Assembly (NCBI GenBank): GCA_029257805.1
Contig: JARIAR010000009.1
Coordinates: 62,001-126,000, forward strand
Length of the DNA stretch: 64,000 bases
Source of the DNA: Blautia sp.
Lineage (GTDB): Bacteria > Bacillota > Clostridia > Lachnospirales > Lachnospiraceae
Reading direction: 5' to 3'
The position numbers and the translations under genes were made by a program. The notes below the pieces were generated by a model. The model saw nothing but the letters and a program-made list of their open reading frames with translations. It searched no databases and was not told the origin of the DNA. Below, piece after piece: positions 1-64,000 of the stretch (position 1 is the first letter of the stretch; every line of letters begins with the position of its first letter).

Positions 1-1
1 T

Positions 2-508
2 GAAACGGCTTTAGAATACCGTACACGAATCACAGAGTTCGTACAAACAGAACGTGCTGCTTCCTTACGGGAATTATTGGTAAAAGAAGCGAATGTTCGC
101 AGAAAATTAGATCAGACACGCATTACCATAACAGAAGAGGCAAAAAAACAAGGAGATTCATATATAAAAGAGAAACAAAAAGAAGCTCAGCATCTCATTA
201 ACATCGCACAGAATAAATCTCAAGAAGTGCAGGAATTGATAGCAAAACAGCAACAACTTGAAAAACTTCTCCGGGAACAAAACCAATCATATGAAGAGAC
301 TCTCTCTAAAACGCAACAGATTACAAAAGATCTACATTCCCTCGGCAATATTCGCAAGATTGTAGAAACATCAAAATATCAAAAAGAAGTCTTGGAATAT
401 ACAGAACATGCTTATCCAGAACTCGGGGAACGTATCCGGCAGAATTACGCTGCTGCCGAGCAGTTATTCCAAAATCGGGAACTTGAACATTTTCAGCCGT
501 TTAAATAA
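2..508 (+). CDS. C-terminal part of a coiled-coil protein (5' end outside window)
   Basis: The reading frame is open from base 2, so the gene begins left of the window. The visible 168 residues are strongly charged and rich in Glu, Gln and Lys with heptad-like spacing, as in a long coiled coil. They end in a short globular-looking tail. No catalytic motif is visible. The position upstream of the polyvalent protein and close to the conjugation genes would fit the tail of a relaxase or a plasmid structural protein, but nothing in this fragment proves that. Function not recognised. Confidence 0.7.
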   Translation, partial: ETALEYRTRITEFVQTERAASLRELLVKEANVRRKLDQTRITITEEAKKQGDSYIKEKQKEAQHLINIAQNKSQEVQELIAKQQQLEKLLREQNQSYEETLSKTQQITKDLHSLGNIRKIVETSKYQKEVLEYTEHAYPELGERIRQNYAAAEQLFQNRELEHFQPFK

Positions 509-521
509 TTGATAGGAAAAG

Positions 522-553
522 CATATTCTCTCTGTAATAAAAAACGAAGGGAG
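522..553 (+). promoter_or_regulatory. CATATT box plus AAAACGAAGGGAG ribosome-site block
   Basis: CATATT at 522-527, 13 nt, then AAAACGAAGGGAG at 541-553, followed by the ATG at 561. One of thirteen such arrangements in the element. Read as an element-specific -10-like promoter; no clear -35 is visible. Confidence 0.5.
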
Positions 554-560
554 AAAAAAT

Positions 561-2228
561 ATGAATAACATTAATGACTATGGTCAAAAGATAGGTGGGG
601 CAAGAAAGGACTTATGGCAGCTCCGCGGTTTGTTTACACATGACATTCTAAACATGAATGAGGTTGAGAAAACAAAATATGTTTGTAAAAACAACATTTG
701 GCTGAAGCCAGATATACCAACACTACTGGACAATGGTATTCCGCGCTTTGTGGTATACTGGAGAAATGAAATACGAAAAACAATTTATCCAACACCAAGA
801 AATAATATTTCATTTGAAGCTTATATAGATGGGGTCCGTAAGATTAAAGAACTGGTAAACACAGTCATTTCAGAAAAAGGTATTCCGGACTGTATAGCAA
901 AAATCATTTCCATTACTATGTACAAAGTATCGACTTACCGTTATAACTACTCTGATTCCTATGTAGGTATAATAAACGGAAATAAAATCCTCAAAATGAA
1001 AAGTGCCTATAGGCTTGCCTGTTTAAAAGCTAAAATGGAAAAAGAAGACTTTGGATTGTCTGAATTGGAGGCAATATCAAGAAAATATACCGTTGTGTCA
1101 ATTTCAGATACTTTTTCTATTACAGAGCAATGTGGAAAGATAGCCCTTGTTCAGTCAGCGGCTGATTCAAAAACTTTCTTTTATCCCGCTCCTGATGTAA
1201 TATTGCAAAAAGAGTCATATGTGCTTATTAACAGCGTATCACACAGAATATTGCTCTGTTCTGCTTCTGAAAAAGAATGTACAGATATGAAAAACAGCTT
1301 AATTTCTGAAACTCTTACAAAATCAAAAGGCGAAAAGAAACAGAAAAAGACATGGCTTCCCAAGCAGTTTACCAATCTCCAAAAAACAGGAATAGATTTC
1401 CGCAATGGGAAAAACATATCTGGAAAGGACATATTGGAAAACTTTGGAATCCGGGGAGGAGAATTTGGTAATTGGACAAATGACAAAGAACGTCAGACAA
1501 GCCTCAATATGGCTTTTGATGCATTTGCTGACCTTGCAAATGCCCTGGGTATCGCATACAAAGATGTGGCGCTTCCCCCTCTTCAGAACGGTGGTCTCGG
1601 CATCGCTATCGGTGCGAGGGGACGCGGAAACGCAGCGGCTCATTATGAACCTGAACTTGAAGTGATTAATCTTACCAAAAACAGAGGCGCCGGAGCACTC
1701 TCACATGAGTGGGGTCATGCTTTGGATAATATGATTGCCAAAGTATATTTACCTTTGGAAGGAGTCATGTCATCAGAAGTATATTCCAGAAACCGACATA
1801 TTCTTCCATCCGGTTTTTGTGATGTAATGGACAGAATTTACAAAAATTCAGATTGTTCCTACACTGACTACTATATACAATCTGAAAAGTTTGATGCCTC
1901 TTACAAAAAATCTGGAAACGGATATTGGGCATCCCCCTGCGAATTATTTGCCAGAGCCTTTGCCTGTTACGTTCTGGATCGGACACAGGGAATTAATGAT
2001 TTCCTGAACGGTCACTCAGAATCTTTTGTAAATTTCGATGAGAAAGGCGATAAGATATATGCCTATCCACGGGGAAAAGAACGTGAATCCATTAACAGTG
2101 CATTCGATGAACTTATTCGCCAACTCAAAGAGAATAGTGTTTTCACTCCTCTTGAAGCCATTCTGCCAAAAGTAGCATCTGAACCTCTATACTTCGAAGA
2201 CTTCACAAAACAACTATCTTTTTTCTGA
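561..2228 (+). CDS. Polyvalent-protein type zincin-like metallopeptidase (LPD1-like)
   Basis: 555 residues. The N-terminus carries IGGARKDLW, and a zinc-metallopeptidase motif HEWGHALDN starts at H382 (HExxH type), preceded by a Gly/Ala-rich strand. This combination resembles the large polyvalent protein-associated domain 1 of conjugative elements and phages, where such proteins are thought to enter the recipient with the DNA and act on host targets. The substrate is unknown. The start is supported by GGGAG 7 nt upstream and a CATATT box. A bidirectional terminator follows. The family assignment is from memory of motifs; the metallopeptidase signature itself is clear. Confidence 0.65.
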   Translation: MNNINDYGQKIGGARKDLWQLRGLFTHDILNMNEVEKTKYVCKNNIWLKPDIPTLLDNGIPRFVVYWRNEIRKTIYPTPRNNISFEAYIDGVRKIKELVNTVISEKGIPDCIAKIISITMYKVSTYRYNYSDSYVGIINGNKILKMKSAYRLACLKAKMEKEDFGLSELEAISRKYTVVSISDTFSITEQCGKIALVQSAADSKTFFYPAPDVILQKESYVLINSVSHRILLCSASEKECTDMKNSLISETLTKSKGEKKQKKTWLPKQFTNLQKTGIDFRNGKNISGKDILENFGIRGGEFGNWTNDKERQTSLNMAFDAFADLANALGIAYKDVALPPLQNGGLGIAIGARGRGNAAAHYEPELEVINLTKNRGAGALSHEWGHALDNMIAKVYLPLEGVMSSEVYSRNRHILPSGFCDVMDRIYKNSDCSYTDYYIQSEKFDASYKKSGNGYWASPCELFARAFACYVLDRTQGINDFLNGHSESFVNFDEKGDKIYAYPRGKERESINSAFDELIRQLKENSVFTPLEAILPKVASEPLYFEDFTKQLSFF

Positions 2229-2230
2229 AA

Positions 2231-2263
2231 AAGAAGGGCCCTGCATAATGCAGAGTCCTTCTT
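2231..2263. terminator. Bidirectional hairpin terminator
   Basis: Arms AAGAAGG.CCTGCAT and ATGCAG..CCTTCTT between convergent genes. On the minus strand the stem is followed by a T-run. Confidence 0.7.
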
Positions 2264-2274
2264 AATACAATATA

Positions 2275-2607
2275 TCATTTTTCTGGGACTATTATAGCCT
2301 GTCCACACCATTTGCAATGACCTGCAAACATATCTTCTTCTGTCAGCGCAGTTCCGCAATATGGGCACTCATATTTTTCGCCGGGAATTACCTCACAAAT
2401 AAGCACTGCTTCTTTGACGGTCTGTTTTTTCATAAAATCTTCTGTAATTTCCTCCAATTTTTCAGAATCAATCCAACTTTCAGATTTCTCACAAAATTTC
2501 TCTGCAAGCAATTCTAGTTCCTTATTCGAAAGCTCATATCCTGCCTCATCTGCCCTAAATTTCGCTTCCTCCATACAGAATCTCTGCAATGTAGTTGTTT
2601 CATTCAT
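2275..2607 (-). CDS. Small zinc-ribbon protein
   Basis: 110 residues from the ATG at 2607, chosen because GGAGAAAG lies upstream; a longer frame to 2670 has no ribosome site. The C-terminus holds a zinc ribbon, CPYCGTAL...CKWCGQ, likely binding one zinc through four cysteines. The N-terminal half is acidic and helical. Its own CATATT box precedes it, and the coupling-protein gene lies upstream on the same strand, separated by about 140 bp. Function unknown; the ribbon suggests nucleic-acid or protein binding. Confidence 0.7.
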   Translation of the reverse strand: MNETTTLQRFCMEEAKFRADEAGYELSNKELELLAEKFCEKSESWIDSEKLEEITEDFMKKQTVKEAVLICEVIPGEKYECPYCGTALTEEDMFAGHCKWCGQAIIVPEK

Positions 2608-2619
2608 TTTATTTTCTTT

Positions 2620-2657
2620 CTCCTTTCGTTTTATAAATGTTTTTCGAAAAAAATATG
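2620..2657 (-). promoter_or_regulatory. CATATT box plus AAAACGAAAGGAG block
   Basis: CATATT (complement of 2652-2657), 19 nt, then AAAACGAAAGGAG (2620-2632) before the ATG at 2607. The spacer is longer than the usual 12-14 nt. Confidence 0.4.
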
Positions 2658-2745
2658 ACTGTTTGGTCAAGAATACGGTTTTTCTTCAAATAAATTTTGA
2701 GCACACCAAATATTTGAGGGCAGCTAATGCTGCCCCCTCTGTTCT

Positions 2746-5154
2746 TTATTCTTCCATGTAATCCGCCAATTCAGCTATTTCTGTTTCCAAAACTTCTGCC
2801 ATAAAATGATTTCCTTCCCGAAGATATTTCCTTATAGTTTCAAAATTTTCTTCAGGTGTTTCCGGTACTCTTTGGACAATGATTTCGTCAGAAAAATCCT
2901 CTATTTTCTCACAAGGAATGTTCAGAGCACCTAAAACATTATGGATGATACCTCCCAGATCAACTAAATATGCCGTTAGTATTCCTTTTTGGGGAGTTGG
3001 TCCGAATATAATAATTGGGAGATTTTTATCAATGTAAAATCGCCGGATAAATCCTGGCATAACTTTGCAATCCATACGCCTTTCCATAATACAAATCCCT
3101 TGTTCCTTGTGTGATTTTCCTTTTATTTTTTTCAGCTCTAAACATTCTCTCGTTACCTTTTTATCCAATGATTCCGAAATATCACGGAGGAATTTTATTG
3201 CGCTCTCTCTATCCGGACTCTGAATAGATTTTAATATTTCAAAAGCGTCCTTCGTATCTGCTCCTTTAATCGACAACTGATTAATGTCTGCCGGCTGGCT
3301 CACGCGTGCAGCTGCTTCTGCTGGTTCTTCTATAGCTAATTCTTTTTCCTTTAAATATTCCGAAGAAATATTTAAAAATTCAGATTCACGAATATCACTG
3401 AAAAATTCTTGTTTATAATCTCCTGTGAGCTTATATTTGGGATGATTTTCATAATGATATTTCTGATCGTAGAAAGCATATTCGCCCCGGACAAAAACAA
3501 GGCAGTATTCATTTGGCATTGTCCGAATTTCATCAGGCGTCATAAGTTCACGCCCCGCCTGTTGAAAAGTCATAGATGTATCTGAATTTTTTCCGGCTTT
3601 CAATCCTACACTCATTCTGGCACGTATAGTTTCCTTGCCAAGGAAGTCCGAAAAATATTTTGCAGTCGTCTGTTCGTTTGTTCCCAATAAGATTGTAACA
3701 TCACAATTGCCCAAAATTGTCTCATAGTCATCTTTATACATGGCAATCAGCTGGGCAAGAGACTGCAGGATAATGGTAACACTCATGTTGTATTTTCTCA
3801 TAGTGGATATTATTTTCTGAAATTTCGGAATTTTCCCAGTATTTGCAAATTCATCTAACAGAAATCGAACATGATACGTCAATCTCAAATTCTCTCGTTG
3901 CTCGGCAATATAATACAATGTATCAAATGCCTGAGTAAACATCATGGAGGCAAGGAAATTATAGGTATCATTTGCCTGTGGAATAATCACAAACATCGCT
4001 GTTTTTTCATCACCTATTTTATCCAATTCCAAATCATCTCTTGATGTAAGATTTGCAATTTCTTTCACAGAAAAAGGATTTAAACGGACCGCTGTACTTA
4101 TGAGAATACTTTTCAATGTACGCACCCCACCTAACCGGAAAACCTGATAGTTTTTCCATGCCTGGGAGTTGGAAAGCTTTTCTTTCATAAGTTTTTTTTC
4201 TTCAGGATTTATTATTTCAAAAAGCTCTCCCTCTTTTAAGACGGCATCCCCCTCAAACAGCTTATCTAAACCGGATTTCACATTTACTTTCGCATTTTCA
4301 TCCATCTGACCTTTTACCACCATTTTTAAGATGGTAGAAAAATTCTGGTATTTTTCTGGAACAAACTCAATCAGATAAAAAATGCAGGCAGAAAGTAATG
4401 CCCTTTCCGATTTGTCCCAGAATGGATCCGATGATTTTTGTTCTGGAGCAGTTGTATTTGAGATGAATGCATCCACCAAAATCCCCACTCCGGCTTCATC
4501 TCTTATATAGCGGAAAGGATTGTAGCAATTCGAAAAGACCATTTCAACAAGATTAAATACCTTTATTTTATAACCATCTTCTTTTAGTGGTTTTACCAAA
4601 GATGCATACAGTTCCCCTGATGGGTCCGTAATCACCATACTGCAATTTTCCTGCAGCATATTGGGTTTCATTAAAAATCGGGATTTTCCTGTACCGGCCG
4701 CACCAACTACCATAGTGTTATTGTTTCTCCTAGTTTCCCGATCAAGCAAAGATAATCTTACATGCTCTGACAAAATCATATTATATTCTCCGCTATTGCC
4801 ACTTCTCCCAATAGGATCTGCATAAGTTTTATTATACTCATCCATCTGGTCATTCCATTTAGCAGATCCTGCTTCTTTTCCCGGCGATTCACGCTTATAC
4901 TTTTCCATATATACATGAATTTCCTCTACCAAGATAGCGTACAGAACCGTAGCGATACTATAAAAGTTTAAATACTCTAAGCTGTAATGAAACTGCATGT
5001 TTTCCATGTCATTGAATGCCAAAAGGATACGTTCAATTCCCCCTCCAGACGCTGCGTAATAGGCCAGATTCCCAGCAAAACAAAGTACCAAGATGTATCC
5101 AGATATAATCAGTATGGCATAAAGTAATTTCTGATCACCTTTTTTCTTATCCAT
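2746..5154 (-). CDS. VirD4/TraG-type conjugative coupling protein (PcfC-like)
   Basis: 802 residues. Two hydrophobic segments (about residues 9-35 and 62-80) form the membrane anchor. The P-loop GAAGTGKS lies at 151-158 and the Walker B region LLDEFANTGKIPKF includes D434. This is the layout of type IV coupling proteins, ATPases that bring the relaxase-DNA complex to the mating channel. It sits 11 bp downstream of the PcfB-like gene, the same order as pcfB-pcfC in enterococcal plasmid pCF10, so the two are probably co-translated. The C-terminal 230 residues beyond the ATPase core are poorly conserved to my eye and may bind substrates. Confidence 0.92.
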   Translation of the reverse strand: MDKKKGDQKLLYAILIISGYILVLCFAGNLAYYAASGGGIERILLAFNDMENMQFHYSLEYLNFYSIATVLYAILVEEIHVYMEKYKRESPGKEAGSAKWNDQMDEYNKTYADPIGRSGNSGEYNMILSEHVRLSLLDRETRRNNNTMVVGAAGTGKSRFLMKPNMLQENCSMVITDPSGELYASLVKPLKEDGYKIKVFNLVEMVFSNCYNPFRYIRDEAGVGILVDAFISNTTAPEQKSSDPFWDKSERALLSACIFYLIEFVPEKYQNFSTILKMVVKGQMDENAKVNVKSGLDKLFEGDAVLKEGELFEIINPEEKKLMKEKLSNSQAWKNYQVFRLGGVRTLKSILISTAVRLNPFSVKEIANLTSRDDLELDKIGDEKTAMFVIIPQANDTYNFLASMMFTQAFDTLYYIAEQRENLRLTYHVRFLLDEFANTGKIPKFQKIISTMRKYNMSVTIILQSLAQLIAMYKDDYETILGNCDVTILLGTNEQTTAKYFSDFLGKETIRARMSVGLKAGKNSDTSMTFQQAGRELMTPDEIRTMPNEYCLVFVRGEYAFYDQKYHYENHPKYKLTGDYKQEFFSDIRESEFLNISSEYLKEKELAIEEPAEAAARVSQPADINQLSIKGADTKDAFEILKSIQSPDRESAIKFLRDISESLDKKVTRECLELKKIKGKSHKEQGICIMERRMDCKVMPGFIRRFYIDKNLPIIIFGPTPQKGILTAYLVDLGGIIHNVLGALNIPCEKIEDFSDEIIVQRVPETPEENFETIRKYLREGNHFMAEVLETEIAELADYMEE

Positions 5155-5165
5155 ATACTCTCCTT

Positions 5166-6623
5166 TTAACGAGAACTATGTTCTTCCTCTATATCCTGGC
5201 TTCTCATATCGAATCCTTTTATTACTTCTGGCTGCACATCATCAAGAATATTATCGTTATTACGGTCAATATATTCTGGCATATCATAAGGCTCTCTCCA
5301 GATAACATTTTTCCGAATATCAGAAACATGTTCTTTTGAAAACTGCTGAACCAGTTCCATAGATAAATCTCCATCAATATACTGCTGTGCCATTGCACTG
5401 TTACTGCTTCCGTAATTCATACAGAATTCAAAATCCATGCGCGCCTGATGTTCCGTGTTAAAAATACGCTGGTCTGTCTCTGTTGCATGTAATCTGGACG
5501 CCCCTTCCTGCTGAGTCCGATATAAATCTACGGATCGTTGTAGAACATAAAAGGCTTCTGCAGCATGTTCATCTTTCAACTGCTCTTTTTTCATTTTCAT
5601 GTGTCGAACATCTTTAAGGCTTTTATATCCAAACTGTTTTAATGCACTGTCCAAAGTAAGCCCTGACATTTCTTTGCGTTCCGCCATGTCTCTGGACAAA
5701 AGTTCTGCACGCTCACCCTTAATACATCTTGGCTTCTTGATTCCATCCACACAATCACACAGCGTCTTTTCAAAGAGCTTATCTTCTTTTCTTGATACCT
5801 CTTTCCTTATGGCATGTTCCCCTCTCCGGTCTTCATAATAAAGACCGTCTTTATTAATATACAATGCCTGCGTTCCGTTTCCGTTCCCTACCAGAACAGA
5901 TGTCTGAGAATTTACCAAAACTGAATTTATCAGAGTTTCTTTTTCTTTCCTGCTGAAATTCTGTTCTTCATAAATCGTTTTTCCGGAACCAGTCTTTTCC
6001 TGCTGAACTCCGGACCAAAGCAAGTCCATTTTATTTACATCTTCTTCCCGACAAAAAACAGAATATGTTCCTGTAATATCATTTTTCTCTGAAGCAAATA
6101 TCAATCCGTTATACATAGCCCGCGTTTTTAATGCTGCCATTTCAGAAAACGATAGATTTTCATACTCTTTTAATTCTTTATTACCGGAAAATTCCTGCAC
6201 AACATCTTTGTTCACCTGAAAAATTTCTTTTTGAGAGACAAGATAGATTTCCCGTGCTTTTAAGGCACGGTGTTCTTCCTGCCGTGGATATACCACTCCC
6301 AATGTCTTTTCTCCCGTGTCCTGCAATGCTTTAAATCCAACCGAATGCACCCCTTCTTTATTCAACAGATCTTTCAGCTTGTAAAAATCTTCCTGTGCAA
6401 CCGTCATAAACCGTAGGCTGCCACCTTCATTAACGTAATCGGCCAGGTAACTGGCATTGGGATCGACATAAGTCCTGGACTCCAAATACTGTGTGAACGC
6501 ATCTGTCACAGCACCTACAATCTGCACTGCACTGTCCATACTATGTGCAATTTCTGTAATATCCCCTTTTGGATTTTGAATTTCTCTGCCTATTTTTCTC
6601 ACTCCTATTCTATATTTTTCCAA
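5166..6623 (-). CDS. PcfB-like (DUF3801-type) conjugation protein
   Basis: About 485 residues. The segment around residues 66-115 (NEGGSLRFMTVAQEDFYKLK onward) resembles DUF3801/PcfB, which helps the coupling protein recognise substrate; a second copy-like stretch ends in YSVFCREEDVNKM near residue 200. Canonical PcfB is much shorter (about 160 residues), so this is an expanded version. The start is unclear. The frame opens at a TTG (6623) without a good ribosome site, whereas AGGAGTG (about 6601-6607) has ideal spacing to an in-frame ATA at 6593-6591. The coupling-protein gene follows directly. Confidence 0.6.
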   Translation of the reverse strand: MEKYRIGVRKIGREIQNPKGDITEIAHSMDSAVQIVGAVTDAFTQYLESRTYVDPNASYLADYVNEGGSLRFMTVAQEDFYKLKDLLNKEGVHSVGFKALQDTGEKTLGVVYPRQEEHRALKAREIYLVSQKEIFQVNKDVVQEFSGNKELKEYENLSFSEMAALKTRAMYNGLIFASEKNDITGTYSVFCREEDVNKMDLLWSGVQQEKTGSGKTIYEEQNFSRKEKETLINSVLVNSQTSVLVGNGNGTQALYINKDGLYYEDRRGEHAIRKEVSRKEDKLFEKTLCDCVDGIKKPRCIKGERAELLSRDMAERKEMSGLTLDSALKQFGYKSLKDVRHMKMKKEQLKDEHAAEAFYVLQRSVDLYRTQQEGASRLHATETDQRIFNTEHQARMDFEFCMNYGSSNSAMAQQYIDGDLSMELVQQFSKEHVSDIRKNVIWREPYDMPEYIDRNNDNILDDVQPEVIKGFDMRSQDIEEEHSSR

Positions 6624-6707
6624 AACTCAACACGATTTTGGTATTGAAAATATGAATGAACCCCTTTTTCCTAGACGCATGAATCCCTATTTCCCGGTCA
6701 AAAATCT

Positions 6708-6740
6708 CATATTAGCTTCGTAAGATGAAAACGAAAGGAG
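6708..6740 (+). promoter_or_regulatory. CATATT box plus AAAACGAAAGGAG block
   Basis: CATATT at 6708-6713, 14 nt, AAAACGAAAGGAG at 6728-6740, then the ATG at 6749. Confidence 0.5.
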
Positions 6741-6748
6741 AAAAACGA

Positions 6749-8521
6749 ATGAAATTAAAAGAATTATATGTAAAAAATTTCGGATGCTATGAAGAAAAAA
6801 TTTTCCAAATTCCGCACATCATGGTTATGCTGAAAGAAAATGCACAGGGAAAAACAACATTTCTCCAAGCACTAAACTTTGCTTTATGTGGGAATTACCA
6901 GGAACGTATGATGCGCAAAGGCTGCAGTGAAATGGAAGTTTCCTTAACTTTCCAAGATGGTTTCTGTGTAAAGCGCCGCAGGAAAAGTGGTGTTACTTCT
7001 TCCGCAATGGGAGATAATAAGAAACCAACTTTTCAATCCAAAGAAATCGTTGATGCAGCAGTTATACAGCACTGTGGATCAAAAAAAATGGAGTTTGTAA
7101 AGGTAATCGCTTCTTCGAAAGAACTATTCGAAATGAAAGCAGATTCTATGGCCAAGTTTTTAATGGATAATATCCCAAATGTGATGCGTACAGAAGACGT
7201 ACTGTCCTACATCGAGGATATTACCCCGCAGATGGAAGCAGAAATCCGCAAAGTATTACCCGCATCTGGAGAGTTTGGACAGGAAGCAATCTTCATCGCT
7301 TATAAGCGCTTCGATGAAACGCGAAAAGAGATGGCAAAAAGCCTGAAAACAGAAAAAGCAAAGATAAACGGATATGATTTTTCTAAAAAGAAAAGGACTC
7401 CAGACACAATAAAAGACGAATACAATCGTGTTCTGGTGGAACTCGGTTCTCTGAATGAAAAAAGGGAATTGCAGATACACTATGAGCAGCAGAATCGGAC
7501 ACGGCAGAAACAGTTAGAAAAGCTCAGGGATTTGAAAGAACGCTTTAACGCTATTCATGCAAATTGTCCCAATGAAGAATACTTTGAAGAACTTGTCCGG
7601 AACGAAACTACACAAAGACAATTTGAAAGTTCCCTGCAGGCTGATATTGCAACTTATAGCCAGCAAATCTGTCAACAGCAGGAAGTGATTGCTTCTCTTA
7701 AAAAAGGATTGTGTCCACAGATTAAAAATATGCACTGCCCGAACAATTGGAAACCGGTTATCCGCAAACTTCAGTCGCAATGCGAAAGTTTAAAGACAAA
7801 TCTTACAGAGAAACAGGCTACATTGATGAACTGCAAAAAAGAGCTGGATAGTCTTTCCAATAAGAAACGAGAATATATGAATAATAAAGAACGTGCTTTG
7901 AAAAAGCAGGCATTATTCCAAGAATACACAAGTTTAAAGCAAAATTTAACAGCCAAGCCACCAGAAATAGAAGCCGTCGATACACAAGCTTTGACGGAAC
8001 AAAAAATGAAACTGGAATTAGAACTGCAGGAATCTATGAGATTCCAGTCTATGTTAGAAATCCAGGAATCTATTCCGGAAAAAGAGATGGAACTGGCACG
8101 TTTCGAATCTTTGACAAAAGATTTTTCTTCAAAGGGAAGTGTCATGGAAAAAAGCCTAAAAAATTACTTCCGATTCTTCACGGATTCCATAAATCCTATG
8201 GCTGAATCCTTTGGATACCAGATACATCTTGATTTTGATAAAGGTATTCGCATTTTAGCATCAAAGCAGGGAGAGGAACCTATCCCTCTGGAATTTTGTT
8301 CAACTGGTGAAAGAACGGTTATAATTTTTATGCTGTTAAGCTTTTTAAATAACTTAACTGGCTTAAATATCTTGTTCTTAGACGACATTGAATGTCTGGA
8401 CAAAAATGTGATGAAAAATCTCCTGGAATTAATCCATAAACATCAGGACAATTATGACCATGTGATTCTATCTGGTGTTGACCACGAGGATACAACCTAT
8501 CTTATTTCTTCCTATTTATAG
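6749..8521 (+). CDS. Rad50/SMC-like ATPase
   Basis: 590 residues from the ATG at 6749, set by GGAG 8 nt upstream. The N-terminus has the SMC/Rad50 shape (KLKELYVKNFGCYEE) followed by a divergent P-loop, KENAQGKTT at 29-37. About 300 residues of coiled coil surround a central CPQ...HCPNNW cysteine motif, reminiscent of a zinc hook. Near the C-terminus are an ABC-signature-like CSTGER and a Walker B strand LFLDDIECLD. Such proteins act in DNA break processing or as defence ATPases. No Mre11-type nuclease partner is adjacent. It runs opposite to its neighbours and ends in a bidirectional terminator. Confidence 0.75.
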   Translation: MKLKELYVKNFGCYEEKIFQIPHIMVMLKENAQGKTTFLQALNFALCGNYQERMMRKGCSEMEVSLTFQDGFCVKRRRKSGVTSSAMGDNKKPTFQSKEIVDAAVIQHCGSKKMEFVKVIASSKELFEMKADSMAKFLMDNIPNVMRTEDVLSYIEDITPQMEAEIRKVLPASGEFGQEAIFIAYKRFDETRKEMAKSLKTEKAKINGYDFSKKKRTPDTIKDEYNRVLVELGSLNEKRELQIHYEQQNRTRQKQLEKLRDLKERFNAIHANCPNEEYFEELVRNETTQRQFESSLQADIATYSQQICQQQEVIASLKKGLCPQIKNMHCPNNWKPVIRKLQSQCESLKTNLTEKQATLMNCKKELDSLSNKKREYMNNKERALKKQALFQEYTSLKQNLTAKPPEIEAVDTQALTEQKMKLELELQESMRFQSMLEIQESIPEKEMELARFESLTKDFSSKGSVMEKSLKNYFRFFTDSINPMAESFGYQIHLDFDKGIRILASKQGEEPIPLEFCSTGERTVIIFMLLSFLNNLTGLNILFLDDIECLDKNVMKNLLELIHKHQDNYDHVILSGVDHEDTTYLISSYL

Positions 8522-8532
8522 TTTCCAGCACA

Positions 8533-8560
8533 AAAAAGCAGCTTTTTACGGCTGCTTTTT
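8533..8560. terminator. Bidirectional hairpin terminator
   Basis: AAAAAGCAGC (8533-8542) pairs with GCTGCTTTTT (8551-8560) between convergent genes. Confidence 0.75.
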
Positions 8561-9193
8561 CCATGCTCTGGCGAAGGTATAAAATTGATATAAAAATTCA
8601 CTCCTTATTTCTTCCGGAAGTGCTTCATGTAGATAATCCAATGGTTTGTCAAAAAAGCTCCGGTAAAGCTGATAAAGTTTCTTTTTCTTCAGGAATCCAT
8701 ATATATCCCCAAATGTAAAAAATTCATATAAGCTCTCCTTACTCTCAAACACCATTTCTTTATTCAATATGTACTGCAAACAAATTTCAGCCCTTAACAA
8801 TCCCTTATGCCCATACATAAAATCTCTTGGGTATTTTCTTTTCCCCTCTAGAACTTCTGTATATATTCCTATTACACACCCACGAAAATCAAAATGAATC
8901 TGCTGTGGATAAAGTAAGTGTAAAACATACGCTATCTGTCCCTGTACATCTATTATTTCTGACGGGAAATTAATATAGGATAAAAGTGGGGTAAGTTTCA
9001 TTCTATCCGCAACCGTAAGGGAAAAGAAACGGCCGGCATCCGCTGGTATCCATTCCAATAATTCCTCTATGGCGTATCGATACACCGTCAATGCTATCTT
9101 CTCATTCCCTTTTTCTTTAAACTGAAAATACCGCTGAGAAAATCCATCGAGATTGCCAATTAAAATCTGTTCGTACTCTGTAATAACACTCAT
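8546..9193 (-). CDS. Hypothetical protein
   Basis: 215 residues, mixed alpha/beta composition with many aromatic residues and no membrane segment. No family recognised. The ATG at 9193 overlaps the stop of the upstream gene as TGATG, which argues for translational coupling and a shared role with that gene. The 3' end overlaps the terminator stem shared with the Rad50-like gene. Confidence 0.65.
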   Translation of the reverse strand: MSVITEYEQILIGNLDGFSQRYFQFKEKGNEKIALTVYRYAIEELLEWIPADAGRFFSLTVADRMKLTPLLSYINFPSEIIDVQGQIAYVLHLLYPQQIHFDFRGCVIGIYTEVLEGKRKYPRDFMYGHKGLLRAEICLQYILNKEMVFESKESLYEFFTFGDIYGFLKKKKLYQLYRSFFDKPLDYLHEALPEEIRSEFLYQFYTFARAWKKQP

Positions 9194-9735
9194 CAAAATC
9201 CTAACTCAGCAAGTAAATCCCCTGTAATTCCCGTATCATCTGGGACAGTATCCTGATCAACTGGAATCTTTGCTTCATCTATCTTGGGCTGTATCAGATT
9301 TTCTGAAGTTTCTGAAATGGAATCCTCTGCTGCTGTTCCTTCTTTTACCGGCACTTCTTCGGCTTCATGGATTGCCGTCTCCAGCAACACATCCTCCGGA
9401 TTTTTTTTATTCTTTAAGGTTTCTTTCTTCCGTTTTTGAGGTCTATTTTCTTTTGGTGTTCTCTGCTGATTTTCCTCGTTTTCTTTCGTTTCTTTTTCTG
9501 AATAGGAAGATCTATCATCAATCGCTGCGATTGCTGATCTTAATTCCTGAAGGGCAGATATAGAATCCTCAATCTGTTTCAATAAACTTTGCTTAGACAG
9601 TACAAGTACCGGATACTTTCCATTTTTACTTACCTCCAAAATCTGCTGGATTTCAACCATGTTTTTTTCTACATGCTGTGCACGGTATCCATAATACACA
9701 TGGACTGCTACATCACCTTTTCTAATTTTTTGCAT
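9193..9735 (-). CDS. Hypothetical protein with basic/acidic low-complexity C-terminus
   Basis: 180 residues from the ATG at 9735, chosen for the AAAGGA ribosome site. The N-terminal 60 residues look folded (KIRKGDVAVHVYYGYRAQHV). The remainder is a Lys/Glu-rich linker and an acidic tail, typical of disordered protein. Coupled to the downstream gene by a TGATG overlap. A CATATT match lies 80 bp upstream (9815-9820), and a copy of the dispersed palindrome lies just beyond it. Function unknown. Confidence 0.65.
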   Translation of the reverse strand: MQKIRKGDVAVHVYYGYRAQHVEKNMVEIQQILEVSKNGKYPVLVLSKQSLLKQIEDSISALQELRSAIAAIDDRSSYSEKETKENEENQQRTPKENRPQKRKKETLKNKKNPEDVLLETAIHEAEEVPVKEGTAAEDSISETSENLIQPKIDEAKIPVDQDTVPDDTGITGDLLAELGF

Positions 9736-9854
9736 TTTATCTTTTCCTTTCTTCTTATAAATATTTCGATAGTATCTCTGGAAAGGGGCTATATACTGTC
9801 TTTCCATTTTTATTAATATGCCGAATTCCTTCCAGTCCATCGCCTGTATTCTGC

Positions 9855-9876
9855 AAAACGAATTTTAATTCGTTTT
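9855..9876 (-). repeat. Dispersed palindrome copy 1
   Basis: The minus strand carries AAACGAATTAAAATTCGTTT with one extra A and T at the ends (22 bp). It lies upstream of the gene at 9735. Perfect match to the copies at 22299 and 42622. Confidence 0.85.
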
Positions 9877-9884
9877 TTGCGTAA

Positions 9885-9942
9885 AAAAAGAAGCGCCCGG
9901 ATTACCACAAACGAAAAGGAGAATCGAATCCAGGCACTTCTT
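9885..9942 (-). terminator. Hairpin terminator downstream of the DUF4317 gene
   Basis: Imperfect inverted repeat (9891-9903 against 9927-9939) followed on the minus strand by CTTCTTTTTTT. It ends leftward transcription. Confidence 0.6.
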
Positions 9943-10151
9943 ATGGGGGCAAGACAAAAAATATAGGATAGAGGTACATGACACTTTCCACTGCTAAAAC
10001 AGGGAAATTCTGTCTTTATCAACCACTACATTAACTGATACCTTCCGGCGCAGTTTGATGCGCATCTGATAACAGGCTAAAAAACGTGGATGAAAAAACC
10101 TGACTTTTTCTTGCCCTTCCTATTAAATATGATTAATCCGATATTGTACGA
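9943..10151. other. Intergenic region without a convincing gene
   Basis: With the flanking palindrome and terminator this is part of a 416-bp gap. The only reading frame of note is a 23-codon ORF on the minus strand (9994-10065), and it has no ribosome site. It may be the trailer of the DUF4317 transcript. Confidence 0.4.
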
Positions 10152-11267
10152 TTAGCGAACCTGTATGCCATTAATCTCCGTCTCTTCCATTGGAATAACA
10201 AGGCATTTTCTTCCGTCAATGATTTTTGTTTTCACAAGGTCTACGCGGTCAGGGGAAACATTTATTACAACATCCGGGGTTTTAATTTCAAATTTTCTTG
10301 TGTTTGTAATATTGGATGCCACGAAAGCTGATTTCTCTCCTGTAGCAAGCTCATACTGCTCGTCAAAGCTTTCAAGCTTTTCCTCCTCTATACCGCAGTC
10401 CTCAAAGAGGCGTTTTACCTCAGACTTTGTAAAAACAACAGGTTCCGACTCATCTTTCTGTGCTTCTATAATTTCATTTAGATGTTCGTGAATGGCAAGA
10501 ACAGTATCATAGGCGCAGTCTTCCCCCAGCGTTTCTTCTACAAGGACGGTGAAGGAATCTCTCTGTTTTTTGGCTGTAAGCGGCGCTGCACAGCCCAAAA
10601 ACTCACTGACAAAATCAGAGTGAGTATTCTCCGGATTTTTTGTGTAGTAGAAGATACTGTGAAGATCCGTGCTTCTGTCGTTAAAGACAGGGAAGAGAAA
10701 ACCGAGATCCGGCACAGATACAAGCCAGTCGCGCACACAATCCTCAATATTGTTTGTTGTCCCATTATAACACAGCCCTGCTTTTGAGAGTTTTACAGGA
10801 CAGATACTGCAGAGAATGTGTTCATAAATTTCATCGGAAGCGTCAAACATTTTCTGACCGTCAGAAGATTTTTTCGGAATATCATAAACTGCATGAATCA
10901 GGATAATATAGTAGTTTTCCCCGTATTCGTAATTTTCAATAATCTTGTTATAGAAACTTTCTACAAGCGCTTCATCCTTCAACTTGCTTTCTTTCAGTTT
11001 CCGTAGTAAATACTGTGCTCCCCCTTCCTTCTCCTGTTCCAGAGGAAACTCCATATTCAAGAGGTTCTTTCCTATTGTGCCGGACAGCGTTTTTTTGAAG
11101 ATTTCGAAATATTTGAATGTTTCTTCCTCTGGCAGAGACAAAAAAGCCTCTTTGATTTTTGTTTTCTTATTTTTTTCTCCATCCACATAGCAGCCACAAA
11201 TGCGGGTAATACAGCAATTATCTGGAGAAAACTGCTTTTTAATTTCAGATACTTCTTTTTTGTTCAT
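10152..11267 (-). CDS. DUF4317 family protein
   Basis: 371 residues. The N-terminus (MNKKEVSEIKKQFSPDNCCI, then TRICGCYVDG) matches what I know of DUF4317, a family common in Clostridia with no assigned function. No signal peptide or membrane helix. Upstream (about 11320-11335) is a conventional extended -10, TGCTATAGT, rather than the CATATT box of the element genes. It is therefore probably transcribed by housekeeping RNA polymerase and may be passenger DNA. Confidence 0.8.
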   Translation of the reverse strand: MNKKEVSEIKKQFSPDNCCITRICGCYVDGEKNKKTKIKEAFLSLPEEETFKYFEIFKKTLSGTIGKNLLNMEFPLEQEKEGGAQYLLRKLKESKLKDEALVESFYNKIIENYEYGENYYIILIHAVYDIPKKSSDGQKMFDASDEIYEHILCSICPVKLSKAGLCYNGTTNNIEDCVRDWLVSVPDLGFLFPVFNDRSTDLHSIFYYTKNPENTHSDFVSEFLGCAAPLTAKKQRDSFTVLVEETLGEDCAYDTVLAIHEHLNEIIEAQKDESEPVVFTKSEVKRLFEDCGIEEEKLESFDEQYELATGEKSAFVASNITNTRKFEIKTPDVVINVSPDRVDLVKTKIIDGRKCLVIPMEETEINGIQVR

Positions 11268-11415
11268 TTTTTCTGTTGGAAAGTATTATCTTTCCTACGT
11301 CTCCTTTCTTCTTTTTTTCTACTATAGCACGTCCTCTAAAAATAATTTTTTCAGATAAAAAAACAAGCATATAGCGAAAGTTCTTAAATAATATGGTGAA
11401 AGTTTGCTCACGCAA

Positions 11416-11447
11416 AGACCCCCCGGAGCATCTGCCCCAGGGGGTCT
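11416..11447 (-). terminator. GC-rich hairpin terminator
   Basis: AGACCCCC pairs with GGGGGTCT just downstream of the Cna-B/SpaA surface-protein gene. Confidence 0.6.
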
Positions 11448-11453
11448 CTTCTG

Positions 11454-14400
11454 CTATTTCATTTTAAAAGTAACAGTGTTGCGGACTACATCATTGTGAC
11501 TGTAATCGTCAAAACGCTGTTTTTCATTTCGGAAAGTGATTTCTGCTTTCAGATTCTTCAAATCCAAAGTTGCAGTGCCATACGCGATCTCTTCCGGCTT
11601 TTTGCCATACTCAGCCTTACCTACCTGTTGGATCTTCACATTTGCAGTGTTCGGAGTCGCTTCTGCCAGATAATAACGCAAAACCTGCTTCTCTGTGATT
11701 TTGTATGTGCCTATTGGAACATTTTTAATAGTTGTACTTAATCGGGCATACCCATCCGGATCTATGGAATAATTACCTTTTTCAAATGTCACATATGTTT
11801 CATATGTGTGAGCATTGCCGCGGATGTCTTTTCCATCTGCTTTAAACAGAAATGTTGGATTTCCATGCGCCCAGGTAATGTCAGATTCCTTAATACGCTT
11901 ATTGATCTTGATTTCTCCTTCTGGCAGACGTTTTGGTTCATTTTCAACCTCAAAGGTCTGATGCAGTTGCGCTTCGGAGTCAGCAGAAAGTGTCACTTCC
12001 TTTGACCAGTTTCCGGTATACCCTTCCGGCGGCTGCTCTTCCACTACCTTGAATTTCCCATTATTTTCAGAAGTGATTTCCAGTTCTTTGGAAATGTATT
12101 TCTTTTGGGCGTTATCCCAGAAAAGTAGCGCTGCAGCTCCAAGAGTATCTTCGTACTTGCTTGTCGCTTTATTATACTGATATACATGGAATACTGCATC
12201 CGTAGCTGTAATTACCTCTTTGGTAATAGCATCTTTTTTTACAACGGATATAGTTCCTTTCGGATTTTTAATCTTTGTATTCGTTGCTGTCAATGAAAGA
12301 GTCTGTTCTGAATCACCACCTTTTATAAAGGCTACTTCCTTAGACCAGCTTCCGGTGTATCCTTCCGGGTTCTTTGTTTCAATGACTTTGAACTTTCCAT
12401 CGTTTTCAGAAGTGATCTCCAATTTTGGGGAGATATATTTCCTTTTGGCATTGTCCCAGGAAAGTGTTGCTGTTGCTCCAAGAGTATCTTCATACTTGCC
12501 TGTCTCTTTATTATACTGATATACCTTAAATACAGCATCACCAGACGTGATCACTTCTCCTGAATCCGCATCCTTCTTGATGACAGATACCGTTCCTTTC
12601 GGATTTTCAATCTTTTTGTTTGTCGCCGTCAGTGAAATGTTCTGCTCCGAAGTGCCGCCTTTTGTAAAGGTTACTTCTTTGGACCAATTTCCAGTATAGC
12701 CTTCCGGGTTCTTTGTCTCAATGACTTTGAACTTACCGTTGTTCTGGTCGGTGATTTCAAGAAGTTTAGATTCATATTTTTTTCGTGTGGCATAATATAT
12801 AAAACTTCTCTTACTTCCCAGCGTATCCTCATAGTCTCCAGTATTTTTGTTGTACTGGTATACTACGAACTCAGCTCCTGTCAGCAAGCTGCCGCTGTCG
12901 GCGTCCTTTTTCGTAATGGAAATCTTTCCATGCGTTTTCTTCTGTAAAGTAATAACCGTTTCTACTTCATTACTTGTTTTATTCTCACTCCGTCCGGAAC
13001 GGGTCAGGGTAACTTTTCCGGTATTTTTCACAGAATAGTCTCTTCCGTTCACATAGGAGCTGAGGTCTACGTTACTCTTAATCGTAACCGGAATATATAC
13101 ATTATATGTCTCATTGTAAAAAGAGGATGATCTGGTGTTATTGGCAGTCACCGTTACATTCTGTCCACTTACACTAACATTGAACCGGCTTGTAACATCG
13201 GAACCAGAATCCAGTTTCACACGGATTCCACTCTGGTTGATCTGCAGGTCGGAATGAATAGTATCTGTAATCTTATAAGAGTCATACCAATAATCGCTCT
13301 GTTCATAAGGAACATAATGACTTAATTTATATGTGAAAGTTTCATTTCTGTCGTCCAGACGATCCTTTAAAACATCTTTCTCATTGTTATCGCTTACTGT
13401 TTTGCTGAGAGGTTCAGAAATCGGGATTTTTGTCAGTCGTTTGAAGAAGATCCCCTGCCAGCCCTGCCACAGGTTTCCGGACTTGTAAATATCATAATCA
13501 TTTACACTGCCGGTATAACCACTCTGCCATACCTGTTTGGATTCCCCGTTAATATCCCTCATTCCGTTGGAAAAACGGTAGTTTTCACGTGCAGAATAGA
13601 ACTTGTATTTCAGATGGGTTCCACTGTAATTGACCTGCACCCAATGGGATGTATTATCATCATTAATGCTATTTCCATTAAGAGGCGGTTCCTCCCAGGG
13701 AGCGATGAACAGATTTCTCCCGCTCGCCTTATAAAGCTCACAGTCATTGGCAACATAAACTTTATCCGGGTTTGTGAGTATTTCCACACCCTGACAGATG
13801 TCAATATCTGCAAATGTGATAAAACCTTTGACACTGACCGGCTGTCCAGTTTCGTGGTCATAAAAAGCAAGATCTGCTGTCATATCACGGGTATTACAGT
13901 TGTTCAGACCAATCTTATTCATATCCACATAAAAATAACCAATTTCTGGGGCACCTTCGAAGGAATACAGCGTATAATCTGTAACTGTAAGCTTAATATC
14001 CAACTGACGACCTTTATAAGTTCCTACGTTGTAATACCAGCAGCCAATCCGTCCAGCCAGGGATTCATCCTGGAGCGTACAGTATTTATGTCCGTCAGAT
14101 GTGGTGCTAAAACTTGCTCCAAATGGTGAAACGGAGGAATTGCTATTAAATTTCGGAAAAAAACTGTAACTTCCATCCATCGTAGTAGAGGAATTCGCTA
14201 CAGTCACACCGCCTGCATTTTTCGCCAGTGTGGAGGAAGTTTCAAAAGTTGTCGGTCCACACACCCCATACTGATCACAGTAATAATTCTGTCCTCCTAC
14301 TTTATAAGTTTTATTGAACATCAGGTTTCCACTATAATCATGGTCAAAATAATGTCCAACACCATCTACAACCTGATAGCCAAGTTCGCAGCGGATGTAA

Positions 14401-15332
14401 TTGTCCGGGAAACAGTATTTCCATACGTAATCTGACGCTTTCTTGCTGTTCCAGTCGCCACCTTCTTTGACAAGCTTCAGCCAACCACTCAGGAGATAGC
14501 CATTGCTGTCTGCATAATAAACATCCTTGTTCAGGGAGAAACGGCCTTTTACAAAATAATGTCCACCTTTATACACACGGTAATGTCCGTCTGGTGTCAA
14601 ATGTATGCCATCGGAGGTATTGTCTCCTTTGCCACCCATAGTAGCAACACGATCCCATATCTTTTCTGCATCTTTCAAATAATTATTCACACCAACATTC
14701 ACACCAACTTTATAAAAAAAAGTATCACTTTTTTGATCTGCCAATGCAGTTTCTGTGATCACAGGAGCCTGGGTTTCCCCTTCCCAGACATAGTTTGGTG
14801 TCCCGTCTTCCAGATAGCCGTCAAATTCAAGATGCCCTTCCGAAGCCGAACTTTCCTCTTCTGCTGGAATTTCTCCTGCAGAGGATTCTCTACTGGTATC
14901 TGGTGTAGTTTCTTCTGCAATACCCATATCTTCCATCAGAGAATCCATATTCTCCTCTTTAGAAGGTGTTTCGATAATTTTAGTTGTAATTACATCAAGA
15001 AATACCTCGCTTGCTGGCATGAAGAATATATAATTGTCTTCCGTATCCGGAAGGACATCAATTTCCCCGTCTACGCCATATGCCTCAATAGATTCCACAG
15101 AATATCCTGCATCAGGAATTACACAGATATTGACCATTTCGTCCGCCTGAAATTCAGTTCCGTTAAGAAAAATCACTTCTGCATGGTCTGATGTTTCATC
15201 GACCGTATAGGTCATTATGCTCTCTTCTTCTGTCATTTCAACAGGTACATCAGCCGCTGCTGCAATATAAGCTGCTGAATAAGAGGTCGCTGTTACCACT
15301 GCCAGAAGAAGTGCAAGCAGTTTCTTTTTCAT
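11454..15332 (-). CDS. Large secreted surface protein with three Cna-B/SpaA-type repeats
   Basis: 1292 residues. Signal peptide at 1-27. An acidic linker is followed by a YYADSNGYLLSGW-type wall-binding repeat near residue 280 and a long beta-rich N-terminal region. Three tandem SpaA-like domains of about 113 residues each (about 11930-12945) carry repeated KKDA, YQYNK and NPEGYTG(N/S)WSKEV motifs; a fourth, different domain closes the protein. Lys, Asn and Glu placements suggest intramolecular isopeptide bonds. No LPxTG-type anchor or C-terminal membrane helix is present, which is unusual. The gene's own ribosome site is weak; its ATG overlaps the stop of a 64-codon ORF (ATGA). Confidence 0.85.
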   Translation of the reverse strand: MKKKLLALLLAVVTATSYSAAYIAAAADVPVEMTEEESIMTYTVDETSDHAEVIFLNGTEFQADEMVNICVIPDAGYSVESIEAYGVDGEIDVLPDTEDNYIFFMPASEVFLDVITTKIIETPSKEENMDSLMEDMGIAEETTPDTSRESSAGEIPAEEESSASEGHLEFDGYLEDGTPNYVWEGETQAPVITETALADQKSDTFFYKVGVNVGVNNYLKDAEKIWDRVATMGGKGDNTSDGIHLTPDGHYRVYKGGHYFVKGRFSLNKDVYYADSNGYLLSGWLKLVKEGGDWNSKKASDYVWKYCFPDNYIRCELGYQVVDGVGHYFDHDYSGNLMFNKTYKVGGQNYYCDQYGVCGPTTFETSSTLAKNAGGVTVANSSTTMDGSYSFFPKFNSNSSVSPFGASFSTTSDGHKYCTLQDESLAGRIGCWYYNVGTYKGRQLDIKLTVTDYTLYSFEGAPEIGYFYVDMNKIGLNNCNTRDMTADLAFYDHETGQPVSVKGFITFADIDICQGVEILTNPDKVYVANDCELYKASGRNLFIAPWEEPPLNGNSINDDNTSHWVQVNYSGTHLKYKFYSARENYRFSNGMRDINGESKQVWQSGYTGSVNDYDIYKSGNLWQGWQGIFFKRLTKIPISEPLSKTVSDNNEKDVLKDRLDDRNETFTYKLSHYVPYEQSDYWYDSYKITDTIHSDLQINQSGIRVKLDSGSDVTSRFNVSVSGQNVTVTANNTRSSSFYNETYNVYIPVTIKSNVDLSSYVNGRDYSVKNTGKVTLTRSGRSENKTSNEVETVITLQKKTHGKISITKKDADSGSLLTGAEFVVYQYNKNTGDYEDTLGSKRSFIYYATRKKYESKLLEITDQNNGKFKVIETKNPEGYTGNWSKEVTFTKGGTSEQNISLTATNKKIENPKGTVSVIKKDADSGEVITSGDAVFKVYQYNKETGKYEDTLGATATLSWDNAKRKYISPKLEITSENDGKFKVIETKNPEGYTGSWSKEVAFIKGGDSEQTLSLTATNTKIKNPKGTISVVKKDAITKEVITATDAVFHVYQYNKATSKYEDTLGAAALLFWDNAQKKYISKELEITSENNGKFKVVEEQPPEGYTGNWSKEVTLSADSEAQLHQTFEVENEPKRLPEGEIKINKRIKESDITWAHGNPTFLFKADGKDIRGNAHTYETYVTFEKGNYSIDPDGYARLSTTIKNVPIGTYKITEKQVLRYYLAEATPNTANVKIQQVGKAEYGKKPEEIAYGTATLDLKNLKAEITFRNEKQRFDDYSHNDVVRNTVTFKMK
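11930..12945 (-). repeat. Three in-frame 339-bp repeats within the SpaA-type gene
   Basis: Units begin near 12945, 12608 and 12269 (minus direction). Each encodes one about 113-residue SpaA domain, and units 1 and 2 are most alike. They are prone to recombination and copy-number change. Confidence 0.75.
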
Positions 15333-15523
15333 GTTATCTTCGGGCAGAAAGCCTGTCCGGATAATATATGAAAAAATGGGCTGCCCTGAAGACTTCCTGT
15401 CCTTCCTCCTTTCTCAGAGTTTCTAAAAAAAAGTCTACAGCCCTGTATGTTACTGGCACGCCACATCTTACGGATTTTATCCCGTGGACGGTTGCGCGCA
15501 ATCTTATGGCATCTTTCAGCCAT
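15329..15523 (-). CDS. Candidate 64-residue ORF leading into the surface-protein gene
   Basis: Starts at the ATG at 15523 with AAGGGAG 7-8 nt upstream and a CATATT box 14 nt before that. It is basic and Arg-rich. Its TGA overlaps the ATG of the surface-protein gene (ATGA), so it could serve as a translational leader. The peptide itself is not recognised, and an overlapping frame (GTG at 15531) is also open. The context supports translation more than the sequence does. Confidence 0.45.
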   Translation of the reverse strand: MAERCHKIARNRPRDKIRKMWRASNIQGCRLFFRNSEKGGRTGSLQGSPFFHILSGQAFCPKIT

Positions 15524-15530
15524 CGTACCA

Positions 15531-15563
15531 CTCCCTTCTGCTTTTTTGTACCTTTAAAATATG
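15531..15563 (-). promoter_or_regulatory. CATATT box plus AAGGGAG ribosome site
   Basis: CATATT (complement of 15558-15563), 14 nt, then a block ending AAGGGAG, before the ATG at 15523. Likely promoter of the leader ORF and surface-protein gene. Confidence 0.45.
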
Positions 15564-15602
15564 CTGGAAAGGCAAAAATACATCAGTGGAGTGGAAAATA
15601 CA

Positions 15603-15623
15603 AAAACGAATTAAAATTCGTTT
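15603..15623 (+). repeat. Dispersed palindrome copy 2
   Basis: AAACGAATTAAAATTCGTTT with one flanking A, 39 bp upstream of the CATATT box of the surface-protein operon. Confidence 0.85.
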
Positions 15624-15849
15624 AAAAAAATCGCACAAAAAAGAACCCTACCCAGAGGCGAGTTCTTTTATACTTTTATGATAAAAAACATCTGCTACCT
15701 TCAGTCAACAACTGTTTTCAATAAAAAAAACAGCTGTAATCAGCTGTTCTTCCCACCCGGCTGGCGTACTTAAGATACGCTTAATACAAAGTATCAGGGA
15801 ACAGGTGTATACAGTACATCTCTGTCTGTACTAATATAATATACTATTC
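15624..15849. other. Gene-free region with inverted repeats
   Basis: Holds a hairpin, AACAGCTG/CAGCTGTT (15729-15748), followed on the minus strand by a T-run, a plausible terminator for the DUF3800 gene. It also holds a near-palindrome GCGTACTTAAGATACGC and an inverted repeat AGTACA...TGTACT around 15810-15830. No gene seen. Confidence 0.5.
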
Positions 15850-16545
15850 TTATGGAAATGTCAAGATTGTTTGGTTATCTTTTATTCGCAAATTTCGCTC
15901 TTTTTTTCTGTAAGAAGTCCATATTCTATTTGCTAAGATATCACTTGCTTGAATCATATAATTGGCACTAGAATCGCAATAATGAATGATAACCTCAACC
16001 TTGGAATCAAACATATGTGGATGTCTAATTCCATAATCAAAGTTTGCAATCCCATGCTGTAATTCTTCTTTAATGGAATCTCTCAAATCATAATATCCAT
16101 TCGTAGCTGTCAGTTGCTCATCAATGTAAATAGATATTGTTATATCCTCATCTTTTGAAATAATACCATCTGTGATCAATTTTTTTAACTTACTTTTAAT
16201 ACACCTTTTCAATATATAATCTTTATATCTGCAAATAGACTTTTTATCTGCTAATACATAGTCATACAACCTCGAAATGTCTACAACAACAGCTACGGAA
16301 TCGTATTTCTTTACTGAATTATACAACGATCTTTTATGTTTTACTTCAAGAGTTGCTGCCTTAAGCTCATCGTCTCTTTTCAAAGCGTTTTTAATTTTTT
16401 TATTCGCATTGATGTATTTACGTCTTGCAGAATCCAAATCTACTCTACTTGTAAATACATAGCCAGCATAAACAAAATATCCACTCGATTCATTTTTATG
16501 TAACACACCTGAATCGTCAAAGAAAAAAATCACTTCTTGTGAAAT
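15850..16545 (-). CDS. DUF3800 family protein
   Basis: About 231 residues. The N-terminus has FFFDDSG, matching the DUF3800 start (usually DESG), and the C-terminus has QASDILANRIW. Members are proposed RNase H-fold proteins, some linked to defence. The start is uncertain: a strong GAGGTGAT site (about 16549-16556) has ideal spacing to an ATT codon at 16545, while a GTG at 16533 and a TTG at 16608 are poorer choices. The TTG would fall within the promoter. A housekeeping-type promoter (TTGTTT, 17 bp, TATAAT) lies at 16580-16608, so this is probably cargo. Confidence 0.7.
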   Translation of the reverse strand: MSQEVIFFFDDSGVLHKNESSGYFVYAGYVFTSRVDLDSARRKYINANKKIKNALKRDDELKAATLEVKHKRSLYNSVKKYDSVAVVVDISRLYDYVLADKKSICRYKDYILKRCIKSKLKKLITDGIISKDEDITISIYIDEQLTATNGYYDLRDSIKEELQHGIANFDYGIRHPHMFDSKVEVIIHYCDSSANYMIQASDILANRIWTSYRKKERNLRIKDNQTILTFP

Positions 16546-16579
16546 AATAATCACCTCTAACCTTGTAGATTCCTGTATA

Positions 16580-16608
16580 ATTATATCAGATAGAAGTATT
16601 ATAAACAA
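16580..16608 (-). promoter_or_regulatory. Sigma-A type promoter of the DUF3800 gene
   Basis: TTGTTT (complement of 16603-16608), 17-bp spacer, and extended -10 TGATATAAT (complement of 16580-16588 includes the TGA). Conventional, unlike the CATATT boxes. Confidence 0.65.
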
Positions 16609-16633
16609 GAGCTTCCCAAAACTATTTACGCAG

Positions 16634-16659
16634 AAAGAGCAGGATTTCTCCCGCTCTCT
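16634..16659 (-). terminator. Hairpin after the CAP-domain gene
   Basis: AGAGCGGG pairs with CCTGCTCT 10 bp past the stop at 16669; the following T-run is weak. Confidence 0.45.
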
Positions 16660-16668
16660 CCTTTTTCC

Positions 16669-19464
16669 TTATTCACCGTCACTTAGTAAGTCATCACCTG
16701 CCGGTGCTGCATAGTCTTCAATTACAATCTCTTCTCCGGCTACTTCAGATAGGGAATCATCTGTCAGAATTTCCGGCTCTCCGGATTCCAGTTCAAATGA
16801 TGCTGTTGCAGATGCAACATTCATTGGGCTGTAGAACCAATTGCAATACTTATCATATTCTTCTGAACTCATCATATCTGCTATACCCTGCTTTGAGTCA
16901 GCAATGATTTCTTCATCTGTAAATTCTTCAATATCCTCTAAACTTTCTGGTCCAAACGAAAACATAATTGTAGTATATGTTTTGCCTTTATATGTTGCTG
17001 TGGTATAGGTAATTGCTCCAGAACGAGAATCTTCAGCTAAAACATTTGCCTTATGCAGCGGAGATTCCATCCAAGACTGCACTACTTCAGCTGGAGAAAT
17101 CTCATATCCTGCCGCCACACTTATACCGATTGGACCGTGATCGCCTAACACACGGAGAATTGCATTCCAATCGTTCGTATTCACACCAATCCGGATTGCG
17201 TCCATTACATTGTTTGCTCCAACAACGGTTGCATTTCTAAGTTCAAATCTGTTTTCCCACTCAATCGGCTTTCTACCAGCTTTCACACGCTCTTCGTTCA
17301 CAAGCCGGAAAATTTCTTTTGCATAATCAGTACGGCTATGAACAAAGTCTTTCAGGTATTCATCTGTAAGCTCTGGTTCCTTTTCCTGTGCTTTTCCGTC
17401 TGGCCCAAGCGTAACACCGTCAATCACGGTATCCTTCAACATTACATGGTTGTTGTCAAAGTAGTACCTGTTCCCTGCAATCTCCTGCCAGCCTGTCACA
17501 GCTTCGTTATTTCCTGGATTGAAGTAATATCTCTTACCATCTACTTCTTTCCAACCGGATACTCTGGATCCATCGTCATAAAAATAAAGTTTTCCGTTTC
17601 TTTCTGCCAGTCCTTCGATACGACCATTCTTATTCAGATAAATGCCATCTATCACTGCATCGGTAACTTTAACATAATCATCGCCATAATAAGATTCCAC
17701 TCCATAGACAGTTACCCATCCCTTCACGGCAACCGGATCACTGGAATCGCTGGAATCATTAAAATAATATTCTTTGCCTCTAATAATCATAATTCCACGG
17801 CATTTTCTTCCGTCCATATAATAATACAGATTTCCGTTTCTTGTTACAAATCCGTAGATATGACCGTTTTTATCCAATGTAATACCATCAATCGTGGCAT
17901 TATGTGCCATTACACATTTGGAATTGAAATAATACTCATATCCCTCGACTGTTCGCCAGCCTGTCAGCGCCGCATTTCCATTGTCAGGAGCGAAATAATA
18001 TTTTTTTCCTTCAACGGTATGCCATCCTGTCATTTTTGAATCATTTTTATAGTAATACAGCTTACCGCCTTCCCATACAAGTCCATTCTTCTTATCTGGC
18101 TTTTCCGGCTCTGGATCTGGTGTTGGCTCTGGATCCGGTGTTGGTGTCGGGTCTACTGGCGGTTTCGGATTCGGTGTTGGAGTTGGAGTTACCGGGGGTT
18201 TGGGATCTGGTGTCGGGGTTGGATTTACCGGTTTGCTTACTACGGTTCCATCCGGACCGATTTCTTTTCCATCAATTGTGGTGCTTACAGCCATCTTGGA
18301 GTCTCCATAGAAGTATCTTTCTTTCCCCTCTACCTTCTTCCAGCCGATATAACCCCGGCATGTATTCAGGTCATAATAGTATTTATCTTTCCCGTTTGTT
18401 ACCCAGCCTTTATCAGCAGCTCCATCCTTATCATTAAAGTGGTAGTTGTATCCGTCTACAAAAATAAATCCTTTCTGAGCTACACCATCATCCAGACACA
18501 AAAGCTTGCCCCTTACATCATGAAGTCCATTTGCCAGGATTGCTTTATGGGTTGTTCCGTCCATCCAATACCATTTCCTGTTGTCGGAAATAAATTTAGA
18601 CGAACCGGTATACTGCTTTCCATCCGAACAGAAATAATATAATGTTCCGCGGTAATCAATCATACGGTTTTTCTGCGGTCTGCCCAGCTTATCCAGATAG
18701 TAATAACATCCACCGATATTGCGGTATCCCTTTGCCGGTGAGCCGTCATTGTTCAGAAAACGCAGTTCTCCATTGATCGTCTGCCAACGGCTTTTCACGG
18801 AAACAGAATAATCACTGTTTACCCAGTAATATTTTTCGTCCACTTTGACAAAAACATTGTTCTTGCCGTATCTTTTGCCATCAGACTTGATGTAATACTG
18901 CTTTCTGTTTGCCGTTACAATAATATTTTTCTGCATTCTTCCCTGGGAATCAAAGTAATAATAACATTTTCCAATCTTACGGTATCCTTTATACGGTACA
19001 CCGTTATTGGAAAGGAAGTATCTGTGTCCGTTAATGGTCTGCCATTTCGGACGGATTGTTGCTTTGTGGCTGGAATCTACCCAGTAAAATGCTCCTTTAT
19101 AAGAGATAAATTTTGGCTTTCCCGTATACATCTGCCCGTTAGAGGTAAAATAATAGCGTACCCCGCCGGTAGATACCATTTTGGATACCTGCATCCTGCC
19201 GCTCTTATCAAAATAGTATTTCTTTCCGCCAATGGTGCGAAGCCCTTTCAGGGCTTTGCCATCCTTATAATAATAGGTGTACTTACCCTGCTTTATCCAA
19301 CCGTCCAATGTGGCTGCGGAAACCTCCACAGAGGATGCTTCCAAAGCTTCTTCTGCTGTTTCTGCAACAGCCTGGACCACTTCGCCTGCTGCAGGCAGGA
19401 CAGATGGCGCCGCCATCGCAAGCGCTGCTGCCATTAATAACGATTCTACATTCTTTCTTTTCAT
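16669..19464 (-). CDS. Secreted cell-wall-binding protein with CAP/SCP domain
   Basis: 931 residues from the ATG at 19464 (AGGAGG 8 nt upstream). Signal peptide at 1-28. About twenty cell-wall/glucan-binding type repeats (YYF, GWxxx(E/D)GKxYYF) fill most of the protein. They are split by a Pro/Thr-rich linker, PTPTPDPKPPVTPTPTPN and onward, near residues 445-495. A CAP/SCP-like domain (LVNEERVKAGRKPIEW, SWMESPLHKANVL) sits near residues 750-870, followed by an acidic tail. It is probably held to the wall non-covalently by the repeats. The CAP domain may act in adhesion or lipid binding. No sortase motif. Confidence 0.88.
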   Translation of the reverse strand: MKRKNVESLLMAAALAMAAPSVLPAAGEVVQAVAETAEEALEASSVEVSAATLDGWIKQGKYTYYYKDGKALKGLRTIGGKKYYFDKSGRMQVSKMVSTGGVRYYFTSNGQMYTGKPKFISYKGAFYWVDSSHKATIRPKWQTINGHRYFLSNNGVPYKGYRKIGKCYYYFDSQGRMQKNIIVTANRKQYYIKSDGKRYGKNNVFVKVDEKYYWVNSDYSVSVKSRWQTINGELRFLNNDGSPAKGYRNIGGCYYYLDKLGRPQKNRMIDYRGTLYYFCSDGKQYTGSSKFISDNRKWYWMDGTTHKAILANGLHDVRGKLLCLDDGVAQKGFIFVDGYNYHFNDKDGAADKGWVTNGKDKYYYDLNTCRGYIGWKKVEGKERYFYGDSKMAVSTTIDGKEIGPDGTVVSKPVNPTPTPDPKPPVTPTPTPNPKPPVDPTPTPDPEPTPDPEPEKPDKKNGLVWEGGKLYYYKNDSKMTGWHTVEGKKYYFAPDNGNAALTGWRTVEGYEYYFNSKCVMAHNATIDGITLDKNGHIYGFVTRNGNLYYYMDGRKCRGIMIIRGKEYYFNDSSDSSDPVAVKGWVTVYGVESYYGDDYVKVTDAVIDGIYLNKNGRIEGLAERNGKLYFYDDGSRVSGWKEVDGKRYYFNPGNNEAVTGWQEIAGNRYYFDNNHVMLKDTVIDGVTLGPDGKAQEKEPELTDEYLKDFVHSRTDYAKEIFRLVNEERVKAGRKPIEWENRFELRNATVVGANNVMDAIRIGVNTNDWNAILRVLGDHGPIGISVAAGYEISPAEVVQSWMESPLHKANVLAEDSRSGAITYTTATYKGKTYTTIMFSFGPESLEDIEEFTDEEIIADSKQGIADMMSSEEYDKYCNWFYSPMNVASATASFELESGEPEILTDDSLSEVAGEEIVIEDYAAPAGDDLLSDGE

Positions 19465-19732
19465 AGCGTTTTCCTCCTGTAATTCTGTGTTTGTTTTTTG
19501 TATGTACTTAATATACAGCAAAAAACAGCATTTGTTTTTCCAGATGAAAAAAATGACTTTTTTAAAGTGGTGCCCACGATTTAGTTGCAAACAGACTCAG
19601 ATATTTATTAGCCGATTCCGTTGATCATTTTAACAGTGGACTTATTCTAGTCCCATTATATCACAGCTTGTTTATATATTGTAGAAAAAAAAGGACTATT
19701 TTAAGTCCATAATTTACCAAGGAGAATCTATA
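19465..19732. promoter_or_regulatory. Divergent control region with two GGACT-N6-AGTCC operators
   Basis: Inverted repeats GGACTTATTCTAGTCC (19638-19653) and GGACTATTTTAAGTCC (19693-19708) lie upstream of the XRE gene, 55 bp apart centre to centre. They flank an AT-rich promoter-like stretch. The left part holds a TATATT box (19510-19515) 25-30 nt upstream of the CAP-gene ribosome site. Confidence 0.6.
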
Positions 19733-19966
19733 ATGGAACAAAAAATCAAGCAGGCAGGGATTGACATAGGCGGAAATATCCGCAGAATAAGGCTCGATGC
19801 CGGAATCGGACAGACGGAACTGGTACGGATGCTGCAATTGCATGGTATAGATATGACAAGAGAAACCCTTGTGAAGATCGAGCGTGGGATACAGCATATC
19901 ACGGGCAGCCAGCTCCGTGGTATCCGTGATTGTCTGGATACCACCTACGATGACCTGCTACGTTAA
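19733..19966 (+). CDS. XRE/Cro-type small regulator
   Basis: 77 residues with AAGGAG 8 nt upstream. The helix-turn-helix falls at about residues 26-60 (GQTELVRMLQLHGIDMTRET, then LVKIERG), the usual phage-repressor HTH architecture; the protein is little more than this domain. It is one of few rightward genes. Two identical-pattern inverted repeats upstream make autoregulation likely. Its other targets may include the leftward CAP-domain gene, whose start lies 268 bp away across the same region. Confidence 0.8.
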   Translation: MEQKIKQAGIDIGGNIRRIRLDAGIGQTELVRMLQLHGIDMTRETLVKIERGIQHITGSQLRGIRDCLDTTYDDLLR

Positions 19967-20048
19967 TATGCTGTTATTGTAGTCCTCATACCAGTTTTTT
20001 GCAAGAGAAGCTGAGGAGAATTTCATTGTATTTGTGCATCTACGAAAA

Positions 20049-20078
20049 AGAGCTGGGAAGGTAAATTTCCCAGCTCTT
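20049..20078. terminator. Bidirectional hairpin terminator
   Basis: AGAGCTGGGAA pairs with TTCCCAGCTCT, with T-runs on both strands, between convergent genes. Confidence 0.8.
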
Positions 20079-20610
20079 AGTTTTTTTCATTTTTCTTTAT
20101 ATCGTTGTCTTTAAAAATTCCCATTAAAGCAGATATTGACGTATCAAATACATTGACTACAATATATTTTAAGATACATATTAATTCAATAATAACAGAT
20201 GTTACATAAGTTCCAAAAAAGGCAAAGAAAATATTGATTGTACTAATTGGCAGGTCATTTTTTGCATTATGAAAAACTATGATGGCGCCAATTACTACTG
20301 CTATTAGAATAAAAATAGCTATAAACTGAGCACCCAAAAATATAGAAACATATTTAATTAACTTATCCTTATGCTTACGTTTACGTTTTTCATTTTTTGA
20401 AACTTCTGGAGCCAATGTATCCAACAGAATTTTAGCATTGGCTGTCCGGATATAATATTCTGTTTTATCCAATGATTCCTGTTCTGAGAATTCCGAATCA
20501 TTTACAGATTTTTGCGAGGATTGTGCCTGTTCCGCTTGATTCTTCAAAATCTCATCTACTCTGCTATCTATCTCTTCTGAAAAAACATTTTCTTTATTTG
20601 AACTACTCAT
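20077..20610 (-). CDS. Two-helix membrane protein partnered with ImmA-like protease
   Basis: 177 residues. The N-terminal 80 residues are charged and probably cytoplasmic. Two hydrophobic helices follow (about 92-118 and 125-155), then a short basic tail. No family recognised. It starts 9 bp after the protease gene, so the two form one transcript. The pairing suggests the membrane protein is a substrate, sensor or effector controlled by the protease. Confidence 0.7.
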   Translation of the reverse strand: MSSSNKENVFSEEIDSRVDEILKNQAEQAQSSQKSVNDSEFSEQESLDKTEYYIRTANAKILLDTLAPEVSKNEKRKRKHKDKLIKYVSIFLGAQFIAIFILIAVVIGAIIVFHNAKNDLPISTINIFFAFFGTYVTSVIIELICILKYIVVNVFDTSISALMGIFKDNDIKKNEKN

Positions 20611-20619
20611 ACCAGTACC

Positions 20620-21225
20620 TTAATCGTCATCCTCTGCTTTATCTTTTATATACGTTAATTTCAAATAATCCAGTCTTGCCGCCATAACTGCAGTAGATAC
20701 ATGAAATATACTAGAAAGGGCAGAAAGGGATGGTGCAACAAAAAATCGGCTATATATTTGTTTTATTGAAGATAAAGGAATCAACAATTCTCCTGCAAAA
20801 ATATTAGCCTCTTTTTCCTTTGACTGGCTAGAAGTTTCGCATTTTCTCCATTCAATATGCCGTTTTTTTAAGGTGTCTGCATGTAAACAACAATGCGCAA
20901 GTTCATGTGCCAAAGTAAAACGTATTCTATTTTCTGTATCAGCTGACCGATAAAAAATATCTAAAGATTCATCTTTGGCATATGTAATCCCTAATATGCT
21001 GCCTCTTTCTTCATCAATTAAATCTTCTATTTCAGAAAAATCAGCAGAAATTTCTTTAATACCTATTTTTCTTAACAATAAAGATATATCTATCGGTGGA
21101 ACCAAGGGAATATCATATTCCCTTAGCAGTTCTGAAGAACTTTTTCCATTTATTTTCTTTAGTATTTCACACATAATATCATCTTCTTTAGTTTTCTTAA
21201 TCTTAGCAAAAGATATAATACTCAT
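20620..21225 (-). CDS. ImmA/IrrE-type metallopeptidase
   Basis: 201 residues from the ATG at 21225 (AGGTGAT upstream; the longer frame to 21264 runs into the promoter). It has the zinc site HELAHCCLH and the downstream EANIFAGELLIP strand typical of the family. Such proteases cleave XRE repressors, as in ICEBs1, in response to DNA damage or quorum signals. Here the adjacent gene is a membrane protein, and the nearest XRE gene is about 1 kb away. An extended -10 of sigma-A type (complement of 21242-21250) lies immediately upstream. Confidence 0.88.
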   Translation of the reverse strand: MSIISFAKIKKTKEDDIMCEILKKINGKSSSELLREYDIPLVPPIDISLLLRKIGIKEISADFSEIEDLIDEERGSILGITYAKDESLDIFYRSADTENRIRFTLAHELAHCCLHADTLKKRHIEWRKCETSSQSKEKEANIFAGELLIPLSSIKQIYSRFFVAPSLSALSSIFHVSTAVMAARLDYLKLTYIKDKAEDDD

Positions 21226-21241
21226 CAAATCACCTAGAAGT

Positions 21242-21250
21242 ATTATATCA
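21242..21250 (-). promoter_or_regulatory. Extended -10 (TGATATAAT) of the ImmA-like gene
   Basis: TG-A-TATAAT on the minus strand 17 nt before the start codon. It shares ATAATACTTCTA with the DUF3800 promoter region. Confidence 0.55.
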
Positions 21251-21408
21251 TACCAAGAAATCAATGCCTTATAGGAGAATAAAAATCATTTTTTTCGACA
21301 AAATTTTATATTTATATATATATAATATCAAATTTCGATAAAAATGTCTATAACTTTACGCATTCTGTTCTCCAAACTAACTCATTACTCCTCGGTATTT
21401 TTGACACT

Positions 21409-21428
21409 CCCCATAACTAAAGTAGGGG
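21409..21428. mobile_element. Solo IS200/IS605-type end hairpin
   Basis: CCCCATAACTAAAGTAGGGG, followed by TTTTACG. In reverse complement it closely matches the hairpin at 41828-41848 (CCCCTGACTTTAGTCATGGG, then G). No transposase is near, so it is a remnant. Confidence 0.45.
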
Positions 21429-21468
21429 TTTTACGAACTGACTTCACAAGTTTCGAAGCCTAAAACGA

Positions 21469-21500
21469 AAAACACACTGCCCAATGGACGGTGTGTTTTT
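21469..21500 (-). terminator. Terminator of the primase-like gene
   Basis: AACACAC pairs with GTGTGTT; a strong T-run follows on the minus strand. Confidence 0.75.
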
Positions 21501-21502
21501 TT

Positions 21503-22231
21503 TCATCCTTTTCTTACTTTTTTATGAACATTTTTAACAAGACACAACTGTTCTTCTGCCGTTTCTAACAGTTTTCTCGTGAACTTATGTGTAACCCCCT
21601 GTTCCTGCAGTGCAACGGTCACTGCCCTCAAAAAAATTACAGATTCTGCCAAGGTCTGATACCGCTCGACACACTTACCAGAGACAAGCCTCCAAAACGT
21701 ATCCGGCTCTGCCTGCATCAAATCCATAAGGTGAATATATTGCGAAGAGCCTTTCTTATAAATGATATATTCATCTGTAGCTGTCTTTTTTATACAACAC
21801 CCTTGCTCTGGGCGTTTGTTTTCATCAGAGCAGCCTATAATATATCTCTCACTTCGTCTCTCAGCCTGCAGCAAACCGATTGCTTTTAATTCTGCCCTGG
21901 TAAACGGTAGTATTTTATCTGCCTTTTTGTTGTCAATCTGAATAGATTCAGGAAGCGCAAAGATACGCACTATATCCTCCACAGCATCTGAAAATGAACT
22001 GCCTGTCACCTGCATATATACATCGAAAAGGGAATAAAACTTTTCTTCAGCAAAGCAGTATATTCCATTTTTCCACACAAATGCGGACCCAAAATGTTCG
22101 TCAGAGTGAAATGGACAAAGAATAGACAACTTTCCTCCCACCATACGTGTTTCAATACCCAATACAGAAGCAAGGTCCTCCATGCTCACAAGTTCTTGTA
22201 TAATGTCCAAATCGTATTTATGTTTTTTCAT
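21503..22231 (-). CDS. Primase-type CHC2 zinc-finger protein
   Basis: 242 residues from the ATG at 22231 (GGGAG 7 nt upstream). Residues about 15-60 resemble the DnaG zinc-binding domain: LCPFHSDEHFGSAFVWKN, then GIYCFA. That motif gives Cys, His and one clear second Cys; the usual fourth ligand is not obvious. There is no Toprim catalytic domain, so it is a truncated or accessory primase-like protein, perhaps a DNA-binding helper for replication initiation. It sits at the head of a block with clamp and SSB genes, under a CATATT box and a dispersed palindrome. Confidence 0.7.
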   Translation of the reverse strand: MKKHKYDLDIIQELVSMEDLASVLGIETRMVGGKLSILCPFHSDEHFGSAFVWKNGIYCFAEEKFYSLFDVYMQVTGSSFSDAVEDIVRIFALPESIQIDNKKADKILPFTRAELKAIGLLQAERRSERYIIGCSDENKRPEQGCCIKKTATDEYIIYKKGSSQYIHLMDLMQAEPDTFWRLVSGKCVERYQTLAESVIFLRAVTVALQEQGVTHKFTRKLLETAEEQLCLVKNVHKKVRKG

Positions 22232-22238
22232 AAGTATT

Positions 22239-22270
22239 CTCCCTTCGTTTTGGTTTGTGAAGGGAATATG
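22239..22270 (-). promoter_or_regulatory. CATATT box plus AAAACGAAGGGAG block
   Basis: CATATT (complement of 22265-22270), 13 nt, then AAAACGAAGGGAG. The dispersed palindrome lies 28 bp upstream. Confidence 0.5.
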
Positions 22271-22298
22271 ACGTTTTGCAGCCAAGAACGAATTTCTC

Positions 22299-22320
22299 AA
22301 AACGAATTAAAATTCGTTTT
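22299..22320 (+). repeat. Dispersed palindrome copy 3
   Basis: AAACGAATTAAAATTCGTTT plus one A and T (22 bp). An extra half-site ACGAATTT lies 10 bp to the left. Confidence 0.9.
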
Positions 22321-22330
22321 GTAAAAGAAA

Positions 22331-22360
22331 GGACTGTGTACCACAATAGTACAACAGCCC
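22331..22360 (-). terminator. Terminator of the clamp gene
   Basis: GGGCTGTTGTAC pairs imperfectly with GTACACAGTCC, followed by TTTCTTTT on the minus strand. Confidence 0.6.
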
Positions 22361-22376
22361 TCGTTTTGGTTTTAAA

Positions 22377-23483
22377 TCATTTTGGAATGCTTATCAACGC
22401 AAGGAGCATGGTATAACTCCCGTGCTTCACATATAAAGGCAGCTTACTGCCTTTGAATGATATTGTTACTGTTTCTTCTGGATAAACCTTCAGAAGGTTT
22501 TCCATACAGATTGGGTTCACGCCAAAGCGAAATGCTTCACCCGTGATGTCGGCAAATAATTCTTCTTCTACCTCAATCTTGCCCTGTGCATAAATTTTAA
22601 TAGTATTCTCGCCTTCAATTATGCAAGGTCTGCGACTGCTTTCATCAATTGCATACGAACACCGCTTCATAGCAGCCAGCAATTCATCTTTATTCACCTT
22701 AATATCTGTTTTTGACGGCGGTTCAGCAAAAAGAGTTGCCATATTAAAGTAATCTCCAAACAGTATTGCCCCTACTACTTCAATGTTTCTCGTCCGGATC
22801 CCATACTTCATATTTCCGATACAAAATTCAGCCATATTGTCAAAACTTGGAACAAGCAGCGAGCCAATCATCACAAGGTTTCTTTTTTTAATCATGCACT
22901 TGGCACTGGTATCTGAGGAAACCTTGTCTTTCAGATCGACATCCCTTCTTGATACCTGTATCCCGTCACAAGCAGTCATACGTAAGGTTCCATCAATGAT
23001 TTCAATATTGATAGAGGAAGCAGGTATATTGTTCTCTGTATCAGCAGAAGCAGCATAAACAACATCTTCTATCAGCTGTTTCAAAAGAATTTCTGATATA
23101 GAAATCTTAACAGCCTGCTCATTAAAGTCAGAAAACTCTAAAACAGGTGCTTTCGTTGTTGTATCTAGCACCATACGTGTCTTTTTTCTTGACACAACAA
23201 GGGTATTCCCTTTTGTCTGAATCTGCAACTTATCATCTGGCATTAGAGATACGCAATGAAAAAGCTTGTTCACTGAAAGAAAGACACTCCCCGGTTCTTC
23301 TATTATCACCTCTCCTGCCAACAGCTTACACCGGATAGACAGTAGATTACCACAGACGGCCAGGGATACAATCCCATTTTCAGCCTTTAAATGCACGTAA
23401 TTTGCATTTTCACTGGAATCCATCGCTTTTTGCACGTTTCTTATTGCCCCCAGTAACTTTCCCTTTTCAACACAAATTTTCAT
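22377..23483 (-). CDS. dnaN-like: DNA polymerase III beta-subunit (sliding clamp) homologue
   Basis: 368 residues, about the usual clamp length (365-380). The threefold beta-clamp pattern is recognisable: an N-terminal KLLGAIRNVQKAMDSSENAN stretch, a middle domain (VVYAASADTENN...LRMTACDG) and a C-terminal domain ending in LYVKHGSYTMLLALIS. It should encircle DNA and tether a polymerase. An element carrying its own clamp is uncommon. No replicative polymerase is in this window, so it may serve host polymerase or one encoded further left. It lies between the primase-like and SSB genes. Confidence 0.88.
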   Translation of the reverse strand: MKICVEKGKLLGAIRNVQKAMDSSENANYVHLKAENGIVSLAVCGNLLSIRCKLLAGEVIIEEPGSVFLSVNKLFHCVSLMPDDKLQIQTKGNTLVVSRKKTRMVLDTTTKAPVLEFSDFNEQAVKISISEILLKQLIEDVVYAASADTENNIPASSINIEIIDGTLRMTACDGIQVSRRDVDLKDKVSSDTSAKCMIKKRNLVMIGSLLVPSFDNMAEFCIGNMKYGIRTRNIEVVGAILFGDYFNMATLFAEPPSKTDIKVNKDELLAAMKRCSYAIDESSRRPCIIEGENTIKIYAQGKIEVEEELFADITGEAFRFGVNPICMENLLKVYPEETVTISFKGSKLPLYVKHGSYTMLLALISIPK

Positions 23484-23493
23484 AATATAGTTT

Positions 23494-23524
23494 CTCCCTT
23501 CGTTTTATTTTCAAAGGGAATATG
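23494..23524 (-). promoter_or_regulatory. CATATT box plus AAAACGAAGGGAG block
   Basis: CATATT (complement of 23519-23524), 12 nt, then AAAACGAAGGGAG ahead of the clamp gene. Confidence 0.5.
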
Positions 23525-23569
23525 CGTTTCCATAAAAGAGAATAGTTATTTTCCATTTTTCCAAGAAAA

Positions 23570-23595
23570 AAGAGCTATCATTCAAGATAGCCCTT
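23570..23595 (-). terminator. Terminator of the SSB gene
   Basis: GGGCTATC pairs with GATAGCTC, followed by TTTTTTC on the minus strand. Confidence 0.8.
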
Positions 23596-23609
23596 TTCTT
23601 CCAGTTTCA

Positions 23610-24116
23610 TTAATTAAATGGAAGTTCCTCATCGATTCCATCTGGGATATTCATAAACCCATCATCTGCATAACGGTTCTGCTGATTTCCCGTGTTTGGC
23701 TGCTGCCGTGGTGCCTGTTGCTGTGGCGCCTGTTGCTGTGGCGCCTGCTGCTGTGGCGCCTGCTGCTGTGGTGTCTGCTGTGAATTTGAAGAGTTTGATT
23801 TACTTTCAGCAAATTCCTGTTCTTCAACGACAACTTCCGTGGTGTAAACCTTCTGCCCGTCCCGGTTTGTATAACTGCCTGTTTGAATACGCCCAGTAAC
23901 AGCAATTTTCAAACCCTGACGGAAATACTTCTCTGCTACTTCAGCATTCCGACCAAAAGACACACAACTAATGAAGTCAGCATTTGCCTCCCCATCTTTG
24001 TGAAATCTGCGTTCAACTGCCAGTGTGTATCTGGCAATCGCCAGTGCGTTTTCTCCTGTGGAATAACGAACCTCAGGATCTCTTGTTAAGCGTCCCATTA
24101 AAATGACTTTGTTCAT
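23610..24116 (-). CDS. ssb: Single-stranded DNA-binding protein
   Basis: 168 residues. An N-terminal OB-fold (MNKVILMGRLTRDPEVRYS, about 1-105) is followed by a Gln/Pro/Ala linker made of repeated APQQQ units and the acidic tip DEELPFN, which docks partner enzymes. This is a complete bacterial-type SSB. The linker is coded by a 15-bp tandem repeat (23705-23780) that could expand or contract. It lies between the clamp gene and two unknown genes, in the replication block. Confidence 0.95.
   Translation of the reverse strand: MNKVILMGRLTRDPEVRYSTGENALAIARYTLAVERRFHKDGEANADFISCVSFGRNAEVAEKYFRQGLKIAVTGRIQTGSYTNRDGQKVYTTEVVVEEQEFAESKSNSSNSQQTPQQQAPQQQAPQQQAPQQQAPRQQPNTGNQQNRYADDGFMNIPDGIDEELPFN
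23705..23780 (-). repeat. 15-bp tandem repeat in the SSB linker
   Basis: About five copies of a GCCTGTTGCTGTGGC-type unit, coding APQQQ. Confidence 0.8.
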
Positions 24117-24167
24117 AATTTTTCTCCTTTCGTGATTGAATATACGTTCAAAATGATTTTCAATATC

Positions 24168-24818
24168 TTAATATAAAAAATCCACGTCAAAAATCCTGCC
24201 GTTTGTACCCAAACGCCCATTGCAATAATAATAAGAACGGTTATCGTGCCTTTTTTCAGGGCCACAAATAAAGAAAACATACCCTTTCCGTTTGATTACT
24301 TCATATTGTAAAACACCAAACTCTGAGGCATTCACAATAGCAAATCGTTCAAAAATCTGTCCGTTCCCTCTGTCTGTAAATTTAAACTGTGCAATTCCTT
24401 GATTCAGGCGGTAATCATCCGGACGTCCGAAGAGTACATTCATTTCCCCCGCATAGCCTTTAAGGCGCCACAAACCATAAAATTTAAAATCCAAGACATA
24501 TCTGCAGCAGTCCTCAACCATACACAATGCCGTTACAAAAGAGCCTTTATGCAGTCTGCTTTCAACCAGTCTTTCTGCCAGACGCTTACGCCCATCCCCT
24601 CTGTTTTCAAAGAAAATTTTTGTAGTAGCCAGTTTCATCAGCCGTATATTCTTGTCAAAATATCTTTCAGTAATTCTAACTTCATAGATATTTCCCATAG
24701 AATCTAACGGACGAATACTGTCAACATACCCGGCAAGTAATTCACATGCAGGAGCGTCTGCACTTTCCTTCTGGAATACATATCCATCCAATTGTTTGCT
24801 GTTAAGGATTCTAAGCAT
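24168..24818 (-). CDS. Hypothetical protein of the replication block
   Basis: 216 residues, beta-rich and soluble, with a Cys pair near the middle (VEDCCRYV). No family recognised. The ATG overlaps the end of the upstream gene by 8 bp, so the two are translationally linked. The position directly upstream of ssb suggests a role in DNA transactions. Confidence 0.65.
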   Translation of the reverse strand: MLRILNSKQLDGYVFQKESADAPACELLAGYVDSIRPLDSMGNIYEVRITERYFDKNIRLMKLATTKIFFENRGDGRKRLAERLVESRLHKGSFVTALCMVEDCCRYVLDFKFYGLWRLKGYAGEMNVLFGRPDDYRLNQGIAQFKFTDRGNGQIFERFAIVNASEFGVLQYEVIKRKGYVFFICGPEKRHDNRSYYYCNGRLGTNGRIFDVDFLY

Positions 24819-25809
24819 TTTCTAGACCCTCCTTTTTTCCAGATGCCTCTTTCATAAGTTCGCCTAAACAAAGCCGGAAATTTTGTTCCAGTTCCCTGTT
24901 CATGGTATCTGTAAAAGCAGCACATGTTGCGAGAAGTTCTCCTGGTGAACGAAATGGCATTTTTTCTGCTACATACAGCCGAAATCGTTTCGCACGCTCT
25001 TTGCCTAACAGTTTTGCAGTCTTTTTAAAGACCTTCTCTTCACTTATTTTCCCATCAATGGATATATGATAGGTTTTATCCAAAAGCTCATGTATTTCTG
25101 ATAAAATCTCTTCCTTTGTCGCATGTGTACGATGGCGTTTCTTTATCATATCCATATAAATATACACCCCATCATGCTCCCATGCAGAAAAAAAAGTCAT
25201 AGATTCACGCCCGATTGCAGAATCTCTGCATATAAGGGCTAAATTCCATCCGTGCTTTTGTTGCTTAAATTTAACTGCACACTGAAAACTGACTTCATCA
25301 TATTTACATTCAACCACTTCACCTTGCAGCTCCGAAACAATCTCATAGAGATTGGTTTCTATGCTATTCAATTCTGAAAAGTTAAAGGACAAAATACAAG
25401 AAATTCCATCACGTTCCCTAATTGTCGGATATGCAAATCCAATATCTGCAAATAATCGAGCTAGCAAAAAGTCCCTCCATATGCTTGGTTCTATGGCTTT
25501 TCCACTTAATCCAAACATATCTATCAGAGTTGTCCGGAACAAAGGACTGACCACATAAAATTTGTCATCCTCTGACAAGAGAGCCAGCCCGGTCTGTAAA
25601 ATGTAGTCTAAAGCCCATCCTGGAAGCCCTTTTTTTCTGTATCTCTTTACTGTACATGGGAACTTCAAACCGATAGGATTTATGATAGTAAATACCGCCA
25701 CCCCATCTTCGATGTCACGTAAAGAAAGAATCCTGTAAAGTCCAAGCTCCACATCTTCTTTTTCGATCCTGGTAAACGCATCCCAGGCCTGTAAAAATTT
25801 TTTGTCCAT
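24811..25809 (-). CDS. Hypothetical protein of the replication block
   Basis: 332 residues from the ATG at 25809 (GGAG 8 nt upstream; the longer frame to 25851 starts inside the promoter box). Mixed alpha/beta, no membrane segment, basic C-terminal region ending in Lys/Glu. Not recognised. Overlaps the next gene by 8 bp and shares the CATATT-type control of its neighbours. Confidence 0.65.
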   Translation of the reverse strand: MDKKFLQAWDAFTRIEKEDVELGLYRILSLRDIEDGVAVFTIINPIGLKFPCTVKRYRKKGLPGWALDYILQTGLALLSEDDKFYVVSPLFRTTLIDMFGLSGKAIEPSIWRDFLLARLFADIGFAYPTIRERDGISCILSFNFSELNSIETNLYEIVSELQGEVVECKYDEVSFQCAVKFKQQKHGWNLALICRDSAIGRESMTFFSAWEHDGVYIYMDMIKKRHRTHATKEEILSEIHELLDKTYHISIDGKISEEKVFKKTAKLLGKERAKRFRLYVAEKMPFRSPGELLATCAAFTDTMNRELEQNFRLCLGELMKEASGKKEGLENA

Positions 25810-25817
25810 ATTGTTTT

Positions 25818-25848
25818 CTCCTTTCGTTTTCATATCAATTTGAAAATG
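25818..25848 (-). promoter_or_regulatory. CATTTT variant box plus AAAACGAAAGGAG block
   Basis: CATTTT (complement of 25843-25848), 12 nt, then AAAACGAAAGGAG. One mismatch from the CATATT consensus. Confidence 0.4.
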
Positions 25849-25910
25849 CATAAGGAGCTGGCAAATTAACTATCTCTTCTGGGTTTTAATCAAACATTGT
25901 AGAACAGAAA

Positions 25911-26729
25911 CTACAATTCCAAAACAGCATCTAAATCACAATCCATAAGATATTCGGTGTCATACGCCAAGATTTCCAGAGTTGTTCCCGCCTCTGTATA
26001 GGTACAGCCACATTCCGGATTCTGACACTGATAAACTTCTTTATAAGAGCGTCCTTGCAGAGCACCATCTACCAGTACCAAAGAATCTGTATGAAGTGCT
26101 GCCATATTCAATTTAGATTTTTCCCCATAGGAGTAAATCCACGGATAATCTGTGCGCTCTAATACTTCCTCATAAGTCTGTGCACAATATTTTCTATTTG
26201 CGGCAATCTGAAATCTGGTGTAATCTCTCCCCCTGACAATTCCCTGCACCGGCTCTCTGACCAGTGTTCCAACCAGGCTTGCTCTATTTGCAATTTCCTG
26301 CCTCTTTACAAGAAAATCCAAAGATTCTTTAATATCTGGGTATGACTTTATCTTTTCCGCGTAAATAGGATATACATAAATCATGTTGCCTCCGGAACGT
26401 GCGTCCCGGCAGGCATCTATTCTCTGATTTACGTTTCCACACTTCGGACAGATGGAACTTTTTTCTATATCTTTTGTCGCAATAAACCCTTGGACATACA
26501 CCGTATCATTTTCGTTCCATGTGCGGATTTCATTTACCATTTTTTCTTCGGCGGTGCGTATTACAAAACTTACAACAGATATTTGCCCTGTTACTTTCCG
26601 AAAACTCTCATCCCTCAAACCAACGATTGTAGATACTGCAACACTGGCAACCGTTTCGAAGCCGTTATTTTGTAAAATGGGATTTCGACGCACAATTCCC
26701 AATAAACTCACATTGTTATGAGTTGCCAT
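25911..26729 (-). CDS. Tandem OB-fold, zinc-containing SSB-like protein
   Basis: 272 residues. Two segments begin like SSB OB-folds: VSLLGIVRRNPILQNNGFET near residue 8 and ASLVGTLVREPVQ near residue 155. Each is followed by a cysteine cluster (CPKCGNVNQRIDAC near 95 and CQNPECGC near 235), suggesting two zinc-binding insertions. This is not the usual SSB design and resembles a duplicated OB-fold DNA-binding protein. There is no acidic SSB tip. It lies upstream of the replication block under its own CATATT box, with the sigma-factor gene next. Confidence 0.7.
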   Translation of the reverse strand: MATHNNVSLLGIVRRNPILQNNGFETVASVAVSTIVGLRDESFRKVTGQISVVSFVIRTAEEKMVNEIRTWNENDTVYVQGFIATKDIEKSSICPKCGNVNQRIDACRDARSGGNMIYVYPIYAEKIKSYPDIKESLDFLVKRQEIANRASLVGTLVREPVQGIVRGRDYTRFQIAANRKYCAQTYEEVLERTDYPWIYSYGEKSKLNMAALHTDSLVLVDGALQGRSYKEVYQCQNPECGCTYTEAGTTLEILAYDTEYLMDCDLDAVLEL

Positions 26730-26738
26730 AAATTTTCA

Positions 26739-26765
26739 CTCCTTTCCTAGGTTTTATATAATATG
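26739..26765 (-). promoter_or_regulatory. CATATT box plus AAAGGAG site
   Basis: CATATT (complement of 26760-26765), 8 nt, then a block ending GGAAAGGAG. Confidence 0.4.
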
Positions 26766-26831
26766 CAAAATTTTACATCTACCCTTCCCGCCACACTCCT
26801 TCTGCCCACTTATGGTAGCACTCGGCAGAAA

Positions 26832-26864
26832 AAAAGGGCTCTGCAAAAAAGCAGAACCTTTTTT
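26832..26864 (-). terminator. Terminator of the sigma-factor gene
   Basis: GGTTCTGC pairs with GCAGAGCC, followed by a T-run on the minus strand, 57 bp past the stop. Confidence 0.8.
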
Positions 26865-26920
26865 TAAACTTATTTCTATGACATATATCATAATCCAGGC
26901 ATTGACACTAGGACAAAAGA

Positions 26921-27859
26921 TTATAAATCCGATAAAATCTTCAACTGAGAATCAATGAATTCTTTATCGTCTACAATCGAAAACATTGGTTCTTCTAAAT
27001 CATTTTTACACATACGGATTAAATCCGGGCGTATCCTCACCAGTTCTGGACAATCTTTCAGTTTTATAACTATATCAGAAACCGTATTTTTAATAGTAGC
27101 AATAGTGGCTGTGATTCCCTCTTCCCTCTTTAACCGTAATACGATTTCGCGGTAACTGGCATTTTTCTTTGCAACTCCATTTTGGGTGGCATGCGGATTT
27201 ACCAGAATCCGGAGCACCTGTATCTCAAAGTCACTCAGATTCTTTTCCAGCATTTCATTCAAAGTTCTGGTATTTTCATTGCATATCGCCTGTTCTTCTG
27301 GGGTTTTAGACTTATTATCCAAAATCTCACTCTCATAAATTGAATCGACCGCAGCCGTAGTCTTATGTCTCAGAATATCCATACAGGCGTTTACTGTTGC
27401 TTCAGAAATTCCGGAAAGCTCGCTTATGGTACTGATCTTCGGTTCTATTCCCTGTAGTCTGCACCAGTTAATACAACCCTGTACTTTCTGGATTCCATTT
27501 GCATAATAAACTGACGTTTTCTGGAAATGTTCGCTGCAATAATCTGTTACGGCATGTTTTATCCACGGAAGTAAAAATACCGTAATCGAAGCTTTACTTG
27601 CATCGTAATTTTCAATCTCTTTAAATATTTTCAACCATACGCTTTGGATAAGATCATCATGATGTTGCGGATTTCTTAAAATATTCTGATAGTTTTCCCA
27701 TAAAACATTTAGCACATATTTTTTTGTAAATTCATAAATCAGATTTGCCTGTCGCTGCATCAGAATGAGATCACCTTGTCTTTTAGCAAATTTATATGTC
27801 TCTACAATCTTTCCAATTAATTGTGTATCATACTTTTGATTTTTTTCAAACTTTTTCAT
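26921..27859 (-). CDS. Element-encoded sigma-70 family factor
   Basis: 312 residues. Region 2 is visible at about 55-110 (DDLIQSVWLKIFKEIENYDA, then SITVFLLPWIKHAVTDYC). A region-3-like HTH lies at about 140-165 (STISELSGISEATVNACMDI) and region 4 at about 205-285 (LSDFEIQVLRILVN...ATIATIKNTVSDIVIKLK). Longer than ECF factors and closer to a three-region sigma. Its own gene has a GAAAGGAG site but no CATATT box, which would fit host transcription of the sigma gene and sigma-dependent transcription of the CATATT genes. That link is inference. Confidence 0.82.
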   Translation of the reverse strand: MKKFEKNQKYDTQLIGKIVETYKFAKRQGDLILMQRQANLIYEFTKKYVLNVLWENYQNILRNPQHHDDLIQSVWLKIFKEIENYDASKASITVFLLPWIKHAVTDYCSEHFQKTSVYYANGIQKVQGCINWCRLQGIEPKISTISELSGISEATVNACMDILRHKTTAAVDSIYESEILDNKSKTPEEQAICNENTRTLNEMLEKNLSDFEIQVLRILVNPHATQNGVAKKNASYREIVLRLKREEGITATIATIKNTVSDIVIKLKDCPELVRIRPDLIRMCKNDLEEPMFSIVDDKEFIDSQLKILSDL

Positions 27860-27919
27860 AACTGATTTTCTCCTTTCTCATTGTCCTGTGGCAAGACATA
27901 AAATTGACAGCAGAAAGAT

Positions 27920-28912
27920 TTAATTTTCTAATGTTTCAGGTTCTTTAATAATCTCAATCTGTTTGTATAAATAATTCACTACATCTTCTTCAGACAAAAG
28001 TATCATTCTTCGTTCCTTCTCATATTCAGATAATTCTGTCTTCGCGCTTTCTTCATAGTTCTGTAACCGTGTTTCCATTTCACTTATACTGACAATAGAA
28101 TGCTGTTCTATCAGCCTTTTCAGCATTAAAAGTTTGCGCAGATTTTTTTCAGCAGCCTGATAAGTAGTATCGTCATTCCCTTCTTTTTCCAAAACAGCAA
28201 TTTCCTCTTCTACTAAGGATTCCGGTAAGTCCGTAAACGTTGTTTTTTCAAACACGACATCTAAAAGCTGATTCAACGTGTTCTGTCGAGAGTCCGCTCT
28301 TTTTTTGCTCTCTTTTTCATTGACCATCATGCGCACCATGTCACTAACAGATTCGTACTCTGTGTTGGAAGACATATAGTTATCTGGGATCGGATACTCA
28401 ATGTCATGTATGGATTTTATGGTCATGTAAACATCAACTTTCTTATCTTCATAAAAACCTTCCAGACCTTCTATATTAACGGAAATGCCCTTTTTCGCCC
28501 CTAAAAGGGCTTTTTCCAATTTTTCCGGAATCTGTTTTGTCCCAATCCCCAACACAGAGTCTGTAAAATCTTCTATGAATTTTCCGCTGCCTGAAACTGT
28601 ATAGTCAGCGATTATCGTAGTTTTTTTTTCAACCTCTTTCATTTCCGGCGCAGAGATTACAATATCCCGTATCATTTCCTGTTCCAGCCTGCTGTAATCT
28701 TCTTGATCTTCCGAAGCTTGCTCCTGCACCGTAATGCCCTCTAACACCGGTAGGACTACATAGTCATCCGTGTTTATTTGGCTTAATAATGTTGGAGACA
28801 CATAATCCTTCGTTGCAGATACCGTAATATCAGCTTTTTGGGATGTATAAAGTGCCGCTGCAATACACGACAAACCCAGTCCCAAACAAATTGCGGTTAA
28901 TATCCTTTTCAC
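27920..28912 (-). CDS. Secreted trigger-factor/FKBP-like protein
   Basis: 330 residues starting at a GTG that overlaps the upstream stop (GTGA). A signal peptide or membrane anchor lies at 1-25. A stretch near residues 98-160 (TIIADYTVSGSGKFIEDFTD, then LGIGTKQIPEKLEKALLGAK) resembles an FKBP-type prolyl isomerase. The rest is long helical arms like the C-terminal chaperone part of trigger factor. Most likely an extracytoplasmic folding factor for the surface proteins of the element. The classification rests on pattern similarity only. Confidence 0.6.
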   Translation of the reverse strand: MKRILTAICLGLGLSCIAAALYTSQKADITVSATKDYVSPTLLSQINTDDYVVLPVLEGITVQEQASEDQEDYSRLEQEMIRDIVISAPEMKEVEKKTTIIADYTVSGSGKFIEDFTDSVLGIGTKQIPEKLEKALLGAKKGISVNIEGLEGFYEDKKVDVYMTIKSIHDIEYPIPDNYMSSNTEYESVSDMVRMMVNEKESKKRADSRQNTLNQLLDVVFEKTTFTDLPESLVEEEIAVLEKEGNDDTTYQAAEKNLRKLLMLKRLIEQHSIVSISEMETRLQNYEESAKTELSEYEKERRMILLSEEDVVNYLYKQIEIIKEPETLEN

Positions 28913-30141
28913 TGTGTCACCTCCTCTTTAACTTCCGCCCCAAGAACGATCATCTTATTGTTCGAGGACTGCTGTATTTCCACCAGGTTCTGTGATGCTC
29001 CAGTTAAAGTAAGTTGTCGCCCAGCCTGAACTGCTCCCGCGAAAACACCAGAATTTTTATTTGTGTCCGTATCTATGGCAACAATCCCATAAAGGTTAAT
29101 ACAGTCTGCATAGCAGCTTTGATATTCCAAAACAGATTGAGGAATTCTTGCTGCATCTTTCAGGCTTGTACAGCCCTTATAAGAACCTGATATGTTTTCG
29201 ATCAATTCCGGAAATTTTGTAGCAGAATAGATATTTTCACAGCCTTCAAATGTATTTTTCATTTCTTTTACAGTTTCCGGAATTTCCGGTGCCCGAGTCA
29301 TCCCTATGCACCCCCTGAACATATCATTTATGGTTACCAAACTGCTCTTCATTAAATCCGGAGGAATCGTCAGACTGACACATCCGCGATACATGGCATC
29401 GGCATCGACCAGATTAATAGGAACTGTATCTGTATTCTTTAAATCTTCACATCCGCTGAAACATTCTGTGGCTACGCGAAGCTCTGTACACTGAAAGAAC
29501 TCCGGCGTTGTTTCCAGTGAATCTGCATCACGAAATGTCCCTCTCATGCTTTCAATAGACTTAGGTAATGCATCACAGTATGCTAATTCGGAATTCCCAT
29601 AAAACCAGTAATCTATATTTGCAGGTTCGATTCCCGGCTTGAAATAAACATGGGTATAACTTTCACTCTTCCACGGGATGGAAGACTGGCTAAATTTCAG
29701 CGTATTCCCCGTTCCCGTAAATTCTAAATCCCCATTTGTGTAAACAGTGGCTTTTACACTGTCCGGTTCTGGATAGCCAATTCTGTACTCCACTAATGGT
29801 TTACGGGTAATCGGTACTTTGATTTTTTTCTTAAAATCTTGGTAAATTATTGTTACTTCGAAATCAGATCCATGTGCCGGCACTTTTTTTACATCAACAT
29901 CATAATTATTAATGCGATATACCCGCCCACTCTGGGTCTGTCCATTTATCTCAAACATTGGTCTAGTCAGTTCCGTACCAGGAACAGCTTTTCCAACGAA
30001 ACTCACCTCTATTGCAGATAGTGGCTCCTGCTGCAGATGTTTCATTTGATAAGTTTCAAAAATTTTTGTTCCTGCCATAGTAAGCATACAAACAGCTCCT
30101 ATGCCTATGATAAAAGTCATTAATCTTCTCTTGAGTTTCAT
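28909..30141 (-). CDS. Membrane-anchored protein with BspA-like leucine-rich repeats
   Basis: 410 residues. A hydrophobic segment lies at about 8-24 and a beta-rich domain at about 40-150. From about 170 to 350 there are repeats of the BspA/TpLRR type with regular Cys (MRGTFRDADSLE, ATECFSGCEDL, DAMYRGCVSL, NDMFRGCIGM, MKNTFEGCENI). Such repeats usually form extracellular solenoids that bind proteins. Translationally coupled by GTGA to the trigger-factor-like gene, suggesting the two are made together and perhaps interact outside the membrane. Confidence 0.7.
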   Translation of the reverse strand: MKLKRRLMTFIIGIGAVCMLTMAGTKIFETYQMKHLQQEPLSAIEVSFVGKAVPGTELTRPMFEINGQTQSGRVYRINNYDVDVKKVPAHGSDFEVTIIYQDFKKKIKVPITRKPLVEYRIGYPEPDSVKATVYTNGDLEFTGTGNTLKFSQSSIPWKSESYTHVYFKPGIEPANIDYWFYGNSELAYCDALPKSIESMRGTFRDADSLETTPEFFQCTELRVATECFSGCEDLKNTDTVPINLVDADAMYRGCVSLTIPPDLMKSSLVTINDMFRGCIGMTRAPEIPETVKEMKNTFEGCENIYSATKFPELIENISGSYKGCTSLKDAARIPQSVLEYQSCYADCINLYGIVAIDTDTNKNSGVFAGAVQAGRQLTLTGASQNLVEIQQSSNNKMIVLGAEVKEEVTQ

Positions 30142-30218
30142 GGTTTTTCGCAGAAAAAGCTATGATGTTACTCACAGCTTTTTATCTTCCTCCTCTCCTT
30201 TTTGACTTTCACACTGTT

Positions 30219-30569
30219 TCAAAACAAAATTAATGCGTCTCCCGTTTCCATCAAGAATATTTCTTTCACGTGCTTGATAATTACATATGGAGATACTTTA
30301 CGTTCCCACACCAATTTGTAATTCATAAAATCTCCTATGTTTCCAATATCATCTACATTGTAGACAGAAATAATTGTCTGCTCCTCATCTGTGCTTGTAA
30401 GATCGTCCCTATAAGTATCCATTCTTATCACTTCATCTTTGATAGTGCCGTCAAGCCCAACCTCTTTCAATACATCCTGTTTCCTGCCTGGATCCGAAAA
30501 GAACAAATAATAACACCCCCCTTTCGTTTCAATAAGCATTCTTGTTTTTAAATTGTTTTTTTTTAACAT
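30219..30569 (-). CDS. Hypothetical small protein
   Basis: 116 residues from the ATG at 30569, 8-9 nt after AAAGGA. Soluble, beta-rich (GGCYYLFFSDPG, EQTIISVYNVDD). No family recognised. The start lies 14 bp past the TPR-like gene, so it is in the same leftward operon. Confidence 0.6.
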   Translation of the reverse strand: MLKKNNLKTRMLIETKGGCYYLFFSDPGRKQDVLKEVGLDGTIKDEVIRMDTYRDDLTSTDEEQTIISVYNVDDIGNIGDFMNYKLVWERKVSPYVIIKHVKEIFLMETGDALILF

Positions 30570-30582
30570 AAGCATTTTCCTT

Positions 30583-30966
30583 TCAATTTGCTGTATTTTC
30601 CGGAATTCCCCTGCTTTTTGCAATTTCTAAACGGATAATCTCGGCATGACATTTTGCTATATTGTCATCTCCATTGTTCAATAGTCCCAATGCTGTTTCA
30701 TAATCACCATAATCACCGCTTAAATATGTAAGGGCTTTCCCAATCAGTGCCTGCATATATGGATTGTCTTCATACTGCTCTTCAAGTTGTTTCAGAGTTT
30801 TTTCTATACTACCGGTTAGTAGATATGCTTCGTTAAATTTCAAAACATATTGCGGATCAAATGTTCCTATTTTCTTTTTTTTCCCTTCTTTTGAAGTTCC
30901 CAAAAAAACAATTGCCAATACAAGAAAAATACCTCCTGCAGCTAAAAACATATAAGATGTATTCAT
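30583..30966 (-). CDS. Membrane-anchored TPR-like protein
   Basis: 127 residues. One hydrophobic helix (about 5-24) is followed by a Lys-rich stop and helical pairs reminiscent of tetratricopeptide repeats (FNEAYLLTGSIEKTLKQLEE, then AKCHAEIIRLEIAKSRG). Probably a small anchored scaffold. The best SD-like sequence (GAAAGGAGG) lies about 30 nt upstream of the ATG, so translation initiation may be unusual or the true start may differ. Confidence 0.6.
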   Translation of the reverse strand: MNTSYMFLAAGGIFLVLAIVFLGTSKEGKKKKIGTFDPQYVLKFNEAYLLTGSIEKTLKQLEEQYEDNPYMQALIGKALTYLSGDYGDYETALGLLNNGDDNIAKCHAEIIRLEIAKSRGIPENTAN

Positions 30967-31016
30967 AATGTCGCAGCAGCCTTACCTGCCTGTGCCTCCT
31001 TTCGCAAACGTTTTCA

Positions 31017-32879
31017 TCATGCAAAATAACCGATCGCTTTTATGATTGCCTCGTACAATTCCGCTGACGTTATTCTTCTATTAAAATAGTTTCTTACAAC
31101 TGCCTCCTGCCCACGCATGAAGAACTTAAAATCCCATGCCTGCAAATTCAATTTTGCAAAGTCCTTTACATTTGCATTTTTCATAACCTTGGATGCATCT
31201 AAGAATGGAACTTTTCCCAATACCACTTTGATATTGATTCCGTCTATTGCCATAGACACGATTTCTTTTCCCTCTGCTGCGTGCAGAATCTCTATATTTT
31301 CAGCATCTCTGCCCTGGACGTATGCAACCAACTCCTCAGATGTAACTTCTGGCTCGGTAATATCTGCATACTCTTTCAATTCCCTCAGTTCCTCTTCGTA
31401 TTTTTTACGCTCTTCATCGAACAAATGGCTCGCATCTTCCATACTTTCCTGCTTTATCACATCTTTTTCAGAAAGCGCTTTTTCTAATTCCCTAGCGGAA
31501 TTCTGATACTGCTGTTCCAAATTTTTAATCTTTATTTTTAAATTCCGCTCCATAGAAATCCTCTGGTTCATCTCAGACTTCAGTTTTGCTTTTAATTTTT
31601 TTATTTCCAATTCACTTTCAGGATTCGTCGCTGTCTCCACGCTGGACCGCTTCTGAAGCCGTGCTATTTCTGCTGTTAAATTCTGAATATTTAAAAGATA
31701 TTTCGCCTTTTCTTTATCTATGGAATCTTTTTGTGCATTCAGGTTTTCCTGCATAAGCGTCAAGCGTTCCTGTGCCAGCTTAAGTTCTTCTTCTTTTTTT
31801 GTTGCATTTTTCATAAAAGCAGATTCCTTCTCACGCAAGGCGTTTTCCTGCGCTGCAAGAGATTTTCGCTGTTTCTCCAAATCGGTTTTCTGAGAATCTA
31901 TTTGCTTTTCTTTCTGCTTCAAAGACTCCATTTCTTTCTCCAGAAGCTCCTGCATATTGGAAACCATCTGTTCTGGCTGTTCTACGTCTGCCGCTGCCTG
32001 TTTTGCTTCTTTTGCTGCTTCCTTTAAAACGGAAATGCACTTTGTAATATCTTTACCTGGTTCGTACCTGTCTGGTGTTATATAGCTGTACATTTCAAAC
32101 TTATTATCTGCGTAAGCAGCAAAAAGTTCTGGATAAGACTTATCAAGGTATGCCACCATCACATAAGCTTCTTTCTGTGTTGCTGAAAGGAGAAGTTTAA
32201 AGCACATGTCAAGAGGCTCTGCTTCGTCTAACGACACAACTAACTCGTCATCACTTGATTTTTTACAAAACCATCTAATCTTTCCTGATTGCTGTATTAC
32301 ATTTCCACCGGACAGTTGCCGAAAGATCTTTGCAGTAAACTGCTTCTGTTCCTCTATATAGTCATCTACATAATCACCATCATCCTCGCTTTTGGTATCT
32401 GCCAACTCTTCAATTTCGTTTGGTTCCACAAATTCTTTTGATTTTTCAAGTTCCATATCTGGCTGCACCGTTCGTGTCCTAAAATCTACGCACCGATCTT
32501 CAAATTCTTTTATTACTTTCTGACAATCTTCATTGAAAATTTTCACCGTATCTCTGGCCATGTCCGGTGTTTCATAGATGCACCTCCGACTCACAACAAT
32601 GGAATCATTGTTGCCCGCAATTTGATAAGCTGGAAATTCCTGTTTTACGCTTCCGTTAAACTTAACCCTTTCTCCTTCAATAATGTGATACGAGTATTTT
32701 CGGCTAGCAGACAAAATCAGAAACCTCTTTTTTATCGTAAGCTGTACCTTAATCGGAAGTCCTTTTGTGACAAGTGCGTAATCACAAGATATAAAATTTC
32801 CATTTTCTGTAATCTGCGAATCGGCTGGCAGAATTTCCGTCTCTAGTAGTCCATTCAAAAGACTTTTAATCATGTCCAT
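31017..32879 (-). CDS. Large coiled-coil protein
   Basis: 620 residues from the ATG at 32879 (AAAGGAG 9 nt upstream). The N-terminal about 150 residues look folded. Residues about 305-510 form a long coiled coil rich in Lys, Glu and Gln, followed by a C-terminal globular domain of about 100 residues. No transmembrane segment and no ATPase motif. Not recognised. It starts the cluster that runs through the TPR-like, LRR-like and trigger-factor-like genes to the sigma factor; a CATATT match lies about 100 bp upstream (32984-32989). Confidence 0.65.
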   Translation of the reverse strand: MDMIKSLLNGLLETEILPADSQITENGNFISCDYALVTKGLPIKVQLTIKKRFLILSASRKYSYHIIEGERVKFNGSVKQEFPAYQIAGNNDSIVVSRRCIYETPDMARDTVKIFNEDCQKVIKEFEDRCVDFRTRTVQPDMELEKSKEFVEPNEIEELADTKSEDDGDYVDDYIEEQKQFTAKIFRQLSGGNVIQQSGKIRWFCKKSSDDELVVSLDEAEPLDMCFKLLLSATQKEAYVMVAYLDKSYPELFAAYADNKFEMYSYITPDRYEPGKDITKCISVLKEAAKEAKQAAADVEQPEQMVSNMQELLEKEMESLKQKEKQIDSQKTDLEKQRKSLAAQENALREKESAFMKNATKKEEELKLAQERLTLMQENLNAQKDSIDKEKAKYLLNIQNLTAEIARLQKRSSVETATNPESELEIKKLKAKLKSEMNQRISMERNLKIKIKNLEQQYQNSARELEKALSEKDVIKQESMEDASHLFDEERKKYEEELRELKEYADITEPEVTSEELVAYVQGRDAENIEILHAAEGKEIVSMAIDGINIKVVLGKVPFLDASKVMKNANVKDFAKLNLQAWDFKFFMRGQEAVVRNYFNRRITSAELYEAIIKAIGYFA

Positions 32880-33182
32880 CTTTTTTCTCCTTTCATTTTT
32901 TTCTAATCCTTCAATAGCTGCGCTGATATTCCACTTCAAAAACAATGATTGTCTTTGAAGCAAACGTCTGCCCTATCCCTCTAAATATGAAAGATTAAAT
33001 ATATTACACAGCCCAGTATCCAACATAACTCTTTTTTATTTCTGTTGCTGTCCAGATGAAAAAATCACAGAACTTCAATATCTAATTTCGCCCATAAAAA
33101 AAGACCATATACAGCAACATCATTGCTAACTTAATGACATTGCCATCTATAGTCTTTTTTAGAAGCTTCAGCAAACAGGTAC
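32880..33182. other. Intergenic region
   Basis: Holds a CATATT match on the minus strand (32984-32989) with a long leader to the coiled-coil gene, and the terminator of the gene to the right. No gene seen. Confidence 0.4.
33100..33157 (-). terminator. Long imperfect hairpin terminator
   Basis: AAAGACTATA...GGCAATG pairs with CATTGC...TATGGTCTTT, followed by a T-run on the minus strand. Confidence 0.6.
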
Positions 33183-33956
33183 TTAATCGCGGATATTCTG
33201 ATTTTGTCTTATCTTTCTGATGCGCAAAATAATTGCAAACGCAAAAACTGACATAATAAGCGCCATGTAGAAGATTACAGGGGCATCATCAGAAGTCTTA
33301 ACTGTTTGCTCTTTCTGTACAACTTCCACATTGCCTGTTTCTGCCTTTTCTTTTGGCTGTGGAGCAACAGTTGGTTCCGGTGTAGGTTCGGGTCTTGTAT
33401 CAAGCACGGTCGCAAGGCATTCTTCCGTTCCCATTCTGCCATCCGTGCCCAGGATTGTGTAAGTAACTGGATAAGAACCCGGATTCATTACGTCCACTTC
33501 CGAATCATCACGCGTAACACTGTCTACATATTCATCATAAGTAACATTTCCTTCTGGAAGCGGTTCCCCGTAATTAACTGTAAAATCCTCTATTCCCTGT
33601 ACATGCTTTTTAAGATCCACATTCACTGTACAGGTAACGGTCTTCGTCCGGTTGTTTCCCTGTACATCTTTGAAGTCATAGATTACTTCATACTCCCCCG
33701 GAACAGTTACATCTACATTTTGAATATCCACAAATACGGAATCCGGTTCAATGTACACAGAATCTAACTTGCTTTTCAAGTCGGGTAGACTTCCTCCCTC
33801 TGTGATTTCAAAGTTCTCAATCTTGGATAGTTCCTTTGCAATAGAGGCATTTACAGCTTCCACCTTGCGTTGGTTCTGGATAGCTACATACCCACCGGCT
33901 ACACAGCATACTGCAAGTACAACAGCAACTCCGGCAAGCATTTTCTTTTTTTTCAT
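33183..33956 (-). CDS. Surface protein with Ig-like domains and TVKTSD-type anchor
   Basis: 257 residues. Signal peptide at about 1-27. Two Ig-like folds at about 45-190 (VTVPGEYEVIYDFKDVQGNN, MNPGSYPVTYTILGTDG, typical of DUF5011-like modules) precede a Pro-rich linker PEPTPEPTVAPQP. The C-terminus has TVKTSDD, a hydrophobic helix and a basic tail, the layout of a sortase substrate but without LPxTG. The larger protein to the right ends in a similar TVKTGD motif. A CATATT match lies at 34002-34007, somewhat far from the ribosome site. Confidence 0.7.
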   Translation of the reverse strand: MKKKKMLAGVAVVLAVCCVAGGYVAIQNQRKVEAVNASIAKELSKIENFEITEGGSLPDLKSKLDSVYIEPDSVFVDIQNVDVTVPGEYEVIYDFKDVQGNNRTKTVTCTVNVDLKKHVQGIEDFTVNYGEPLPEGNVTYDEYVDSVTRDDSEVDVMNPGSYPVTYTILGTDGRMGTEECLATVLDTRPEPTPEPTVAPQPKEKAETGNVEVVQKEQTVKTSDDAPVIFYMALIMSVFAFAIILRIRKIRQNQNIRD

Positions 33957-34043
33957 TTTGTGGCTCCTTTCTTATTTTTTTCCAGGATTACTCCTTCTTT
34001 TAATATGCCGATTGCCAGTTATTTCGTCTGCTATAGCGGTTTC

Positions 34044-36104
34044 TTACGAATTATTAATGGAATCTGATAAATAGTTGTTTAAAACCACATGTTCTATCTG
34101 ATTTTTTAAGGATATAATTCTGCATTTCGTTCCAAGATTTTCGAGCACCATACATACACCAAAGGTAGCATGATACACCAAACTGTTTTTTGGAAAACCT
34201 CCTGTTCTTGCATTTCTATTTTGGGGTTCCATGACTGGCTGTCTAGATTCCATCTCTTTAATAAAACGGGAACGACTCTGCATTCTGGAATATAAAATAG
34301 TCAAGTCATTTTTAGCCCTGGTAATGGCCACATAAAAAAGTCGGCGTTCTTCCTCCAAATCATATATTTTTCCGTTTTTTTCAAAAGGAATCTTTTTTTC
34401 GTTACAGTCTATAATAATTACTTTTTCCCATTCCAACCCCTTAGAACGATGCATCGTAGATAAACATACCCCATTTTTTTCCTGTGACTGAAGTGCAATT
34501 TTCCGCTTATATATATACTGTTGCCATTCCTGCATAGTCCCAAACTTTTTCGAATCTTCCACAAAAATATCTAAAATTTGCTTTATTTCGAGGAAATCCT
34601 GGTTCATAGCTTTTGCATACTGCATAAGAAAAATCTTATATCCAACGTGTAAAAGCAAATATTCTAGAAAATCCGAAATGGAAAGCTTACTCATCTTGGA
34701 CAAATCTGAAAAAAGCCGATGAATCTGTTCCTGCTTCTTTCTTCTTTTCCATTCCACTTCCTCAGAATTGGTAGCTATAAGCATAGCCTTTTCTGTAAAA
34801 TCTGATGCTTTCCTCAAAACAGATCCAAGGTATCTGTTCGGATGGTTCACCACTTTTTCAATATCTTCTTTTTGATAATTTCCATATGCCACCCGATAAT
34901 ATGCCATAATGTCTGCCCATATCCAGCTATCGTAAGAATCTGGTATCTGTTCCATAGAAAAATAAGGGATTCCATTTTTAAACAGACTGTTTGCTATGAG
35001 TTCCGCCTGTGAATTGTTCCGATATAATATCGCAATTTCTGAATAAGAACATTTACTGGATTTTATTTCTTTTACTACATAATCTCCCTGCAATTTTCTG
35101 TTTTCTACTCCCAATACCCGCAATCTTCCTTGTCCTTCGCGACTGCATCGAAATTCTTTCGCGAACCGTTTACTATTACTCTGAATCAAATTGCCTGCAT
35201 TTTCGATAATTATCGGAAGGCTACGATAATTCTTACTAATTCGAAAAATCTTTGCTTCTGGAAAATCTTTTGGAAAATTAAGCATAATATCCGGACACGC
35301 TCCACGAAACTGATAAATGGACTGGTCATCATCTCCTGCCACGCATAGATTCCGATGTTTTTCAGATAATTTGTATATAATATCCTTCTGAAGCATATTG
35401 GTATCCTGATACTCGTCTACCTGTATAAAGTCCCACATATTCTGCAGAATATTGCAAACCTGCCTATCGTTACAAAGAAGTGCATATGCATCTAAAAGCA
35501 TATCGTCAAAATCAATCTTTCCAGATTGTTTTTTCCATTGTTCATACTTTTCGGCCAATTCCAAAAAAGTTTTTGATGACAAATCTTCCGGTTTTACATC
35601 ATTTAAAGAAATCCTGTTATTTTTGGCAGCACTGTATTGGGTAAAAAAACTATTTACTGTTTTTTTCGCATCATTTATTTCTTTATATTTACGAGCGACA
35701 TTCATTAAATAAAATCTCGCCTCTGATTCTTTCACTATACTATCTCCTGATAACCCGGCATAATTGTACAGAATACGAAGACACAGTGCATGGATTGTGC
35801 AAAATGTAATTCCGCAATTTTGACCGTACTTTTTAAAATATTTTTTTCCCATTTCATCGGCAGCAGCTTTCGTAAAAGTGAGCATAAGTATTTTAGATGG
35901 ATTTATGCCCGTCTCTATCATTTTATGTATTCGCCTCAGTAATGTCGTTGTTTTTCCACTTCCAGGACAGCTTATCAATATACATGGATCATAAATATGG
36001 GCAATCGCCCGTTCCTGTTCTTCATTTCTTTCAATCTCTCTCATGTTTTTATACGGGATTCTCTCCCGCTCCTCCTTCCTGGATAATCCTCTTTTTATTT
36101 GCAT
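34044..36104 (-). CDS. UvrD/PcrA-type superfamily 1A helicase
   Basis: 686 residues. P-loop SCPGSGKTTTLLRRI near residue 50, Walker B VDEYQDTN near 230, motif III GDDDQSIYQFRGA, and motif VI-like YVAITRAKNDL near 600. The C-terminus has a Tudor-like segment (LVYHATFGVCMVLENLGTKC) as in PcrA/UvrD, which contacts RNA polymerase or initiators. It probably unwinds element DNA during replication or transfer, like PcrA for rolling-circle plasmids. A dispersed palindrome lies 63 bp upstream. The ribosome site is weak. Confidence 0.92.
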   Translation of the reverse strand: MQIKRGLSRKEERERIPYKNMREIERNEEQERAIAHIYDPCILISCPGSGKTTTLLRRIHKMIETGINPSKILMLTFTKAAADEMGKKYFKKYGQNCGITFCTIHALCLRILYNYAGLSGDSIVKESEARFYLMNVARKYKEINDAKKTVNSFFTQYSAAKNNRISLNDVKPEDLSSKTFLELAEKYEQWKKQSGKIDFDDMLLDAYALLCNDRQVCNILQNMWDFIQVDEYQDTNMLQKDIIYKLSEKHRNLCVAGDDDQSIYQFRGACPDIMLNFPKDFPEAKIFRISKNYRSLPIIIENAGNLIQSNSKRFAKEFRCSREGQGRLRVLGVENRKLQGDYVVKEIKSSKCSYSEIAILYRNNSQAELIANSLFKNGIPYFSMEQIPDSYDSWIWADIMAYYRVAYGNYQKEDIEKVVNHPNRYLGSVLRKASDFTEKAMLIATNSEEVEWKRRKKQEQIHRLFSDLSKMSKLSISDFLEYLLLHVGYKIFLMQYAKAMNQDFLEIKQILDIFVEDSKKFGTMQEWQQYIYKRKIALQSQEKNGVCLSTMHRSKGLEWEKVIIIDCNEKKIPFEKNGKIYDLEEERRLFYVAITRAKNDLTILYSRMQSRSRFIKEMESRQPVMEPQNRNARTGGFPKNSLVYHATFGVCMVLENLGTKCRIISLKNQIEHVVLNNYLSDSINNS

Positions 36105-36166
36105 TATAACTCTTTTTTATATCTTCTTTTCTTCAGATGACAAAAAAGAGAAAACAGATGCCTTTC

Positions 36167-36188
36167 AAAACGAATTATAATTCGCTTT
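36167..36188 (+). repeat. Dispersed palindrome copy 4 (variant)
   Basis: AAACGAATTATAATTCGCTT core, two differences from consensus, upstream of the helicase gene. Confidence 0.75.
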
Positions 36189-36215
36189 AAAAAATCAATA
36201 TATCCCATACAACAA

Positions 36216-36242
36216 AAAAGCCGATGCTTGACACCGGCTTTT
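36216..36242 (-). terminator. Terminator of the large helical surface-protein gene
   Basis: AAAAGCCGGTG pairs with CATCGGCTTTT, followed by T-run on the minus strand. Confidence 0.8.
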
Positions 36243-36253
36243 CTTCTTATTGT

Positions 36254-39067
36254 TTATTTTTTTCTTTTCTTAATCTGCAAATAAATAAAATACCCGATTG
36301 TGCCAAATCCAATTAAGCAGATACCTACATTCTTGGCAATTTTCCAACCATTTTCATCTCCGGTTTTTACGGTATTTACCTGATCTGTTCCTTTTTCCTT
36401 TGCTTCTGCTGCAAGCAATTCTGCCTGTTTCTTTTCTTCTTCGCTAGAAGGATCCTCACTAACCTTATTCAATTTCTGCAATAAGCTTTTTCCCTCTTCC
36501 AAATACGCCTGTATCTGTTCTTCAGTTGTCGCACTCTGAATCTTGTTTGAGTATGTTGCGATCACTTTCTGTGTGTTGGCATTATCAACAGTTGCCGTAT
36601 TTACCAACTCTTGAATTGCCGCTTTCTTTATATCATCAAAATTATTCTTTTCAGAAGAAAGAGAATGAATGGCTTCCTCTGCTTGTGTATAAATCTGATT
36701 CATAACTTCCTCACTGGATGCAGAATTGATATTATCTTTTGCTCTTAATATGATCTCGTCTGCTTTTGCCTGGTTTTCTGCAGTCCATGAAACAGAATCA
36801 TATAATGTATCTAATCTTTCCTGATACTTCTTTCTTAACCCAGAAAGATTGGCTTCTTTAAATGCAGACATTGCTTCCTTATAAATTTGGGTAATTTCAT
36901 CCGCAGATTCCGCATTCATAATAGAATTTTTTGCATTTGCAATAATACTCTGACATTCAGAATTTACATTGCCATTAAGTAGCTGTGACAATTTTTCAAT
37001 ATATGCTGTCTTTTTAGCAGCAAGCGTCTTATCTTTGGTATATTCTTCTGTAGCAGTTTTGACGTCCTGAACCGCTTTTTTGTAAATTTCGTTCAATGCT
37101 GTCTCATCTTTACAAAAATCAACATCTGTCTTTGCGGCATTAATAATACCAGAAAGAATCTCTCGCAAATCTTTATCATTTTTAGAAATAAGCGCATCCA
37201 ATTTTTCTTTCATTGCATTCTTTTTCTCTCCAAAATCTTTTTGCGCTTCACTTTCTTCTTTTAATGCATCAACCTTTTTCCGAGCTTCTGCCACAACCTT
37301 TTGAATCTTCTCTTCCGTATCTACTGATTTCAGCTCATTTTTGGCTGCTTCAATAATCTCTTCTACTTTTTCCAGAAGAAGTTTATTCTCAATATTTTTC
37401 TTTAAAGAATTCAATTCTTTTTCTGCCACTACTTTTTTCTCAAAAAGAGAATCCTGGCTTTCTAATTCTTTGAATTCTTTCAAAGCAGTTTCTCCGCAGA
37501 TATACATATCTTTTCTGCTGTGAGCTGCTTCCAGTTTATCTAAGAAAAGAGTTTTCAACTTATCCGCCTCTTCGGCAATTGCCATTCCGGAAAATTTTTC
37601 TGCTTCTGAACGGATTTTTTCTGCAATATGTCCTTTATATGTACCATCGCCTGATGTCTGAATAGAATAAACGGCTTCTTCTATGTAGGATACAGTACCT
37701 TCTTTATTTTCTGTAGCTTTAGACACCAGATAATCAAATAAACCATTATCTGTTTCTTCGGTAGCAATTGCCTTCAAATCACTTATAACGGCTGCAACTG
37801 CAGAAGCTGATTCTTCATCCAAAGCACTTTTTAAATCAGAAAAAACTTTTCCGGAAATTGTTTTAACCGCGATAACAGACTCTACTGTGTGTGCATCATC
37901 CAGCTCTTCTTTCAAGATACCATATATATCTTCTTTTATCTGAGAATCTGATAAAATAGAACTCTTATCTGCATCCATTTTTTTCTGTACTTCCTCTTTC
38001 AAACGCTTCACTGTTTCCTCGTTTCCATTGGAAATGTCCGCCAGTTCTTTTAAGGCTTCATTACATATTTTATGGATTGAGTCCGAATTTTCTGCTTTTT
38101 CAAGCATTTTTTTAGCGGTATCGTATAGTTCTTCCGCATATGTCTTTAACTCCGGAACTTCAAAAGATAAAGTATCCCAATACTGCTCAAGAGTATCAAA
38201 TGCCTTTTTTCTTTCTTTTTCCAACTCTTCCTTATCATTCAATTCATTCCACTTCGATTTTATATCTTCCAAAATATTATTAATAGATTCCACATTTTTA
38301 CAGGATAATAATTCTACTTCTTTCGTCATAAGGTACTGTTCGAATTCGGTTTTTCTTTCGCCTGTGAAATTGCTGTAATCCATAGACTTGATCTGTGCAA
38401 CAGCTGATTCAATCGCTGTTTTTAATGCTTCCTCATCTCCTATATCCGGGTTTTCTGGTACTTCAGTTGGATCTGGATTTTCCGACAATCCTGGATCTTT
38501 ATCTTCAGGGAACGTAGTTTTTACATATTCTCGAAGTACTTCAACTGTTTCTGCCGTATCAATTTTTTCTACTGATTCCACATCCGCAAGATTAATAGCG
38601 ATCATTTTGTAATATTCTTTTAAGGTTTCCAGATAAGAATCCGGTGTCGTACATGCAGTACAGAACACGTTGATCAGCGCTTCGGTTTCTGGATTCAAAC
38701 CTTCTAACTCATTTCGGTAATCTTCCAAAAGACCACTAAGAAGTTCCGGAGTAGAGGAAAACGCCAGAGCCTTTTCTTTAATTTTTGTTTTCATAGGTTC
38801 TGTATTTTCTCTAAAATCCTCTTCACTGACCATATTGACGATAAGATCTACCAGCATTTCATACTCTTCTGGCGATTCTGTATTTTCAGAGTCTCCTTCG
38901 TTTCCGGAGTCTTCCCCATTCCCAGTAGTTTCATTTTCATCGGTTCCGGTTTCTTCAACACTGGTCTCTGCTATAGCAGTCTGCTCCGTTTCTGCAAAAG
39001 CAACTGTAGGCATTGCCGTACAAAGTGCAAGGCTCATCAACAATGAACTTACATATTTTTTCTTCAT
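36254..39067 (-). CDS. Large helical surface protein with TVKTGD-type wall anchor
   Basis: 937 residues. Signal peptide at 1-25 (AFAETEQ cleavage region), an acidic low-complexity stretch to about 65, then some 800 residues of three-helix-bundle-like repeats (SADEITQIYKEA, SSEEVMNQIYTQA, VDTEEKIQKVVAEA), similar in style to FIVAR/GA modules of adhesins. The C-terminus has NTVKTGDENGW, a hydrophobic helix and KKRKK. It is probably attached to peptidoglycan by a sortase that accepts this motif. The ribosome site GCAGGA is modest, and a short leader ORF with a much stronger site lies upstream. Confidence 0.75.
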   Translation of the reverse strand: MKKKYVSSLLMSLALCTAMPTVAFAETEQTAIAETSVEETGTDENETTGNGEDSGNEGDSENTESPEEYEMLVDLIVNMVSEEDFRENTEPMKTKIKEKALAFSSTPELLSGLLEDYRNELEGLNPETEALINVFCTACTTPDSYLETLKEYYKMIAINLADVESVEKIDTAETVEVLREYVKTTFPEDKDPGLSENPDPTEVPENPDIGDEEALKTAIESAVAQIKSMDYSNFTGERKTEFEQYLMTKEVELLSCKNVESINNILEDIKSKWNELNDKEELEKERKKAFDTLEQYWDTLSFEVPELKTYAEELYDTAKKMLEKAENSDSIHKICNEALKELADISNGNEETVKRLKEEVQKKMDADKSSILSDSQIKEDIYGILKEELDDAHTVESVIAVKTISGKVFSDLKSALDEESASAVAAVISDLKAIATEETDNGLFDYLVSKATENKEGTVSYIEEAVYSIQTSGDGTYKGHIAEKIRSEAEKFSGMAIAEEADKLKTLFLDKLEAAHSRKDMYICGETALKEFKELESQDSLFEKKVVAEKELNSLKKNIENKLLLEKVEEIIEAAKNELKSVDTEEKIQKVVAEARKKVDALKEESEAQKDFGEKKNAMKEKLDALISKNDKDLREILSGIINAAKTDVDFCKDETALNEIYKKAVQDVKTATEEYTKDKTLAAKKTAYIEKLSQLLNGNVNSECQSIIANAKNSIMNAESADEITQIYKEAMSAFKEANLSGLRKKYQERLDTLYDSVSWTAENQAKADEIILRAKDNINSASSEEVMNQIYTQAEEAIHSLSSEKNNFDDIKKAAIQELVNTATVDNANTQKVIATYSNKIQSATTEEQIQAYLEEGKSLLQKLNKVSEDPSSEEEKKQAELLAAEAKEKGTDQVNTVKTGDENGWKIAKNVGICLIGFGTIGYFIYLQIKKRKK

Positions 39068-39114
39068 GCTTTTCCTGCAGGAAAGATTTTCCCTGCCCCT
39101 CTCCTTTCTTTCAA

Positions 39115-39156
39115 TTATTTAATCTGCAATTTTTTCCAAACTTCATTTCCCAGCAA
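39115..39156 (-). CDS. Possible 13-residue leader peptide
   Basis: TTG start 5-6 nt after the very strong site GGGAGGTGATAA; 13 codons then TAA, 47 bp before the large surface-protein gene. Only the ribosome site supports it. Confidence 0.3.
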   Translation of the reverse strand: MLGNEVWKKLQIK

Positions 39157-39229
39157 ATTATCACCTCCCTGTATAATACCAATCATTCAAAATTTTCCTG
39201 ACAAAAGAAGATCAATTATAATATGCAAA

Positions 39230-39272
39230 AATGGCAAAGGAAGAACTAACGAATAGTTTTTTCCTCTGCCAT
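39230..39272 (-). terminator. Terminator of the gene at 39280
   Basis: ATGGCA.AGGAA...ACT pairs with AGT..TTCCT.TGCCAT, followed by TTTTTG on the minus strand. Overlaps a CATATT match (39220-39225). Confidence 0.65.
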
Positions 39273-39279
39273 ATAGTCT

Positions 39280-39654
39280 TTAATTATTCAATGCTTCGGC
39301 AAAAGCATCTAAAAGTGATAACGCAAATGGATTCTCTGAATACTGGCTACGCACATATGGAATTCCCATCCCATTTGTACTCACTGCTGCTTTATAGCAT
39401 GTACCAAAAATCTGCTTTGCATCCTCATAAGTTGGGGTGTAATTGTGCTTTCCAAATCCCAGATTTCTTCCCGGCACAATACAGGCTTTGATAGAAGCGA
39501 GTACCAGATTTTGTAAAAAACTGTCTTCATCAAAAGAACAACATAATTCATGCCATCTTTCAAAATCTGTCTCCGTATCCTCCATATCAAAAACAGGGTT
39601 AAAATAACACTGTACAAAATACTTCGTTTCTTTTACAACCTCCTGCATAGTCAT
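39280..39654 (-). CDS. Hypothetical protein
   Basis: 124 residues, soluble, acidic, with aromatic-rich helices (FERWHELCCSFDEDSFLQNL). No family recognised. Strong local signals: GGAG 8 nt before the ATG, a CATATT box, and its own terminator. It forms a single-gene unit. Confidence 0.65.
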   Translation of the reverse strand: MTMQEVVKETKYFVQCYFNPVFDMEDTETDFERWHELCCSFDEDSFLQNLVLASIKACIVPGRNLGFGKHNYTPTYEDAKQIFGTCYKAAVSTNGMGIPYVRSQYSENPFALSLLDAFAEALNN

Positions 39655-39662
39655 GCAATCTT

Positions 39663-39693
39663 CTCCTTTCGTTTTTTTATTAGCATGAATATG
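39663..39693 (-). promoter_or_regulatory. CATATT box plus AAAACGAAAGGAG block
   Basis: CATATT (complement of 39688-39693), 12 nt, then AAAACGAAAGGAG. Confidence 0.5.
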
Positions 39694-39721
39694 CTATTTA
39701 ACATGAAAGGGTAAAAATCTG

Positions 39722-40468
39722 TCACTTTCTGATATTTTTCTTTCTTCCACACATGACACATGTCGAAAAAGAAAAAAACATGGAAGCAATATAAATCAAT
39801 GCTCCGGCAGATAAAAGTAGTAGAAATAACATTGCTGCTACAAATAAAAATATTTCATATCGTACTCTTTTACTTCCGCGTTTTCGGTATAAAGACATCC
39901 AGAATGCACCAATTGAGATTCCGAATAACCCCCACAAGAATAACCCGGAAAGACTTATTTGCAAACAAGTCGGAACACCTGCATGTATATTACTCAAAAA
40001 AATAGTATTTTTAATAGAACGGTGTATGTTCTGAAGATACAAATTCATATTTCCGCATGAATGTTCCACTTTCTTCCAGTCTTCTTCTCCCATACAGTAA
40101 ATAATTTCCCTTATATTTTTTCCATATTCTTTTTTCAATCCCAAAGCACTCAAAAATTTTTCCTGACTGGAATCCCCCGCTAGCACAAACTCTGCATTAT
40201 CTAAAATATTTTCGAGCCTTGGAACATTTTCTGTAAAATTTCGACATATATATTCTGCAACACTTACATTCATGGCTATCAATGCAGCTAATACCCAGAA
40301 TACATATTTTCTATACTTCTTCTTTTTTGAAATACGAAGTATGATTGTAAAAAACACTCCAGAAAAACATCCTAAAACGAAGAGAATAACCCAAACATTA
40401 TGTATGTTCAGGAAGCTATAATCCATAATCCAACAAAACCAAGAAAAAAAGCGTTGTATTGCACTCAT
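39722..40468 (-). CDS. Four-helix membrane protein
   Basis: 248 residues from the ATG at 40468. Hydrophobic helices at about 13-45, 50-70, 160-185 and 200-235, with a hydrophilic loop of about 80 residues between the second and third. The C-terminus ends in CVMCGRKKNIRK. Not recognised. It starts 1 bp after the parB stop, so the two are co-translated. Could be a membrane partner of partition or conjugation. Confidence 0.65.
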   Translation of the reverse strand: MSAIQRFFSWFCWIMDYSFLNIHNVWVILFVLGCFSGVFFTIILRISKKKKYRKYVFWVLAALIAMNVSVAEYICRNFTENVPRLENILDNAEFVLAGDSSQEKFLSALGLKKEYGKNIREIIYCMGEEDWKKVEHSCGNMNLYLQNIHRSIKNTIFLSNIHAGVPTCLQISLSGLFLWGLFGISIGAFWMSLYRKRGSKRVRYEIFLFVAAMLFLLLLSAGALIYIASMFFSFSTCVMCGRKKNIRK

Positions 40469-40469
40469 A

Positions 40470-41807
40470 TTATATTCCCAACAGTGGATTAATAATGTCC
40501 GCAATCTCTTTCATGCTTTCTCTCATGCCCTCTGGGATAAAGCCCTTTTTTCGTAAATCCGGAAAATAAAACTTTGCCAGACTTCTGACAATAGAATTTA
40601 TGTAAACTCTTTCCATATCTGTCATAATTCCCTTATCCTCAATTCGACTAAACCAGCTTATGGCATCAAGAGCTGACATCTCATCAGCATCTGTTAGAGA
40701 TGCTGTTGTGTTTGAATATCCGGAATTTTCATTTCCTCTTTGGAATCTTCCGTATTCTTTTGTCCCCAACTCTTCAGAAGCATATTCGCCTTCCGGATAA
40801 TATTCTTCTGACTGATTATTTTCTTCATGCTCAAATCCAGATTCTTCGAATTCATCTTCAGGATTATAAAGGCTCGGCGCGTAATCAGACGGATTAAAGT
40901 CTGCAGGAATCTGAATACGAATACCTTGAACGTGTGATTCTGATTTTTCATCATCTGCATTGGGAAATGTTTTTGTTTCAGAAGAATCAAGAATATTTTC
41001 GGAAACCGCCTTTGGAGTTATATCATCTCCTTGCACATCCGATGCCATTTCTTTCGTCCGCCACTGATTTTGTGACTGTTCTTCGGTGTTAATTGTCAAA
41101 CTATCGCTATCCGGAATTTCATTCGCATTTTCTTTCTCAGCGCTTTCCATTTTCTTTCTTTTTCTGTAATTATTCAAAACAGATTCTGGAATAGAGCCAT
41201 TTGCGTCAAAATATTCCTTAAGTTCTTTCTGGGCATCTTCATCCAAATGAGAGATGATGGAAGCAGTATCTATTGTCATTTTCTTCTCATCCACAGCCTG
41301 TACTATCCACGGTGCTGCAGATGTCGCTACGAAAACAACTTTTTGTGTTTGCCGAGAGCCAACCCCAAGTTTTTTAGACATAATTTCAATCAGCTTTTTT
41401 GCAGAAAAGGCTGGATCATCTTCAAATTTTAACTTATAAAGATCGCATAATGTTTTGACCTTCTCTAAATATGTTTCCTGCAAATTTCGATTGTGGATAT
41501 TCTGCTCATAAATAATTATTTTTTCATCTATATCCGAAAATTTATTCGTTTCATAAATTTCGCATCTGACGCCATCTTCAAACCAGTTTGCATATCCTAA
41601 CTGTCTTCCATGTCCGATAGCTGTATAACGGCGTTCTCCGCCCAATAGAAGATACGTTCCATCGCCATTGGGTTTTACAACCAAAGGCTGTAATAATCCG
41701 AACAGCCGAAGACTTTCGGTTAGTTCCTCTATATCATTGACAGGAAAATCATTCAGCTTACTCGGAATGATTTTTTCGTAAGGTATATATTTTTCTACAC
41801 TACTCAT
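40470..41807 (-). CDS. ParB/Spo0J-type partition or regulatory protein
   Basis: 445 residues. The N-terminal ParB nuclease-like/CTP-binding region shows IPYEKIIPSKLNDFPVND, LLQPLVVKPNG and GGERRYTA (about 5-75). An HTH region (SKKLGVGSRQTQKVVFVA) lies near 145. A disordered acidic middle is followed by a helical C-terminus. It could bind the dispersed palindromes and segregate the element. No ParA is next to it in the window. The ATG overlaps a TGA as TTTGATGAG, the vestige of coupling to the small gene upstream, now separated by an IS-type remnant that leaves a poor ribosome site. Confidence 0.8.
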   Translation of the reverse strand: MSSVEKYIPYEKIIPSKLNDFPVNDIEELTESLRLFGLLQPLVVKPNGDGTYLLLGGERRYTAIGHGRQLGYANWFEDGVRCEIYETNKFSDIDEKIIIYEQNIHNRNLQETYLEKVKTLCDLYKLKFEDDPAFSAKKLIEIMSKKLGVGSRQTQKVVFVATSAAPWIVQAVDEKKMTIDTASIISHLDEDAQKELKEYFDANGSIPESVLNNYRKRKKMESAEKENANEIPDSDSLTINTEEQSQNQWRTKEMASDVQGDDITPKAVSENILDSSETKTFPNADDEKSESHVQGIRIQIPADFNPSDYAPSLYNPEDEFEESGFEHEENNQSEEYYPEGEYASEELGTKEYGRFQRGNENSGYSNTTASLTDADEMSALDAISWFSRIEDKGIMTDMERVYINSIVRSLAKFYFPDLRKKGFIPEGMRESMKEIADIINPLLGI

Positions 41808-41819
41808 CAAATTGTTAGC

Positions 41820-42154
41820 GGCGGAAACCCCTGACTTTAGTCATGGGGAGAAGCCGCTTCCCTCCTATCTCTTTGTATTTTTCCTTCCTATTCAAAATAG
41901 TGGCTATATCGTTTGAAAGCCACTCAGACATTGTGATAGGTCTGTAAGGGGCCCTTCCCTAATGTTATTCTAGGGTTTCTATGCGTACAGCACTGTTCCT
42001 GTCCCTCAGAACTAACCATACGTCGCAGAGCGGTAGATTAGGGCCACACGTCCGCCGGTGCCTATACATTCCTGAATAACGTAGCACTCGAAGCACTTAG
42101 GGTAGTCAGTAAGGACTTTCACACCCCCCGGCTTTAGCCGTGGGGATTACTGAT
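41820..42154. mobile_element. IS200/IS605-type remnant without transposase
   Basis: Bounded by two hairpins in the same orientation: GCGG/CCGC plus CCCC...GGGG with loop-side CTTTAG (41821-41857), and CCCCCGGCTTTAGCCGTGGG with a final G (42125-42145). These are the style of IS200/IS605 ends. The about 270 bp between them has no ORF, so tnpA and tnpB are both missing. The interior is structured-looking and GC-richer than its surroundings, as in an omega-RNA-bearing end or a PATE/MITE derivative. It lies between the 43-codon ORF and parB. Confidence 0.6.
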
Positions 42155-42265
42155 ACTCTTTAATTCTTCACGCCATTCCATCTCCCTTCTTTCTTTTCCT
42201 GCAGCAACAAGGGCCCACAGAAAAAAGGAAATAAGAAGGATTATACAAATACATCCCAAAATCAT
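42134..42265 (-). CDS. Small single-helix membrane protein, C-terminus altered by the IS remnant
   Basis: 43 residues from the ATG at 42265, with AAGAAGG 8 nt upstream. MILGCICIILLISFFLWALV forms one membrane helix, followed by a charged tail, AGKERREMEWREELKSIS. The last four residues (NPHG) and the stop come from the IS605-type hairpin. The original gene probably ended in TGA overlapping the parB ATG. Confidence 0.5.
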   Translation of the reverse strand: MILGCICIILLISFFLWALVAAGKERREMEWREELKSISNPHG

Positions 42266-42332
42266 CAGCTTAACCTTCTTTTCTCGTATTATGAACCAAT
42301 CTTTTCTTTTTTTCCGCCCAGATGAAGAAAAA

Positions 42333-42584
42333 TTAAGTATCTGAAATCTGGACAGAGTTCTGCAACAGCAAACGCAGATATTTTAAATTCTGCATTTCCT
42401 CTTCATCCGCTGGTTCAGAATGATTTGAATCAATCCACAGCAGAAAAGGCAGATATTTTTTTAAATCTTTTTCTGCATATTTTTTTATATCTTCTATGTC
42501 TGGAATATAATCACATTCCAAATTTACAGAATCCAATTTTTCAAGAAGTTGATCAAATTCCAGACTCGAAAGAACTACTTTCAT
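42333..42584 (-). CDS. Hypothetical small acidic protein
   Basis: 83 residues, acidic and helical (KYAEKDLKKYLPFLLWIDSN). GGAG lies about 10 nt before the ATG; no CATATT box, but a dispersed palindrome is 38 bp upstream. Not recognised. Confidence 0.55.
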   Translation of the reverse strand: MKVVLSSLEFDQLLEKLDSVNLECDYIPDIEDIKKYAEKDLKKYLPFLLWIDSNHSEPADEEEMQNLKYLRLLLQNSVQISDT

Positions 42585-42621
42585 ACATCTATATCTCCTT
42601 TCACCAAAGTATCATGTCTTC

Positions 42622-42643
42622 AAAACGAATTAAAATTCGTTTT
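42622..42643 (+). repeat. Dispersed palindrome copy 5
   Basis: AAACGAATTAAAATTCGTTT plus one A and T (22 bp). Its last base is the first base of the recD2 stop triplet. Confidence 0.9.
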
Positions 42644-44817
42644 CATGCGGCATCAGACAAAGCACGGATACGCTCACATAAATTTGAATTTCTTTTTGCA
42701 ACTCTTTCATTGTGAACTGCCATTGCGATTGCTTTTTTTTGCCCAAGTACAAAGACGTATTTTTTTCCTCTTGTTAAAGCGGTATATAATAGATTTCTCT
42801 GTAACATCACAAAATGACTCGTTAAAATCGGTAACACAACAACCGGATATTCTGAACCCTGTGATTTATGTATTGTAATAGAAAAAGCGAGGGTCAAGTC
42901 ATCTAATTCTTCAGCAGCATATTCAACAAGCCGTTCATCTTCCAGAACTACCATGCTTTTTTCTTCCATATCTATTTTCTGGACAATGCCTATATCCCCA
43001 TTAAAGATATTCTTATCATAGTCATTCCGCATCTGCATAACGCGGTCTCCCTTTCGGTACTGCTGTCCCAGTCGTTCCAAAGAATTTCCATTAGGCGTCA
43101 GAATTTTCTGCAACTCTCTGTTCAGTACTTCTGTTCCTACTGGGCCTTTTTTCATGGGTGAAAGGACTTGAATCTCTTCCGGAGAAAAGCCATATTTACA
43201 TGGAATTACTTCCTGCACAAGATGCACAATATCCTTTAATGTATCTTCGGGCGTTTCTTCTTCCAAAAATATAAAATCGGATTCCGGGGAATTATGCAGT
43301 TCTGGCATATATCCATTTTTTATCCGGTGTGCATTTGTAACAATTCTGCTTTTTTGTGCCTGACGAAATATACGGGTCAAACGTATTACAGGAAATCTTT
43401 CGGACTGTATTATATCTCGCAGAAAATTGCCAGCCCCTACTGAAGGCAACTGATCGGTATCTCCAATTATGACAAGACGCATAGCAATGGGAACTGCCTG
43501 CAGCAACGCATATGCCAGTCTTAAATCAATCATAGAACTTTCGTCCAGAACAAGGACATCCCCTTCTATCGGATTGTTTTGGTTTTTTTGAAATCCTTTT
43601 TTACCAGCCCCCAGTAACCTGTGTATGGTAGATGCCGGCAATCCTGTCGTTTCTGACAGACGCTTTGCTGCCCTCGCTGTAGGTGCTGCAAGGACAACTG
43701 ATAAGCCATACATCTGATACGCAGTTATAATCCCCTGTGCTGTCGTAGATTTTCCTGTTCCGGGACCACCCGTAAGAATCATTACTTTTGAGCGGGTAGC
43801 CTGCCGGATAGCTGTTCTCTGCACCTCGTCATACTCCATACCGACTCTTTTTTCTATTTGAAATACATTTACGGATAACGAATCATTTCCTGTTTTTTTT
43901 ATTTCTGCCTGTAACTGTTTCCACAACCTATCTTTCGCATCGGAATTATTAATTTCACAAAGTTTTCTGGCAACACCGATTTCTGCAAAAAAATACTGCG
44001 GCAGATATATTTTTTCTCCTTCCAAAGTCACCTCTTTATTTTCTTTCAGTTCAAAAAGCTCCTGTTTTATTGCTTCCTCATCAATATTTAAAATTTCAGC
44101 CGTTTTTTCTATGGTCTGCTCATAACCTCCATAAACATGACCTTCATCTGCCAGTTTTTCCAATGCATATTTAATTCCGGCTCTAATACGCAGAGGCGAC
44201 TTTCTTTCAAATCCCATTTGCAGTGCAATCTCATCTGCCGTTTTGAAGCCGATTCCCCAGACATCACGTGCTATGTAGTATGGATTCTCTTTTATTTTTT
44301 TTATACTGTTCTGCCCATATCTTTTATAAATTTTCATAGTAAGATTGGGCGTTACACCGTATTTTTGCAGATATATATAAATATCTCTGACTGCACAGTG
44401 ATCTTTCCAGGACTGCTTAATCTTTTCCATTTTTTTCGGCCCAATTCCCGAAACTTCTAAAAGCCTGTCTATATCTGTTTCAAAAATATGAAAGGTTTCT
44501 TTTTGAAATTTATCGACAATATTATCTGCTAGATATGGACCAACACCTTTAATCAAACCACTGGATAAATATATTTTTATTCCTCTAATATCAATTGGTA
44601 AAATTTCGCGCCAATTTCTGCAATTAAACTGTTTTCCATATTTCGGATGATGGAACCATTCTCCCTCAATTTCAAACTGAAAGCCAATACGCAATTCCGA
44701 AAACACGCCTGTAACCAATACCGGCTCAATATATCTGCAGGAAGATATTTTGAAAACAGAATATCCTTCTTCATTCTGATATATGATTGAAGCTACACTT
44801 CCTTTTATTATTTCCAT
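42643..44817 (-). CDS. recD2: RecD2-type 5'-3' helicase
   Basis: 724 residues, the usual RecD2 length. The N-terminal region includes helix-hairpin-helix motifs (LLEVSGIGPKKMEKIKQSW; VWGIGFKTADEIALQMGF). The helicase core has P-loop LTGGPGTGKSTTAQGI near 350, Walker B VLDESSMIDLRL, motif GDTDQLPSVGAGNFLRDI, and the C-terminal LTLAFSITIHKSQGSEYPVV. RecD2 acts in replication-fork repair without RecBC. Here it joins UvrD, RadC and the clamp in the element's DNA-maintenance set. Confidence 0.93.
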   Translation of the reverse strand: MEIIKGSVASIIYQNEEGYSVFKISSCRYIEPVLVTGVFSELRIGFQFEIEGEWFHHPKYGKQFNCRNWREILPIDIRGIKIYLSSGLIKGVGPYLADNIVDKFQKETFHIFETDIDRLLEVSGIGPKKMEKIKQSWKDHCAVRDIYIYLQKYGVTPNLTMKIYKRYGQNSIKKIKENPYYIARDVWGIGFKTADEIALQMGFERKSPLRIRAGIKYALEKLADEGHVYGGYEQTIEKTAEILNIDEEAIKQELFELKENKEVTLEGEKIYLPQYFFAEIGVARKLCEINNSDAKDRLWKQLQAEIKKTGNDSLSVNVFQIEKRVGMEYDEVQRTAIRQATRSKVMILTGGPGTGKSTTAQGIITAYQMYGLSVVLAAPTARAAKRLSETTGLPASTIHRLLGAGKKGFQKNQNNPIEGDVLVLDESSMIDLRLAYALLQAVPIAMRLVIIGDTDQLPSVGAGNFLRDIIQSERFPVIRLTRIFRQAQKSRIVTNAHRIKNGYMPELHNSPESDFIFLEEETPEDTLKDIVHLVQEVIPCKYGFSPEEIQVLSPMKKGPVGTEVLNRELQKILTPNGNSLERLGQQYRKGDRVMQMRNDYDKNIFNGDIGIVQKIDMEEKSMVVLEDERLVEYAAEELDDLTLAFSITIHKSQGSEYPVVVLPILTSHFVMLQRNLLYTALTRGKKYVFVLGQKKAIAMAVHNERVAKRNSNLCERIRALSDAA

Positions 44818-44937
44818 TTTTTTCTCCTTTGCGCAGACATCTAAATTTTCACAATATGAAAAATCACTTTATTTATAATAATATGGAGAATTTATATTTT
44901 TGTTAAATTTTTACCAATATATATCTATGTGATTCCT

Positions 44938-44967
44938 CATATTCTTTTCAACACATAAGAAAAGGAG
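44938..44967 (+). promoter_or_regulatory. CATATT box plus AAAAGGAG site
   Basis: CATATT at 44938-44943, 11 nt, then a block ending AAGAAAAGGAG before the ATG at 44975, in the divergent gap beside recD2. Confidence 0.45.
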
Positions 44968-44974
44968 AAATAAC

Positions 44975-46114
44975 ATGGGATTAACAGATAACATTTCTTT
45001 AGAACCTCTTTCACCTATACAGCAATTTGCAATGAACCGTGTATTTTTCAATAGATACAAACGTCCAAAAGATTATATGCAAATCCATTCATTTATCAGT
45101 ACTTTTCGTTTTGACACACAGGTAACGTACATTTCTTCCGGTGAAAAACACGAAGAATCTTTATTTTCAGGAAAAAATTGGAAATATGGTCCTAACAGCA
45201 AAAGACTCGTATCCATCTGGATGAACCATAAGAACATTTTTCGCTGTGACAAGATTGCAGTGGAAGGCGAATCTGGACTCTTTTTTCCGGTCGAACCCAG
45301 TTTTATTATTCGTATCAGCCGTGAACGCAGTCAGTATGTCTGGCAGCTTTCCCATACTCTCCCATTATCGAGAAATTCCGATCTTACGCTTCTATCTGAT
45401 ATGCTTGCTTATCTGCATCCTGGATGTGTAAATATCAACCGCATTGGAAAAAAAATCATCTGCCCTGGGGTTCCAAATGCACAGACTGGTATCACGCCTA
45501 TCCTTGAAAAGAGTTCCGGACGCAGCTACAGCTTTCGTGAGCTACAAAAATCTGTTCAGGATTATTTTCCTGTTAAAGGTAAAAGTCTGCGCAAATACCT
45601 TCGTTCAGACAAGCTTTACATATCCGGTCTTCACACTACTCACCAATTTATTAGCCTGCGTCGCATGAATCAGATGTCTTGTATGCGATTTTCAAAAAAA
45701 CAATTCCAAACACTAAAAAATGACTTTACATTCTGGTTTCTCCATTTCGCCGAAGATGCCGGCCTGACAAAGAAAGAATCCAAGGAACATTTGCTGACCG
45801 TTCTGAAACGCAAACATTTATCTATCACAGAAAATTTATTAAGAAAACACACTCCAACCACACATCGTTATTTCATAACCAATAGACGGCTGGTAGAAAT
45901 ATTTGGAGACCTTGGTGCCAAAGTGTTCCCGGTCCGTATCTTCAAGAATGTAAAAGAAAAAGGGACGATACTACGGGAGAAAATTGCTATTCTTGCACGT
46001 GCAGGTAAAACTGTTCGTGAAATAGCTGCCGAGCTGAATGAACATATTTCTAAAATCAAGCGCCGTAGAAGCGAATGTGTAAAACTCGGACTACTGCCAG
46101 TTTGTCCTATCTAA
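44975..46114 (+). CDS. Possible replication initiator (divergent AEP-primase-like, C-terminal HTH)
   Basis: 379 residues, GGAG 7 nt upstream. The middle (YVWQLSHTLPLSRNSDLTLL, then YLHPGCVNINRIGKKIICPG and VPNAQTG) follows the pattern seen in archaeo-eukaryotic-type primases of plasmids, where a D-x-x-x-R-x-x-R-x-PG-x-x-N-x-K stretch occurs. The metal-binding acidic pair is not clear. The C-terminus has a resolvase-like HTH (ARAGKTVREIAAELNEHISK). It is transcribed away from recD2. A Rep-type role is an inference; it could instead be a transcription regulator. Confidence 0.45.
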   Translation: MGLTDNISLEPLSPIQQFAMNRVFFNRYKRPKDYMQIHSFISTFRFDTQVTYISSGEKHEESLFSGKNWKYGPNSKRLVSIWMNHKNIFRCDKIAVEGESGLFFPVEPSFIIRISRERSQYVWQLSHTLPLSRNSDLTLLSDMLAYLHPGCVNINRIGKKIICPGVPNAQTGITPILEKSSGRSYSFRELQKSVQDYFPVKGKSLRKYLRSDKLYISGLHTTHQFISLRRMNQMSCMRFSKKQFQTLKNDFTFWFLHFAEDAGLTKKESKEHLLTVLKRKHLSITENLLRKHTPTTHRYFITNRRLVEIFGDLGAKVFPVRIFKNVKEKGTILREKIAILARAGKTVREIAAELNEHISKIKRRRSECVKLGLLPVCPI

Positions 46115-46566
46115 ATATCTCAAAACTGAATATTCTCTTTTCTTAACTTGCAACTATTTTCTGGAAGTCTTTTTTTGATACAAATCTTTTTGTATTTCTT
46201 TTATCTTCTTACCGTAATCTCTCTTATTGATTAGTGTTACTTATTTTATATTCATTTATTCATTAGTAAATCTTATTATTTTGTTAAAATCTCATTTCTC
46301 TATCAAAATAATTCCCTTTCCCACTTCTCCCCGGTTCGTTTTTGCAGATATATTACTTTTCTGTTTTTACTGTAGTCGCAACAGGAAGACAAGCTGTCCG
46401 AAAAAGGATGCCATTATTCTTTATTGGATACCCGTAGTGTTACTCAAGTTATGAAGATCCTGATATGTTCTGGAAGTATGGAAATACGAGAAACGAATTA
46501 GAATTTGCTTCGTAATAATGGGAAAACAAAAGGAGGAGCTGCTGCTCCCCCTCTCGTTGTACATGT
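46115..46566. other. Gene-free region
   Basis: Contains palindrome copy 6 (46491-46510) and a GGAGC/GCTCC hairpin (46532-46550) that may end the leftward methyltransferase transcript. A 75-codon frame here lacks a ribosome site and is not called. Confidence 0.5.
46491..46510 (+). repeat. Dispersed palindrome copy 6 (degenerate)
   Basis: AAACGAATTAGAATTTGCTT: three differences from consensus. Confidence 0.6.
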
Positions 46567-47536
46567 TTAGAAATGACTGCATTCGTAAATATCGTTGCCA
46601 TAAGCTGTAAAACTCCTAGGATATGCCCGGAGTACTGGTCTTACCTTTTCTTCCAGGTGATTATTGCACTCTGCTTTTTTGTGTCCACGCAGGGATTTAA
46701 CAATCTTCGTATAATGGACTTTTCCAAGTGAATAAAGAACCGCCCGTATGACATTCCTCCAGGTAGCACTCATGCTGTCCCGTATGTCCATTGTCATTTT
46801 TCGTGGAAGGATATATCCAACCTGCATATAATTTCTGCATGGTTTTTAGAGGATAACCAGGTTTTCCTGAAGAATCGGCACAAAGTTCTTCCGGCTATAA
46901 GTACAACTACTGGATGCACAATTATGTTGCATTTTTACAATGTTCTGAAGGATTTCTCCAGGAAGGGAAAGGTAGAGCATCATATCATGATATTTCCCAT
47001 TCCTTCGGATATTACCGCATAAAATCCTTATTTTTGTTCCCGGACTCATAGCATTATATAACTTTAGCGTCACTTTATTATTCGCAAGCATTCCTTCCTC
47101 AAAAGACATCTGCCCTATATCCTGTGCTGCCAGTTTTCCATCCGGATCTGTGTACTCACTTCCTGCATATCGGATACCGATTTCCGGATACGGTAAAATC
47201 CGTATTTGAAAATTCTTCAGGAATCTCATCTTCCAAGGCATTATATACAAATATATCTGGCCTTACCGGACATGAATTTAAGTCGGCCCCTACATACGGA
47301 ATTGCCATATCTTTGCATACATCATAACCGGTTCCACTGCCAGCATACATCTCTCCTATGTACTTTACATTGTACTGTTCAATGAAAAAAGCAGGTATAT
47401 ACCCAGAACCGTTTCCCCTATAGCGACTGTTCCTCCAAGGAGCCCTGTCAGGAAAGCTTAATACCGTTCCCTCATTTGAACGTACAACTTTTAAAATATA
47501 TATTGCTTCTCCTTTCGTTTTCATGAATAATCGCAA
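46567..47536 (-). pseudogene. Decayed adenine-type DNA methyltransferase
   Basis: Three pieces read as one protein. Piece 1 (47536-47156) holds motif I, EMYAGSGTG. A frameshift with loss of bases near 47200 removes the start of the catalytic (D/H)PPY motif, leaving YPEIGIRYAGSEYTDPDG in another frame. An in-frame TAA near 46846 separates the C-terminal piece (46827-46567), which looks like the winged-helix end of such enzymes. The CATATT box and AAAACGAAAGGAG are intact, but no ATG follows at normal spacing (ATA instead). At least two coding lesions, so inactive. Confidence 0.75.
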
Positions 47537-47540
47537 TATG
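47509..47540 (-). promoter_or_regulatory. CATATT box plus AAAACGAAAGGAG block (pseudogene)
   Basis: CATATT (complement of 47535-47540), 13 nt, then AAAACGAAAGGAG, preserved although the gene is broken. Confidence 0.45.
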
Positions 47541-47563
47541 GGAAATTGTTTTTGCGTATAAAA

Positions 47564-47589
47564 AAGCTGATGTTATATGACACCAGCTT
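47564..47589 (-). terminator. Terminator of the radC gene
   Basis: AAGCTGGTGT pairs with ACATCAGCTT, followed by TTTTA on the minus strand. Confidence 0.8.
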
Positions 47590-47608
47590 CTCTCAACCTT
47601 TTTCCAAC

Positions 47609-48076
47609 TTATACCCAATCACTTTCTCTAAAACTATAATAGCATCTAGCTCCAATGATAATGTGATCTATCAACTGAATTTCCATAAGTTTTCCAGCTT
47701 GACGAATTTTCTGCGTAACCAGCCTATCTTCTTGAGATGGCGCCGGATTTCCTGATGGGTGATTATGGACGAGGACAATACCTGTCGCATTGCATAAGAC
47801 GGAGCGCAGAAATATCTCTCGCGGCGAAGCAACCGACATATTAACCGTTCCATGACTGATATGGAAAAAACCAGACACATTCAACTGACTATTAAAAGCG
47901 AGCATATACATATGCTCCTCTGGAAGGTATTCCATATTTTCTACAGCATTTAAGGCAGTTACAATTTTCTCCGGATTATTCAAAGAATTTCCAGGATAAT
48001 TGAAGCAACACTCTTTAACAAGTAAACTTTTATCCCTTTCTTTGCTTAATCTTAAATCATATTTTTGTAATTCCAT
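47609..48076 (-). CDS. radC: RadC/JAMM-domain protein
   Basis: 155 residues. The JAB/JAMM metal site HNHPSGNPAPSQED lies near 108-121. It lacks the N-terminal HhH region of chromosomal RadC, as is typical of plasmid and phage versions (YeeS-like). Often found in mobile elements near replication or anti-restriction genes; biochemical role unsettled. Carries its own CATATT box and terminator. Confidence 0.9.
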   Translation of the reverse strand: MELQKYDLRLSKERDKSLLVKECCFNYPGNSLNNPEKIVTALNAVENMEYLPEEHMYMLAFNSQLNVSGFFHISHGTVNMSVASPREIFLRSVLCNATGIVLVHNHPSGNPAPSQEDRLVTQKIRQAGKLMEIQLIDHIIIGARCYYSFRESDWV

Positions 48077-48086
48077 AACATCATAT

Positions 48087-48117
48087 CCCCTTTCGTTTTG
48101 TTCGCAGAAAAAATATG
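48087..48117 (-). promoter_or_regulatory. CATATT box plus AAAACGAAAGGGG block
   Basis: CATATT (complement of 48112-48117), 12 nt, then AAAACGAAAGGGG. Confidence 0.5.
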
Positions 48118-48132
48118 CAATTTTCTGTAAAA

Positions 48133-48162
48133 AAGTGGCGCCGGAAACCCCGGCGCCACTTT
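48133..48162 (-). terminator. Terminator of the DUF5688 gene
   Basis: Perfect GC-rich stem AAGTGGCGCCGG/CCGGCGCCACTT with a T-run on the minus strand. Confidence 0.85.
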
Positions 48163-48168
48163 GCTGCT

Positions 48169-49002
48169 TTACACTATAGAGATTTTTCCATTTGAAAATT
48201 CGTATAAGTTGTAGGACAAAATTTCATTTTCATCCACAACTGCCTGATTTACTTCTTTTATCATTTTTTTGTACTCTTCCGCTTCTGCATACTTTTTTTT
48301 TGCCAGAAGTATTTCATGTATAGAAGATGGGATTACATAAAAATCATATCCTAGTTTTTTCCGTATCTGTTCTAATACAGTCGGAAAGAATATACATGCG
48401 GCTCCATTTATCTTCGCTTTATTGGTAACTGCATACAGATTAAATGGAGCACCAAAGGAAACATCTAATACTTCAAATTCCAATAGTGCATTTGTACCCA
48501 GCCTTTTTTCAGTGAAAAGTTCTTCTTTTGACCACCCTAACCTCTGGAGTAATCTGTTAGTAACAACCATGGAATATATTTCATCATTACCTTCTTTTGT
48601 CAACCGACCAATTAATGCCAGATCACACATAGTTATGTGTGGAACTTCTTTCAAAAATTCCTCATTAAGTTCAGCATTAATTGCCTGAAAAGTAATAAGG
48701 AAATCTGAAAGACATGATAAAAGATCTTGTCCAAAGCTTTGTGCCTCAAAACTTTTCATTTTGATTGATTCTTTTATACTTTCTACTATCTCTTCAATAT
48801 CTTCCCCTTTGAGAAATATTTGGAAAAGCTCTGGCATTTCGAATTGGAATCCACCTGAAATAGAACCATCTGCTAATTTTTGAATACAGATACACTCACA
48901 GCAACTATTCACTTTCATCTTTTTTTCGATTGAAATATCGTATCCTGTAAGTTCCTCCTTCAGTTCTGTCACAAATAATTTTTTAAAGTTTTCATAAGTC
49001 AT
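48169..49002 (-). CDS. DUF5688 family protein
   Basis: 277 residues. The C-terminal half (YDFYVIPSSIHEILLAKKKY; FSNGKISIV at the end) matches DUF5688, frequent on mobile elements of Lachnospiraceae. Function unknown. Soluble, no catalytic motif visible. GGAG 9 nt before the ATG and a CATATT box. Confidence 0.75.
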   Translation of the reverse strand: MTYENFKKLFVTELKEELTGYDISIEKKMKVNSCCECICIQKLADGSISGGFQFEMPELFQIFLKGEDIEEIVESIKESIKMKSFEAQSFGQDLLSCLSDFLITFQAINAELNEEFLKEVPHITMCDLALIGRLTKEGNDEIYSMVVTNRLLQRLGWSKEELFTEKRLGTNALLEFEVLDVSFGAPFNLYAVTNKAKINGAACIFFPTVLEQIRKKLGYDFYVIPSSIHEILLAKKKYAEAEEYKKMIKEVNQAVVDENEILSYNLYEFSNGKISIV

Positions 49003-49011
49003 AATTGCTTT

Positions 49012-49044
49012 CTCCTTTCGTTTTTTATTTGCAAAAGAAATATG
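49012..49044 (-). promoter_or_regulatory. CATATT box plus AAAACGAAAGGAG block
   Basis: CATATT (complement of 49039-49044), 14 nt, then AAAACGAAAGGAG. Confidence 0.5.
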
Positions 49045-49610
49045 CTTTTTGCAATATAAAATAACAACTTATGTACAACAGACAGGATTGTCGCATTCAA
49101 ATAGACATGACATAGCGCCATGTTTATAGCTAGCCATACCATATTAAGCATTTTAAATTAACAGCTTTTCCAAGCCCCCTTCTTCTAAGAAATCTTTCAA
49201 AAACTTTACTGAATACACAACAGCTTTCTTTTGTTTAAAAGCACCAAAAATAAGGCTATTGCTTATGGACAAACCATTTACAATAGCCTTTTTCCCCTAC
49301 CTGCAACAGGGGAAATGGAGTGCGCTTCGCTTCGGAGAAATGGAAGATAATAAATTACCCACTCCATTACTTTACATAAAGAAAACAATACGAAAGGAAA
49401 AACATGAACAAACACGATACTTGTTTTCTTTACATATATAATATGACAAATGTTTTTGAATACAAATTATTTTCATATACCGAGCGTCTGATTAAAGAAA
49501 CGAATTAAAATTCACTTTGTCGTTTAACTTTCTTTTTGCAAGGAGTAAATTTATCTATCGGAAGAACTAGATTCTTTTTTTGCTTCATGAAATTTTTTCG
49601 CTGCTACTTC
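49045..49610. other. Gene-poor region
   Basis: Holds a hairpin AAGGCTATTG/CAATAGCCTT followed by TTT on the plus strand (49252-49290) and palindrome copy 7. A 60-codon frame at 49259-49441 has no ribosome site and starts inside the hairpin, so it is not called. Confidence 0.5.
49498..49518 (+). repeat. Dispersed palindrome copy 7 (variant)
   Basis: AAACGAATTAAAATTCACTT plus T; one arm carries a change (CGTTT to CACTT). Confidence 0.7.
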
Positions 49611-49682
49611 CTAACAGTATAAACATACCATAGTTCCTGAAGGAACTACATCGCCGTAACATACACACTTATCACTATCCAT
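49611..49682 (-). CDS. 23-residue Cys-rich peptide
   Basis: MDSDKCVCYGDVVPSGTMVC then LYC. The CxC...CxxC spacing with G-x-x-V-P-x-G-x-x-V-C is the common mini zinc-ribbon pattern of phage and element peptides. The ribosome site is weak (AGAGAG). It lies 9 bp downstream of the GIDE-domain gene stop, so probably cotranscribed with it and pspA. Confidence 0.5.
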   Translation of the reverse strand: MDSDKCVCYGDVVPSGTMVCLYC

Positions 49683-49691
49683 AACTTCTCT

Positions 49692-50483
49692 CTAAAAAAT
49701 ATTAATGATTAATCCAACGATACCTCCAATGCAGGCTATTAAACCTCCCCACAAGCATATCTTTGCCGTATGAGTAAAAGAATTTACAAGATCTTCTTCA
49801 GACCTGGTAGACACAAGGAAACGCTTTTTATTATCTTGTGATCTGCCAACATGGATGGTATCACCAACAAGAAATGCCTCTCCAAGAACATATATATTGG
49901 CATCAGGCAAAATTGTTTTTTCTGTCATTTTAATTCCCAGTGTTTCAGCGCCAAAATTATATGCTGCATAAGCTCGAAGTCCTCTATAACGATTCATTCC
50001 GGCCCTCGGTTCAAAATGGTCAAACGTCGTCGGAATATCCAACTCACAGCCTGCAGCTCCAACTTCTACAACTATCCGAATTCCGCAGGAATTATCCTGT
50101 ATTTTAATATCTGGAGCAGATTTTTCATCTGATAGAAGGATTTCTTTTTTTGATATTCGGGTTTTAATTACCCCATCAACCTCATACTGGTCGTGTATTT
50201 CGATTAATTTTTTTAACTGTGCCTGATAATAGGCGGTAGAACGTTCTGAAAATGGAGTCCTGATTACTTCATCACACACTATTTTTCCTTTCAATTCAAC
50301 ATACTCCCGGTATCCATCGTCCAAATTTATTTTTTTCATATCCTCAAAAGATTTTTTTAAATCAGCTATAGATTTAGTCTTCTGGAACTGCATTTCAATA
50401 GCCTGCGCCTCATTCTGTGGCTTTACATAGAAAATTGCAAGTAAACCACCAGCGAGTAATAGTATGGATATTATAATTCCCAT
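49692..50483 (-). CDS. GIDE/MULAN-type membrane protein
   Basis: 263 residues. Hydrophobic helices at about 2-18 and 242-262. The middle resembles the GIDE domain of MUL1-like proteins (YVELKGKIVCDEVIRTPFSE, then AYYQAQL). There is no RING domain, as usual in bacteria. GGAGG 7 nt upstream. It starts 13 bp after the pspA stop; pairing with pspA points to an envelope-stress module. Confidence 0.7.
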   Translation of the reverse strand: MGIIISILLLAGGLLAIFYVKPQNEAQAIEMQFQKTKSIADLKKSFEDMKKINLDDGYREYVELKGKIVCDEVIRTPFSERSTAYYQAQLKKLIEIHDQYEVDGVIKTRISKKEILLSDEKSAPDIKIQDNSCGIRIVVEVGAAGCELDIPTTFDHFEPRAGMNRYRGLRAYAAYNFGAETLGIKMTEKTILPDANIYVLGEAFLVGDTIHVGRSQDNKKRFLVSTRSEEDLVNSFTHTAKICLWGGLIACIGGIVGLIINIF

Positions 50484-50496
50484 TATAGCACCTCCA

Positions 50497-51159
50497 CTAT
50501 AATCTCATCTCTTTTTTCAGACGGTCCAATTCCGCATTTACATTTTCTTCTTTTTCTACTGTTGCAAAAGCATCTGTTTTTCCCTGTAGTTCAAACATAT
50601 CTGTAGATACTTCCGCCTGCGCTTCTTTATCCATGATTTTCTGTTCCATTTTATCCATTTTCGCAAAGGCACTACTGCTGTCAATCCCACTGAGAGTTTT
50701 GGCCGCAGACATCTTAGAATCAGCTACCTGACTCCGTGCAATTAGCACTGCTTTTCTACTTCTCGCTTCTTCTAGCTTCTGTTTAAGTTGCATGGTCTGG
50801 TTTTTTAAATCTTCTACCTGTTTGTCCATAGAGTCATACATTACTTGATACTGCATCACAAGCTTGTCCTGCTCAACTTTGTTTTCGAGGGCGCGTTTTG
50901 CCAGTTCTTCATTGTTCTGTGCCAAACATGCTTTTGCTTTTTCATTCCAGCTCGCAGACTGTTTTTTTGCTTCTTCGAGCTGCTTCTTCAAGCGGTTTAA
51001 ACCTCCCGTTGCCGTTCCAAGCTCCTGTGTAGCCTTCTGAAACTGCTTTTCCACATCTACTATCATTTGTTTTACCATCTTTTCTGGATCTTCTGCACGA
51101 TCAAGTAAATCGTTGACATTGGATTTAATTAAATCTCCTACTCTTTCAAAAATTGACAT
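50497..51159 (-). CDS. pspA: PspA/IM30 family membrane-stress protein
   Basis: 220 residues, canonical length. The N-terminus (MSIFERVGDLIKSNVNDLLD) is amphipathic and the remainder is long coiled-coil helices (EKMVKQMIVDVEKQFQKA). ESCRT-III-like proteins of this family polymerise on damaged membranes. AAGGAGG upstream. It is rarely carried by conjugative elements; here it may protect the cell envelope during mating-pore activity (inference). Confidence 0.92.
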   Translation of the reverse strand: MSIFERVGDLIKSNVNDLLDRAEDPEKMVKQMIVDVEKQFQKATQELGTATGGLNRLKKQLEEAKKQSASWNEKAKACLAQNNEELAKRALENKVEQDKLVMQYQVMYDSMDKQVEDLKNQTMQLKQKLEEARSRKAVLIARSQVADSKMSAAKTLSGIDSSSAFAKMDKMEQKIMDKEAQAEVSTDMFELQGKTDAFATVEKEENVNAELDRLKKEMRL

Positions 51160-51266
51160 AATAAATACCTCCTTAATTTCGATTTATAATTTTACATCTT
51201 AAATATGCCTAATTGCTTATTTCTGCTTCTTGTATGAAAATAAAACGAAAGGGGAATTTATAATTT

Positions 51267-51731
51267 ATGACCAGACAGGAATTTGATATTGTGGAATTCT
51301 TTTATATGGATTTAAATATGAACAAGGATTCTTTTTGCACAGCATATCAAAAAAATACGGATGGATTTGCAACAAAAATTCAGCGGGAATTTTATGAAGA
51401 GAAATTTAAAAAAGAAAGAGGGAGTAAACAAGAAATTTTAGCCCTTCAAAATCAGTTAAAGAAATTCAGTAAAGAAAGTACTGATCTGCGGAAAAAAATA
51501 GAAAGATTGCAATGTTGGACATTGTATGAAAATTCTCAATGTTTTTCTGATAAGCATTACAAGGAACTATATGAATGCATTTTTGCTGAAAAATTATCAG
51601 AAGAAAAAGCTATTGAAGTGATAACATATACCCTAGGATTTTCTCCTGAAAAGATAAGTATTCTCACAAAGGCAAAGGTATATGAAATCAATCGAGACAA
51701 GGAATTTGATTTTAATCAAAATTATCACTGA
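51267..51731 (+). CDS. Hypothetical coiled-coil protein at the element's right end
   Basis: 154 residues. A central coiled coil (about 45-85) is flanked by helices. Starts after AAAACGAAAGGGG (51242-51254), the element's usual block, so it belongs to the element. No clean CATATT box (CTTATT at 51216-51221 is the nearest). Not recognised. It is the last element gene before the phoH junction. Confidence 0.65.
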   Translation: MTRQEFDIVEFFYMDLNMNKDSFCTAYQKNTDGFATKIQREFYEEKFKKERGSKQEILALQNQLKKFSKESTDLRKKIERLQCWTLYENSQCFSDKHYKELYECIFAEKLSEEKAIEVITYTLGFSPEKISILTKAKVYEINRDKEFDFNQNYH

Positions 51732-51735
51732 AAGC

Positions 51736-51750
51736 GGCAGATATCCTGCC
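51736..51750 (+). terminator. Short hairpin terminator
   Basis: GGCAG/CTGCC stem followed by TCTTTTGTATTT, 5 bp past the stop at 51731. Confidence 0.45.
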
Positions 51751-51829
51751 TCTTTTGTATTTAAGAACAGTCTTTTGTATTTTGTAACACCAGATCTACC
51801 TCAATAAAACTCAACCAGAAACCCTTATT

Positions 51830-52579
51830 TTATGCGGCTTGCGCCTCTTTTTTGTTAATTATAACACCACCATCCAAAATAATAAAGGCATTATCCAATG
51901 TACGACCTCTCATATACGCAAGAGGCGCTACTTCAATAAGACCTTTTTCCATATTTTTTGCAAATGTATCCGCTCCCATAATCTGATGCAAAGCATCGTA
52001 AAGAGGACGTAAATATGGATCTACTTTGCTTTGAAGATCGCCTGGAAGAAATCCAAGCTTTTCACCCGCTTCAATGGCAGGTCGTGTTAAAATAATCCTG
52101 CTTACTTCCTCATTTCGAAAAGCAGTTACTGCCATTGCCATTGCGAGATATGTTTTTCCTGTTCCGGCAGGACCGACACCAAATACGATCATTTTTTTTC
52201 GTATTTGTTCTACATACTCTTTTTGCCCAAGGGTTTTAGGTTTTACAGGTCTGCCTTGTATGGTATTACAGATTAAATCTTTATCAATTTCTGCAAGTAC
52301 CTGACCAATCTGTTCCATTGCAAGAGAAAGTGCGTATGTTACATTCTGTTTTGTTATGGCATTTCCTCTTTTTGCCATAAGAACCAATTCCTCAATTAGT
52401 TTCTTTCCCTGAGCAGCATTTTGCTCTCCGCCCAGAATTTTAAGAACGCCATCTCTGAAAATAAGAGTTACGTTCAATGTTCTTTCTATTAGTTTTAAAT
52501 ATTCATCAAACTGTCCAAAAACATTTCCCTGCAGATCAGCAGGTACTTCTGTGTGTAATTCAATAACGCTGTTCCCCAT
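51830..52579 (-). pseudogene. phoH: phoH truncated at the element junction
   Basis: 249 residues from the ATG at 52579 (AAAGGA 8-10 nt upstream), against about 320 in intact PhoH/YbeZ. P-loop GPAGTGKT at 136-143 is intact. Walker B reads FIILD then G instead of E: from residue 237 the sequence is 13 unrelated residues and a stop. Homology ends near base 51871. PhoH is a predicted RNA-associated ATPase usually followed by ybeY. Loss of the Walker B glutamate and the last third should abolish ATPase function. It overlaps the yqfD end by 20 bp. Confidence 0.88.
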
Positions 52580-53792
52580 CTGTTGCTGTCCTTTCTTGTG
52601 GTTCATCCTGCTGCACCGGCACCTTTTTTCCAGTCTTTTCCACAACGGTAAGTTTCCCTTTGCTTATGCAGGCAGTGTGATTTATCTCTATTTTAACATT
52701 ATTCTCAGATATTTGAACCCCTTTTTCCATTAATTTTTCTTCAAATGCCTGCAAATGTTTCCATGCTATTACTTTTGCTTCCTGACGAGAATAAACAGCT
52801 TTTGTTTTTTTATATTTTCTGGATGTAATACGATACAGATCAAAAGGAAGGCGAAAATTTTCAGTTATACAAACAGGATATGTCTCTGTTACCGTTTCCC
52901 AATCCTTTTTATCGCCTCCGTACGTAGAAAAATATAAAGGTCCTACACGGATTCCATAAGATGTTTTTTCTTTTTTTTGAAAAATCTTATTTTCATAAGC
53001 AAGGGGGAATTCATAATAATAAGACACCGGATGCTGAATGTAAATATCTGCATCTGCTGCTACATATTCATATCGGACAATCTCCTGTGCATCATTTACT
53101 ATGGCAATTTTTCCCGAAACAAGAGTTTCTTTGGGCTCACACTTTTCCCCAGGCTTAACAAGAGGGGTTCCAGCCCTGGTAATCATTTTTATCACGGTTC
53201 CTTCCGTCTCTGAAATAAGATCACAAGGCTTTTCTTTTTGAGGATTTGGGGGCTTTTTCTTCCCTTCCTGAATGTTAAGAAACAATCTGGTACCCATAAG
53301 TTTTGCAGAAACCCATGTAATCTGCGGGTACTCTTTTCTTATCATCGCTGCTAACTCATAACAATTTACTTTTCCTTTTGCCATTCCATGAACAACTCCG
53401 TTTTTTTCCAGAAACTCCAGAATCTCAGGTGTCGTATAACGGATATTTCCTTCTATATTTATATTCCATACATGAGTAGAAAGAAAAACAAGGAGCAGGA
53501 TACAAAATATCATTCCTGCAACAAAGCCTTTTCGATTTCTGTTTTGAAAGAAAAAAAACGGAAGTCCAGACTTTTTAATAATATGAATGTGAACTCCTGT
53601 TTTTCTATGTATGGAAGTAAGCCTGAAAAAATCTTTATAAAATATTTCTACATGTATTTTCTTTTTCCCTGTCCATATAATTTTATGCAGAATAATTTCC
53701 TGACATTTACAAAGATTCAAAAAACGTTCTATCTGTTCTCCTTCTATGGAAAGGCAAAGATATCCTTTGAAAAAATGCAATATTTTTTTCAT
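52560..53792 (-). CDS. yqfD: Sporulation protein YqfD
   Basis: 410 residues, family-typical. The N-terminal cytoplasmic part is followed by one membrane helix (about 88-107, FVAGMIFCILLLVFLSTHVW) and a large extracytoplasmic region with repeats of the FtsQ/POTRA style (WNINIEGNIRYTTPEILEFL). GAGGAGG precedes the ATG, 9 bp after yqfC. YqfD is a mother-cell membrane protein of sporulation. The gene runs into phoH. Confidence 0.92.
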   Translation of the reverse strand: MKKILHFFKGYLCLSIEGEQIERFLNLCKCQEIILHKIIWTGKKKIHVEIFYKDFFRLTSIHRKTGVHIHIIKKSGLPFFFFQNRNRKGFVAGMIFCILLLVFLSTHVWNINIEGNIRYTTPEILEFLEKNGVVHGMAKGKVNCYELAAMIRKEYPQITWVSAKLMGTRLFLNIQEGKKKPPNPQKEKPCDLISETEGTVIKMITRAGTPLVKPGEKCEPKETLVSGKIAIVNDAQEIVRYEYVAADADIYIQHPVSYYYEFPLAYENKIFQKKEKTSYGIRVGPLYFSTYGGDKKDWETVTETYPVCITENFRLPFDLYRITSRKYKKTKAVYSRQEAKVIAWKHLQAFEEKLMEKGVQISENNVKIEINHTACISKGKLTVVEKTGKKVPVQQDEPQERTATDGEQRY

Positions 53793-53801
53793 AGAGCCTC
53801 C

Positions 53802-54080
53802 TCACTGTCTGCCAAAAGAGATATTGCTTATTTTTCCTTCTATCTGCATTTCATCCGGTGCATACCTGGCAATTTCCAGATGGCTTCCATATATCGTGAC
53901 CTTTCCATGAAAAGCAAGAAGAACGATCTCTTCTTCTGTATATTTTAAGATGCTTTTATAATTTTCAATGATTGCCGCTGTCCATCCGGTTATGGTAAGA
54001 ATGGTATCTTTATAAGCTAGATCTTTGGGAACTTCCAGCGCTGTTACAAGATTTTCTTTCAAATGCCTTCTTTTTTTCAT
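53802..54080 (-). CDS. yqfC: Sporulation protein YqfC
   Basis: 92 residues from the ATG at 54080, supported by GGAGGA 7 nt upstream (the longer frame to 54188 overlaps its neighbour). It has the YabP/YqfC family pattern (GWTAAIIENYKSILKYTEEE, then GKVTIYGSHLEI). First gene of yqfC-yqfD-phoH. Confidence 0.92.
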   Translation of the reverse strand: MKKRRHLKENLVTALEVPKDLAYKDTILTITGWTAAIIENYKSILKYTEEEIVLLAFHGKVTIYGSHLEIARYAPDEMQIEGKISNISFGRQ

Positions 54081-54141
54081 AAAAAAATCCTCCGGCTTTG
54101 TTTCTAAGTTTATGCCGGAGGAAAGCTTCCTATGTATATTC

Positions 54142-54678
54142 TTATCGAAATAAAATGAGAGAAAACCATAAAATTGTGTTTCCCCCAAGATTATATTCCA
54201 TTTGCTGTTCTTCTACAATGGCATTTGCCACAACACCATGACTTTCAAGACAGGGGTGCATTTTATCCGGATGGCGGCATGGTTTACCTTCTATATATGC
54301 ACAAGGATCGCAAAGATCGCAGGATTCTGTAGAAAGAATATAAATTTCATAACCCGCATTTTTTAAAAAGTCTCCTACCTCTGTTGTAAGAGCTTCATGG
54401 TCTTTTCTTGATAATAACATTTCATCCATATTCATAAGATCCGAAACTTCAGCCACACTGGAGAAGAAAATTCCCTGGGGATAACTTTTAATTCGTTCTT
54501 CACATTGGTCCAGACTTCCCACTGCCGGCGGACATGCCCACGTACTTCCATATCGTTCACATTCCTGCTGACAAATGATTCGCACACGTTCCTCTATGGA
54601 AATTTTTTTTGTATCAATGATTCGATATTCATATATGGGAAAGGCGGAAATAAATTCCTCGAATTTCTTTATATCCAT
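54142..54678 (-). CDS. DUF2284 predicted metal-binding protein
   Basis: 178 residues with two cysteine groups: CQQECERYGSTWACPP near 34-49 and CDLCDPCAYIEGKPC near 119-133. This matches DUF2284, thought to bind metal or an iron-sulfur cluster; function unknown. It is 17 bp downstream of the dihydrouridine synthase, likely in the same operon. Confidence 0.85.
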   Translation of the reverse strand: MDIKKFEEFISAFPIYEYRIIDTKKISIEERVRIICQQECERYGSTWACPPAVGSLDQCEERIKSYPQGIFFSSVAEVSDLMNMDEMLLSRKDHEALTTEVGDFLKNAGYEIYILSTESCDLCDPCAYIEGKPCRHPDKMHPCLESHGVVANAIVEEQQMEYNLGGNTILWFSLILFR

Positions 54679-54695
54679 AGTATCTCCTTTTCATA

Positions 54696-55655
54696 TCACA
54701 TGTTTTCAAAAGAACAGCTGTACAGATCCTGCTGAGAAAAAAGCATTTGTACCGTATTTTCATAAGAATGAAGATTCTGTGCTTTTTTAATTTTTTTTGC
54801 ATACTTTTCGTAATTGGTAAAAGAAGGAGCCATATAATTCCAAAGTTCTTTCATGCGAAAAAGGACATTGCGTTCTCCATCTAAAATTTCTCTATAATGA
54901 TCATAAATTTCATCATGGAATTTACGAAGTGTATTTTTATCCGGCATTTTTCCATTTCGTATAAAAGAAACAAGTCCCGGATTTGCAACAAGTCCACGGC
55001 CATACATAAACAAATCTGCTTCCGGAAGCTTGGAAGTCAGATTTTTATAATCTTTTACTGTAAATAAATCTCCATTATAGCAAAGAGGGATATGCAGTTC
55101 TTTTTGCGCCATCTTAAATGCTTCGATTCTTGGATGATTCCCATAATAATCTTTTTGAAGGCGCGGATGAATAATCAGTTCTTTTATAGGATATTTTTTA
55201 TAAATATCTAAAAGGTATTCCCAATCCTCTTCATAATGCGTTCCGATTCTCGTTTTTATAGAAATTTCCATTGTACTCTGTGAAAAAATCTTATCCAAAA
55301 AAGAATCCAATTTTTCCGGTTCTCCCAAAAATCCGGAGCCTTTACCTTTGGCTGTTACCGTTCCGGAAGGGCATCCCAGATTAAGATTCACTTCCTGATA
55401 TCCGAATTCTTCTTTTAAAATATTGGCTGTTTCCATAAAATCTTCTGGGTTATTTGTAAGAATCTGGGGCACAACATAAAGCCCCTTATTATTTTCCGGC
55501 GAAACTTCTCGTATTTCTTTTATAGAAAAGCGTTTGTTAGGTTTCGCAGAGATAAAAGGGGTAAAATATTTATCCATGGGATGATAAAAATGATGGTATG
55601 CATTTCGATATATATAATTTGTAACACCCTCCATGGGAGCCATATAATCTTTCAT
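54696..55655 (-). CDS. dus: tRNA-dihydrouridine synthase
   Basis: 319 residues from the ATG at 55655 (GAGAGGAAAAG upstream; the frame to 55715 is longer than the family needs). FMN-binding TIM barrel: MAPMEGVTNYIYR at the start, NLGCPSGTVTAKGKGSGFL with the catalytic-type Cys region, IKTRIG, IHPRLQKDYYGNH, and CYNGDLF. Reduces uridine to dihydrouridine in tRNA D-loops. Confidence 0.93.
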   Translation of the reverse strand: MKDYMAPMEGVTNYIYRNAYHHFYHPMDKYFTPFISAKPNKRFSIKEIREVSPENNKGLYVVPQILTNNPEDFMETANILKEEFGYQEVNLNLGCPSGTVTAKGKGSGFLGEPEKLDSFLDKIFSQSTMEISIKTRIGTHYEEDWEYLLDIYKKYPIKELIIHPRLQKDYYGNHPRIEAFKMAQKELHIPLCYNGDLFTVKDYKNLTSKLPEADLFMYGRGLVANPGLVSFIRNGKMPDKNTLRKFHDEIYDHYREILDGERNVLFRMKELWNYMAPSFTNYEKYAKKIKKAQNLHSYENTVQMLFSQQDLYSCSFENM

Positions 55656-55723
55656 TTCTTTTCCTCTCTTCCTTATATCGTATAGCATTATATCGGTTAT
55701 CTTTCGCAAAAACAATCCTTTTT

Positions 55724-56545
55724 CTACATTTCATCCAAAATCTCACAGGAAATTCTGGTAATATAGTCTTTTTCATCACGTAAAGTTAAACTATCTAAAA
55801 TCCCATCTTCATAAAAATAACTTCCCAAATGTAATTCTTTCTTTTTTACGTATGTGAGAATTTTCCTATACGTACTTCCAATTTCCTGCCATCTGCCTTT
55901 ATGATATGCTATTAAATAATATCCGGCTGGTCTTTTCTGAAAAGAAATCCCTCTTGGCTTCTGGTCCAGTTTTTCATAAAACACACAGTAATTATCAAAG
56001 ATTCCTTGTTCAATATCTGTTTTGTTTTGCCGATAACCAATAGGGTATGGACTTTTTGCGGATCCTTTTTGACAATTATCCAACAATTTTCCTATTTCTT
56101 CTGCCCACATCCGTTCATCCGTCCCATATACTTCTGATTGGATCAGATAATATTCCGGTTCTTTACTAATATAGATTTCATCCAGGTCTTCTTCTGTTGC
56201 TTCCCGGATATATTTATTCTTTTTTTGAATCCATTTTCGTGTTTTTTTTAGAAGTATAAGCTGCTGATTAATCTTTTTTTCTTCTTTTTCAAACAATTCA
56301 AGAAGAAGATCCGGTGTACGCACTTTCATGTATTGACGTATTTCTTCAAGAGGTACTCTAAGTTCCCTCAATGTATGAATAACTTCAAACACTTCTAATT
56401 GTGGAACAGAATAATATCGATACCCATTTGCTCCTTTTATTTCTGGGGAAAATAATCCAATCTCATCGTAATAGAATAATGTATGTTTCGTAACGCCTGC
56501 TATTTTTGCAAACTCTCCTGTACTAATATAACTGTTTTTATTCAT
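55724..56545 (-). CDS. MerR family regulator with effector-binding C-terminus
   Basis: 273 residues. The N-terminal winged HTH ([40 protein letters not shown]) and the linking helix are typical of MerR. The C-terminal 150 residues resemble the GyrI-like multidrug-binding domain of BmrR/BltR. It is divergent from the MATE pump gene, which it probably activates on binding a drug. Confidence 0.9.
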
Positions 56546-56572
56546 TTTCTTTTCCTGTTTTTACAAAACTTC

Positions 56573-56603
56573 TTGACTATAGGGTTACCCGATACTTTAT
56601 CAT
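56573..56603 (+). promoter_or_regulatory. MerR-type promoter with 19-bp spacer for the MATE gene
   Basis: -35 TTGACT (56573-56578), exactly 19 bp, -10 TATCAT (56598-56603). The spacer carries the near-palindrome AGGGTTACCC (56581-56590). Overlong spacers with an operator inside are the hallmark of MerR-activated promoters. Confidence 0.85.
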
Positions 56604-56643
56604 AGCAGTTGCCCACAAAAATTTCAAGAAAGGTACTATTAAA

Positions 56644-57972
56644 ATGTCAAATTCAATTGCTAAAGATTTTAAATTTTTTTCTCTTTTGCGCTTTGCTCTT
56701 CCTACTATGATCATGATGGTTTTTATGTCCTTATATACCATTATAGATGGTATTTTTGTTTCTCGTTTTGTAGGTGCAGAAGCGCTTTCCTCTACTAATA
56801 TCGTGTATCCCGTTCTGAATCTCCTAATTGCAGCAGGGGTTATGCTTGCTTCAGGTGGAAGCGCTGTTATTGCAAAAAAGCTTGGAGAAAAGAAAGAGTT
56901 GGAGGCAAAAAAAGATTTTTCTTTTCTTGTCCTTTTTGGCGCAATAGTTGGTTTGGTTATTATGGTCTTAGGAAATCTTTTTATCACCCCTCTGGTGAAA
57001 ACATTAGGTGCAACGCCCCTGCTTATGGACTATTGCATAGATTACCTGAAGATTTCTCTTTTCTTCGCCCCGGCTTGTATGCTTCAACTTCTGTTTCAAA
57101 CATTTTTTGTAACAGCCGGAAAACCAATGGTAGGTCTTGCTTTAACGATAACCGGCGGAATTGCCAACATGATTCTGGATTACATATTCATGGTACCAAT
57201 GGGTATGGGAATCAAAGGAGCCGCTCTTGCAACCGGAATCGGGCAGCTTATTCCCGCTGTTACAGGTCTGCTCTATTTTACTTTTTTTCACGGTTCTCTT
57301 TATTTTGTATCACCGAAATTTTCTTGGAGTGTACTAAAAAACAGCTGTATGAATGGTTCTTCAGAAATGGTTACAAATTTTTCTACTGCTGTGGTTACCT
57401 ATCTTTTTAATATAACTATGCTAAAGTATCTGGGAGAAACGGGAGTTGCGGCTATTACCATCGTTTTATATGGACAGTTTCTTTTCACTGCCATGTATCT
57501 TGGCTTTTCCATGGGGGTTGCTCCTGTAATCAGTTATAATTACGGACGTGATCACAGGCTGCTTCTTCGCAAAATTTTTAAGATTTGCGTATGTTTTATT
57601 TGTATCTCTTCTATTGTGATTACTACAGTTGCATTCCTCAGCACTTCTACTATTGTACAAATTTTTACACCGAAAGAGACTCCTACCTATGCGATCGCAA
57701 GAAACGGATTTTTTCTATTTTCCATTAATTATATATTTGCAGGAATTAACATTTACGCATCCTCCATGTTTACTGCTTTTTCTGATGGAAAAGTTTCTGC
57801 TACTATTTCTTTTGTTCGTACCTTTATACTTCTTGTATTTAATATTTTATTTCTTCCTACAATCCTTGGAGTAACCGGCATATGGCTGGCTGTACCATTT
57901 GCAGAATTTACGACGGTATTTATCACATTGTATTTTTTCCATAAAAAGAAAAATATTTATCACTATATATAA
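56644..57972 (+). CDS. MATE family multidrug efflux pump
   Basis: 442 residues, about 12 hydrophobic helices, with MATE features (YTIIDGIFVSRFVGAEALSS near residue 27; GASGG-like turns; NMILDYIFMVPMGMGIKGAA near 170). Exports cationic drugs using Na+ or H+. AAGAAAGG precedes the start. Controlled by the divergent MerR regulator through a 19-bp-spacer promoter. Confidence 0.92.
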   Translation: MSNSIAKDFKFFSLLRFALPTMIMMVFMSLYTIIDGIFVSRFVGAEALSSTNIVYPVLNLLIAAGVMLASGGSAVIAKKLGEKKELEAKKDFSFLVLFGAIVGLVIMVLGNLFITPLVKTLGATPLLMDYCIDYLKISLFFAPACMLQLLFQTFFVTAGKPMVGLALTITGGIANMILDYIFMVPMGMGIKGAALATGIGQLIPAVTGLLYFTFFHGSLYFVSPKFSWSVLKNSCMNGSSEMVTNFSTAVVTYLFNITMLKYLGETGVAAITIVLYGQFLFTAMYLGFSMGVAPVISYNYGRDHRLLLRKIFKICVCFICISSIVITTVAFLSTSTIVQIFTPKETPTYAIARNGFFLFSINYIFAGINIYASSMFTAFSDGKVSATISFVRTFILLVFNILFLPTILGVTGIWLAVPFAEFTTVFITLYFFHKKKNIYHYI

Positions 57973-58000
57973 ATGGGATTCTCAAAAGAGAATCCCATTT
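57971..58000. terminator. Bidirectional hairpin terminator
   Basis: AAATGGGATTCTC pairs with GAGAATCCCATTT between convergent genes. Confidence 0.85.
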
Positions 58001-58051
58001 ATAGGTTTCGAATAATAATCTTATGACAACCATTCTTTGAATCTAATATTC

Positions 58052-59650
58052 TTATTTTTCTTTTTTATAAATAATCTGATTGTCTTTAATTGTCATTAAC
58101 ACCTGTATCTCTGCCAGTCTCTCTTTTTCTACTTTTAGCGGATCTTCATCCAGTACGACAAAATCCGCACGTTTTCCACATTCAATACTTCCTTTTTCTT
58201 CTTCCTCAAAGTATTGATAGGCTGCATAAATAGTAACCGCCTTTAATGCTTCCAGTACGGAAATTTTTTGATTTTCACCAATTTTCTTTCCGGATTTGGA
58301 AATTCTGTTTACAGCACTCCAGATTGTCCGGAGCATATCCGGCGGAACCACAGGGGTATCCTGATGAAACGTAAATTTCATTTGATAGTCCAAAGCACTT
58401 TTAGCCGGAGAAATCTGACTTCCTCTTTCTATTCCGAAATTTTTTATATGGATATCTCCCCAATAATACGTGTGCACAATAAAGAAGCTGGGAATCATCC
58501 CTATTTTTGCCATTCTTTTTAATTGATCTTTTCGTACAAGCTGCGCATGTACCATTACAGCCCGGTATAAATCTTTCTGTTTTTCTTCTGATAAAACATT
58601 TTCAAACTGTGTAATATACTGCTCCGCTGCCGCATCTCCATTACAATGTGCCAGTAATTGCTGTTTTTTATTTACTGCAGTATGAATATACTCTTTCAAT
58701 GCTTCATCTGTATAAATAGGATAACCACAATATTCCGTTTCCCCTTCATACGGTTTTATCATCCACGCAGTCCGCCCTTGAGGAGAACCATCCAGAAAGA
58801 TTTTAAATCCTCCTAATTTAAAGTGTTTCCAGTACTGATTTGCATACAAAGGTTCCTTTTCAAAAACATCTTCCTCCGTTGTAATATCAGCATATCCTAC
58901 TACATCCAATTTTAAAAGATCTTTGGAAGAAGCATATTTTAGTAATTCCAAAAGAGGTTGGCCCACCATTCCATCCTGCACAGTTGTAATCCCATAACCA
59001 GCATACATATCCTGGACTTCTACAATCAGATTCATTAGTTTTTCTAAAGATGGCATAGGAAGATTTGACTGAAACTTTATAAATACATTCTCCTCCATAT
59101 AACCATTGGGAGTTCGTGTGTTTTCTACTCTTCCATATTTTCCGTCAGAACAATCTTCCGTATTCTCATTGATCCCCTGTATTTCCAGACCTTTGCTGTT
59201 TGTTACACCCATATGTGAAGAAGCATGTACTAAAAGAACCGGATTTATAGTACTGATTTGATCAAGTACATATTTATCCGGATGACAGCCTTCTTCCAAA
59301 AAATTCTGATCATAATTACACCCAATCACCCAGTCATTTTCTGACAAATTTCTTTTGTCCATGAATTCTTTCATAGTTCTGATTATGTCACCGAAATTTT
59401 TACAAAGGGACAGGTCGCATTGTGCCATTGCATTTGCTGCACCTACAAAATGCGAATGTGCGTCAATAAATCCCGGAAGCATTGTCTTTCCATGTAAATC
59501 AATAACTTCATCGTCTGCTTTTTTTAAATCCATAATTTCTTCCAGGGATCCAACGGCAACAATACGTCCATTCTCCACACAGACTGCTTCTGCATATAGC
59601 TTTTCTTCCTTCATGGTCAAAATGGTTCCATTAATATAAAGTGTTTTCAT
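58052..59650 (-). CDS. YtcJ-like amidohydrolase
   Basis: 532 residues. Metal-dependent amidohydrolase fold: GFIDAHSHF (HxH), LLAHCNGDAAAEQ, FTFHQDTPVVPPDMLRTIWS, and the C-terminal KRADFVVLDEDPLKV strand return. Amidohydrolase_3/YtcJ group; natural substrate unknown. Single gene, preceded by GGAGG. Confidence 0.88.
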   Translation of the reverse strand: MKTLYINGTILTMKEEKLYAEAVCVENGRIVAVGSLEEIMDLKKADDEVIDLHGKTMLPGFIDAHSHFVGAANAMAQCDLSLCKNFGDIIRTMKEFMDKRNLSENDWVIGCNYDQNFLEEGCHPDKYVLDQISTINPVLLVHASSHMGVTNSKGLEIQGINENTEDCSDGKYGRVENTRTPNGYMEENVFIKFQSNLPMPSLEKLMNLIVEVQDMYAGYGITTVQDGMVGQPLLELLKYASSKDLLKLDVVGYADITTEEDVFEKEPLYANQYWKHFKLGGFKIFLDGSPQGRTAWMIKPYEGETEYCGYPIYTDEALKEYIHTAVNKKQQLLAHCNGDAAAEQYITQFENVLSEEKQKDLYRAVMVHAQLVRKDQLKRMAKIGMIPSFFIVHTYYWGDIHIKNFGIERGSQISPAKSALDYQMKFTFHQDTPVVPPDMLRTIWSAVNRISKSGKKIGENQKISVLEALKAVTIYAAYQYFEEEEKGSIECGKRADFVVLDEDPLKVEKERLAEIQVLMTIKDNQIIYKKEK

Positions 59651-59673
59651 GATTTCCCTCCTATTTAAACTTT

Positions 59674-59704
59674 AAAACGGTTAATCAAAATGACTAACCG
59701 TTTT
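59674..59704 (-). terminator. Terminator of the DUF2207 gene
   Basis: AAAACGGTTAGTC pairs with GATTAACCGTTTT, downstream of the stop at 59718. Confidence 0.7.
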
Positions 59705-59717
59705 GTACTCAAATATT

Positions 59718-61676
59718 CTACCAGCTTCCGCCACCTCCGCCGCCGAAGCCACCTCCGGAAAATCCTCCGCTGGAAAAGCCACCTCCGGAAAATCCTCCGC
59801 CGGAAGACTGTGAAGGTTTTGGTGTAGAAATGGTTGATGCTGCACGTCTCATATCCGTATAGATTATTCGGCGCATCGTAGCATATTCAAAATATCCTGT
59901 TCCATTTGCGGTTTCATACCAATCTGGCGCGGGAAGGGTAAGATCTTTCATTTTATCCAATAAAATATCCGTTAATCCAAATACATAAGCAAACGGTAAT
60001 ATATGATAAAATAACTGCGGAGATTCCTCTGCGATCGCTTTCATACGATCCAATTCTGCTGTCTCAATAAACTCCCGCAATCCCACAAGATATCCCATCC
60101 ATTCTACACACTGATCAGTTCGTTTTTTCATAAATCCTGTAAGAAAAATCCCCACACATGATACCACTGCAGCTGCTACAAGTCCTGGAAACAGATTAAG
60201 AATAGAGCCACGCAGCATTCCAATTCCATAACATAAAAAGAGTGCCAATATTGGTGTGATTCCTATTGCAAGCGCAACACTTCCTTTAATGGCCCGTGCG
60301 CGATGTGCTTTGGCATACCAGTAATCTACCGTACGGTTAAATAAGAGAACTCCTATTGTATATAAAACCGGCAGACACAATACAATCGGGTTGACAAGGG
60401 ATATCTGTAAAATACAAAAAACCAAAAGAAAAACTGGCAGGACAGATATGACAACCGACACTCTTCTTGCTATTTTAGAAGATGAAGTATATACATTGCT
60501 GGAAAAATCTGTTGCAATCTGTTTCTTTACATTTACAAACGTCTCTGCCATACGATATTTTAAATCAGAAATTCTTACTGTTTTCATAACAGGAGCAGAA
60601 TTTCCAAATATCTTATTAAAAAATGTTTTGGCATATTTTGGAGAATCCTGTGGCAAATCTTTCATTTTTATAAACATAAGAGATTTATTTTTCCCCTGAC
60701 GAATTTTAAGATATCCCTTTGATGCCCAGAATAAAATCAGGGAAATCGTATCTGTATCTGACACATTTCCATCCACAATATATCCTACTGCAGCACTATC
60801 CAAACCATTAGGCGGCTGGAATTGGACGGAAGGAATAATTTCTTTGTCTCTTCCAAAAAAGAAAAATAAGAGAATCAAAATTAAAAGGAATACTGCGCTA
60901 CTTATGATTAATAGCTTATTAAGACCATGTACCGTGTTTCCATATTGAAAATATCCTTCTTCCATTGGTACATAAAATGTCATCCCTGTTCCAACAGGAA
61001 GGGAAGCTGTTAATTTACCGGAAACAGTATTGCCATCCCATTTGAGATTTACGATTTTGCTTGCATCCATACGTTCCCCGTAACGTCCATAATAGAGCTG
61101 AAGCTGTTCTTCCTGTATTTTTTTTGGAAAGGTTATTTTAAAGGTACTTCCAACCGGAATTTTATTTTGCCAGCCAGTAGGAAAGACATTATAATATACA
61201 TTTTGGTATGCCGTATTTGTAACAGGAGTTACTTCATATTGAATTTGATAATTCTGCAATCCAGATACCTTTCTGTCTGCATCGCCTATTCGCAGCACTT
61301 TATTTCCATTTTCTGAACTCACATTCAGCGTTTGGGAAGATGTGATATTGCTAAAAGAAGCATAGTACGGAATATCTTTTGCTGTTCCGTCTTCTTTTAA
61401 TTCTGTAATCACACCTTTTTGAGGAATGTATCGGTAAATACCATGTCTGGGAAGCATAAAAGAAACCTGAATATCCTCAGTTACCACATAGGAGTTATCT
61501 TCCTGAATTTTAATATCTGTAGAATAAGCGTTCGTCTGCATGTACAGATCTTCTAACACCTGCTTTGTTTGCGAAGAAGCAGGAATCAGACGTCCTATTA
61601 ATCCTAAATTCCCGCTTACAAATATCAACAAGATCCAGATGCCTATGCCTATAAAATTTTTTGCATTCTTCTTCAT
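59718..61676 (-). CDS. DUF2207 membrane protein with Gly/Ser-rich tail
   Basis: 652 residues. Signal/anchor helix at about 8-30, an extracytoplasmic beta-rich DUF2207 domain, a membrane helix near 258-278 and two or three more near 410-520, then a C-terminal tail of GGGFSGGGFSSGGFSGGG type. Usually paired with LemA, as here (the lemA gene ends 12 bp upstream). Role in envelope physiology unknown. Confidence 0.9.
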   Translation of the reverse strand: MKKNAKNFIGIGIWILLIFVSGNLGLIGRLIPASSQTKQVLEDLYMQTNAYSTDIKIQEDNSYVVTEDIQVSFMLPRHGIYRYIPQKGVITELKEDGTAKDIPYYASFSNITSSQTLNVSSENGNKVLRIGDADRKVSGLQNYQIQYEVTPVTNTAYQNVYYNVFPTGWQNKIPVGSTFKITFPKKIQEEQLQLYYGRYGERMDASKIVNLKWDGNTVSGKLTASLPVGTGMTFYVPMEEGYFQYGNTVHGLNKLLIISSAVFLLILILLFFFFGRDKEIIPSVQFQPPNGLDSAAVGYIVDGNVSDTDTISLILFWASKGYLKIRQGKNKSLMFIKMKDLPQDSPKYAKTFFNKIFGNSAPVMKTVRISDLKYRMAETFVNVKKQIATDFSSNVYTSSSKIARRVSVVISVLPVFLLVFCILQISLVNPIVLCLPVLYTIGVLLFNRTVDYWYAKAHRARAIKGSVALAIGITPILALFLCYGIGMLRGSILNLFPGLVAAAVVSCVGIFLTGFMKKRTDQCVEWMGYLVGLREFIETAELDRMKAIAEESPQLFYHILPFAYVFGLTDILLDKMKDLTLPAPDWYETANGTGYFEYATMRRIIYTDMRRAASTISTPKPSQSSGGGFSGGGFSSGGFSGGGFGGGGGGSW

Positions 61677-61688
61677 ACAGCTCTCCTA

Positions 61689-62243
61689 TCAGAAAGATAC
61701 TTTTACATTTTCTCTTTCTTTTTCATCTTCTACCTCATATAAAGGCTTTCTTTTAAAACCAAACTTACCTGCAATAATATTTCCAGGAAACAGCTCTGTT
61801 GTTGTGTTAAACTTATTAACAACTCCATTATAATATCTGCGTGATCCTGCAATTTCTTCTTCGATACCAGCCAGCTGATTCTGAAGTTCCATAAAATTCA
61901 TATTGGCTTTTAAATCCGGATAAGCCTCCGCCAACGCAAACAAAGAACGGATATTTTCTGTTAAAAGATGATCTTTTTCAATTTTCTCTTCCGGTGTGGA
62001 TGCCGCCATTGCCATGTTACGTGTGGAAATTACTTTTTCTAATGTTTCCGACTCATATTTTGCATAACCTTTTACAGTTTCCACATAATTTGGGAGTAAA
62101 TCATATCGTTTTTTTAAAGACACATCCAAAACAGAAAAGGCTTCTTCTGTTTTGTTTCTCAATGTAACCAGCTTATTATATGTGCGGATTACCCATAATG
62201 CTACCAAAACAAATATGACAATTAATACAATTACAGCTACCAT
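61689..62243 (-). CDS. lemA: LemA family protein
   Basis: 184 residues. N-terminal membrane helix (about 2-20) followed by the LemA pattern (NKLVTLRNKTEEAFSVLDVS, KKRYDLLPNYVETVKGYAKY, EAYPDLKAN, RRYYNGVVNKFN). Forms a two-gene operon with the DUF2207 gene. Confidence 0.94.
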   Translation of the reverse strand: MVAVIVLIVIFVLVALWVIRTYNKLVTLRNKTEEAFSVLDVSLKKRYDLLPNYVETVKGYAKYESETLEKVISTRNMAMAASTPEEKIEKDHLLTENIRSLFALAEAYPDLKANMNFMELQNQLAGIEEEIAGSRRYYNGVVNKFNTTTELFPGNIIAGKFGFKRKPLYEVEDEKERENVKVSF

Positions 62244-62334
62244 AAATGCCCTCCTATCGTGTAATTTATATAAAAAGATTATATATGATTTCTATGTTCA
62301 AAACAATCCTATTTTTCTCTTTTTGAGAAATAAA

Positions 62335-62377
62335 ACAGAGCCGCATTTTGAGGGGTCACCTCATTTTACGGCTCTGT
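62335..62377 (-). terminator. Nested hairpin terminator of the pyruvyl transferase gene
   Basis: ACAGAGCCG/CGGCTCTGT outer arms with TGAGG/CCTCA inside; the same outer arms recur at 63658-63682. Confidence 0.7.
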
Positions 62378-62391
62378 TCTTTGAATAAATA

Positions 62392-63516
62392 TCATTTTGT
62401 ACAGGAAACTAATTCTTCTTTTAAAAATTCTAAAGATTTCTTCCGGGCTTCTGCAATTCTTTCATGCACTCTTTTATAATCAATTTTTTCAGGCAGGGAT
62501 TCCTTTCCTGTAACCATAATACGATCAGGGACTCCAAATAAATCCAGAACTTCCTGGATTTTTGTATTACACTGTTCACGAGAAAAAATAACATATTCAC
62601 GTTTAAACTGTGTACTAAGTATAATCCCATGGAAAGAATTTGTAACAACGAATTCTGCGTGCTTTACTAGCGATAAAAATTCTTCCACACCTGCATGATA
62701 AAACATAATATGACCTTTATCTGCATTGCATGCCCTTAGACTGATTTCAACGATTTTCCATCCGTTTTCCTCTGCCATTTTCTCTGCATATGCTTCCATT
62801 GCCGGATTATATCGTCTGGAATAAACTAACAGATATTTTTCTGAAACAAGCCTTTCAGAAGCCAGTTCATCATAATCTTCATATGTTAAAAGTAAAGTTG
62901 GGTCAATTACTCTTTCCACCGGCACATCTGTGTGCTCTTTTACGTATGGAATCATCAGATTTTCTCTAAGACCAAATGCTTTAAAATTTTTTAAGCGTTC
63001 ATTTAAAACAGGATACATCTCATCTGTAAAGTTCGGATCTCCAAAACTTGCTGCATATGCCACAGAATAACTGTTTTTCATACAATCATAATTGGCATAA
63101 AAACCATCATCAAAACCGAACTCATCCGGACAAAAAATCGTATCACTGCCACATACAAAACCATTTAAATTTTCATCTTCTAATATGTCATTAAAATTGC
63201 TGGAAGTATATTTTTTCTTACTTTTTTTCAAATATGTATCGTAAAAATTATTAAATTTTTTGTAATTTTCTCTAATTGCCGGCATACTCATCTCACACAT
63301 CCTGTAAGATTCCTCATCTTTATCCCACATATTTTTAAATGGATTTAAAGGATCTTTATCTGCCATGGAGTCAGGACAGTAATCAACCAATATAGATTCC
63401 CATTTATCCTGTCCTAATTTGTTAATTGATTTATGCAACGCATATGACTGCAAAGCAGACCCATAATTTGTAAAATTACAATACATATTATAACTTACTA
63501 TTCCAAAATGTTTCAT
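62392..63516 (-). CDS. Polysaccharide pyruvyl transferase family protein
   Basis: 374 residues. Family features: GIVSYNMYCNFTNYGSALQS at the N-terminus, GSDTIFCPDEFGFDDGFYAN, ASFGDPNFTDE, RVIDPTLLLTYEDYD and VVTNSFHGIILSTQF. Transfers pyruvate-like groups to glycans or, in related forms, acts as a glycan-modifying enzyme. Isolated gene between two look-alike terminators. Confidence 0.9.
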   Translation of the reverse strand: MKHFGIVSYNMYCNFTNYGSALQSYALHKSINKLGQDKWESILVDYCPDSMADKDPLNPFKNMWDKDEESYRMCEMSMPAIRENYKKFNNFYDTYLKKSKKKYTSSNFNDILEDENLNGFVCGSDTIFCPDEFGFDDGFYANYDCMKNSYSVAYAASFGDPNFTDEMYPVLNERLKNFKAFGLRENLMIPYVKEHTDVPVERVIDPTLLLTYEDYDELASERLVSEKYLLVYSRRYNPAMEAYAEKMAEENGWKIVEISLRACNADKGHIMFYHAGVEEFLSLVKHAEFVVTNSFHGIILSTQFKREYVIFSREQCNTKIQEVLDLFGVPDRIMVTGKESLPEKIDYKRVHERIAEARKKSLEFLKEELVSCTK

Positions 63517-63657
63517 TTCTTTTTCTTTTCCTTTTCTTATTATAAAATTCTTCTATATTCCGCAATTTTATCTAGCCGAAGATTACTATACTATATTTTC
63601 CATCTTTTTACAATATTTTTATTTAATATCATCTGCTGTTCTCTTATTGAAATAAAA

Positions 63658-63682
63658 ACAGAGCCGTAAAATGCGGCTCTGT
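63658..63682 (-). terminator. Terminator of the oxidoreductase gene
   Basis: ACAGAGCCG/CGGCTCTGT stem, same arms as at 62335-62377. Confidence 0.75.
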
Positions 63683-63696
63683 TCTTTAAAATATGA

Positions 63697-64000
63697 TCAG
63701 ATTTCTTTTGTCAGCTGATATGCCTGTGTAATTGCATCTTTAATATTTCCTACCTTTTGTGCATCACCCAGAAGATGATAGGTTAATCCGCTTTCTTCCA
63801 GCAATGCTTCCATATCTGGATTTGGACGATATCCCATGGCAAGAACAAGGGTATCCGCATCATCAATACAATGCTGCACATTATCCTGTGTATAATAGAT
63901 TTTATCTGTTTCTACACTTTCCACTTTTGCCTTACAGCAAATTTTAATGCCTTTTTTCATCATTCTCTGAACAAGAAGACTTCTTCCAGGGCCAGATTCC
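63697..64000 (-). CDS. C-terminal end of an FAD/NAD oxidoreductase (5' end outside window)
   Basis: The frame stays open to base 64000 (SGPGRSLLVQRMMKKGIKIC), so the gene begins to the right. The visible 100 residues hold the FAD-binding signature TLVLAMGYRPNPDMEALLEE and end LLGDAQKVGNIKDAITQAYQ, then LTKEI, as in the old-yellow-enzyme/2,4-dienoyl-CoA reductase (NADH:flavin oxidoreductase) family. Confidence 0.8.
   Translation of the reverse strand, partial: ESGPGRSLLVQRMMKKGIKICCKAKVESVETDKIYYTQDNVQHCIDDADTLVLAMGYRPNPDMEALLEESGLTYHLLGDAQKVGNIKDAITQAYQLTKEI

Follow-up and report, generated by a model that had tools for sequence, protein, structure and literature searches.

A CATATT promoter-like box in a conjugative element of a Blautia-like bacterium and a candidate cognate sigma factor

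Sigma factors of mobile elements and the present element

Late promoters of phage SPO1 are read by a phage sigma factor and have the -10 element GATATT; the CATATT box described here is similar, but its first base differs, and in SPO1 there is also a defined -35 element. On plasmid pBS32 of Bacillus subtilis, SigN (ZpdN) has a regulon that is largely confined to the plasmid, with mapped transcription starts and a DNA gyrase gene among its targets (PMC6751061). The present element resembles that plasmid in encoding a putative sigma factor alongside an element-confined set of promoter-like sites. However, according to the promoter table of that report, SigN promoters have a clear -35 element, TTTACG, and a -10 element near GATATAA, in contrast to CATATT with a weak -35 element here, and sigN has its own SigN-dependent promoter (PMC6751061), whereas no box precedes the sigma gene of the present element. 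Phage phiEco32 gp36 is an element-encoded sigma factor whose promoters consist of a single element, tAATGTAtA, with transcription starting 6-8 bp downstream of it; gp36 is said in that source to lack region 4, whereas a segment resembling region 4 seems to be retained in our candidate and its homologue, and ours belongs to a conjugative element and not a phage (PMC8948821). In the phage T4 late system, again with an element sigma factor, the late promoters of gene e are located in the DNA for the 5' strand of a structure that hides the SD, and the late RNA is accordingly described as well translated (PMC3014915). The sequence differs from ours, and here such a hairpin is suggested by folding alone and for this element alone.

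The first-pass annotation of this DNA called the arrangement apparently undescribed, which is too strong for the kind of system since element-restricted sigma regulons are known, both SigN of pBS32 and the phage sigma factors with single-element promoters. Likened by description, a parallel in clostridial conjugative elements is the presence of putative sigma genes inside Tn916/Tn1549/Tn5397-type elements of C. difficile, for which the promoter consensus was stated as still to be identified (PMC7438776). The present element offers, as one package, a consensus, a candidate sigma factor with a putative specificity residue, and predicted starts at about 16 genes.

We put a probability of roughly 60% on the reading that the boxes are promoters of a private regulon on a large conjugative element of a Blautia-like gut bacterium and are read by the sigma factor encoded at 26921. 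CATATT would then be the -10 element (-12 to -7), and transcription would begin at a purine, 7 nt past the final T of the hexamer, leaving a leader of roughly 24-42 nt in which the SD often lies within the element signature AACGAARGGAG. The sigma factor would guide host core RNA polymerase to the boxes, with its region 2.4 (WIKHAVT) reading the C at -12. Once switched on, it may turn on the genes for the relaxase, beta clamp, SSB-like protein, RadC, DUF5688 protein and others as a block. The features lie in the window, the whole stretch of 64,000 nucleotides analysed, as follows.

522-527, forward strand: CATATT box, predicted -10; predicted +1 at G534; leader 544-553; gene 561-2228, LPD1 domain (Pfam)
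2652-2657, reverse strand: CATATT box; leader 2620-2629; gene about 2275-2607
2746-5154, reverse strand: type IV coupling protein (Pfam), unboxed; marks the element as conjugative
6708-6713, forward strand: CATATT box; leader 6731-6740; gene 6749-8521, AAA_15 match (Pfam)
15558-15563, reverse strand: CATATT box, variant leader; gene 15329-15523
22265-22270, reverse strand: CATATT box; the SD is one arm of a 6-nt inverted repeat, CCCTTC/GAAGGG; gene about 21503-22231, whose CHC2 zinc-finger match stays under the Pfam cut-off
23519-23524, reverse strand: CATATT box; SD again in an inverted repeat; gene 22377-23483, beta clamp of DNA polymerase III (Pfam)
25843-25848, reverse strand: variant box CATTTT; leader 25818-25827; gene about 24811-25809
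26760-26765, reverse strand: CATATT box, variant leader; gene 25911-26729, SSB domain (Pfam)
26921-27859, reverse strand: P0001 (312 aa), the sigma-70-type factor put forward as cognate, with His102 at the Gln437 position of sigma-70
27920-28912, reverse strand: gene upstream of the sigma gene; its homologue (weak trigger-factor match) adjoins the sigma homologue in another Blautia element
39688-39693, reverse strand: CATATT box; leader 39663-39672; gene 39280-39654
44853-44858, reverse strand: weaker CATATT box, absent from the first-pass annotation; gene 42643-44817, RecD2 helicase (Pfam), with a sigma-A-like site further up than the box
44938-44943, forward strand: CATATT box, variant leader; gene 44975-46114
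47535-47540, reverse strand: CATATT box; leader 47509-47518; no ATG, GTG or TTG start closely behind
48112-48117, reverse strand: CATATT box; leader 48087-48096; gene 47609-48076, RadC (Pfam)
49039-49044, reverse strand: CATATT box; leader 49012-49021; gene 48169-49002, DUF5688 (Pfam), with a distant homologue, likewise boxed, in another Blautia genome

The element is predicted to be conjugative by its coupling protein (T4SS-DNA_transf, 1.7e-71), its relaxase (MobV, 126.3 bits against a cut-off of 100) and its T4SS proteins (TraG P-loop and PrgI above cut-off at C13:5.7-8.6 kb), all of which are present. The right end was placed near 49-50.5 kb of the window from the host-type genes beyond it, and the left end was not located. 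The recombinase-like protein found in the element fragment of a related genome, G291, had no match within C13:1-140000.

The box, its extent and its geometry

Genes were called mechanically from open frames of 60 aa or more, the start being chosen by its SD, and the element was taken as C13:1-111500, bounds that we set ourselves. In an unbiased count over 85 SD-bearing element genes, the top hexamer at -55 to -20 was CATATT, observed at 19 genes against 1.87 expected and in forward orientation (reverse, 2), compared to 1 of 82 host genes at the same positions and 2 of 82 in a wider interval. The element part of the window had the box upstream of 12 of 32 genes and never reversed, while 107 kb of flanking host-type DNA gave 3 forward occurrences at 96 genes and 3 reversed. 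Matches to AAAACGAAAGGAG with at most 2 mismatches numbered 20 in the window (3.96 expected). A matrix scan found the box at 21/106 element genes and, as background, at 1/89 host genes, a result that is partly circular since the matrix was trained on 16 boxes of the same element.

Enrichment is not element-wide, as had been claimed, but covers about 74 kb (C13:37-111 kb), the part that holds the relaxase and replication-type genes. At C13:37001-111500, 16 of 54 genes have CATATT upstream and none has it reversed, whereas the left 37 kb with the TraG/VirB4-type and PrgI genes shows no enrichment (3/30 genes versus 2 reversed), and we dropped our first reading of the T4SS genes as regulon members. 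The three of our 20 own boxes that lie in that part may be chance. Left of the window, the boxed stretch includes four box-plus-leader sites, and the MobV relaxase gene there has a box too; these were absent from the first-pass annotation. The 13 genes said to share (G/T)CATATT have the exact hexamer in 12 cases, the site at 25818 being CATTTT, and G or T precedes it at 11 of those 12, with C at 47540. Boxed genes also tend to head gene runs (16/19 versus 51/87 unboxed; p = 0.04).

The strongest positional signal, not noted in the first-pass annotation, is a purine exactly 7 nt behind CATATT, found at 28 of 29 boxes (20/20 own, 8/9 related) versus 102 of 189 other CATATT sites (p = 2.6e-6). 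Boxes had been selected without use of this purine, and among the 12 positions compared it was the strongest, followed by nt 10 (p = 0.0012). Three of 32 boxes, C13:63430, L116:8059 and L117:1341, had been judged to lie inside coding sequence and were left out before the purine, -35, SD-pairing and fold counts. Box and purine together have the predicted geometry of a -10 element with its start site.

This geometry bears on the possibility that CATATT is an operator for a DNA-binding regulator of the element, such as the boxed 44975 protein with its weak HTH_38 match. Palindromes beside some boxes (CCCTTCGT...ACGAAGGG) would suit an operator, but a fixed orientation and a purine at 7 nt are expected of a -10 element, and good sigma-A-like sites occur at only 3/19 boxed genes (14/87 unboxed element genes, 28/89 host genes), so we regard the operator as decidedly improbable. 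Chance, or common ancestry of duplicated upstream regions, is scarcely credible: the SD region is indeed highly similar between genes, but the flanks look unrelated by eye, the genes belong to different families where any is assigned, and ten times fewer CATATT genes would be expected by chance than the 19 observed. Taken together, the enrichment, single orientation, fixed purine, position at gene-run heads and near-absence before host genes give good support to an element-confined, promoter-like regulon over about 74 kb.

Over the 111.5 kb of the element the leader motif ACGAARGGRG is found 18 times, as opposed to not once in 113 kb of host DNA. It follows 10 of the 13 sites listed earlier, those at 15531, 26739 and 44967 having other purine-rich SD leaders. 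The gap from CATATT to ACGAA, scored for 16 full-leader boxes (12 own, 4 related), is 14-17 nt in 12 and 20-24 nt in 4, so that the spacing proposed before fits most boxes but not all; nor does a start codon follow the leader closely everywhere, there being none at 47509. No -35 element had been evident by eye, and a TTTTTA scan of the 20 own boxes found no strong one: matches of at least 5/6 at spacing 18-20 were seen at 4/20 own and 5/9 related boxes versus 7/189 control sites. At spacing 9-11 they were about as frequent in own boxes (5/20). The ordinary sigma-A promoters ascribed to three cargo genes are well supported for the ImmA-like gene (score 11.5) but not for the DUF3800 (9.5) and DUF4317 (8) genes.

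The candidate sigma factor and its relatives

The product of 26921 is, as had been proposed, a sigma-70-type factor, although a divergent one. P0001 matches Sigma70_r2 (Pfam; curated cut-off 24) at 40.2 bits (E = 3e-10) in one scan and 42.9 bits in another, and an RpoD-like protein, so named by eye, in BLASTP (E = 2e-10). Against the NCBIfam model TIGR02937 (sigma70-ECF superfamily, regions 2 to 4; cut-off 42.9), P0001 alone falls short at 38.8, and its homologue P0002 reaches 58.5 across positions 5-164 of 165. A PDB search with a two-sequence profile gave 8 matches at E<=1, of which 7 are named sigma factors, and the best (1.1e-4) lies mainly over the C-terminal, region-4-like stretch. A single-sequence structure model (mean pLDDT 44.1, pTM 0.25) was too poor for use. 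The gene lacks the box, as noted before; it is the last in an apparent same-strand run starting at 30141.

That this factor reads CATATT is plausible. His102 stands at the place of Gln437 of sigma-70, region 2.4 being WIKHAVT in place of WIRQAIT, and the Q437H substitution in sigma-70 is reported to suppress a T:A to C:G change at -12, so that C is accepted there (PMC2613000). The cognate link, proposed earlier, thereby gains an argument at the level of a residue. Against it stands G291, of the same genus, with about eight boxes on two contigs and no detected element sigma: a search of it with P0001 gave no match at E <= 1e-3, and its 16 Sigma70_r2 matches all fall outside the two contigs with boxes. 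Its best two-row-profile match (5.2e-5) was taken for a host sporulation sigma factor. The box is thus kept without the sigma gene in one genome, as the first-pass annotation had named for its refutation, but the G291 element is fragmentary, with only about 22 kb in the box-bearing contigs, and a coupling-protein hit is likewise absent.

The finding in G291 would also suit another reader of real promoters, either the sigma-A of the host, helped by an activator from the element, or one of its sporulation-type sigma factors, which would couple the element to host development. SigE/K-type -10 elements begin with CATA, and the host has proteins resembling SigE/K and SigF/G (named by eye), the SigE/K-like ones with Asn at the Gln437 place. 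The letters after CATA do not match the SigE, SigK or SigG consensus, however, and a sporulation-sigma regulon should have the box before host genes, where it is nearly absent (1-2 of 82 genes in one 93-kb host stretch), as is the leader motif (0 in 113 kb). We consider such a reader unlikely, though not negligible.

Among 64 genus genomes, full-length homologues of the element-encoded sigma factor were found in G000 and G256, and strict boxes numbered 9 in G000, 4 in G291 and one each in G256, G278 and G303. The one homologue, that of G256, also counts against the cognate link: it is 31% identical to P0001, Asn replaces His at the Gln437 place, and the element fragments of G256 carry one box with purine and leader. 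The single boxes of G278 (before a MATE-like gene, by eye) and G303 (without a suitable gene) were judged chance. A looser pattern with a T-run matched 23 of the 64 genomes and its reversed control about as many (20), so it does not discriminate outside G000 and G291. Three further weak genus matches to the sigma factor near 2e-4, and five in 250 family genomes (best 6.6e-8, partial), were judged by eye to be other sigma factors. Overlapping samples of 392 order genomes (at 1e-10) and 391 class genomes (at 1e-12) returned the own genome only, and phages, plasmids and viral contigs no homologue; in a genome-contig search, P0001 as query found none and the alignment one locus. The box pattern matched 14 of 397 family genomes, more than once only in the own genome, and at least 80 stretches in viral contigs, one match each, which we took as chance. 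In G256, L191 has two further CATATT matches, both without the purine, and its matches to three genes boxed here (primase-like, RecD2 and 44975) have CATATT in 0/3 and CACATT in 1/3. Conversely, C13:56699-57634 is unboxed here though homologous to a boxed G291 gene.

A possible SD-hiding hairpin

Complementarity between the SD and the sequence behind the box was seen across 17 own boxes (permutation p = 0.0048, or 0.0004 when G-U pairs are counted; 0/1000 letter shuffles as high), the other 3 of 20 having been dropped from the complementarity test because their SD was outside the sequence retained. For the shuffle and fold tests, box-SD spacings outside 14-28 nt were dropped (3/20 own, 1/9 related). 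The SD was unpaired at 0.845 in folds of RNA started from the box and at 0.347 in read-through RNA. Such values would also be expected if CATATT were no promoter but part of an RNA element in which read-through RNA pairs the stretch behind CATATT with the SD for translational control. That account is highly improbable. The pairing is not seen in related boxes (p = 0.40 and 0.84; shuffle test p = 0.62; the fold test likewise), though CATATT and the purine are kept there, and, while shuffling a 32-nt stretch gave values as low in 1/100 cases, shuffling a 6-nt stretch did so in 26/100, which means that much of the hairpin effect is base composition.

We rejected the idea that such a hairpin generally accompanies the box, since it fails in relatives and the effect is partly present at unboxed element genes as well; a hairpin around the promoter in this element only is suggestive from the folds. 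Tentatively, and on the whole improbably, a private sigma factor with a -10 code shifted by one residue (C at -12 through His at the Gln437 place) would run the relaxase and replication block apart from the secretion genes, with many promoters in the 5' arm of SD-hiding hairpins, so that only RNA from its own sigma factor would be well translated and read-through would be silent. If true, this would extend the trick of T4 gene e over a whole regulon. The drop in SD-unpaired between box-started and read-through RNA was 0.361 for boxed genes, 0.186 for unboxed element genes and 0.080 for host genes.

Extent and context of the CATATT box

In an unbiased count of hexamers between -55 and -20 of the 85 element genes that bear a Shine-Dalgarno sequence (SD), CATATT ranked first, being present in front of 19 genes where 1.87 were expected, while the same count found it at only 1 of 82 host genes. 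Its orientation was also skewed (19 forward against 2 reverse complement), and the CATATT box is real. A strict pattern of box plus AAAGGAG had nine matches in the genome, seven of them inside the element. The leader around the SD, ACGAARGGRG, had 18 matches in the 111.5-kb element and none in 113 kb of host DNA. At 13 of the 18 sites, exact CATATT lies no more than 45 nt upstream, and two more sites have CATAAT and CATTTT.

We treated positions 1-111500 of the contig (C13) as the element; bare coordinates here are window positions, the window being C13:62001-126000 in a genome of 2.6 Mb. The element extends leftward beyond the window edge; on its right, host-type genes with Pfam matches to GIDE, PspA and YqfD start at 49.7 kb. 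The element is conjugative, as judged by two of its genes:

2746-5154: coupling protein (Pfam match)
Adjoining the left edge of the window and reaching into it: MobV relaxase (profile match)

We infer from the sequence that the first 37 kb of C13 also belong to the element, because matches to TraG/VirB4-type proteins and PrgI are found there. Its further genes encode a beta clamp, two SSB-domain proteins, UvrD and RecD2 helicases, a ParB-N protein, RadC and a topoisomerase. Phage tail lysozyme and 3D domains are encoded by a large gene in the unboxed left part (15878-19672 of L009, a piece of C13), which is adjoined by a gene for an NlpC/P60 protein; this puts cell-wall hydrolases near the secretion genes.

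The first-pass annotation had described the box as element-wide, which was true for only part of the element. The box was enriched in C13:37001-111500 (16 of 54 genes boxed, none reversed) but not in C13:1-37000 (3 of 30, with 2 reversed), and the 107 kb rightward of the element had 3 boxed genes out of 96, with 3 reversed. From these stretch-by-stretch counts, the regulon is limited to some 74 kb, and the secretion genes are not clearly part of it. This narrower extent leaves the odds of the promoter reading unchanged. By eye, the boxed gene at 47156-47540 (-) has box, leader and SD with no ATG, GTG or TTG close downstream, and the frame seemingly opens at ATA. At 51242-51254 (+), the leader AAAACGAAAGGGG stands without CATATT before the gene at 51267, adjoining the host-type genes.

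The box as a probable -10 element and its candidate sigma factor

We favor, with a probability of roughly 0.6, the combined reading that these are element-private CATATT promoters read by the element's own candidate sigma factor. Overall, there is a strong case for the promoter motif, a probable one for the candidate cognate sigma factor, and a translational layer is possible.

CATATT looks like a -10 element. Among boxes picked by CATATT, SD and start codon alone, a purine stood at nucleotide 7 behind the box in 28 of 29 (20/20 in this element and 8/9 in related elements), compared to 102 of 189 control CATATT sites (p=2.6e-6); the runner-up among the 12 positions tested was nucleotide 10 (p=0.0012). 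Nucleotide 7 is the expected place of the start site for a -10 hexamer at -12 to -7. For the phiEco32 sigma factor, which reads single-element promoters, starts are described 6-8 bp downstream of the element (PMC8948821). Boxed genes were also more commonly first in their run (16 heads and 3 internal) than unboxed genes (51 and 36; p=0.04). In this element, where the earlier impression was that no -35 is evident, the -35 is weak (TTTTTA at 4/20 boxes); of the related boxes, 5/9 have TTTTTA 18-20 nt upstream compared to 7/189 controls.

The factor that had been noted at 26921 was confirmed as sigma-70-type by homology:

26921-27859 (-): P0001, sigma-70-type factor, 312 aa

P0001 scores above the Pfam cut-off for sigma region 2 and can be aligned to a protein that looks like RpoD (E=2e-10), and a profile of P0001 and its homologue P0002 from another genome of the genus (G256) gave eight PDB matches (E up to 1), seven of them named sigma factors. 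On its own, P0001 falls below the TIGR02937 cut-off, while P0002 is above it. Two alignments agree in placing WIKHAVT of P0001 on WIRQAIT of the host sigma factors, putting His102 at the place of Gln437. In sigma-70, Q437H is reported to suppress the substitution of C:G for T:A at -12 (PMC2613000). By analogy, a sigma factor with His at this place would fit a -10 element starting with C, and P0001 is probably the cognate factor of the box. P0002 has Asn there, as do the host SigE/K-like proteins. SigE/K -10 elements start with CATA. The gene neighboring that of P0001 (27920-28912, -) has a homologue (32%) adjoining the P0002 gene, with a weak trigger-factor match.

The nearest known system is SigN of pBS32, described as likewise an element sigma factor with an element-restricted regulon (PMC6751061). 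Clostridial conjugative elements carry sigma genes, and a C. difficile study describes their consensus as still to be identified (PMC7438776). No description of the present regulon was among the matches listed for CATATT/sigma/promoter, for the Blautia ICE literature or for wider topics, in searches without subscription journals and preprints.

Sigma and box across the genus

A full-length P0001 homologue was found in two of 64 genomes of the genus, the source genome and G256, and there were three more weak partial matches near 2e-4. Strict boxes number nine in the source genome and four in G291; G256, G278 and G303 have a single one apiece. A related coupling protein (at 1e-80) is found in 20 of the 64 genomes. 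Setting aside the source genome and G256 leaves 18 carriers, of which G278 alone has a strict box match, just one and before a MATE-like gene.

The proposed co-occurrence of sigma and box gave a mixed picture. Against it, G291 is boxed, with no P0001 homologue found in it and no sigma region 2 on its boxed contigs, but these contigs cover only some 22 kb of its element; no related coupling protein was found in this genome either. In G256, contig L191 shares with the element the coupling protein (44% identity) and nine other genes. In the G256 element, however, a single box (L118:3267) has both purine and leader, two CATATT matches lack the purine, and the primase-like gene keeps the leader with CACATT where the box belongs. 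DUF5688 genes (24% identity) are boxed in the source genome and G291 alike, while another boxed G291 gene has an unboxed homologue in this element. By eye, a large-serine-recombinase-like gene beside a small spore-protein-like gene starts the boxed G291 fragment (L116:541-2280), and a long gene resembling DNA polymerase III alpha adjoins the G256 sigma homologue (L117:1875-4172).

A possible SD-hiding hairpin

At 17 of this element's boxes, the bases that follow CATATT were complementary to the SD (permutation p=0.0048 for Watson-Crick pairs, 0.0004 with G-U), which was not seen in the nine related boxes (p=0.40 and 0.84, respectively). Letter shuffles of the stretch behind the box agreed (0/1000 as high here; p 0.62 for the related boxes). 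In folding predictions, the SD was unpaired at 0.845 in box-started RNA compared to 0.347 with read-through. The read-through value rose to 0.454 (sd 0.044; 1/100 as low) when the 32 upstream nucleotides were shuffled, while shuffling the 6-nt stretch alone left the fold result unchanged (26/100 as low). SD accessibility fell by 0.361 at boxed genes, compared to 0.186 at element genes that lack the box and 0.080 at host genes. T4 gene e is described as using such an SD-hiding arrangement (PMC3014915), and the predicted folds suggest that a second, translational layer of control may exist at the boxes of this element. The pattern may instead be a by-product of pyrimidine-rich promoters facing purine-rich leaders. 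The strongest single cases are C13:42196, 522 and 23519-23524. At the first (C13:42161-42196; about 2160-2196 of L011, a piece of C13), a perfect 8-nt inverted repeat, CCCTTCGT/ACGAAGGG, lies between box and SD, and the predicted unpaired SD falls from 0.95 to 0.10; at 522 it falls from 0.95 to 0.03 and at 23519-23524 from 0.79 to 0.08.
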